Source: a virus. Taken from it: DNA of 24,971 bases. Shown piece after piece: positions 1 through 24,971 of this stretch. Location: the IMG/VR virus record IMGVR_UViG_3300002514_009218, positions 5 through 24,975 of that record; one strand, given 5' to 3'. Position 1 is the first letter of the stretch. Each line of letters opens with the position of its first letter. Made by a program: the position numbers and the translations under genes. The notes below the pieces were generated by a model. That model had not been told where the DNA came from and searched no databases. It saw only the letters and a program-made list of their open reading frames with translations.

Positions 1-174
1 GCAGCAGTCATAAAGATACCGTACCCAGTTGGCGGATTGATAGAGGCAGAGATACATCACTATCTTGAGCATTCAATTGGAATGGACCCAATGGGCACAG
101 AGATCGACGAGATTGCAAACCAAGCATTGTCAGTCGCTGGAATCATACTGGGCATTGGACCAGATGGTTTGTAA
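1..174 (+). CDS. C-terminal end of an unrecognised protein (partial)
   Basis: Frame 1 is open from the first base to a TAA at 172-174 and gives the last 57 residues of a protein whose start lies outside the window. The codons look like normal coding sequence and the reading is uninterrupted. The visible piece contains HHYLEHSIGMDP and ends in a glycine/isoleucine-rich stretch. I do not recognise a family. It is followed by a 67-base gap with a new -10-like box and ribosome binding site, so it probably ends a transcription unit. Confidence 0.6.
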   Translation, partial: AAVIKIPYPVGGLIEAEIHHYLEHSIGMDPMGTEIDEIANQALSVAGIILGIGPDGL

Positions 175-215
175 AACTGCCTGTTCGATGTCGTGTAAGA
201 TAGACATTGTTGTAG

Positions 216-236
216 TATAATAAAAGTATCAAGGAG
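216..236 (+). promoter_or_regulatory. -10-like box and strong ribosome binding site
   Basis: TATAAT at 216-221 is followed by AAGGAG at 231-236, five bases before the ATG at 242. No convincing -35 box is visible at the usual distance, so promoter activity is a guess. The ribosome binding site is clear and fixes the start of the next gene. Confidence 0.4.
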
Positions 237-241
237 ATATC

Positions 242-493
242 ATGACAGAACTCAGAACTTTCCGTTGTCGCTTTTTCCCCTCGCTCCCCACGCGGGCACT
301 CAAGACGTTCCACGTCCACGTGAAGTGGTGGGCATTTGATGACGATCGGCTCGGTGCTCGCGGTGACGCGAAGCTGAATGAGGCGCGGATCGAGGTCCGA
401 GGCCAGACGGCCGAGGAAGCCAGGAAGCTGGTTGTCCGTGAGTGGAACGGTGTGGCCTCCTGGATTGGCGTTGCTGTAGAGGTGGCAGCATGA
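242..493 (+). CDS. Small protein of unknown function (83 aa)
   Basis: The start is fixed by AAGGAG five bases upstream. The product is 83 residues, basic and aromatic near the N-terminus (FRCRFFP, VKWWAF), with a predicted helix containing AEEARKLVVREW in the C-terminal half. The gene is clearly richer in G+C than the region after 2672. Its TGA overlaps the ATG of the next gene (ATGA), so the two are probably translationally coupled. I do not recognise the family. It heads a run of seven tiny genes, a layout typical of phage early or accessory modules. Confidence 0.75.
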   Translation: MTELRTFRCRFFPSLPTRALKTFHVHVKWWAFDDDRLGARGDAKLNEARIEVRGQTAEEARKLVVREWNGVASWIGVAVEVAA

Positions 494-594
494 AGTACTA
501 CTGCAGATTCTGTGGTGTCAAATCACATAACCCACAGTGGGTGCAAGGTATCTGTCCAAGGTGCGGTACTCAAATCCCACCCAAGGAGTGGTAA
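490..594 (+). CDS. 34-residue zinc-ribbon micro-protein
   Basis: An ATG at 490 overlaps the stop of the previous gene and opens a 34-codon frame ending TAA at 592-594. The product has two CxxC knuckles (C5-x2-C8 and C22-x2-C25) separated by 13 residues, the spacing of a rubredoxin-type zinc ribbon, so it very likely binds one zinc ion. The Cys pattern, the coupled start and the AAGGAG near its end that serves the next gene all favour a real gene. Such free-standing ribbons in phages may bind nucleic acid or a host protein, but nothing here says which. Confidence 0.7.
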   Translation: MKYYCRFCGVKSHNPQWVQGICPRCGTQIPPKEW

Positions 595-595
595 G

Positions 596-736
596 ATGCT
601 CGCAGTGATTCACTGGAAGATTAATGGTAGGACAGGGCACGGCAGCCCAGTTGCCATCGAAGTTGCCCAAACAGCAGCGGAAGAGATGAATAATAAGTAC
701 GGTGCCGGGACGCACTGGGTGGAGTGGTACGCATAA
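596..736 (+). CDS. Small conserved-looking phage protein (46 aa)
   Basis: The frame is open from further upstream, but ATG 596 has AAGGAG at 583-588 and follows the preceding stop by one base, so it is the best start. The 46-residue product begins MLAVIHWKING, contains GHGSPVAIE and ends in GAGTHWVEWY. This resembles short proteins I associate with marine phages, from memory only. No function is known to me. Its TAA overlaps the next ATG (TAATG), which suggests coupled translation. Confidence 0.7.
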   Translation: MLAVIHWKINGRTGHGSPVAIEVAQTAAEEMNNKYGAGTHWVEWYA

Positions 737-975
737 TGACAGTACATAATAAGATGTTCGACGGAGAAGAAGAGAAAGAGGTGACTATGCATCGAGTCTA
801 CGTAGAGTTTGAGGGCGGGTACTTCGTTACATCGCTTGACCCTCGATTTAGTTTTCATCTTCAGGAGATGGTCAAAGATCTAGGGCGGCCAGTAAAGGTT
901 GAGTTTCGTGCTACAGATGAAGGGTGGTACGAAGAGGACAATGGAGATAATGGCGATGAAGGGAGCAGCGAGTGA
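736..975 (+). CDS. Small acidic protein of unknown function (79 aa)
   Basis: ATG 736 overlaps the previous stop. An in-frame ATG at 787 with a purine-rich AGAGG just upstream is a serious alternative and would give a 62-residue product. The central part reads like an alternating beta-strand (HRVYVEFEGGYFV), and the C-terminus is strongly acidic (EEDNGDNGDEG). There is no recognisable domain. The last 35 bases overlap the next gene in another frame. Confidence 0.6.
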   Translation: MTVHNKMFDGEEEKEVTMHRVYVEFEGGYFVTSLDPRFSFHLQEMVKDLGRPVKVEFRATDEGWYEEDNGDNGDEGSSE

Positions 976-1162
976 GTACTTGTCTCGCCCTGATATGGGT
1001 TATTCTGTGGGTGTCGATCTCTGCGGTATGGACGAAAACCAAGTCAAGAAACATCTAGAATCACGTGCAATCGATAACAATCGGTGGTATAATATAATCA
1101 TGGAGGGAATGGAACCCTCCTGGCTGGGAATCAACTCAGCTATAAAACTCAGGAGGCCATAA
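941..1162 (+). CDS. Small protein of unknown function (73 aa)
   Basis: The start lies inside the end of the previous gene. ATG 941 (with GAAGAGGA upstream), 950 and 956 are all possible and in frame. I chose 941 for its purine-rich upstream sequence. The product is about 73 residues with NRWYNIIMEGMEPSWLG in its C-terminal half. It ends TAA at 1160-1162, overlapping the ATG of the next gene, and its last codons carry the next gene's AGGAGG (1151-1156). Family unknown. Confidence 0.6.
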   Translation: MEIMAMKGAASEYLSRPDMGYSVGVDLCGMDENQVKKHLESRAIDNNRWYNIIMEGMEPSWLGINSAIKLRRP

Positions 1163-1554
1163 TGGCTACAACTGCAAACTCTCGCTACTCCTTCGAAATC
1201 TCTGGCTCCGAGGTCCTCGCACCTCATCCGAAGTCCGGACTCCACACCGTCGTGGTGCAGGGAATCTGCTCGGATTCGGAGGGTGGTACCTTCGACTTCG
1301 TCGCTACGAATAATCTGGATATGCGTTATCCAGAGCGCTTCAAGGTCAACTGGAACGGGAATAAGGCCCGTATGCCAGAGGTGGTCGGTCACGGCCTTGA
1401 CGATGAACGTAAGGTTGGTCGTAGTATCTCCGAAGGATTGTACTTTACCCGAGGTGCACGAATCGCAATCGCTCGGAAGTGCAAGTCGCTCTTCCCACTC
1501 AATAGGCTGACAGCTGTTGCAGCAGCAGCCTCGGATGAGGAGGACGCTAGCTAG
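1162..1554 (+). CDS. Unknown protein, 130 aa, well translated
   Basis: A full AGGAGG at 1151-1156 sits five bases before the ATG, so expression is probably high. The 130-residue product looks beta-rich in its first half (RYSFEISGSEVL, HTVVVQGICSDSEGGTFDF), has a charged middle (RYPERFKVNWNGNKARMPE) and an Ala-rich then acidic tail (AAAASDEEDAS). The pattern suggests a small nucleic-acid- or protein-binding fold, but I cannot name a family. It is the last coupled gene before a structured gap, which fits the end of an operon. Confidence 0.75.
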   Translation: MATTANSRYSFEISGSEVLAPHPKSGLHTVVVQGICSDSEGGTFDFVATNNLDMRYPERFKVNWNGNKARMPEVVGHGLDDERKVGRSISEGLYFTRGARIAIARKCKSLFPLNRLTAVAAAASDEEDAS

Positions 1555-1561
1555 GCGACCA

Positions 1562-1616
1562 GCGCCAAATACATCCGGCGTCGAGGAGGAGTATTCCTCC
1601 CGGCGCTAACGCTTTT
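1562..1616 (+). terminator. Probable terminator: nested hairpin with short T run
   Basis: GCGCC (1562-1566) can pair with GGCGC (1602-1606), enclosing a strong GGAGGA/TCCTCC stem (1585-1590 with 1595-1600, loop GTAT). TTTT follows at 1613-1616. It lies directly after the coupled gene run. The T run is short and slightly displaced, so termination efficiency is uncertain. Confidence 0.45.
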
Positions 1617-1623
1617 CTAAAGA

Positions 1624-1671
1624 CGCGGAATCCGCGCAACAAAACATAAACATACTCGATTTGTAGAGTAT
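1624..1671. promoter_or_regulatory. Two further inverted repeats before the 29-aa gene
   Basis: CGCGGAATCCGCG (1624-1636) is a perfect 13-base palindrome. ATACTC/GAGTAT (1652-1657 with 1666-1671) is a second inverted repeat. Both lie in the leader of the next small gene and could be operators or leader hairpins. No protein partner is evident. Confidence 0.35.
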
Positions 1672-1701
1672 ATTGGCTCTCACCTACAGGAGAATAGAGC
1701 A

Positions 1702-1791
1702 ATGGTAGTAGCAACAGCATTCACATTCGTTATCGGATCTCTCTGGGCAATGATGTTCGGAGTACTTGGATATGCAGCAGTGAAGGGATAG
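1702..1791 (+). CDS. 29-residue membrane micro-protein
   Basis: ATG 1702 has AGGAG at 1688-1692. The frame runs 29 codons to TAG at 1789-1791. Nearly the whole product is one hydrophobic helix (AFTFVIGSLWAMMFGVLGYA) ending in a single Lys, so it should sit in the inner membrane. Its own leader with inverted repeats argues that it is a real gene. Holin-like or regulatory membrane micro-proteins are possibilities, but nothing decides between them. Confidence 0.55.
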   Translation: MVVATAFTFVIGSLWAMMFGVLGYAAVKG

Positions 1792-1795
1792 AGTA

Positions 1796-2011
1796 GTGCG
1801 CAGAAGGACGGGAGAGATACTTCTTCTAATGAAAGGCGGAAAGTCTCAGAAACGCTGGGAGGTTCTTGCGCATCCAGGCGGGGGGAGTGATGAAGAGTAT
1901 CAACTAGAAATGCTGAGCTTCGTAGAGAAGCTGTGCAGCATAGAGCTCTCAGAAGGAGGGTGTCTTATGCTCTATGATAATGATGGGTGCTTGGTCAAAG
2001 AGGTCAGGTAG
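1796..2011 (+). CDS. Small protein of unknown function (71 aa), GTG start
   Basis: GTG 1796 lies four bases after the preceding stop with AAGGG nearby, suggesting coupling. The 71-residue product has a basic N-terminus (RRRTGEILLLMKGGKSQKRW) and an acidic second half, and ends CLVKEVR. It looks like a small alpha/beta protein, with no family recognised. It is the last gene of the GC-richer left section, and a long GC-rich non-coding block follows. Confidence 0.55.
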   Translation: MRRRTGEILLLMKGGKSQKRWEVLAHPGGGSDEEYQLEMLSFVEKLCSIELSEGGCLMLYDNDGCLVKEVR

Positions 2012-2029
2012 ATAGAGTCATCACCCGAT

Positions 2030-2225
2030 TGCCTATAGGGGGCCCTGTCTTTAATCTCTGGAAAGGGGCTATAGGCAGGGCCCTTCTAGTATTCAAAAAG
2101 GGCTAGGGCGGGGGCTATCTAAAAGGCCCTAAAAAGATGGTAGGGCGCCCGGAGGGCCCGCCCAGGGCGCGCCAGCCCCTACAGGCTCAGCCCAGGGCTA
2201 CCCCCTCCAGGGGGGCGGCTAAGGT
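2030..2225. repeat. GC-rich, hairpin-dense non-coding block
   Basis: This stretch of about 200 bases is packed with GGGC/GCCC words and stands out sharply from the AT-rich DNA around it. Visible structures are GCCTATAG/CTATAGGC (2031-2038 with 2069-2076); GGGCCCTG/CAGGGCCC (2040-2047 with 2076-2083); two copies of the near-palindrome GCCCAGGGC (2160-2168, 2190-2198); and CCCCCT/AGGGGG (2201-2206 with 2209-2214). No start codon opens a plausible gene. It could be a packaging or replication site, a structured RNA, or a strong transcription barrier at the compositional boundary. Confidence 0.6.
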
Positions 2226-2234
2226 CTCACACCG

Positions 2235-2260
2235 ATTTCCGAAAATTTCAAAAACTTTTA
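2235..2260. repeat. AT-rich imperfect direct repeat, copy 1
   Basis: ATTTCCGAAAATTTC followed by AAAAACTTTTA closely matches 2564-2590 apart from a few one-base length differences. The two copies lie on either side of the minus-strand gene at 2303-2473. Confidence 0.6.
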
Positions 2261-2302
2261 CCCCTTCTCCTGAATCATAGCGCTGAACTCTGATTCTAGA
2301 GA

Positions 2303-2473
2303 TTATTCGGAGTAATCTTGTACCATCTCTTGGTCGAAGACACGTGGTTCATCAAGCGGTATCTCTTTAACACCTGGATTTAGGGCATCAATCTTTACTA
2401 GAAGCCATACAGAAAAAACCATACCGAGAACGGTCCAGGCAATTGCGACGCTTAAAATACTTTCCTCTTCCAT
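2303..2473 (-). CDS. 56-residue single-TM protein on the minus strand
   Basis: Reading the minus strand from ATG at 2473 to TAA at 2303 gives 56 residues. There is a short acidic N-terminus (MEEES), one hydrophobic helix (SVAIAWTVLGMVFSVWLLV, about residues 8-26), then a 30-residue soluble acidic tail. GGGGAG lies just before the ATG, and a TATAAT box lies about 25 bases upstream on this strand (forward 2496-2501). Helix, start signal and position agree, so I think the gene is real. It is likely an inner-membrane protein. It is isolated on its strand and lies between the two repeat copies. Function unknown. Confidence 0.6.
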   Translation of the reverse strand: MEEESILSVAIAWTVLGMVFSVWLLVKIDALNPGVKEIPLDEPRVFDQEMVQDYSE

Positions 2474-2563
2474 GACTCCCCAGTATTAAATACATATTAT
2501 ATTGTTAGTAAAAGGCAAAATCTGGCACATGTAAAAATTGAAAAATAGCAATTTTACTCAAAA

Positions 2564-2590
2564 ATTTCCGGAAAAATTTTCAAAACTTTT
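2564..2590. repeat. AT-rich imperfect direct repeat, copy 2
   Basis: This is the second copy of the repeat at 2235-2260. It carries an inner palindrome TTTCCGGAAA (2565-2574). It lies about 80 bases before the first tagged gene and upstream of its possible promoter, so it may be a regulator-binding site shared by both flanks. Confidence 0.6.
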
Positions 2591-2626
2591 TGATATTACT
2601 AATATAAGGATTAAACAGTGAAAACT

Positions 2627-2654
2627 TTGCACTCTGTCAGAATAGTTATAGATG
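2627..2654 (+). promoter_or_regulatory. Possible sigma70-type promoter for the first tagged genes
   Basis: TTGCAC (2627-2632) and TAGATG (2649-2654) are 16 bases apart, 18 bases before the ATG at 2672. The -35 is good and the -10 is weak. Confidence 0.35.
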
Positions 2655-2671
2655 TACTTTAGGGGAGAATA

Positions 2672-2992
2672 ATGAGGATTACTCAATCTCGAATTAAGCA
2701 GATAATCAAAGAAGAGCTTAAAAGGGTTCTAAAAGAAGACAATGATAATCCATACGGAGACACACCGGTTTCAGATACCGTGGCAGGAGCACAGCTCAGG
2801 TCCCTAGGTATGCTAGATGAGATTTGGGGCGGTGAAGGCGACGATATGATTTCCGGAACAGTTGAAAGCAGTGATGACTTTGATGACATGTCAAGAGAGA
2901 TAGATAGAATTGTAGGCGAGATAACTGCAGATTCTGGTCCTATCCTTGCTAAAGAAGATGATGATCAAGATGATTCACATACTGGAGAGTGA
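2672..2992 (+). CDS. Tagged acidic protein, 106 aa
   Basis: GGGGAG lies five bases upstream of the ATG. Residues 1-16 (MRITQSRIKQIIKEEL) are the clearest copy of the N-terminal tag shared by 13 proteins here. A helical extension follows, with an [IL]-x-E site at L20-K-E22. The remainder is very acidic and low in complexity (GGEGDDMISG, ESSDDFDDMSREIDRIVGEI, KEDDDQDD) and probably largely disordered. It has no signal peptide or known domain. It heads four tagged genes in a row. Function unknown; it may be virion cargo or an internal filler protein if the tag is a capsid-targeting signal. Confidence 0.8.
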   Translation: MRITQSRIKQIIKEELKRVLKEDNDNPYGDTPVSDTVAGAQLRSLGMLDEIWGGEGDDMISGTVESSDDFDDMSREIDRIVGEITADSGPILAKEDDDQDDSHTGE

Positions 2993-3033
2993 GAAAATCT
3001 TTAAAAGATTTAATCTATAATAGGAATTTTACC

Positions 3034-3369
3034 ATGAAGTTAAAAAGATCAGACATTAGAAAGATAATACAGGAAGAGATGACTAGAAAGTCAGAGATGC
3101 AAGAATTTGCGGAGAGTCGCGGAGGCGCCAAGGTTCGCCAGGCTGGAGACAAGGTCTCCTCAGCATCTAGGGCAATCAATGAGCTAGCAATGGAACAGAC
3201 AGGCCATATGAGAAGTTCTCTTGTTGAAATTTCAGAGTTTGTTGGAAAAATCGGGGAAACCCTTGCTGGCTTAGGAATGATCCAGGAGGGCGAGACGGCA
3301 ACAGACCGTATGCCAACTGTAAGTGAGCTCAAGAGGGTAACCAGAGCTATCCAGAAGCTGGAGAAGTAG
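3034..3369 (+). CDS. Tagged helical protein, 111 aa
   Basis: The frame is open back to a GTG at 2989, but ATG 3034 has AGGA eight bases upstream and begins exactly with the shared tag (MKLKRSDIRKIIQEEM), so I take 3034. After the tag the protein is helical and moderately charged (SASRAINELAMEQTGHMRSS, ending VTRAIQKLEK) with coiled-coil tendency. It has no cysteines, signal peptide or recognised domain. It follows the previous tagged gene by 41 bases and precedes the next by six, so the set is probably co-transcribed. Confidence 0.75.
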   Translation: MKLKRSDIRKIIQEEMTRKSEMQEFAESRGGAKVRQAGDKVSSASRAINELAMEQTGHMRSSLVEISEFVGKIGETLAGLGMIQEGETATDRMPTVSELKRVTRAIQKLEK

Positions 3370-3375
3370 GCTCTC

Positions 3376-4029
3376 ATGCGGATCACCCACTCACGTCTTG
3401 TCAGGTTGATAAGGGAGGAGCTCTCCCTTTCACTTAACCGTATAGACGAAGGTGTTGGTGCGCTGTCAAGGGTTATTCGTGATTTTTCAGATATGGTCGT
3501 TACGCCCAATGATAGGGATAGCGATTTATCAGTTATTCTCAATGACCTACATCACGGTGATCAGCTGGACTCTAGTGATCCATATGCTGGATGGGCCTCC
3601 GGATCTATCGCTGGATACGCCAGTGAGTGGGGAATTGAGAGCGCAGATGATGTTAGTGATCTTCTCAGTGATATAGACGAGATGGGTCTACCACTAGATC
3701 TAGGCCCACTTTCAGGCGTTATTAGCGATTTTCCCTCGATGGACTTTTTACAGGCTATTGGTGATATTATAAAAGAGTTTTCAGGAAGCACGCAGAGATC
3801 ATCTGACGATCTATCTACAGATCCCGAATGTTTCCTAACTGCTGGTCCTAATAGCTATTATGACTGTAACCCAAGACCAGGTTATGACTGCACATCTACT
3901 GTTGCTGGATCTGATTCCAAGTGTTATGTGTGGAAGAGTAAGGCTACTAACAACGACGGCGAATACGATATTATCGAGGTGCCATCTGGGGAGCCCAGAT
4001 GGACGAGATATTTCGTAAACGACCTTTGA
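3376..4029 (+). CDS. Tagged protein with Cys-containing C-terminal domain, 217 aa
   Basis: ATG 3376 begins the tag MRITHSRLVRLIREEL, followed by a possible cleavage site I23-D-E25|G. The middle (residues about 30-150) is acidic and looks helical. The last 70 residues contain four cysteines (ECFLTAG, YYDCNPRPGYDC, DSKCYVW) and beta-like segments, suggesting a small disulphide- or metal-stabilised domain. There is no signal peptide. If the Cys pairs form disulphides, the protein must fold or act in an oxidising place such as the host periplasm, which would fit delivery from the virion. Family unknown. Confidence 0.75.
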   Translation: MRITHSRLVRLIREELSLSLNRIDEGVGALSRVIRDFSDMVVTPNDRDSDLSVILNDLHHGDQLDSSDPYAGWASGSIAGYASEWGIESADDVSDLLSDIDEMGLPLDLGPLSGVISDFPSMDFLQAIGDIIKEFSGSTQRSSDDLSTDPECFLTAGPNSYYDCNPRPGYDCTSTVAGSDSKCYVWKSKATNNDGEYDIIEVPSGEPRWTRYFVNDL

Positions 4030-4056
4030 TATATTATATGAATATTTGGAAATATT

Positions 4057-5376
4057 ATGAAACTAACTAAAAAAATTATAAGAGAACAAATTCTCCTTGA
4101 GATCCGCAAGATGATTAACGAAGAGGGAGATGATTCTGCGTCTAATGTAGAAGTATTAAATGTTGATAGATGCGACGATCCTGATAAAAGAGTGGCACGA
4201 GTTAGATTTGGAGAAAATACGCTCAACTTTCATGTATCTTGGAAGGATGACTCTGAGACGTATTTTTTATATCTCTCACTTGATGATGATGGTTTTGGTC
4301 AAGCTCTTTCCCACGATCAGGTGAGTTGGCAAACGCATTTTTGGGAGAGCGGAAAAGAATATTCGGTCGATTTTTCAGGTGGGGATACCACTGTTGTTAG
4401 GCCTAGTGGCCCTGAAATGATGGCGGTGTACACTGACGTCGAAAGTAATGACTGGGCTGGTCCATTTACAAGCGAGCAACCAGTTCAGTCAATCTTGGAA
4501 ACCCTGGGTTATACTGGTCCTGAGGACCGAGCTTTTATAGATTCCACATGGTACGACGATGAAGCGGAAGACCCCGTTGCATCGCTCGAGGAGTACTTTG
4601 CTACATTTTTCGATTCAGCAACGCCATTTCTAAATACATTTAATGCAATTTCAGATCGTGACATAGTGGCTATAACAAGAGCAGTGAAAGAGCGGTGCGA
4701 TGTGGGCCCTGGTGATGTTCCAGAAGCGCCCGGGGATGAATCATATGGAGAAACTGATAGCCCTTCTGGTGAACTTGAAGGAAAAGAGGGTGACTGGCAA
4801 TATATTGTCTCAAGAACAGGGAATGATAATGAGCTGGGTGATCTGAATTCAGGGACCACCTGGAATTCAAGTAATGTTTTAAACATAACCATTGAGGTAG
4901 TTGACGGTCCAAATTCAATAGGATCAACTTTTGAACTTAGGGATATATACAACAGAGAGGGTCGTAATGTTTATGAATCTCACCCGCTTGTTTTGCAGGT
5001 CGTTGAATATCTTAATTCACTTGAAGAATGGCCTCCTCCATTATCACCAGATGAAGCTGAAGCTTCGGATATTGAGTTAACTGAGTTAACTCTTGATGCT
5101 TTTCTAGGCCGAGGGAGCATTAATACTGCTGGCACTTGGACGGCGGGATTTGAAAATGCACCCGCAACTGACATTGTGGAGTACATCTCGGATATTAACA
5201 GTCTGCATGGTGAAACTCTGGTGATTGGAGATGATGCTACTCTTCCGCGAATCTTTGAAGAAGATAATGAATCAAAAGGTGGCGGAGAGGTCATAGAAAT
5301 TTTATGGAATAATCTTGCCTCTGCCGGTGTTAAAGTTAGTATAGGAAGCGATAATAATATTTACGTTACTTCGTAA
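4057..5376 (+). CDS. Large tagged acidic protein, 439 aa
   Basis: ATG 4057 has GGAAAT upstream. The start (MKLTKKIIREQILLEIRKMI) is a looser version of the shared tag, with I20-N-E22 after it. The remaining 415 residues are acidic and beta-rich, with segments such as ARVRFGENTLNFHVSW and TYFLYLSLDDDGFG, then an acidic linker around residues 225-250 and a second unit to the end. It may be two or three domains of a secreted or virion type. I recognise no catalytic motif and no family. It ends the run of four tagged genes, and the following gap carries a new promoter. Confidence 0.75.
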   Translation: MKLTKKIIREQILLEIRKMINEEGDDSASNVEVLNVDRCDDPDKRVARVRFGENTLNFHVSWKDDSETYFLYLSLDDDGFGQALSHDQVSWQTHFWESGKEYSVDFSGGDTTVVRPSGPEMMAVYTDVESNDWAGPFTSEQPVQSILETLGYTGPEDRAFIDSTWYDDEAEDPVASLEEYFATFFDSATPFLNTFNAISDRDIVAITRAVKERCDVGPGDVPEAPGDESYGETDSPSGELEGKEGDWQYIVSRTGNDNELGDLNSGTTWNSSNVLNITIEVVDGPNSIGSTFELRDIYNREGRNVYESHPLVLQVVEYLNSLEEWPPPLSPDEAEASDIELTELTLDAFLGRGSINTAGTWTAGFENAPATDIVEYISDINSLHGETLVIGDDATLPRIFEEDNESKGGGEVIEILWNNLASAGVKVSIGSDNNIYVTS

Positions 5377-5392
5377 AAAATAAATTTTTTTC

Positions 5393-5421
5393 TTGTAAAC
5401 CACACTTGAAAACAGTATTAT
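5393..5421 (+). promoter_or_regulatory. Probable sigma70-type promoter
   Basis: TTGTAA (5393-5398) and TATTAT (5416-5421) are separated by exactly 17 bases. They lie upstream of a short gene with a good ribosome binding site and its own terminator. Confidence 0.45.
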
Positions 5422-5478
5422 TTTAATGATTGGCAATACATGCTAATCCTGTTTTCAATACAAGGGAGAATAAACAGA

Positions 5479-5712
5479 ATGAATTACAATAAGACTAAGA
5501 CAACCAAGCGATTCAACTTTACAGTTGCACGAAACAGCACTGCAAAGAAGGCAGGCTCAAACACAGTTACGATCGAGACACGTCCAGAATCCGGCGGATA
5601 TAGCTTTGGCGGAACTTCACTTACTATGACTGTTCGCGAAGCACAAGCACTTCAGGGATTTCTTAACAGTACCCTAAGTTATGAACCAAGTGATTCTAGC
5701 GATATTCTCTAG
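5479..5712 (+). CDS. Small basic protein in its own transcription unit (77 aa)
   Basis: An in-frame ATG at 5440 lacks a ribosome binding site, whereas ATG 5479 follows AAGGGAG (5463-5469), so I choose 5479. The product has a basic N-terminus (NYNKTKTTKRFNFTVARNST), a beta-like middle (SNTVTIETRPESGGYSFGG) and a C-terminal helix (MTVREAQALQGFLNSTL). A promoter upstream and a strong terminator downstream make this a monocistronic unit, which often means high expression in phages. It could be a small nucleic-acid-binding or anti-host protein. I do not recognise the family. Confidence 0.75.
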   Translation: MNYNKTKTTKRFNFTVARNSTAKKAGSNTVTIETRPESGGYSFGGTSLTMTVREAQALQGFLNSTLSYEPSDSSDIL

Positions 5713-5720
5713 TCTTAAAA

Positions 5721-5735
5721 GTTAATTAAATTAAC
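5721..5735. repeat. 15-base AT palindrome
   Basis: GTTAATTAAATTAAC is a perfect inverted repeat around a central A. It lies between the stop codon at 5712 and the terminator. It may be an operator, or may simply extend the structured 3' end. Confidence 0.35.
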
Positions 5736-5737
5736 TT

Positions 5738-5774
5738 GGAAGGTTCATTTTTTTTGAACCTTCCATTTTTTTTT
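5738..5774 (+). terminator. Strong rho-independent terminator
   Basis: GGAAGGTTCA (5738-5747) pairs perfectly with TGAACCTTCC (5755-5764) over a T-rich loop. A run of nine Ts follows (5766-5774). This is the clearest intrinsic terminator in the window. Confidence 0.9.
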
Positions 5775-5792
5775 GACTTTTTTAATTTTTTA

Positions 5793-5823
5793 TTGAATGT
5801 AATGCTGCTCTCAAGCTTATAAT
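5793..5823 (+). promoter_or_regulatory. Possible promoter with consensus -10
   Basis: TATAAT (5818-5823) is preceded by TTGAAT (5793-5798) at a long 19-base spacing. It lies just after the terminator and 32 bases before the next ATG, which is where a new transcript is needed. Confidence 0.45.
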
Positions 5824-5854
5824 ACATGCACACTTGGTGCAAATTGGAGATAAA

Positions 5855-6196
5855 ATGAGAAAATTAGCAATATGTGCATCAGTTGGATTTCTACTTTTTG
5901 GATTTTCAGCAGAGGCTCATCCTGTTCATCACAGCTCTTCACATCATAGGGCAAACTCTGGACATGGTAATCATGTCGTATCAATTTCATGGACCTGGAT
6001 TCAAGGTCATTGGGAAAGAGGTCACTGGGTTAGAGGTCACTGGAAACATCCGAGGCTAGGGGTATCCTATAGAGCATACGTTAGTGGGCCGCCATCAGCT
6101 TCTGTTGTACACAACAATAGGCACTGGGTATCTGGCCGGTGGGTAGGTCGCGGAGCTAACAGGCACTGGGTTCCTGGTCACTGGAAACGACGCTAA
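5855..6196 (+). CDS. Secreted WXXGXW-repeat protein, 113 aa
   Basis: ATG 5855 has TTGGAGAT upstream and gives a clean Sec signal peptide (MRKLAICASVGFLLFGFSAEA, cut before HP). The mature part is His/Trp-rich: HHSSSHHRANSGHG, then repeats of the form W-x-x-G-x-W (IQGHWERGHWVRGHW, HWVSGRWVGRG, HWVPGHWKRR). This matches the YXWGXW/WXXGXW repeat family of Gram-negative periplasmic or outer-membrane-associated proteins, whose role is poorly known. In a phage it should be exported into the periplasm, where it might alter the envelope or bind metal through its histidines. It follows a terminator and has its own promoter-like sequence. Confidence 0.85.
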   Translation: MRKLAICASVGFLLFGFSAEAHPVHHSSSHHRANSGHGNHVVSISWTWIQGHWERGHWVRGHWKHPRLGVSYRAYVSGPPSASVVHNNRHWVSGRWVGRGANRHWVPGHWKRR

Positions 6197-6250
6197 AAAT
6201 ATTCACAACCAATAGTAATAGTTATATTCATAACATGAGTGTAACCATCA

Positions 6251-6487
6251 TTGCTAAGAACGGGCGACATAGCAAAATTTTTTCTAATCGACGGTAATAA
6301 ATCTTTTTCATCAGTCGAAAAGGAAACATATACAGGAATTATTGTAAAATGTTTTAGGCCTAGTAATGATGGCGAAATCACTTACGAGGTTATGTGTGAC
6401 GATGGAAAAATCAGATTATTTCTGGATCACGAAGTCATAGATCACATTTCACTAATAGGAAGCTATGATAATCACAAAAAAATTTAA
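6251..6487 (+). CDS. Small SH3/KOW-like protein, TTG start (78 aa)
   Basis: A stop closes the frame at 6242, and TTG 6251 is the first usable codon, with GAGTG about nine bases upstream. The sequence (TGDIAKFFLID, YTGIIVKCFRP, ITYEVMCDDGKIRLFLDHEV) has the strand pattern of small SH3/KOW-like barrels that I associate with marine-phage proteins; this is recognition from memory. Function unknown. Its 3' end overlaps the next gene by 23 bases, so the two are likely translated together. Confidence 0.6.
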   Translation: MLRTGDIAKFFLIDGNKSFSSVEKETYTGIIVKCFRPSNDGEITYEVMCDDGKIRLFLDHEVIDHISLIGSYDNHKKI

Positions 6488-7166
6488 CAATCCCGTTTGT
6501 TATATACACATACCGAAGACTGGCGGAACATCAATAGGATCTGCACTTAAGTACAATAGAAATATTCACGGAGGAAGGCATGTACCGCTTAGTGAACATG
6601 ACATATCTGATAACATGTTCGTATTCACATTTGTAAGGGATCCTTTCGAGAGATTTATTGCATTTTTCTTTAAGCGGATGTGCCTACGTCATCATAAAAA
6701 GTATAAGAACATAGGTTTCAAGTTATCGAACAGCAAGCAGCTAAATAAATCAGACAATAAGATGCTAGCTGGACTATTTAATGACTGGGTGAAGAACTGG
6801 TACTCTGATTACTCATTAAACTATGAAGATAAAAAGTATGATAACATAGTCTGCAAATGGTCAATTATGCCCAACTCAATGACAAAAATGATACAACCTC
6901 TGGAAAGAGTTGACTTCATAGGAAAGTTTGAAAATATTGAAGAGGACTGGGGAAAACTTTTGATGAATCTTGGTAAAAGTGGTGTAATAGGAGACGTAAA
7001 GCGTATCAATAACATAAGCCACGAGAATAAAATTGGAGAAGGCATTAGCTACAGGAGGATAATACAACACATTGATAAGAAAGTTCTACTGTGTGTGCTG
7101 AATGCTTTTGAGGAAGACTTTTATAATTTTGGATATGACATTAAGAAATATAAGAAACTACTATAG
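6465..7166 (+). CDS. Sulfotransferase-family protein, 233 aa
   Basis: AGGAAG lies two bases before the ATG. The N-terminus contains the PAPS-binding loop (CYIHIPKTGGTSIGSAL, residues 12-28), and TFVRDPFERF (about 55-64) matches the second cofactor-binding strand. FIGKFENIEEDW in the second half is another family hallmark. The length suits the sulfotransferase family 2 (carbohydrate sulfotransferase) fold. The enzyme would move sulfate from PAPS to a sugar hydroxyl or a similar acceptor. In a phage it may modify host surface polysaccharide or a glycan on the virion; the acceptor is not visible from sequence. It is more AT-rich and Lys/Asn-rich than the left section. Confidence 0.85.
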   Translation: MIITKKFNNPVCYIHIPKTGGTSIGSALKYNRNIHGGRHVPLSEHDISDNMFVFTFVRDPFERFIAFFFKRMCLRHHKKYKNIGFKLSNSKQLNKSDNKMLAGLFNDWVKNWYSDYSLNYEDKKYDNIVCKWSIMPNSMTKMIQPLERVDFIGKFENIEEDWGKLLMNLGKSGVIGDVKRINNISHENKIGEGISYRRIIQHIDKKVLLCVLNAFEEDFYNFGYDIKKYKKLL

Positions 7167-7177
7167 AGATTTGCAAG

Positions 7178-7209
7178 TTGAATTTACGTTTTCTCTCAAT
7201 ACTTATAAT
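7178..7209 (+). promoter_or_regulatory. Possible promoter with consensus -10
   Basis: TATAAT (7204-7209) lies 32 bases before the ATG at 7241. The best -35 choices are TTGAAT (7178-7183, spacing 20) or TTTACG (7183-7188, spacing 15), and neither is ideal. The -10 context CTTATAAT is identical to that at 5816-5823. Confidence 0.4.
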
Positions 7210-7240
7210 GACATTTAATTGTTAAATAGGAGAAATTATT

Positions 7241-7645
7241 ATGAGACAGTTACTAGAGACAGTATGGAGCCTTATCTTGGGGCTTCTTTCAAATATCCAG
7301 GATCTTGCAGTTGTTTGTATCGTATTTGTGTATGATATTCTTTATCATCTGCATACATCCGCGCCGAGGCTTGAAGGACTCCTTGTAGGTGTTGCACTTG
7401 CCTGGCTCCTTCTTAGAAGAGAGAAGCATCCTGTTCTTAGAATACTTTCATCGCCTCTTAAGCTTATCCTTGATATACTTGATCTAGCTTGGGACCAGGT
7501 TGTTGAAGTTGTATCTGACGGTGTTTCAGTTTTAAAAGGGTGGGTACTAGGATCGCTTAGCTGGGTAAGAGATAGAGTTTTATCCGTATGGGGGCGTAGT
7601 CTTGATTGGCTTAAAGATTTAAAGAGTAAATTATCAAAAAAGTAA
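7241..7645 (+). CDS. Membrane protein with amphipathic C-terminus, 134 aa
   Basis: AGGAG precedes the ATG. The N-terminal half holds two hydrophobic stretches (about residues 8-37 and 45-58, e.g. LLVGVALAWLLL) followed by RREK. The second half is a long amphipathic region with regularly spaced Trp (DLAWDQVVEVV, GWVLGSLSWVRDRVLSVWG, DWLKDLKSKLSKK). It should be inner-membrane bound with a membrane-surface helix region. Holin-like or membrane-remodelling roles are possible, but no family is recognised. It ends just before a long perfect palindrome. Confidence 0.75.
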   Translation: MRQLLETVWSLILGLLSNIQDLAVVCIVFVYDILYHLHTSAPRLEGLLVGVALAWLLLRREKHPVLRILSSPLKLILDILDLAWDQVVEVVSDGVSVLKGWVLGSLSWVRDRVLSVWGRSLDWLKDLKSKLSKK

Positions 7646-7662
7646 AATTGTAGAACTTTCTT

Positions 7663-7698
7663 TTTCAAGGGTTGGAAATTAATTTCCAACCCTTGAAA
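7663..7698. repeat. Perfect 36-base palindrome
   Basis: The left arm 7663-7680 (TTTCAAGGGTTGGAAATT) is the exact reverse complement of the right arm 7681-7698. It follows the stop codon at 7645 by 17 bases and could act as a 3'-end hairpin. No proper T run follows on the plus strand, so it is not a standard terminator and could be a protein-binding site. A TTTATAATG box follows directly. Confidence 0.85.
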
Positions 7699-7759
7699 TC
7701 TTTATAATGTCAACTTATAGAATTAAAAGATATTTATATTCAATAGAAGGGAATTATTG

Positions 7760-9100
7760 ATGAAACTTGATTCAAGAGAGCTTAGAATTTTAATATTAGA
7801 AGAGCTTCAAAAAAAGATTTCAAATCGCATGCTTATATCTGAGGAAGCTATTCCAGATGATGCTAAGCAACAAATTCAAATACTGCTTAGCGATCCTGGC
7901 GTTATTAATGGAACAGACAGCACAAGAATTGGTGCACTTACATCTCTCGTAGGTGTATATACTCAGCCTCGGTTTAGAGGTGATAATGTAATGGATAGAT
8001 ATCTTGAAAGAATGCAAGAAATAGGAATAGAGGTTCCTGGCTCTGATAATCCTATTGCAAGAGTTGCAGATTTAAATTCTGATCTTGACATCTTGGTATC
8101 TAGCTTTGAACAAGCATTGCGACCAGTTCTAGATGGTGAAGTAGTTTTGCAAAAAGGATCATCGGGAACACAAGTCATAGCACTTCAGTCACTAGTAGCC
8201 TACGCACTATCAGACGCTGGACTTGATCCTGGAATTCTTGGAACATCTGGGGAAAATAACGATGGTATTGATGGAAATTTTGGCGGTAAAACAGAGGATG
8301 CAATTGAAGATCTTCAAGCTGAATATGGAATAGATGAAGATGGTGCAGTAGGAAGGCAGACAGCGACTGCAATAATGACACTTGGGCAAGATACATCTGC
8401 TGAGCCGACACGTCTTCCTTCGAGAAGTAGCAGCAGTGTTGACAGAGTTAGGCTTAGTATGGAAAATGCAACAAAACTGATGGCTCTAAGAGATGTATTT
8501 TTTGATGACACAGGCCCGTATGAATCTGAATTGTCATCCTTTAGCTGGTCATATGACGGCATAGAGGATATCTTAACTGTAAATGTTTCATCTGAAGCTG
8601 AAGCGATAATTACTGATATTCTAGGCTACGGAGCAGTAACAAGTTTAAAAATGATGGTTGACAAGATAGTAAGAGATAGTTTGGCTACATGTGGTGAAAT
8701 TAAAGTCGATCTCGAAGGCGAAGAGATCGACGCCTGGGGAGCTCTAAAATTAGATTCACATATTGGTGAAGACTCGACGGATATTATGTGGGCATGGCAA
8801 GATTGCCAAAGAGCCACATGGAATACCCTTTCTCAGTCTATTTCAACTACTGAGCTGATAGGTTTGGACATAATTCCGTGTGATTACGTCGGCTCAGATT
8901 GCTCAGAAGAAGATAAGGCTGCCTGGGATGACAATCATGTTGTCATTCTAGAGGATCCTGATGATATTGCAACGACAGCTGAATACTCAGACCACATTAG
9001 CCTTCTTTCTCCCAGCGGCAAAGTAATTGTAGGTGCTGAAGTTAGAAGTGTATTTGAGCAGTTAAATGAATGGCTTATAGCAAATAATTTGGATTCATAA
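7760..9100 (+). CDS. Tagged peptidoglycan-binding-domain protein, 446 aa
   Basis: An in-frame TTG lies at 7757, but ATG 7760 with AAGGGAA upstream is better and starts precisely with the shared tag (MKLDSRELRILILEEL). A possible cleavage site follows at I26-S-E28. Residues about 128-207 form a PG_binding_1-type domain: VLQKGSSGTQVIALQSL, an insert, then IDGNFGGKTEDAIEDLQ and DGAVGRQTATAI. The 240-residue C-terminal part has no motif I know. There is no signal peptide despite the wall-binding domain, which suggests delivery in the virion or release at lysis. It probably anchors a larger unknown activity to peptidoglycan. Confidence 0.85.
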   Translation: MKLDSRELRILILEELQKKISNRMLISEEAIPDDAKQQIQILLSDPGVINGTDSTRIGALTSLVGVYTQPRFRGDNVMDRYLERMQEIGIEVPGSDNPIARVADLNSDLDILVSSFEQALRPVLDGEVVLQKGSSGTQVIALQSLVAYALSDAGLDPGILGTSGENNDGIDGNFGGKTEDAIEDLQAEYGIDEDGAVGRQTATAIMTLGQDTSAEPTRLPSRSSSSVDRVRLSMENATKLMALRDVFFDDTGPYESELSSFSWSYDGIEDILTVNVSSEAEAIITDILGYGAVTSLKMMVDKIVRDSLATCGEIKVDLEGEEIDAWGALKLDSHIGEDSTDIMWAWQDCQRATWNTLSQSISTTELIGLDIIPCDYVGSDCSEEDKAAWDDNHVVILEDPDDIATTAEYSDHISLLSPSGKVIVGAEVRSVFEQLNEWLIANNLDS

Positions 9101-9183
9101 CACTATATTGTCCTGTAAAACTTCTCAATTATGATTATTATATTGATGTATTTATAAAACAGTATTAACTAACTTAGAGATAA

Positions 9184-9534
9184 ATGCCCAACTACAAAAA
9201 GGGCGACATTGTACTGGTTAAGTCAATAGCAGGCGATGTCATACCTAAAATACACGTTCGACTTATAGAAAGAATTGTTGTTAAACCAACAAAGGGTAAG
9301 CGTGTAGGATTTAGAACTTCAATGGACTGGCCTGGATATTCAGGATGGGAAGCAGAGATAGTATATCAAGAAGAAGCAGATATACTTAGAAAGACGTGGA
9401 GTATTCCATTTGAAGGTCCGGGTGATAGAACTTTTGTCTATGATAGATGTATTATAAAGAAGCCTCACGAGCCAAATAGAAAAGATGGAAAAAGAAGAAG
9501 GATTGTTAGAAACAATCCGAAAAGTAAAAAATAA
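9184..9534 (+). CDS. Small basic protein, unknown function (116 aa)
   Basis: TTAGAGAT precedes the ATG. The protein starts NYKKGDIVLVKSIAGDVIPK, contains WPGYSGWEAEIVYQ and ends in a strongly basic tail (RKDGKRRRIVRNNPKSKK). The strand pattern of the first part resembles SH3/KOW-like small barrels, and I have an impression of relatives in marine phages. The basic tail suggests contact with nucleic acid. No enzyme motif is present. It stands alone between short AT-rich gaps. Confidence 0.7.
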   Translation: MPNYKKGDIVLVKSIAGDVIPKIHVRLIERIVVKPTKGKRVGFRTSMDWPGYSGWEAEIVYQEEADILRKTWSIPFEGPGDRTFVYDRCIIKKPHEPNRKDGKRRRIVRNNPKSKK

Positions 9535-9614
9535 TACTTACTGATTTATAGTAATTTTTAAATTAACTTTATAGTTAGTTTACCTTACAATTCACGATTA
9601 TCGAGAGAGATTAA

Positions 9615-10016
9615 ATGATTTTAGCAATTATATCTGCATTTTTAATTACAGCACAGGCAAATACTGGCCAAAGTGAGCCTCAAATAGTAAATGCTGCACA
9701 TACAGTTATTCACGGAAACTTTATTTACGAAAATAGAGAGACAGTTGTTTGTGATATACCAAGTCAGATAACACATATGAGTGAGATGAATGGATCTCCG
9801 TATTTTATAAATTTTGGGAATGCATATCCAAACAATTATCTTACAATTCTAGTTTGGGAAAATGATGCACACACTATGGAAATAAATCCATTAAATACTT
9901 TCGGTGGATCAAGTATCTGTATTAAGGGTGTTGTTAGAAACTATAGATCTCGACCGCAAATAGTCCTTAGATCACATGATCAGATTGTAAGCATAACACC
10001 GATAAATAAAAAGTAA
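9615..10016 (+). CDS. Secreted OB-fold-like protein, 133 aa
   Basis: ATG 9615 has GAGAGAG upstream and gives a short signal peptide (MILAIISAFLITAQA). The mature part shows a pattern I know from small OB-fold domains found alone or next to nucleases: ETVVCDI, then SPYFINFGNAYPNNYLTILVW, then SICIKGVVRNYRSRPQIVLRSHDQI. That pattern is typical of a nucleic-acid-binding barrel. A periplasmic OB-fold protein in a phage is unusual. It might bind incoming DNA (superinfection) or envelope components. The signal peptide is short but plausible. Confidence 0.7.
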   Translation: MILAIISAFLITAQANTGQSEPQIVNAAHTVIHGNFIYENRETVVCDIPSQITHMSEMNGSPYFINFGNAYPNNYLTILVWENDAHTMEINPLNTFGGSSICIKGVVRNYRSRPQIVLRSHDQIVSITPINKK

Positions 10017-10068
10017 TCAAACTGACAATATTTGAGAATATATATTTTTGTAGACAAATGGCAATATT

Positions 10069-10290
10069 ATGACTTTCACATCGAATCAGCTTAGAAATAT
10101 AATAAGAAATATTATTAAAGAGGAGTTAACTCTTAAAAATAGAAGATTGAACAACTATCAGTCATATTCAGGAATGAATGAGGATGATGAAGATATTGTT
10201 CCAGAAGATTTTGAAGGAACAACTCATATGGTTGGTGATTCAGAAGAGGCTGAAGAAGGTGGAGTAAATATTCGATCTTATTACGAGTAA
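10069..10290 (+). CDS. Tagged short acidic protein, 73 aa
   Basis: ATG 10069 begins MTFTSNQLRNIIRNIIKEEL, a slightly extended version of the shared tag with I16-K-E18. The rest is short, acidic and probably disordered (NEDDEDIVPEDFEG, DSEEAEEGG). There is no clear ribosome binding site; the leader is AT-rich. It resembles the product of 2672-2992 in build: tag plus acidic tail. It is followed seven bases later by the Nudix gene. Confidence 0.7.
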   Translation: MTFTSNQLRNIIRNIIKEELTLKNRRLNNYQSYSGMNEDDEDIVPEDFEGTTHMVGDSEEAEEGGVNIRSYYE

Positions 10291-10297
10291 TTTTATT

Positions 10298-10711
10298 ATG
10301 AGCAAAGACGGCGCTGGATTTTTAGTTTTTAAAAAAATTGATGATGAAATAAAAGTACTTGGACTTGTATCTCCTGTAGGAAAGATAGTTGAAAAGGGCG
10401 GAGTATATGATATTCCAAAAGGCGGAAAGCTTACTGGTGAGACAGATCTTGAGTGTGCCAAGAGAGAATGCTTTGAAGAGTGTGGAATTAAAATACTTGA
10501 TAGAGAAATTATAGGACCGGGAACAAAAATAGGAACCCTTATGCTTTATCCAGCATTTACATCAAGCGATCCTATCATTATGCCAAATCCTAAAAGCGGA
10601 ATAATAGAGCATTCTGGATGGGAATGGCTTGACTCAATAGACTTAATAAACAATTGTCAACTATGGTTAAGAGAAATTATAATTGCATGTCTTGAGTCAA
10701 TTGAGAAATAA
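10298..10711 (+). CDS. Nudix hydrolase, 137 aa
   Basis: A complete Nudix box is present: G42-x5-E48-x7-R56-E57-x2-E60-E61-x-G63, with the metal-binding glutamates intact. The preceding VYDIPKGGK is the usual lead-in (the IPKG pattern is typical of Ap4A/mutT-like members). The length is that of a single-domain enzyme. It would hydrolyse a nucleoside diphosphate linked to another group; phage members act on dNTPs, ADP-ribose, NAD or capped RNA, and the substrate cannot be read here. It lies in a short unit after a tagged gene, without a clear ribosome binding site, and ends at a bidirectional terminator. Confidence 0.9.
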   Translation: MSKDGAGFLVFKKIDDEIKVLGLVSPVGKIVEKGGVYDIPKGGKLTGETDLECAKRECFEECGIKILDREIIGPGTKIGTLMLYPAFTSSDPIIMPNPKSGIIEHSGWEWLDSIDLINNCQLWLREIIIACLESIEK

Positions 10712-10739
10712 AAAAAGAGTGGCTATTAGCCACTCTTTT
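10711..10739. terminator. Bidirectional rho-independent terminator
   Basis: GAGTGGCT-ATT-AGCCACTC (10717-10735) is flanked by an A run on the left and TTTT on the right, so it can end transcription from both the Nudix gene (+) and the structural gene (-) that converge here. Confidence 0.85.
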
Positions 10740-10768
10740 AATAAAACAAAACAACGTTTAAAAAATAA

Positions 10769-11320
10769 TCAAGTTTGGGCAGTACCATTAACAAGGAACT
10801 TGAGAGCAGTAATCTTCTCAAACTTTACAACAGCCGGTGATTGAGCACCTGCACATCCGTTTGACATAGAAACACACATGTGAACTGTTCCATCATCAAC
10901 AACGTGATCAGAAGCACCTACACCTGAGTGGAATGCTACGATAGTTGTTGAAATAGCTGCATCTGCTGCTCCAACAATTGAACCAGTTAGGAAATTTGTT
11001 CCCGTAGCAGATCCTGAAAGAAGCCATGCGGCTCCTAGTGCACCTGTTATAACGAATGTTGCATTCCATCCTGCACTGCTAGCTGGTAGTGCTACTGTAC
11101 CACCTGCTCCGCCAAGAAGGAAAGTTTTACCCGCATCTGACTCCTTGGCTGTAAAGCCTGCTGTCTTTGCTTCTACGCTGTTAAGACCCCCTATTAATGT
11201 TGATCCTGACATCCAGAGTGTTCCACCTTTTGATATTTTAAGTGTTCCACCTTGAACATCGATACCGGATCCGCCCTTTTGAACGAGCCCTTTCTTATCT
11301 GTTATTACTATTTTTGGCAT
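10769..11320 (-). CDS. Probable virion structural protein (183 aa), highly expressed
   Basis: The minus-strand ATG at 11318-11320 has a near-perfect AAAAAAGGAGA six bases upstream. The protein is Gly/Ala/Ser/Thr-rich and low in charge. The N-terminal repeats look like beta-helix or fibre strands (GSGIDVQGGTLKISKGGTLWMSGSTLIGG), followed by ESDAGKTFLLGGAGGTVALP and GWNATFVITGAL, a pattern I associate with head-decoration, fibre or abundant structural proteins of marine phages. The gene is richer in G+C than its neighbours, as expected for a highly expressed virion gene. Exact role (decoration, fibre tip, tail) is not decided. Confidence 0.7.
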   Translation of the reverse strand: MPKIVITDKKGLVQKGGSGIDVQGGTLKISKGGTLWMSGSTLIGGLNSVEAKTAGFTAKESDAGKTFLLGGAGGTVALPASSAGWNATFVITGALGAAWLLSGSATGTNFLTGSIVGAADAAISTTIVAFHSGVGASDHVVDDGTVHMCVSMSNGCAGAQSPAVVKFEKITALKFLVNGTAQT

Positions 11321-11326
11321 GATCGT

Positions 11327-11387
11327 CTCCTTTTTTAGTTCGCAAGATTCCGATCCACCGGCGAGTTCGGATGATCAAAGGGATCGG
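11327..11387 (-). promoter_or_regulatory. Structured leader and strong ribosome binding site of the structural gene
   Basis: On the minus strand the leader carries GGAG (forward 11327-11330), and before it a hairpin arm pair CCGATCC/GGATCGG (forward 11350-11356 with 11381-11387) enclosing a smaller CCG/CGG stem. It is a GC-rich island in AT-rich DNA. A 5' hairpin before a strong ribosome binding site could stabilise the message of an abundant virion protein. No clear promoter boxes are visible. Confidence 0.5.
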
Positions 11388-11478
11388 GCCTATTGGTATA
11401 TATTTCAGCTATAACAATATTTTTTGATTATTTTTAATCAAATTAATATTTAGTAAAGTATATCCGGAGATATTAGAA

Positions 11479-11802
11479 ATGAATATAACAAGATCTATGC
11501 TTAGAGAGATAATAGAGAAAGAAAGAAAAATTTTAAATGAGGACTGTGGGTGTGGATGCAATGGTTCCCCAGGGGGTTGTGGTGATTCATATGAAGATGA
11601 AGATATGAATATGAAAGATGTGAATATGGAAGATTTACCACAATTTATTGACTATGAAGAATCTTATGATTATGATATTGAAGCACCAATGATGTCAAAA
11701 GAAGAGTCTTTAAAAGCTGTATATGCTATTGCAAATTCAACTTCCTGCCCTTTGACTAGGGATGCGCTTTTGGGTGTAATATCTGACCTTATGCAATATT
11801 AA
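11479..11802 (+). CDS. Tagged protein with cysteine cluster, 107 aa
   Basis: CCGGAGAT precedes the ATG, and MNITRSMLREIIEKERKIL is the shared tag, followed by L19-N-E21. Immediately after comes a compact cluster, DCGCGCNGSPGGCG, with four Cys in 11 residues, then a Met/Asp/Glu-rich middle (YEDEDMNMKDVNMED) and a helical C-terminus (LKAVYAIANSTSCPLTRDALLGVISDLM). The cluster could bind a metal ion or form disulphides. The Met- and acid-rich part looks disordered. Function unknown. It is followed after four bases by the next gene. Confidence 0.75.
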   Translation: MNITRSMLREIIEKERKILNEDCGCGCNGSPGGCGDSYEDEDMNMKDVNMEDLPQFIDYEESYDYDIEAPMMSKEESLKAVYAIANSTSCPLTRDALLGVISDLMQY

Positions 11803-11806
11803 AAAT

Positions 11807-12268
11807 ATGTCACGTAAAAAAGAAAAAACAAAGAGAAGAGAAAGAAAGTTAGAAAAATCATTCGGTGGTGATAAAAAATATGGATGGGACTCAGGCACGG
11901 ACAGTAATTTATATCTCGACAAAGAAATAAAAGCACTTCCAAATCTTAGTATAAGAAAGAATGGCAAGGAAGTTCCTGTCAATGTTCAAATATCAGATTA
12001 TCTAAAGAGTATGGGCCTTCTCGAAAATATATCTCTAGCAGATATAATATTTGAATCAATTGACAATATTATAAGTGAGGGAATAGAGAAGAGAAGATAC
12101 AAAGGAAAAACATATAAGTCACCATCAAAAATGATTCGAGCGGTTATTGCTCATGAAGAAGGAAAAATATCGCACGGCGAATTAATCAAGGTCGCAGAAT
12201 GGGCTGAAAATCCTAGACATGCAATAGAAGTATCAAGAATTGTTGCAAGAATTAGACCGTATAAATAG
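11807..12268 (+). CDS. Basic protein of unknown function (153 aa)
   Basis: The start lies four bases after the previous stop. No ribosome binding site is visible, so reinitiation is likely. The first 20 residues are extremely basic (RKKEKTKRRERKLEK), suggesting nucleic-acid or membrane contact. The C-terminal third (KGKTYKSPSKMIRAVIAHEEGK, then LIKVAEWAENPRHAIEVSRIVARI) is a compact helical unit. There is no tag, signal peptide or catalytic motif. It may be a packaged DNA-associated protein or a partner of the tagged protein upstream; both are guesses. Confidence 0.7.
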   Translation: MSRKKEKTKRRERKLEKSFGGDKKYGWDSGTDSNLYLDKEIKALPNLSIRKNGKEVPVNVQISDYLKSMGLLENISLADIIFESIDNIISEGIEKRRYKGKTYKSPSKMIRAVIAHEEGKISHGELIKVAEWAENPRHAIEVSRIVARIRPYK

Positions 12269-12326
12269 AAATTTTCGCATACTTAATAATTGTTGAATTC
12301 AAACTATTTAATTTGAGAAAGTTATA

Positions 12327-12572
12327 ATGAATTGTGAGACAAAATCATCTATAGAAAAGCTTAGAAAGCTAAGGGATGAACTATGCAAAAATCAAAAAAA
12401 ATGGGATGAAGCATTTAAAATAAAAGATGAAATTGTTACTGAATTAAAAAATCTGAAAGATTTTACTGAAAGTCCGAAGTCTACAAAGAAATGTATTTCT
12501 GGCAAGATTGATAATTTACTTATATTGCTAGATCCAGATCGTGAAAATGAAAAGGGGAATTGTGATGAGTGA
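12327..12572 (+). CDS. Small coiled-coil protein (81 aa)
   Basis: ATG 12327 has a weak GAGAAAG upstream. The product is almost wholly helical and charged, with heptad-like spacing (SIEKLRKLRDELCKNQKKWDEAFKIKDEIVTELKNL, shown here as a region about residues 8-43). It has Cys at 3, 20, 56 and 79. It overlaps the start of the next coiled-coil gene by eight bases, so the two are probably made together and may interact. No function can be named. Confidence 0.65.
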   Translation: MNCETKSSIEKLRKLRDELCKNQKKWDEAFKIKDEIVTELKNLKDFTESPKSTKKCISGKIDNLLILLDPDRENEKGNCDE

Positions 12573-12888
12573 CAGCGCAGACTGGAGTGAGTATTCAAGG
12601 CTCGTTTTAAATCAGCTTGAAACGCTTGCTACAAGTATTCAATCATTAAACTCTGAGATCCAAGAGCTTAAACAAGAAATAGCTAGAATGAGAGAGCGAG
12701 AAGATCGCGTGGATGAACTAAGAGCATGGAAAGATAAAATTGATGAAGTTGCATCTCCGACACAGTTGCAAGTTAAGTTTAATGAAGTTGAAGATTTGAA
12801 GCAATTTAAGACAAAAGCTATAACAATATTTGCTGTTGTTCAATTTGGAATGGCAGCTGCAATGTGGGCACTAAAGATATTTGAGTAA
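12565..12888 (+). CDS. Coiled-coil protein with C-terminal membrane anchor (107 aa)
   Basis: The frame is open from a GTG at 12541, but ATG 12565 has AAAGGGGAAT upstream and is a natural start (MSDSADWSEYSRLVL). A long coiled coil (about residues 15-60, e.g. LNSEIQELKQEIARMRERED) is followed by a linker and one C-terminal TM helix (AITIFAVVQFGMAAAMWAL). This layout, coiled coil plus tail anchor in about 100 residues, resembles XhlA-type holin-associated proteins and similar unnamed phage proteins. A lysis or membrane-tether role is a reasonable guess only. Confidence 0.7.
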   Translation: MSDSADWSEYSRLVLNQLETLATSIQSLNSEIQELKQEIARMREREDRVDELRAWKDKIDEVASPTQLQVKFNEVEDLKQFKTKAITIFAVVQFGMAAAMWALKIFE

Positions 12889-12965
12889 AATATTTTACTA
12901 GATTATAAAATATACATCCTGTGATTAATAATTAACATAGTAAGTATCTTAAATGGAGATTATAG

Positions 12966-13769
12966 ATGTCAAAAAGAAAGACTGTCAAGGTGACGCCTGA
13001 TTATATTAGAAGAATAATAGAGGAAGAGAAATCACTCTTATCACTCTCTAGGGCCAATGGCAAAAAGATAAAAAGAAACGATACTATGTTTATGACCCTA
13101 GAAGAGAGAAGAGTTCTTCAGAGAGTAATGATAGCAGAGCTTAGAGCTAGATTTTTAGAAGAGCATCCAGATCTTGTTAATGAAAATATATTTAGTGATC
13201 TTGGCGGAGCTGTAACTAGCGGAGTAGGTCACGCATGGGATACTGCAACTGACTGGGTCTCTAGTCTCACACCGTCCGGTGTAGTAGATACGATAGGTGA
13301 TCCGCTTCTTCAAACTTTTAAAGCAGATCTCGGAAGGTATGTTATCCAGGATATATTGCAAGTTCAGCCAGGACCTTTGCAAGCTGTGCTTGTAAATATC
13401 TTTGAGCAAATTCCTGTATCAGAATACTATTCAATATACAACAACTGGGATACCACAGGGTGCTATGCATTAACAGGATATATAGTTGATGGCTGTATTG
13501 AGGCACTTATCTTAGAGCCTATGACTGGTGCTTTAATGGATGCCATGTCACAAACAGTGGGAATATTTGCAATATTCGATCAGTACACTAGATCAGCCAG
13601 GACTCTTCAAGAGTACCTTAACGGAATTGTTCAAGAAACTGATCTTTACATCGGGTTTCAAGAAGAAGTAGAGCAGAAAGTATGCGGTATTGATTCTAGT
13701 GAATTAGGAGGTATTGTATCATCTGCATTGCCAAGTGGTGCAGGCCAAATGTTTGGTCTGGTAAATTGA
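12966..13769 (+). CDS. Tagged protein, 267 aa, unknown
   Basis: GGAGATTATAG precedes the ATG. The tag is preceded by six extra basic residues: KVTPDYIRRIIEEEKSLL at residues 8-25. A charged helical section follows (MTLEERRVLQRVMIAELRARFLEEHPD, about 43-69). Then comes a mostly hydrophobic body with moderate Gly content (FSDLGGAVTSGVGHAWDTATDW) and three Cys (TTGCYAL, DGCIEAL, KVCGID). It has no signal peptide and no clear TM helix, although GALMDAMSQTVGIFAIF is quite hydrophobic. No family recognised. It may interact with membranes when released. Confidence 0.75.
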   Translation: MSKRKTVKVTPDYIRRIIEEEKSLLSLSRANGKKIKRNDTMFMTLEERRVLQRVMIAELRARFLEEHPDLVNENIFSDLGGAVTSGVGHAWDTATDWVSSLTPSGVVDTIGDPLLQTFKADLGRYVIQDILQVQPGPLQAVLVNIFEQIPVSEYYSIYNNWDTTGCYALTGYIVDGCIEALILEPMTGALMDAMSQTVGIFAIFDQYTRSARTLQEYLNGIVQETDLYIGFQEEVEQKVCGIDSSELGGIVSSALPSGAGQMFGLVN

Positions 13770-14020
13770 GCAATAAAATACAAACTCTAAAGTTAATAAT
13801 AAAAAAGATTATTAACGAAGATATGTCTGATAATCGACAGCTTAAAGTTAGAAATTTTAAAGGTTACGGATCATCTCATGCACATGCAGAAAGAGTAGCT
13901 ACAAATTTAGGAATATCTCCCTCTGATAAGCTTTCTATTGATATAGATTCTGATATCAGTAGCGAAAAGAAAAAAGTTAAAGTTAGCAAAGCATTTTCAA
14001 AAAAATTAACAAGTAGATGA
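13766..14020 (+). CDS. Short tagged basic protein, TTG start (84 aa)
   Basis: TTG 13766 overlaps the previous TGA (TTGA), a coupled start. The N-terminus (SNKIQTLKLIIKKIINEDM) is a loose version of the tag with I16-N-E18. The body is basic and small (RQLKVRNFKGYGSSHAHAERVATNLGI, about residues 23-50; KKKVKVSKAFSKKLTSR at the end). It reads like a small structural or DNA-associated protein. The last 15 bases overlap the 3' end of the minus-strand metalloprotease gene. Confidence 0.65.
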   Translation: MSNKIQTLKLIIKKIINEDMSDNRQLKVRNFKGYGSSHAHAERVATNLGISPSDKLSIDIDSDISSEKKKVKVSKAFSKKLTSR

Positions 14021-14554
14021 GATTTCACAAAATCTAATTTCAAAATTTCTAGCTTCTTGCTCATCTTTTCTTACACATCTAATATCTTGCCTGTAGTGGA
14101 AGTATTCATGTGCAATTGTCATATTCATTGTTGAAGTTGGTATGTTTGTATTTACATACATCTCTCCAACTGATGGTTCGTGAAATGAGTCATATACACC
14201 CCACAGACTTTGATTCCCCCACAATTCCCAGACGAGAAAGCTCATGACATCCCTATTGTTAATAACACTATCAGGTAAAAGAAATAGTTTTAATGTAAGA
14301 TTTTGACAATTATCAACCTCAGGGCCAATCATTGATTTTGACTCTCTTAAGACTTGTCTAACTGTCTCAAGATTTATCCTTCTATTATCTGGATTATAAT
14401 AGACAATAACACCTTCCATCACTTGTGATTCCAGATTTACTTCACTCATCATTGCTGATAGGTGATTATCAACCCTTGTCCTTGCATTTGATATCGGGCT
14501 TGCAGTTAAAAATAGTAAAGATGCTGCCAGGGTTGTTTTTTTTATACTTAACAT
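14006..14554 (-). CDS. Secreted HEYFH zinc metalloprotease (182 aa)
   Basis: The N-terminus is a Sec signal peptide (MLSIKKTTLAASLLFLTASP, SNA at 22-24, cut before RT). The zinc motif HEYFH is at 149-153, within MTIAHEYFHYRQD. The glutamates E165, E167 and E172 downstream are candidates for the third ligand. Cys at 83, 160, 176 and 182 could form disulphides, as expected for a periplasmic enzyme. It is smaller than most metalloproteases. There is no ribosome binding site: TATAAT on this strand (forward 14561-14566) ends six bases before the ATG, so the message may be leaderless. It could cut host envelope proteins or process virion proteins after export. Confidence 0.8.
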   Translation of the reverse strand: MLSIKKTTLAASLLFLTASPISNARTRVDNHLSAMMSEVNLESQVMEGVIVYYNPDNRRINLETVRQVLRESKSMIGPEVDNCQNLTLKLFLLPDSVINNRDVMSFLVWELWGNQSLWGVYDSFHEPSVGEMYVNTNIPTSTMNMTIAHEYFHYRQDIRCVRKDEQEARNFEIRFCEISSTC

Positions 14555-14705
14555 AATTCTATTATACTATTTGTTTTTATCATTTACACGTAACAACCAC
14601 GGGACGAAAATATATAATAGTGATAACTAAACAGTAAATAGTGAACTAACATATCTCATCAAATATGTATGATATGAATATTAATCTATTTTGAGGTAAT
14701 TTAAA
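14555..14705. promoter_or_regulatory. Divergent intergenic region
   Basis: The gap separates the minus-strand metalloprotease from the plus-strand tagged gene. TATAAT boxes point both ways: forward 14613-14618, and reverse at forward 14561-14566. No good -35 is seen for either. GAGGTAA (14693-14699) serves the TTG start at 14706. Confidence 0.45.
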
Positions 14706-16202
14706 TTGAGACTTAACGAAAACGATTTAAGAAATTTAATTAGAAGATCCCTACTTGAATCATATAGAAAAAACGGGCTCTTGACTGAAAGTAAATTCAA
14801 GTTCGTGTTAAATGTATTTGAAGAAGGGGTGGGGCCAGGTGTCAGAAGTGCGGCGAAAATTGTAGATGATCTGGCTGAAGTGACGCAGCCACTGGCAGGT
14901 GGTGTGAGTCGTACAATGAGTGGACTCGCGAACGAAGTTACTACGATGGGCCCAGATGCCCTTGTTACAGCACTTAGAGGCAAGGGATATACACAGGAAG
15001 CTGCTGAGGTTATAGCAAGAGGTGTCAGTGGTGCAGGAGAGGTGGCAGGTGATGCCGTGTCATGGTGGGCTAGAACAGGAGGTGCCATTAGAGGTGGTAT
15101 AGGCTGGATCTTCAGCAATAAGTTGAAATCAACCGGAGTTATTGCAGGTCTGTTGGCTGCGTACGGTACAATCGAAGGTGTTGATGCATGGATTACTGGA
15201 CGAGCTGATCCAAATTGCGGATCTGCGTGCAAGCTTCGTGCAGCAACAAGCGACGACTTTGCTAGAATTGTCGGGGGTGCGATGAATGACATCGGATCAG
15301 ATCCATCAATTTCCGGTAGAAACTATCAACTATCTAGAGGTCAAGAAAAACCTGGCTGGACTACCGCATTGAATGAAGCGGCTGATGGGGGATGGTGGGA
15401 TCTTGATGAAATGAGCGAAAGTGAGCTCGCCGCGATTGCAACTATCTTAGAAGAATGCGAGACCTGCAGCCTCTATGGATTGTCTATGGCATCCACAGAC
15501 TATGACAACAGCAACCTTATTAGTAGTTGGAATAGAACTCTCTCCGAGAAGATAGAGGGTGACACCTCAGCCGCGCAGAATGATCTCATGAGATCTATAG
15601 TATCTAAAATAAATAGCCTTCCATTATTCTATATGAACTATACAGATATCAACGGAGAGAGCAAAGTAAATCAAGCTGTGTGGCAATGGGGCGAGCAATG
15701 GGCTTCGAATACAGCGGCGGTGATGGCATCTGCATATGATTTTGAGAGCATAAATACTGAGGAGGGACAAGTTTCATTTCCTGAGGATTCTGAGGAGGGT
15801 CTCGCGGGAGCAGTTGGGGGCACTGTTCGCACCACTACCGGTGGTACACTTTCAGGACTGGCAGAGGTTTTGGGCATGGCGCCGTCATCCCCGAGCGGCA
15901 CGGTTGCAGATAAAGTTAGATTAGATATTTCTAGGAATGCACACCCTTGTAATCAAGGAAATGAAGCTGCTACAAATGCAGCAGCTGCACTAGGTCTTAC
16001 ATGCGATAATAGGAACACTCGAGCATCTCCTTCTTTTGCACGGTTTAAATCAGGTGTGGTGGGAGGAATCCAGGGCCAGAATATTCCAACAGTTGATTTT
16101 GCAATTGATAAGCTTCAAACTGCTGTGGGATTGCCAAATAATGAAAATATATTTGATTTACTTATAAAATTTTATAATGATTACAGTATAGGAAGAGCAT
16201 GA
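14706..16202 (+). CDS. Large tagged Gly/Ala-rich protein (498 aa), possible membrane-active virion protein
   Basis: A stop in frame at 14697 leaves TTG 14706 as the only start that includes the tag (MRLNENDLRNLIRRSLLESY); GAGGTAA lies seven bases upstream. L26-T-E28|S is a good prohead-type cleavage match. Residues about 50-160 are Gly/Ala-rich and amphipathic, with hydrophobic parts (SWWARTGGAIRGGIGWIF, TGVIAGLLAAYGTIEGV), possibly membrane-inserting. Cys pairs (NCGSAC; EECETC; HPCN..LTCDN) suggest disulphides. The C-terminal 100 residues are a separate unit. It is more GC-rich than its neighbours. It may be an ejected pilot or pore protein. Its TGA overlaps the next ATG. Confidence 0.75.
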   Translation: MRLNENDLRNLIRRSLLESYRKNGLLTESKFKFVLNVFEEGVGPGVRSAAKIVDDLAEVTQPLAGGVSRTMSGLANEVTTMGPDALVTALRGKGYTQEAAEVIARGVSGAGEVAGDAVSWWARTGGAIRGGIGWIFSNKLKSTGVIAGLLAAYGTIEGVDAWITGRADPNCGSACKLRAATSDDFARIVGGAMNDIGSDPSISGRNYQLSRGQEKPGWTTALNEAADGGWWDLDEMSESELAAIATILEECETCSLYGLSMASTDYDNSNLISSWNRTLSEKIEGDTSAAQNDLMRSIVSKINSLPLFYMNYTDINGESKVNQAVWQWGEQWASNTAAVMASAYDFESINTEEGQVSFPEDSEEGLAGAVGGTVRTTTGGTLSGLAEVLGMAPSSPSGTVADKVRLDISRNAHPCNQGNEAATNAAAALGLTCDNRNTRASPSFARFKSGVVGGIQGQNIPTVDFAIDKLQTAVGLPNNENIFDLLIKFYNDYSIGRA

Positions 16203-17413
16203 TGAATATTAATGAAAAAGATATTATAGAAATAATAAAAGCTGAACTTTTATCTTTTTATAATGGATCTGTACTATCAGAGACTGTTGTTCTTGATGAC
16301 ACTGTATGCGCGGAGCTACAATGTGATGATGGAACATATACTACAGAGGAGTTTGAAAATATATGTGGAGGACTTTGTACTGACCAAATGCGCGCAGAAC
16401 GAACTTGCTGGGGAATGGAAAATTTTCCAAATAGGTGTGGAGATGATATTCCGGACTATGTAGATTCGGATGGACCTGCAGACACAACAGACCCAACAGA
16501 TCAAGCAGATCCAGCGCAATCAGATGACGCTGATGCACCGGCAGCAAGAGTTGCTGGAAGTGGAGGAACACTTCCTTTTAACTCTAGTGTTCAAGCTATG
16601 CAAAGAATACTAATGGATCCAGCACATGGAGCAGCAGCAACAACAAATCTATCATTTGGTGCTGATGGTAAGTGGGGGAGGCATACAAATGCAGCATGGA
16701 TAAAGTTTATACAGGGAAAACTTACATCCGATCAAGCTTTGAGAGTCGCTAGAGATTCATCTGGAAACGGAATAAGATGGGCTGGTTCAGGTCACAGTGC
16801 TGCTAGCGAAATTATGGGTAAAACATACGACGGCACACCGTCTGGTGCTCTACAATTTATAACTGATATTGCTGCATCTGACTCGCCGGCTGTTAGAGTA
16901 GCCACACAGGGTGGCTCTGGAGCTGCCGAGGTTGATCCCATTGGCATTGCACCTGGTGCTACTGGTGGAACAGATCAGGTTGCAACACAGACTCTCCAGG
17001 ACTATCCTATACTAGACTCAGATGGCAACACTGTCGTAATATTAAGAACATATCCAAGCACAGTTGAAAAATTTAGAAGAAGAGGGGTAGTTGGTAGATT
17101 TTTTGGAAGTGATTTAAACATAGTAATGACAGGTGCAGCAACATCAGCTGATGAAAAGTTTCAAATTATCTTTGGCGGAGAAAGCTGGGAGTATCTATTA
17201 AGAGATGTTACTGGATTAGCATTTGAAGAGACAGAGAGGAAACTGAAGCTGCCGTCTAACAGTCCCCTAAGACAAACTCATACAATGGGAAGAAAATATC
17301 AAAAACTCTCAGTATTTCTCGGAGGGAATCCAACGTGGGTCAGACTTGGCGGATGGTCTTTAAACGGCGCCCAGAGAAGAGATTTTTGGCGAGTTAAGCC
17401 TGGAACAGGATAG
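16199..17413 (+). CDS. Tagged, Cys-rich, PG-binding-like protein (404 aa)
   Basis: ATG 16199 overlaps the previous stop; ATG 16202 is equally possible and begins the tag exactly (MNINEKDIIEIIKAELLSFY), with L25-S-E27 after it, counting from 16202. Counting from 16199, residues 37-80 hold six Cys. A Pro/Asp/Ala linker follows (about 81-123), then a unit resembling a peptidoglycan-binding domain (VQAMQRILMDPAHG, FGADGKWGRHTNAAWIKFIQ, about 131-171). The C-terminal 150 residues (YPSTVEKFRRRGVVGRFFG, FQIIFGGESWEYLLRDV) are unrecognised. With the flanking M23 and SLT genes it fits a wall-targeted cargo set. No signal peptide. Confidence 0.8.
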   Translation: MMNINEKDIIEIIKAELLSFYNGSVLSETVVLDDTVCAELQCDDGTYTTEEFENICGGLCTDQMRAERTCWGMENFPNRCGDDIPDYVDSDGPADTTDPTDQADPAQSDDADAPAARVAGSGGTLPFNSSVQAMQRILMDPAHGAAATTNLSFGADGKWGRHTNAAWIKFIQGKLTSDQALRVARDSSGNGIRWAGSGHSAASEIMGKTYDGTPSGALQFITDIAASDSPAVRVATQGGSGAAEVDPIGIAPGATGGTDQVATQTLQDYPILDSDGNTVVILRTYPSTVEKFRRRGVVGRFFGSDLNIVMTGAATSADEKFQIIFGGESWEYLLRDVTGLAFEETERKLKLPSNSPLRQTHTMGRKYQKLSVFLGGNPTWVRLGGWSLNGAQRRDFWRVKPGTG

Positions 17414-17416
17414 AAT

Positions 17417-18139
17417 ATGAAAATTTCTGAATCAGAAATAAGAGGTATAATATCTGAAGAAATTGATAAAGTTTTATTTGAAAAGATTCAAGGGAGATCG
17501 AGAACATCAAGTAATCCTGCTATAAATATAGGTGTTTCCAAAATAGGCACTTTATCAACTATAAATACATCCTACGGAACAATTATCCTTGATGATCCCG
17601 ATGCTAGCTACATGACACCTGTTCCAGTATTAGATCCGGGTGACTTAGAATATTTTGAGAGTGTTCTTGGATCAAAACCTTCAGCTGACAGGGGTGGAAG
17701 AGCTCATACTGGATGGGATATAACAGTTCCAGCTGGAACACCGGTAGCAGCAATAGCTGACGGTGTTGCAAGAGTTCATAGAGAGGGCAAATGCGGATGG
17801 GGTGTTACCATTACGCATAGCGATCAAAATATTAACAAGACAATATATTGTCACTTATCACAAATAAATGTTTCAAATGGCCAAAATTTAACAATGGGGG
17901 AAATAATAGGGTTATCAGGAGGTCTCGAGGGTGCGGTGGGATCTGGAAATAGTACGGGAGCACATCTTCACTTTAGCATAGATCAATCAATAAACCCAGG
18001 TGTATATCGAGCAATATTTAATAATGCAAGCACATGGACAATTGGAAATGATACACGTGCATTGGCTGCAGCAGAATCTGATATAGAAGATGATAGCACA
18101 GAAGAAGATGATGATAATGAAATAGTGATAGTTATATAG
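17417..18139 (+). CDS. Tagged M23-family endopeptidase (240 aa)
   Basis: The start MKISESEIRGIISEEIDKVL is the tag, with L20-F-E22, then the motif EKIQGRS shared with the next gene. Residues about 80-195 are an M23/LytM zinc endopeptidase: GRAHTGWDI (H97, D101), TIYCHLSQI (H146) and GAHLHFSI (H183, H185), so the Zn ligands and catalytic histidines are intact. It should cut peptide cross-links in peptidoglycan. The C-terminus is a run of acidic residues ending IVIVI. There is no signal peptide, so it reaches the wall from the virion or at lysis. It starts four bases after the previous stop. Confidence 0.9.
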   Translation: MKISESEIRGIISEEIDKVLFEKIQGRSRTSSNPAINIGVSKIGTLSTINTSYGTIILDDPDASYMTPVPVLDPGDLEYFESVLGSKPSADRGGRAHTGWDITVPAGTPVAAIADGVARVHREGKCGWGVTITHSDQNINKTIYCHLSQINVSNGQNLTMGEIIGLSGGLEGAVGSGNSTGAHLHFSIDQSINPGVYRAIFNNASTWTIGNDTRALAAAESDIEDDSTEEDDDNEIVIVI

Positions 18140-18167
18140 TTATGGTTATTGAAAAAGGATTTATAAA

Positions 18168-18827
18168 GTGGAATATCTTACATTAAAAACTATTAATAAT
18201 TTAATAGTAGAAGAACTAGAAAAGATACAAGAGAAAATACAAGGAAGATCACAAGGCGATTTGGGAAATATTATTAGAATTGGATCAGATCAAAGTTTTA
18301 AAATAGATGTTTCAGATACAGGTTCTAATATAGAATACTCTCAAACAGCGGAAGAAATATCAGAAGAATATAATATATCCCTAGAAGAGGCTCAGAAAGT
18401 AGTCGATATATCGGAAAATTTAAGAACTAACCCTGGGTGGATAGCAAAGATAATAGATGTTGAGTCGGCAGGAACATGGAATCCTGCAGAACCTAACAGA
18501 GCAGGATCAGGTGCAACTGGTCTAATTCAATTTATGCCTGATACAGCAACTGGACTTGGTACAAGTACGACTGAGCTTGCTGGTATGACTGTAATTGAGC
18601 AGCTTGATTACGTTGAGAAGTATTTTATGTCATACGTGGGAAAACTTGATAGCATGGAAGACGTTGCTGCTGCAGTATTTTTTCCCGCTGCGCTTGATCA
18701 AGGGTTAGATTTCGATATATATCAGTGGTATATATCAAATAGAGGTCAAGGGGCAGCAGATGTATTTAGACGACAAAATCCCAATATTATAACAATGGGA
18801 GATTATGTAAGGTCATATCTAACTTAA
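18168..18827 (+). CDS. Tagged SLT-type lytic transglycosylase (219 aa)
   Basis: GTG 18168 has AAAAAGGAT upstream. The N-terminus (MEYLTLKTINNLIVEELEKI) is a divergent tag with I20-Q-E22, then EKIQGRS as in the previous gene. Residues about 88-215 match the SLT/lysozyme-like fold: IIDVESAGTW with catalytic Glu99, and SGATGLIQFMPDTATGLG. It should cleave the glycan strand next to MurNAc and form the anhydro product. The last nine bases overlap the minus-strand metalloprotease. Together with the M23 enzyme it gives cuts in both glycan and peptide. Confidence 0.9.
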   Translation: MEYLTLKTINNLIVEELEKIQEKIQGRSQGDLGNIIRIGSDQSFKIDVSDTGSNIEYSQTAEEISEEYNISLEEAQKVVDISENLRTNPGWIAKIIDVESAGTWNPAEPNRAGSGATGLIQFMPDTATGLGTSTTELAGMTVIEQLDYVEKYFMSYVGKLDSMEDVAAAVFFPAALDQGLDFDIYQWYISNRGQGAADVFRRQNPNIITMGDYVRSYLT

Positions 18828-19256
18828 TAGAATTAGTGCTATATCTATAGCCTTTAAACCTTCATATATTCTTTTTCTTTCAGGTTTGCTTTTTGCATAA
18901 GCCTTTATAAGTTCTCCTGCTTTTGCATTTGCCTCATCTTCTATATGTCCACCAACATCTTGCACTGGAAACTCTATTCTTCCCTCTGTCATCTGTGCCA
19001 TATGTGTCATTTCGTGTGCTATTGACCTGCATATATCAACAATAGCCCTATTTTTTCCATAAACACTTATTAGATTTGTCTGTGGATCATAGAAAGCAGT
19101 AGTTCTTATTCCAGATTTTTCTCTATCTGAAGATATCTCTATTATCATTGGATCAAATATTTTAAGATTTTCTGCACAAAAATTACAAAAATCAGATATA
19201 ACATCTTTATTCTGTATGCATCTGTTTAAAGATTTATTTATTAATAGTCTTGACAT
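18819..19256 (-). CDS. HEMTH zinc metallopeptidase (145 aa), no signal peptide
   Basis: The gene reads from ATG 19254-19256 with an AT-rich leader and no clear ribosome binding site. The motif SIAHEMTHMAQ (H81, E82, H85) is followed by HIEDEANAKAGELI, where E106 or E108 is the likely third zinc ligand, a gluzincin-like order. FYDPQTNLISVYGKNR precedes it as beta-strands. There is no signal peptide, so it is cytoplasmic or packaged. Host regulator cleavage or virion maturation are both possible. It is convergent with the SLT gene and overlaps its 3' end. Confidence 0.8.
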   Translation of the reverse strand: MSRLLINKSLNRCIQNKDVISDFCNFCAENLKIFDPMIIEISSDREKSGIRTTAFYDPQTNLISVYGKNRAIVDICRSIAHEMTHMAQMTEGRIEFPVQDVGGHIEDEANAKAGELIKAYAKSKPERKRIYEGLKAIDIALILLS

Positions 19257-19332
19257 TTTATATTTCTTATTTAATACTATATATTATAAAATTTTTTAAT
19301 AAAAGCTCAAACGTTTCAGTATATTAAAAATA

Positions 19333-19644
19333 ATGTCAAAACAAAGTGAAATATTTGTAAAAATTAAAATGATAGAAGAGGGAATAGTTCCTGCATTTAC
19401 AGGATGTGAATTATCAAATCTTCTTAAAAGCCTTTCCCCTAGTGAGAGAAGAAAGGTAAAAAGAAAATTCAGAAAGATCTGGAAAAAGATGTTGAAAGAA
19501 AATCCAGATCTTTCTGAAACTGTACTGCCAGATATTGGAAGAAAACCTGGTATTAGAGAGAAGAGAAATAGATCAGTATTCGTAGTTAGAGAATTTATTA
19601 ATAACTATCATAAATCTATAAGATCTATATCAGACTCTTCTTGA
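19333..19644 (+). CDS. Small basic helical protein (103 aa)
   Basis: ATG 19333 lies in an AT-rich leader without a clear ribosome binding site. The product is highly basic in the middle (SERRKVKRKFRKIWKKML) and at DIGRKPGIREKRNRS, with helical character throughout. No tag, signal peptide or known domain. The charge suggests nucleic-acid binding. The last 37 bases overlap the 3' end of the trypsin-like protease gene on the other strand. Confidence 0.6.
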   Translation: MSKQSEIFVKIKMIEEGIVPAFTGCELSNLLKSLSPSERRKVKRKFRKIWKKMLKENPDLSETVLPDIGRKPGIREKRNRSVFVVREFINNYHKSIRSISDSS

Positions 19645-20432
19645 AATTCATATAGAAACTTTCTAATATCATATATTCCCAATCCAATTGTAAGATTGGG
19701 AAATCCTATGAGTGCTGATTGTGTTAATCCTATAACTTCATTTTTTGAATTTAAGATTAAAGATCCAGAACTTCCTGATATTGCAGGTATTGTAAAAAAG
19801 CACTCAGGATAGTTACATCCAGAAAATATACCTGAAAAATGCATATTAATATTTTTCTGTGCCACACCAAGGGGAGAAGATATTGTAATAGTTTGATCTC
19901 CAAGCTCAGGCATCTTTCTTGCTAATTTAAGATCTTCGGTTACTTCATAATCTGATTCAACTAAACATATATCACGACGGCTGTCAGATTTTAAAACTGA
20001 GAAGCTATAGTAGTTTCCGTCTTTGTATATTCTATTTTCAATAAATACTGGTGAATTACTATATCTAAATATTTCATCTACATCTTGAATATCACAAAAA
20101 TGAGCTGCGGTTAATATGTAACTTGAGTCATTAATTTGTCTAATTACACCCCCTGATGCCCTGGAGCTCATGAGTAACTCACCCTCACATAACTCTTCAT
20201 TGTTTAAGATCTCATACTCAAAACCCTCAGAGTTTTGATCACAAGGTGTAGTTGCGTACACTTCTGTTATCAGAGTAACAAAATTATCCTCTGGGAGTCT
20301 ATGTTTAAATAGATAATCTGAAGATGATAGTGCTAGAGTTAAACTAATAGAAGTTAATATAATACATGATATTAGAATACAGTATCTAGATATATTTTTC
20401 TTATTTAGTTTTATTTTAAGATTCTTTATCAA
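19608..20432 (-). CDS. Membrane-anchored or secreted trypsin-like serine protease (274 aa)
   Basis: The only start upstream of the hydrophobic segment is TTG at forward 20430-20432 (minus strand). A basic N-terminus and a hydrophobic helix (about 16-36) form a signal anchor or signal peptide. The chymotrypsin-fold triad is intact: YILTAAHFC (H111), SRRDICLVES (D154) and IPAISGSSGSLIL (S222 in GSSG). Cys at 64, 82, 113, 156, 206 and 211 fit a periplasmic location. The length suits a single-domain S1/DegP-like protease without PDZ. It could cut envelope or receptor proteins, or external host defences. Such genes are uncommon in phages. Confidence 0.85.
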   Translation of the reverse strand: MIKNLKIKLNKKNISRYCILISCIILTSISLTLALSSSDYLFKHRLPEDNFVTLITEVYATTPCDQNSEGFEYEILNNEELCEGELLMSSRASGGVIRQINDSSYILTAAHFCDIQDVDEIFRYSNSPVFIENRIYKDGNYYSFSVLKSDSRRDICLVESDYEVTEDLKLARKMPELGDQTITISSPLGVAQKNINMHFSGIFSGCNYPECFFTIPAISGSSGSLILNSKNEVIGLTQSALIGFPNLTIGLGIYDIRKFLYEFQEESDIDLIDL

Positions 20433-20586
20433 TGTTCACTTTCAACTAGAGATCTCTATTATTTATATAGATAGTATTACTCAGCACTGAGAATTGTTTA
20501 ATATAAAATTCTAAAATAACAATAATTGTACATTCTTCATAGTTTACAGTAATACTTATCTATAGCGATCAAAAATTAAGAGATCG
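20433..20586. promoter_or_regulatory. Divergent intergenic region before the DUF444 gene
   Basis: This gap contains the 12-base palindrome TAGAGATCTCTA (20447-20458) and the inverted repeat CTCAG-CA-CTGAG (20480-20491). AAGAG (20578-20582) precedes the TTG start at 20587. These repeats are candidates for operators controlling the protease and/or the PrkA set. No strong promoter boxes are seen. Confidence 0.4.
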
Positions 20587-21774
20587 TTGGGTTTAAAATT
20601 GTCTGTATTTAAAAATCATAAAACCTCAGCCGATAGATCAGCAACTGATAGATCTAGGCATAAAGATAAGATTAAAAAAGCTATAAAAGAAGGTGTCTAC
20701 AATATAGTATCAGAAGAATCCATTATTGGAAAAGATGGAAAAAAGAAGATAAGAATTCCTGTTAGAGGTATAAAAGAATATAGATTTGTCTATGGAAGTA
20801 ACAAATCAAATAAAAAAGTTGGATCTGCACATAATAAAGATGTTAAAAGAGGTCAAAAAATAGCTGATAAGTCAAAAAAGAAGCAAAAAGGTGATGGGCA
20901 AAAACCGGGAAACAAGCCGGGTGAAGACTTCTATGATGTAGAAATTACTCTTGAAGAAATGTCTAAGTATCTTTTTGATGATTTAAACCTACCAGATCTT
21001 GACAAGAAGAAGATGTCTAAGTTAATATCTGAGAAATTTAAAAGAAGCGGATATACAAGTACGGGAATTACACCAAGATTATCAAAAAAAGAAAGTCTAA
21101 AAAACAAAATAAAGCGAAAAAAAGCAGCTGAAAGAGCATTAGAGGAAGGAGAGGATTTAGAGAACTTCTCTTTCCATGAATCAGACTTGAGATATAAAAG
21201 AATTAAAAAGAAAAATATAAAAAATAGTAATGCTGTTATATTTTTTATGATGGATACATCTGGATCTATGACACCTGATAAGAAATTTCTAGCTAGATCT
21301 TTTTTCTTTCTTTTGTATCACTTTATCAGAAGCAAATACGATGAAACAGAAATAGTATTTATTTCGCATACATCTAGTGCAAAAGAAGTAAGTGAAGATG
21401 ATTTTTTTAGAAAGGGAAGTTCTGGGGGAACAATGATATCTTCAGCTCTTGAGAAATGTAAAGAAATAATATCCTCAAGATATCACCCAGATATATGGAA
21501 TATTTATACCTTTCATTGTTCAGATGGTGATAATTTTCCAAGTGATAATGAAAAAGCTGTGAGACTTTCTGCTGAGTTAAAAAAAATATGTCAACTTTAC
21601 GGGTTTATACAGACACAGCCTACAGGTCAACAATTTTGGTCAGATGGCGGAATAGTTAACCACTATACAAAGATATCAGATTCAAAATTTAGAATAGCGC
21701 ATGTAGATAAAAAAGAAGACGTGTGGAGCGAATTTAAAAGAATACTTGGTGGTGCTTATGAACTGGACACTTAG
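20587..21774 (+). CDS. yeaH: DUF444 / YeaH-YhbH family protein with VWA fold (395 aa)
   Basis: TTG 20587 has AAGAG five bases upstream. The product begins VFKNHKTSADRSATDRSRHK, typical of the family, which binds or regulates together with PrkA. A Lys-rich region (about residues 75-115) is followed by VEITLEEMSKYLFDDLNLP and the VWA domain with a MIDAS: DTSGSM at D223-S225-S227, and T282 in GGTMISS. The length matches bacterial YeaH (about 400). In bacteria the gene sits beside prkA (yeaG) and often spoVR, and the set is linked to stress and starvation. The last 17 bases overlap the next gene. A complete copy in a phage-like context is unusual. Confidence 0.9.
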   Translation: MGLKLSVFKNHKTSADRSATDRSRHKDKIKKAIKEGVYNIVSEESIIGKDGKKKIRIPVRGIKEYRFVYGSNKSNKKVGSAHNKDVKRGQKIADKSKKKQKGDGQKPGNKPGEDFYDVEITLEEMSKYLFDDLNLPDLDKKKMSKLISEKFKRSGYTSTGITPRLSKKESLKNKIKRKKAAERALEEGEDLENFSFHESDLRYKRIKKKNIKNSNAVIFFMMDTSGSMTPDKKFLARSFFFLLYHFIRSKYDETEIVFISHTSSAKEVSEDDFFRKGSSGGTMISSALEKCKEIISSRYHPDIWNIYTFHCSDGDNFPSDNEKAVRLSAELKKICQLYGFIQTQPTGQQFWSDGGIVNHYTKISDSKFRIAHVDKKEDVWSEFKRILGGAYELDT

Positions 21775-23065
21775 CGATTTGGAGCTATGGGATAAAACTA
21801 TTATGTCAAAGGCAAAAGAGTTTGATCTAGATTGGTTTCCTATAAATTATGAAGTCTGTGATTATTATGAAATGATAGGTCATATGTCATATCACGGAAT
21901 GCCATCACACTATCAGCACTGGTCTTATGGAAAAAGCTTCGAAAGAACTCACCAGATGTATAATCTTGGAATGGAAGGCTTGCCGTATGAGCTTATAATA
22001 AATTCAAATCCATCCATAGCCTATCTAATGAAGCAAAATCCCTTGTACCTTCAAGTACTAATAATGGCACACTGTATAGGTCATTCAGATTTTTTTAAAA
22101 ATAATAGAATTTTTAAGAATACTAATCCTGATTCAATAGTTTCTAGATTTAGAAATGCAAGAAAGAGAATACAGAAATATGTAGAAGATCCATTAATCGG
22201 CCTAGAAAAAGTTGAAAAGTTTTTAGATAGTGTTCATACTATTAAATTTCAAACAGAGAGAAATAGAACTAGAAGGCTTACAAGAAATCAAATACGTCAA
22301 AATATGATAGACGGATTTAATAAAAGCAAGACTAGTTCAAATAATAAGATTCCAAACTTAGATAAAAGATTGCTTGCACCAGATAATGATCTTTTATCAT
22401 TCTTAATAGAATATGGTGATCACTATGATGATTGGCAAACTGATATATTATCAATAGTAAGACAAGAATCTAGATATTTTATGCCACAAATTCAAACAAA
22501 AATTTTAAATGAAGGATGGGCATCTTTTTGGCACTATAAAATATTGAACAATCTAGATCTACCTCAGGATATGCATCTACCATTTCTAAAAAGTCACAAT
22601 CAAGTAATAAGACCGCACATAGGATCTGTGAATCCATATCATCTTGGATTTTATATATTTAATAAAATTGAGAAAAAAATGGGAATAAATGAATGTTTTT
22701 TCATAAGAGAGGTTCACGATGACGTATCTGCTATTAGAATGTATTTAGACTATGAAGACTATAGAGAGCTAAACTTGTTTAGCTATTCACCAGGAAAAGA
22801 TGGGACGTTTATAGATGATGTATCTGATTCAAAGGGCTGGAAAGAAATTAGAAATGATTTGCTTAGAAATACTGGGACAAACTCAATGCCAGTAATTTCA
22901 GTATCAAATATATCAAATAACGGAGATCTAATATTGAAGCATGAGCATGACGGTAGAGATCTAGAACTCACATATTCTGATGAGGTTGTCAAGGCTATAC
23001 AGCGTATATGGCCAAAAAATGTAAAACTGTTCACAATTATTGAAGAAGAACCGTGGGAAATTTGA
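21758..23065 (+). CDS. spoVR: SpoVR / YcgB family protein (435 aa)
   Basis: GTG 21746 is in frame, but ATG 21758, with GGTGGTG nearby, is the natural start (MNWTLSDLELWD), overlapping the DUF444 gene by 17 bases. Hallmarks of SpoVR are GLDWFP-like FDLDWFPINYEVCDYYEM, the conserved segments SYHGMPSHYQHWSYGKSFE, and LNEGWASFWHYKILNN, then NPYHLGF. The length is slightly below the bacterial norm (about 470-510). The biochemical role is unknown; in Bacillus it is needed for the spore cortex, and in enterobacteria it is part of the starvation-linked yeaGH-ycgB group. Here it lies between its two usual partners, implying a co-expressed complex. Confidence 0.9.
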   Translation: MNWTLSDLELWDKTIMSKAKEFDLDWFPINYEVCDYYEMIGHMSYHGMPSHYQHWSYGKSFERTHQMYNLGMEGLPYELIINSNPSIAYLMKQNPLYLQVLIMAHCIGHSDFFKNNRIFKNTNPDSIVSRFRNARKRIQKYVEDPLIGLEKVEKFLDSVHTIKFQTERNRTRRLTRNQIRQNMIDGFNKSKTSSNNKIPNLDKRLLAPDNDLLSFLIEYGDHYDDWQTDILSIVRQESRYFMPQIQTKILNEGWASFWHYKILNNLDLPQDMHLPFLKSHNQVIRPHIGSVNPYHLGFYIFNKIEKKMGINECFFIREVHDDVSAIRMYLDYEDYRELNLFSYSPGKDGTFIDDVSDSKGWKEIRNDLLRNTGTNSMPVISVSNISNNGDLILKHEHDGRDLELTYSDEVVKAIQRIWPKNVKLFTIIEEEPWEI

Positions 23066-23086
23066 TATAATGATTATGGAGAAAAA

Positions 23087-24971
23087 ATGTCTGAACAAGA
23101 TTTTTTAAAAATTATTCAAGAGCAAAGAGGTAAGAAAACCTCTGAAAAATTTGAAGGTAGTTTCGTAGACTATCTAGAGCATATTAGAGAAAATCCTGAT
23201 TTAATAAAGACTTCTCATAGAAGATTGTATGAGACACTAATGTCTCACGGTTCTTCTGTGATAAAGGATTCCGATCCGAGAAAGAATTCAATATTTGAAG
23301 GTGATAATGTAAAAGTTTACAATTACTTTAAAGATTATTTTTTCGGAATGGAAAGGGTTATATCAAAAATAATGAGATTCCTAGCATCGGCATCGAAAAG
23401 AGGTGAGGAGTCTAGGCAAATATTATTATTAATGGGGCCTGTAGGTGCAGGAAAATCAGCACTAACTGAACACATAAAATCTTCGCTAGAAGGCGAAAAA
23501 TACTTTCACTTAGACTCAGATCCACAGAAGGGAGAGCCATTACAGCTAATACCTAGAAGCCTTAGGGAAAGATTTGAAAAAGCACTTAGTGTAAAGATAG
23601 ACGGAGATATTAGCCCTATTGCGAGATATTATCTTCTTAATGAGCTAGACGGAAAATATGAAAACTATAAAGTTGTAGAGTCAACATTTTCCCAAAGAGC
23701 CAGAAGGGGAATTGCTTCAGTTCCACCAATGGATGCAAATAGTCAAGATGTTAGTGTTTTAGTTGGAACAGAAGATATATCAAAATTAGATAAATACTCT
23801 GAAGATGATCCCAGGGTCTTATCACTAACTGGTGCATTTAATATTGGAAATAGAGGAATTGTAGAGCTAGTAGAAATCTTTAAGAATGAAATTGAATTTT
23901 TACATACAGTAATAACTGCTACACAAGAAAAGAGAATTCCTAGTCCTGGAAAACATGATATGCTTCATTTTGACGGAGTAATTCTTGCGCACTGCAATGA
24001 AGCAGAATGGAACAGATTTCAAAGTGAACATACAAATGAGGCAATATTAGATAGAATTGTAAAAATAGATGTTCCGTATGTCTTAGAACTTGACCAAGAA
24101 ATTAAAATATACGAAAAACTTTTATCACTATCAGATTTTGATGCTCATATAGCACCACATACATTGAAAATAGCTTCTATGTTCTCTGTTCTATCTAGGA
24201 TAAAATCTACTCAAAAATGTGATATTCTTACTAAGATGAAGATATACAACGGCGAAGATGTAATTGAAAGGGGAAGGGTGAAAAATATAGATATAAGAGA
24301 CCTTAGGGATGAAGCATACGGAGAAGGTATGTCAGGAATATCAACAAGGTTTATTATGAAAGGAATCGATAATGCACTATCTGATTCAGAAAAAAATATG
24401 ATTACACCGAATTCAATTATAGAATCTTTAGTAGATCAAGTTAAAGATCAAATAGTTGCAAATGATGATAAAGAACTATATCTTGAAATACTTCAAAAAA
24501 TAATAAGAGAAGAATATCTAAAAATACTGGAAAATGAAATTGCAAAAGCATTTATAACAGCATATGAAGAACAAGCACAGTCTCTCTTTGATGCATATTT
24601 GGATAATGCAGAGTCTTTTACAAATAAGACACTTGTAAAAGACAAGATTACAAGAGAGGATAGAGATCCTGACGAAAACTTCATGTCAGCAATAGAGGAG
24701 CAGATAGGGATAACAGGATCTTCAACAGATGGATTTAGATCTGATGTAACAGCATATATGTTTGCAAAGATGAGAAGGGGTGAAAAAATTGATTATAAGA
24801 GTTACGGACCGCTATGCGAAGCAATAGAGTCGTATCTAATAGGATCTGTTAAAGATATTGCTAGAATAGTTACAAGAAGTAAATCTAGAGATGATGATCA
24901 AAAGAAAAAATATACTGATATGATTCAAACTCTTATAGATGATTATGGATATAGTGAGGATAGCGCAGAAG
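23087..24971 (+). CDS. prkA: PrkA / YeaG serine protein kinase (partial, cut by window end)
   Basis: ATG 23087 has TATGGAG a few bases upstream. The frame is open to the window edge for 628 codons, so close to the full length of about 640. The AAA-type domain comes first, with Walker A GPVGAGKS at residues 117-124 and the region DSDPQKGEPLQLIPR. LTGAFNIGNRGIVELVEIFK and HFDGVILAHCNEAEWNRF match the PrkA core, and the kinase-like C-terminal PrkA domain follows. PrkA-family proteins are Ser/Thr kinases and AAA ATPases linked to starvation and sporulation control. The gene order here, DUF444-SpoVR-PrkA, differs from the usual bacterial prkA-yeaH-spoVR order. Confidence 0.95.
   Translation, partial: MSEQDFLKIIQEQRGKKTSEKFEGSFVDYLEHIRENPDLIKTSHRRLYETLMSHGSSVIKDSDPRKNSIFEGDNVKVYNYFKDYFFGMERVISKIMRFLASASKRGEESRQILLLMGPVGAGKSALTEHIKSSLEGEKYFHLDSDPQKGEPLQLIPRSLRERFEKALSVKIDGDISPIARYYLLNELDGKYENYKVVESTFSQRARRGIASVPPMDANSQDVSVLVGTEDISKLDKYSEDDPRVLSLTGAFNIGNRGIVELVEIFKNEIEFLHTVITATQEKRIPSPGKHDMLHFDGVILAHCNEAEWNRFQSEHTNEAILDRIVKIDVPYVLELDQEIKIYEKLLSLSDFDAHIAPHTLKIASMFSVLSRIKSTQKCDILTKMKIYNGEDVIERGRVKNIDIRDLRDEAYGEGMSGISTRFIMKGIDNALSDSEKNMITPNSIIESLVDQVKDQIVANDDKELYLEILQKIIREEYLKILENEIAKAFITAYEEQAQSLFDAYLDNAESFTNKTLVKDKITREDRDPDENFMSAIEEQIGITGSSTDGFRSDVTAYMFAKMRRGEKIDYKSYGPLCEAIESYLIGSVKDIARIVTRSKSRDDDQKKKYTDMIQTLIDDYGYSEDSAE

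Follow-up and report, generated by a model that had tools for sequence, protein, structure and literature searches.

The stretch of viral DNA analysed here, hereafter the window, is a 25-kb record of an uncultured phage (IMG/VR IMGVR_UViG_3300002514_009218, positions 5-24,975) in which unrelated proteins begin with the same short N-terminal segment, or tag. The original prediction placed this segment on thirteen proteins of 73-498 residues, and all thirteen gene starts were present where it had put them, with carrier lengths in the same range. To score them we used a PSSM trained solely on contigs other than the window and then applied to the window N-termini. The series, all on the plus strand, opens with a 106-aa acidic protein (2672..2992; MRITQSRIKQIIKEELKRVLKE; 35.6 bits) that carries the motifs IKE14 and LKE22, with a proposed cut after E22 (nt 2737). 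It is followed by a 111-aa protein (3034..3369; MKLKRSDIRKIIQEEMTRKSEMQE; 26.8 bits; candidate cuts E14/E24), whose tagged homologue in the contig L072 is 46% identical and has a mature part beginning at the equivalent SEMxEF, by a 217-aa protein (3376..4029; MRITHSRLVRLIREELSLSLNRIDE; 26.1 bits; candidate cuts E14/E25), and by a 439-aa protein of unknown function, without a match in Pfam and PHROG searches (4057..5376; MKLTKKIIREQILLEIRKMINE; 15.2 bits; candidate cut E22). Further along lie a 446-aa protein with a peptidoglycan-binding domain (7760..9100; MKLDSRELRILILEELQKKISNRMLISE; 16.6 bits; PF01471, E=7.7e-9; candidate cuts E14/E28), a 73-aa acidic protein (10069..10290; MTFTSNQLRNIIRNIIKEELTLK; 11.9 bits; candidate cut E18), a 107-aa Cys-rich, acidic protein with a tagged homologue in L072 at 30% identity (11479..11802; MNITRSMLREIIEKERKILNE; 22.4 bits; candidate cut E21), and a 267-aa protein whose tag starts only at about residue 7 (12966..13769; VKVTPDYIRRIIEEEKSLL; 18.5 bits at offset 6; candidate cuts E19/E20). 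The remaining carriers are an 84-aa protein with a TTG start, the weakest candidate (13766..14020; MSNKIQTLKLIIKKIINEDMSDN; -0.2 bits; candidate cut E18), a 498-aa protein, also with a TTG start (14706..16202; MRLNENDLRNLIRRSLLESYRKNGLLTE; 13.5 bits; candidate cuts E18/E28), a 403-aa protein (16202..17413; MNINEKDIIEIIKAELLSFYNGSVLSE; 11.0 bits; candidate cut E27), a 240-aa M23 metallopeptidase (17417..18139; MKISESEIRGIISEEIDKVLFE; 27.5 bits; PF01551, E=1e-19; candidate cuts E14/E22), of which a pattern search of IMG/VR returned no close relatives, and a 219-aa SLT-type transglycosylase with a GTG start (18168..18827; MEYLTLKTINNLIVEELEKIQE; 10.6 bits; PF01464, E=8e-5; candidate cut E22), whose PHROG matches are to baseplate-hub and lysis proteins.

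The window carriers with recognisable domains, namely the M23 peptidase, the transglycosylase and the peptidoglycan-binding protein, are thus all related to the cell wall, and the other large carriers that we scanned gave no significant domain match. The window also holds untagged genes, including one for a HEMTH metallopeptidase-like protein (18819..19256, minus strand), whose homologue in the contig L136 is tagged, and a yeaH-spoVR-prkA operon (20587..24971, plus strand; PF04285, PF04293, PF08298/PF06798). Head genes are absent from it, the window itself being only a 25-kb fragment. Twelve of the thirteen tags score 10.6-35.6 bits, the gene at 13766 being the exception, and the 24 untagged window genes scored all fall at or below -5.8 bits (Mann-Whitney p=3.8e-7 against the tagged set). 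Shuffling the composition of each gene gives p<=0.002 for the same twelve and p=0.007 for 13766. The claim of a shared segment on thirteen proteins therefore holds, with twelve tags solid and 13766 marginal. Each of the thirteen contains at least one [I/L]-x-E site, and most contain two or more.

The tag extends far beyond this phage. A strict DNA pattern for residues 1-15 matched at least 120 stretches of viral contigs, and an HMM gathered 390 distinct tags from these stretches and other loci; the tag is frequent among large contigs from uncultured phages belonging to the T4 capsid lineage, with up to 41 copies per genome. BLASTP grouped the 386 mature parts left after tag removal into 278 families, including 235 singletons. 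With one protein taken per family (278), column information reaches 3.3-3.9 bits at M1, K2, I3, T4, L8, I11, I12 and E14, stands at 0.4-0.8 bits over residues 17-22 and, starting at residue 23, does not exceed about 0.2 bits. Columns 1-15 were partly fixed by the search pattern, but the boundary and the second site, at residues 16-22, lie outside it. Since information is at background by residue 23 and 235 of the 386 mature parts are singletons, the carriers show no homology past the N-terminus and do not form a folded or catalytic domain family. The original prediction that conservation would drop sharply after about residue 20 and that the carriers are otherwise unrelated was accordingly borne out in sequences outside the window, with 278 unrelated families under the tag; its length estimate of 16-20 residues held only in part, because a second conserved [I/L]-x-E at residues 19-22 extends the tag to about 22.

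One could suppose that the tag is a recombination or translation-start cassette that spread as DNA, without any role at the protein level. Runs of adjacent tagged genes, such as the more than 20 in the phage genome G001 (G001:47-57 kb), do suggest duplication or recombination. Against this, the amino acids are kept across 278 families while codons are free to vary at the conserved residues, every Ile, Thr and Leu codon being used, and this variation indicates selection on the protein. Tags are also found inside proteins and at their C-terminal ends; 16 frames contain two or more tags, and tandem copies exist. We consider the cassette explanation very unlikely.

The tag is modular, being present or absent on homologous domains. 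Ruegeria phage RpAliso encodes an untagged homologue of the tagged polynucleotide-kinase-like protein L045, with a start codon that corresponds to residue 24 of the tagged protein. Likewise, L136, the contig most closely related to the window, encodes a tagged homologue (L136:5035-5532(-), beginning MKITSEKLIRIIREEVENQ) of the window's untagged HEMTH protein, and the two are 68% identical over 128 aa, a natural tagged/untagged pair. Across the tagged phages, cargo domains include M23 peptidase, L,D-transpeptidase, RNA-repair, kinase, exonuclease, GNAT and DnaJ domains, and most cargo has no domain match at all.

The tag contains the motif of a known processing enzyme, as the T4 prohead protease gp21 cleaves after L/I-X-E (PMC9026906). 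Of strict tags, 98% have the site at E14, with I, L or M at residue 12, and 67% of the 390 distinct tags (up to 72% in some counts) carry a further [I/L/M/V]-x-E whose last residue falls at 18-26; the corresponding frequency is 26% when residues 16-30 are shuffled and 18.5% among untagged N-termini. This second site has a floating register (residues 19-22), its frequency exceeds both column independence and shuffles, and its positions 20 and 22 are coupled (113 observed versus 56 expected at E22, p=3e-37). Small or polar residues (G, A, E, Q, S) predominate after it. The second site is rarer in tags with A or S directly after E14 than in those with E at residue 15 (43% versus 74%, p=3e-5), as expected if E14-A/S can itself be cut. 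The gp21 motif is thus present in the tag; that an S77 protease cleaves after its glutamates is our inference, made without cleavage data, and it must be weighed against the fact that [I/L]-x-E is a weak motif common in amphipathic helices.

That caveat leads to an alternative in which the tag is a docking helix for the head or its core that is never removed, the [I/L]-x-E sites merely reflecting helix composition. In its favour, residues 5-21 are strongly amphipathic (hydrophobic moment 0.42 versus 0.28 shuffled), and the tag occurs on two genes of the head operon, described below. Helix composition alone, however, would not account for a second site that is a coupled pair with a floating register, above the levels of column independence and shuffles, for its dependence on residue 15, or for conservation that ends right after it. 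We therefore regard a permanent docking helix as unlikely and favour a tag that would be removed.

The two head-operon genes provide a link to head assembly. G001 encodes a T4-type module consisting of terminase, portal (PF07230, 4e-76), gp21 (PF03420) and major capsid protein (PF07068, 8e-75). A gene of about 140 aa, which we call X, lies 0-550 nt downstream of gp21 in most of 23 S77 loci, and its product begins approximately M-x-K-[IVLM]-[TS]-[RK]-x-x-L-K-x-[IL]-[VI]-K-E-C-[LI]-V-E-[IV]-L-x-E-G, which is the tag, second site included. Directly after it comes gene Y, with the approximate start K-[LI]-T-P-x-x-L-[KR]-[RK]-[IL]-[IV]-x-[EQ]-E. With X- and Y-like sequences excluded from PSSM training, X scores at least 14.8 bits in 14 of the 23 head loci and Y at least 11.8 bits in 13, and the remaining genes of these loci score below 0 unless they are themselves tagged. 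Both genes are located between gp21 and a gp22-like gene, and neither matches a Pfam family or an informative PHROG. The N-terminal segment is the best-conserved part of the X family, and AlphaFold models X as a confident helix over residues 6-27 with mostly low-confidence sequence beyond. From their position we infer that X and Y are prohead core proteins.

The tag also co-occurs with the S77 prohead protease. PF03420 is present in 17 of 18 tagged records of at least 120 kb, compared with one of six untagged contigs of at least 100 kb, drawn from a random 14-mer sample, that passed the cut-off and one more with a weak match (Fisher p=8e-4, or p=0.006 counting the weak match). All ten tagged records above 150 kb have a Pfam S77 match, and the exception is a tagged 147-kb record (G014) without S77. 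The SpoVR protein of the window served as a bait independent of the tag to collect relatives, of which 80 loci were kept: all six SpoVR-selected contigs of at least 120 kb examined for S77 contained it, and of eight scanned for the tag, all at least 98 kb long, seven carry 2-15 copies. The window is linked to S77 only by inference through such relatives, as the fragment itself lacks head genes. The sole multi-tag contig in the random sample, G079, has S77 adjoining its tags, the huge phage LR756508 (484 kb) carries 19 tags, several of them around the S77 gene, and the Flavobacterium phage immuto, which has a cultured host and three near-identical isolates, encodes S77 and three tags; several records have tag genes beside or on both sides of the protease gene. 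When aligned with T4 gp21, the proteases encoded by tagged phages are invariant at H85 and S140, which we take to be the catalytic residues.

The reverse does not hold. A tag HMM search found no tag in T4, KVP40, S-PM2, P-SSM2, HTVC008M, RM378 or Cr30, all of which have S77; phage G and the cyanophages were without the tag, and phiKZ had neither a tag copy nor a Pfam S77 match. As most of the named S77 phages tested lack it, the tag appears to be confined to a subset of S77 phages. A bacterial, non-phage origin of the tag was also considered and rejected: a strict-pattern scan of 84,980 prokaryote genomes matched six stretches, distributed over four MAGs, and two of these MAGs also contained S77. 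One of the four, a Methylococcaceae MAG, includes a 306-kb contig with about 30 tags and S77 that is evidently a misbinned phage.

These associations bear on a further alternative, in which the tag directs proteins to some other destination within the infected cell (the replication site, the membrane or the host nucleoid) or binds nucleic acid, and the cargo is not virion material. The first half of the tag is indeed basic, with K/R common at residues 2, 5, 6, 9, 10 and 13, and the RNA-repair, exonuclease and acetyltransferase domains among the cargo would suit such a role. This alternative nevertheless leaves unexplained the near-restriction to S77 phages, the I-x-E end, and the presence of the tag on conserved genes between gp21 and the gp22-like gene, and we think it unlikely.

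We propose instead, as the likely explanation, that the tag is a propeptide that targets proteins to the capsid and is removed by the S77 prohead protease, with the cargo left in the head. The amphipathic helix would dock proteins onto the prohead core, probably beside the putative core proteins X and Y, which bear the same helix; at head maturation, the S77 (gp21-type) protease would cut after [I/L]-x-E, at residue 14 and/or about residue 22. The unrelated cargo domains, thereby set free within the head, would be packaged together with the DNA and probably ejected alongside it. Computation has established that the tag exists and where it ends, that its [I/L]-x-E is duplicated and coupled, that it co-occurs with S77, that the conserved head-operon genes X and Y bear it, and that it is modular; docking, cleavage, virion location and ejection are inferred. 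The original prediction had read the segment as a sorting or loading signal and not a shared catalytic domain, a reading now supported by the 278 families, the tagged and untagged homologues, the near-exclusive co-occurrence with a T4-type protease, the I-x-E inside the tag, and the same N-terminus on two head-operon genes. We go beyond it in naming, by inference, a processing enzyme, the S77 protease, and a destination, the prohead core, suggested because X and Y, with the same N-terminus, sit among head-assembly genes. A late-promoter test with the T4 late motif TATAAATA was uninformative in G001. No virion proteomics of any tagged phage, immuto included, was found in the literature searched, and the presence of tagged proteins in virions remains an inference.

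A bolder reading, towards which we lean without great confidence, is that a mostly uncultured lineage with T4-type heads has made capsid targeting a general delivery system, in which heads are loaded effector capsules, dozens of proteins per genome carry a single modular, cleavable tag that originated in the prohead core or is shared with it, and the tag reveals the injected proteome. The cargo list for such capsules comprises cell-wall hydrolases, RNA-repair enzymes, nucleases, acetyltransferases and many unknowns. If the propeptide reading is true, a 22-residue signature predicts, from sequence alone, the head-carried proteins that enter the host first in abundant uncultured phages. The founding case, T4 IPI, blocks a restriction enzyme of its host, and tagged unannotated genes would be leading candidates for proteins that counter host defence or take over the cell early. 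A second phage system would likewise offer a ready-made protein-loading tag, tied to the head-operon proteins X and Y, and the way in which the prohead core recruits its cargo, a long-standing question, would be open to genetics and structure.

We found no description of the tag in the literature searched, which excluded bioRxiv preprints altogether and most subscription papers, and a search with the tag letters gave only noise. It is not described in the relevant passages of a jumbo-phage overview (PMC7824862) or a report on an aquatic jumbo-phage lineage (PMC12619734), and titles and abstracts matching 'capsid targeting sequence' do not mention it. Among known systems, the phiKZ-like giants (phiKZ, 201phi2-1, SPN3US), with their ejection (E) proteins and propeptides, resemble the tagged phages in that a gp21-like protease cuts many unrelated head proteins after X-X-E (PMC9026906, PMC10052503). 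Their motif differs, however, being S/A-X-E in phiKZ where the tag has I/L-x-E; SPN3US propeptides are mostly long (111-254 aa), and no common tag is described in the relevant passages of the same two papers. The interval from gp21 to the gp22-like gene, in which X and Y lie, is one where small core proteins are to be expected, and T4 core proteins are gp21 substrates (PMC9026906), but T4 gp67, gp68 and gp22, unlike X and Y, do not carry the tag.

The closest parallel is provided by the internal proteins of T4, which have N-terminal capsid-targeting propeptides (CTS) of 10-19 residues (PMC9026906). The tag resembles the CTS of IPI, IPII and IPIII in being a short N-terminal propeptide, by our reading, with an MK start and an I-x-E end on several unrelated proteins (the N-terminus of IPII and IPIII is MKTYQEFIAE-A, whose first ten residues are enough to load foreign proteins and are afterwards removed; PMC9026906), and tagged relatives share with T4 an S77 prohead protease and a T4-type portal and capsid, the last two seen in G001. 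The PSSM found no significant match in T4 IPI-III and the tag HMM none in T4; homology of the tag to gp67, gp68, gp21, gp22, gp23 or IPI-III is unsupported by any sequence match. We accordingly describe the tag as CTS-like in its working by analogy only, with targeting and removal inferred, and claim no homology to the T4 CTS. The differences, too, are substantial: the tag spans 22 residues with two I/L-x-E sites where the T4 CTS has 10, it is borne by up to 41 carriers per genome where T4 has few, and, unlike the T4 CTS, it also occurs on the head-operon proteins X and Y and in internal, tandem and C-terminal copies.

At least two tags, the shared N-terminal segments that we infer to be capsid-targeting propeptides, stand in tandem within a single open frame in 16 frames, including those of loci L024, L052, L079 and L224 from other contigs, and some multi-tag frames (L079, L090 and L073) carry a tag at the C-terminal end. 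Because the tags occur in tandem, some of them at the C-terminal end, these frames might represent cargo polyproteins or two-ended propeptides. In L136, the window's nearest relative, an 893-aa protein (L136:2340-5021) has a tag-like start at its N-terminus and a second, internal tag-like segment, NITRNLLDTIESLILEELSKKKVVSE, ahead of an M23 domain homologous to the tagged window metallopeptidase at 17417. A C-terminal ...DIIGHT motif is common to small proteins of L009, L046 and L170, which are tagged or tag-ended and either measure ~46-48 aa or form the end of a longer protein.

Untagged window genes, identified by eye only, encode a sulfotransferase-like protein (6465-7166), a NUDIX-like protein (10298-10711), a secreted protein with HEYFH (14006-14554, minus strand) and a trypsin-like secreted protein (19608-20432, minus strand). 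Window 20587-24971 is a complete, phage-borne yeaH(DUF444)-spoVR-prkA operon; SpoVR relatives occur in at least 247 viral-contig stretches, several from jumbo-sized genomes.

Two phage contigs in the species genome set appear to be misbinned: PBIO01000025.1 (L279, L281) in a Halobacteriovorax MAG and NHDW01000006.1 (L278, L282) in a Methylococcaceae MAG, the latter spanning 306 kb with ~30 tags and the gp21-type prohead protease S77. The tagged viral contig G001, which has a T4-type head module, carries two tandem major capsid protein genes (L230:16269-18167 and a copy at G001:178261-180150) that begin identically and are almost the same length.
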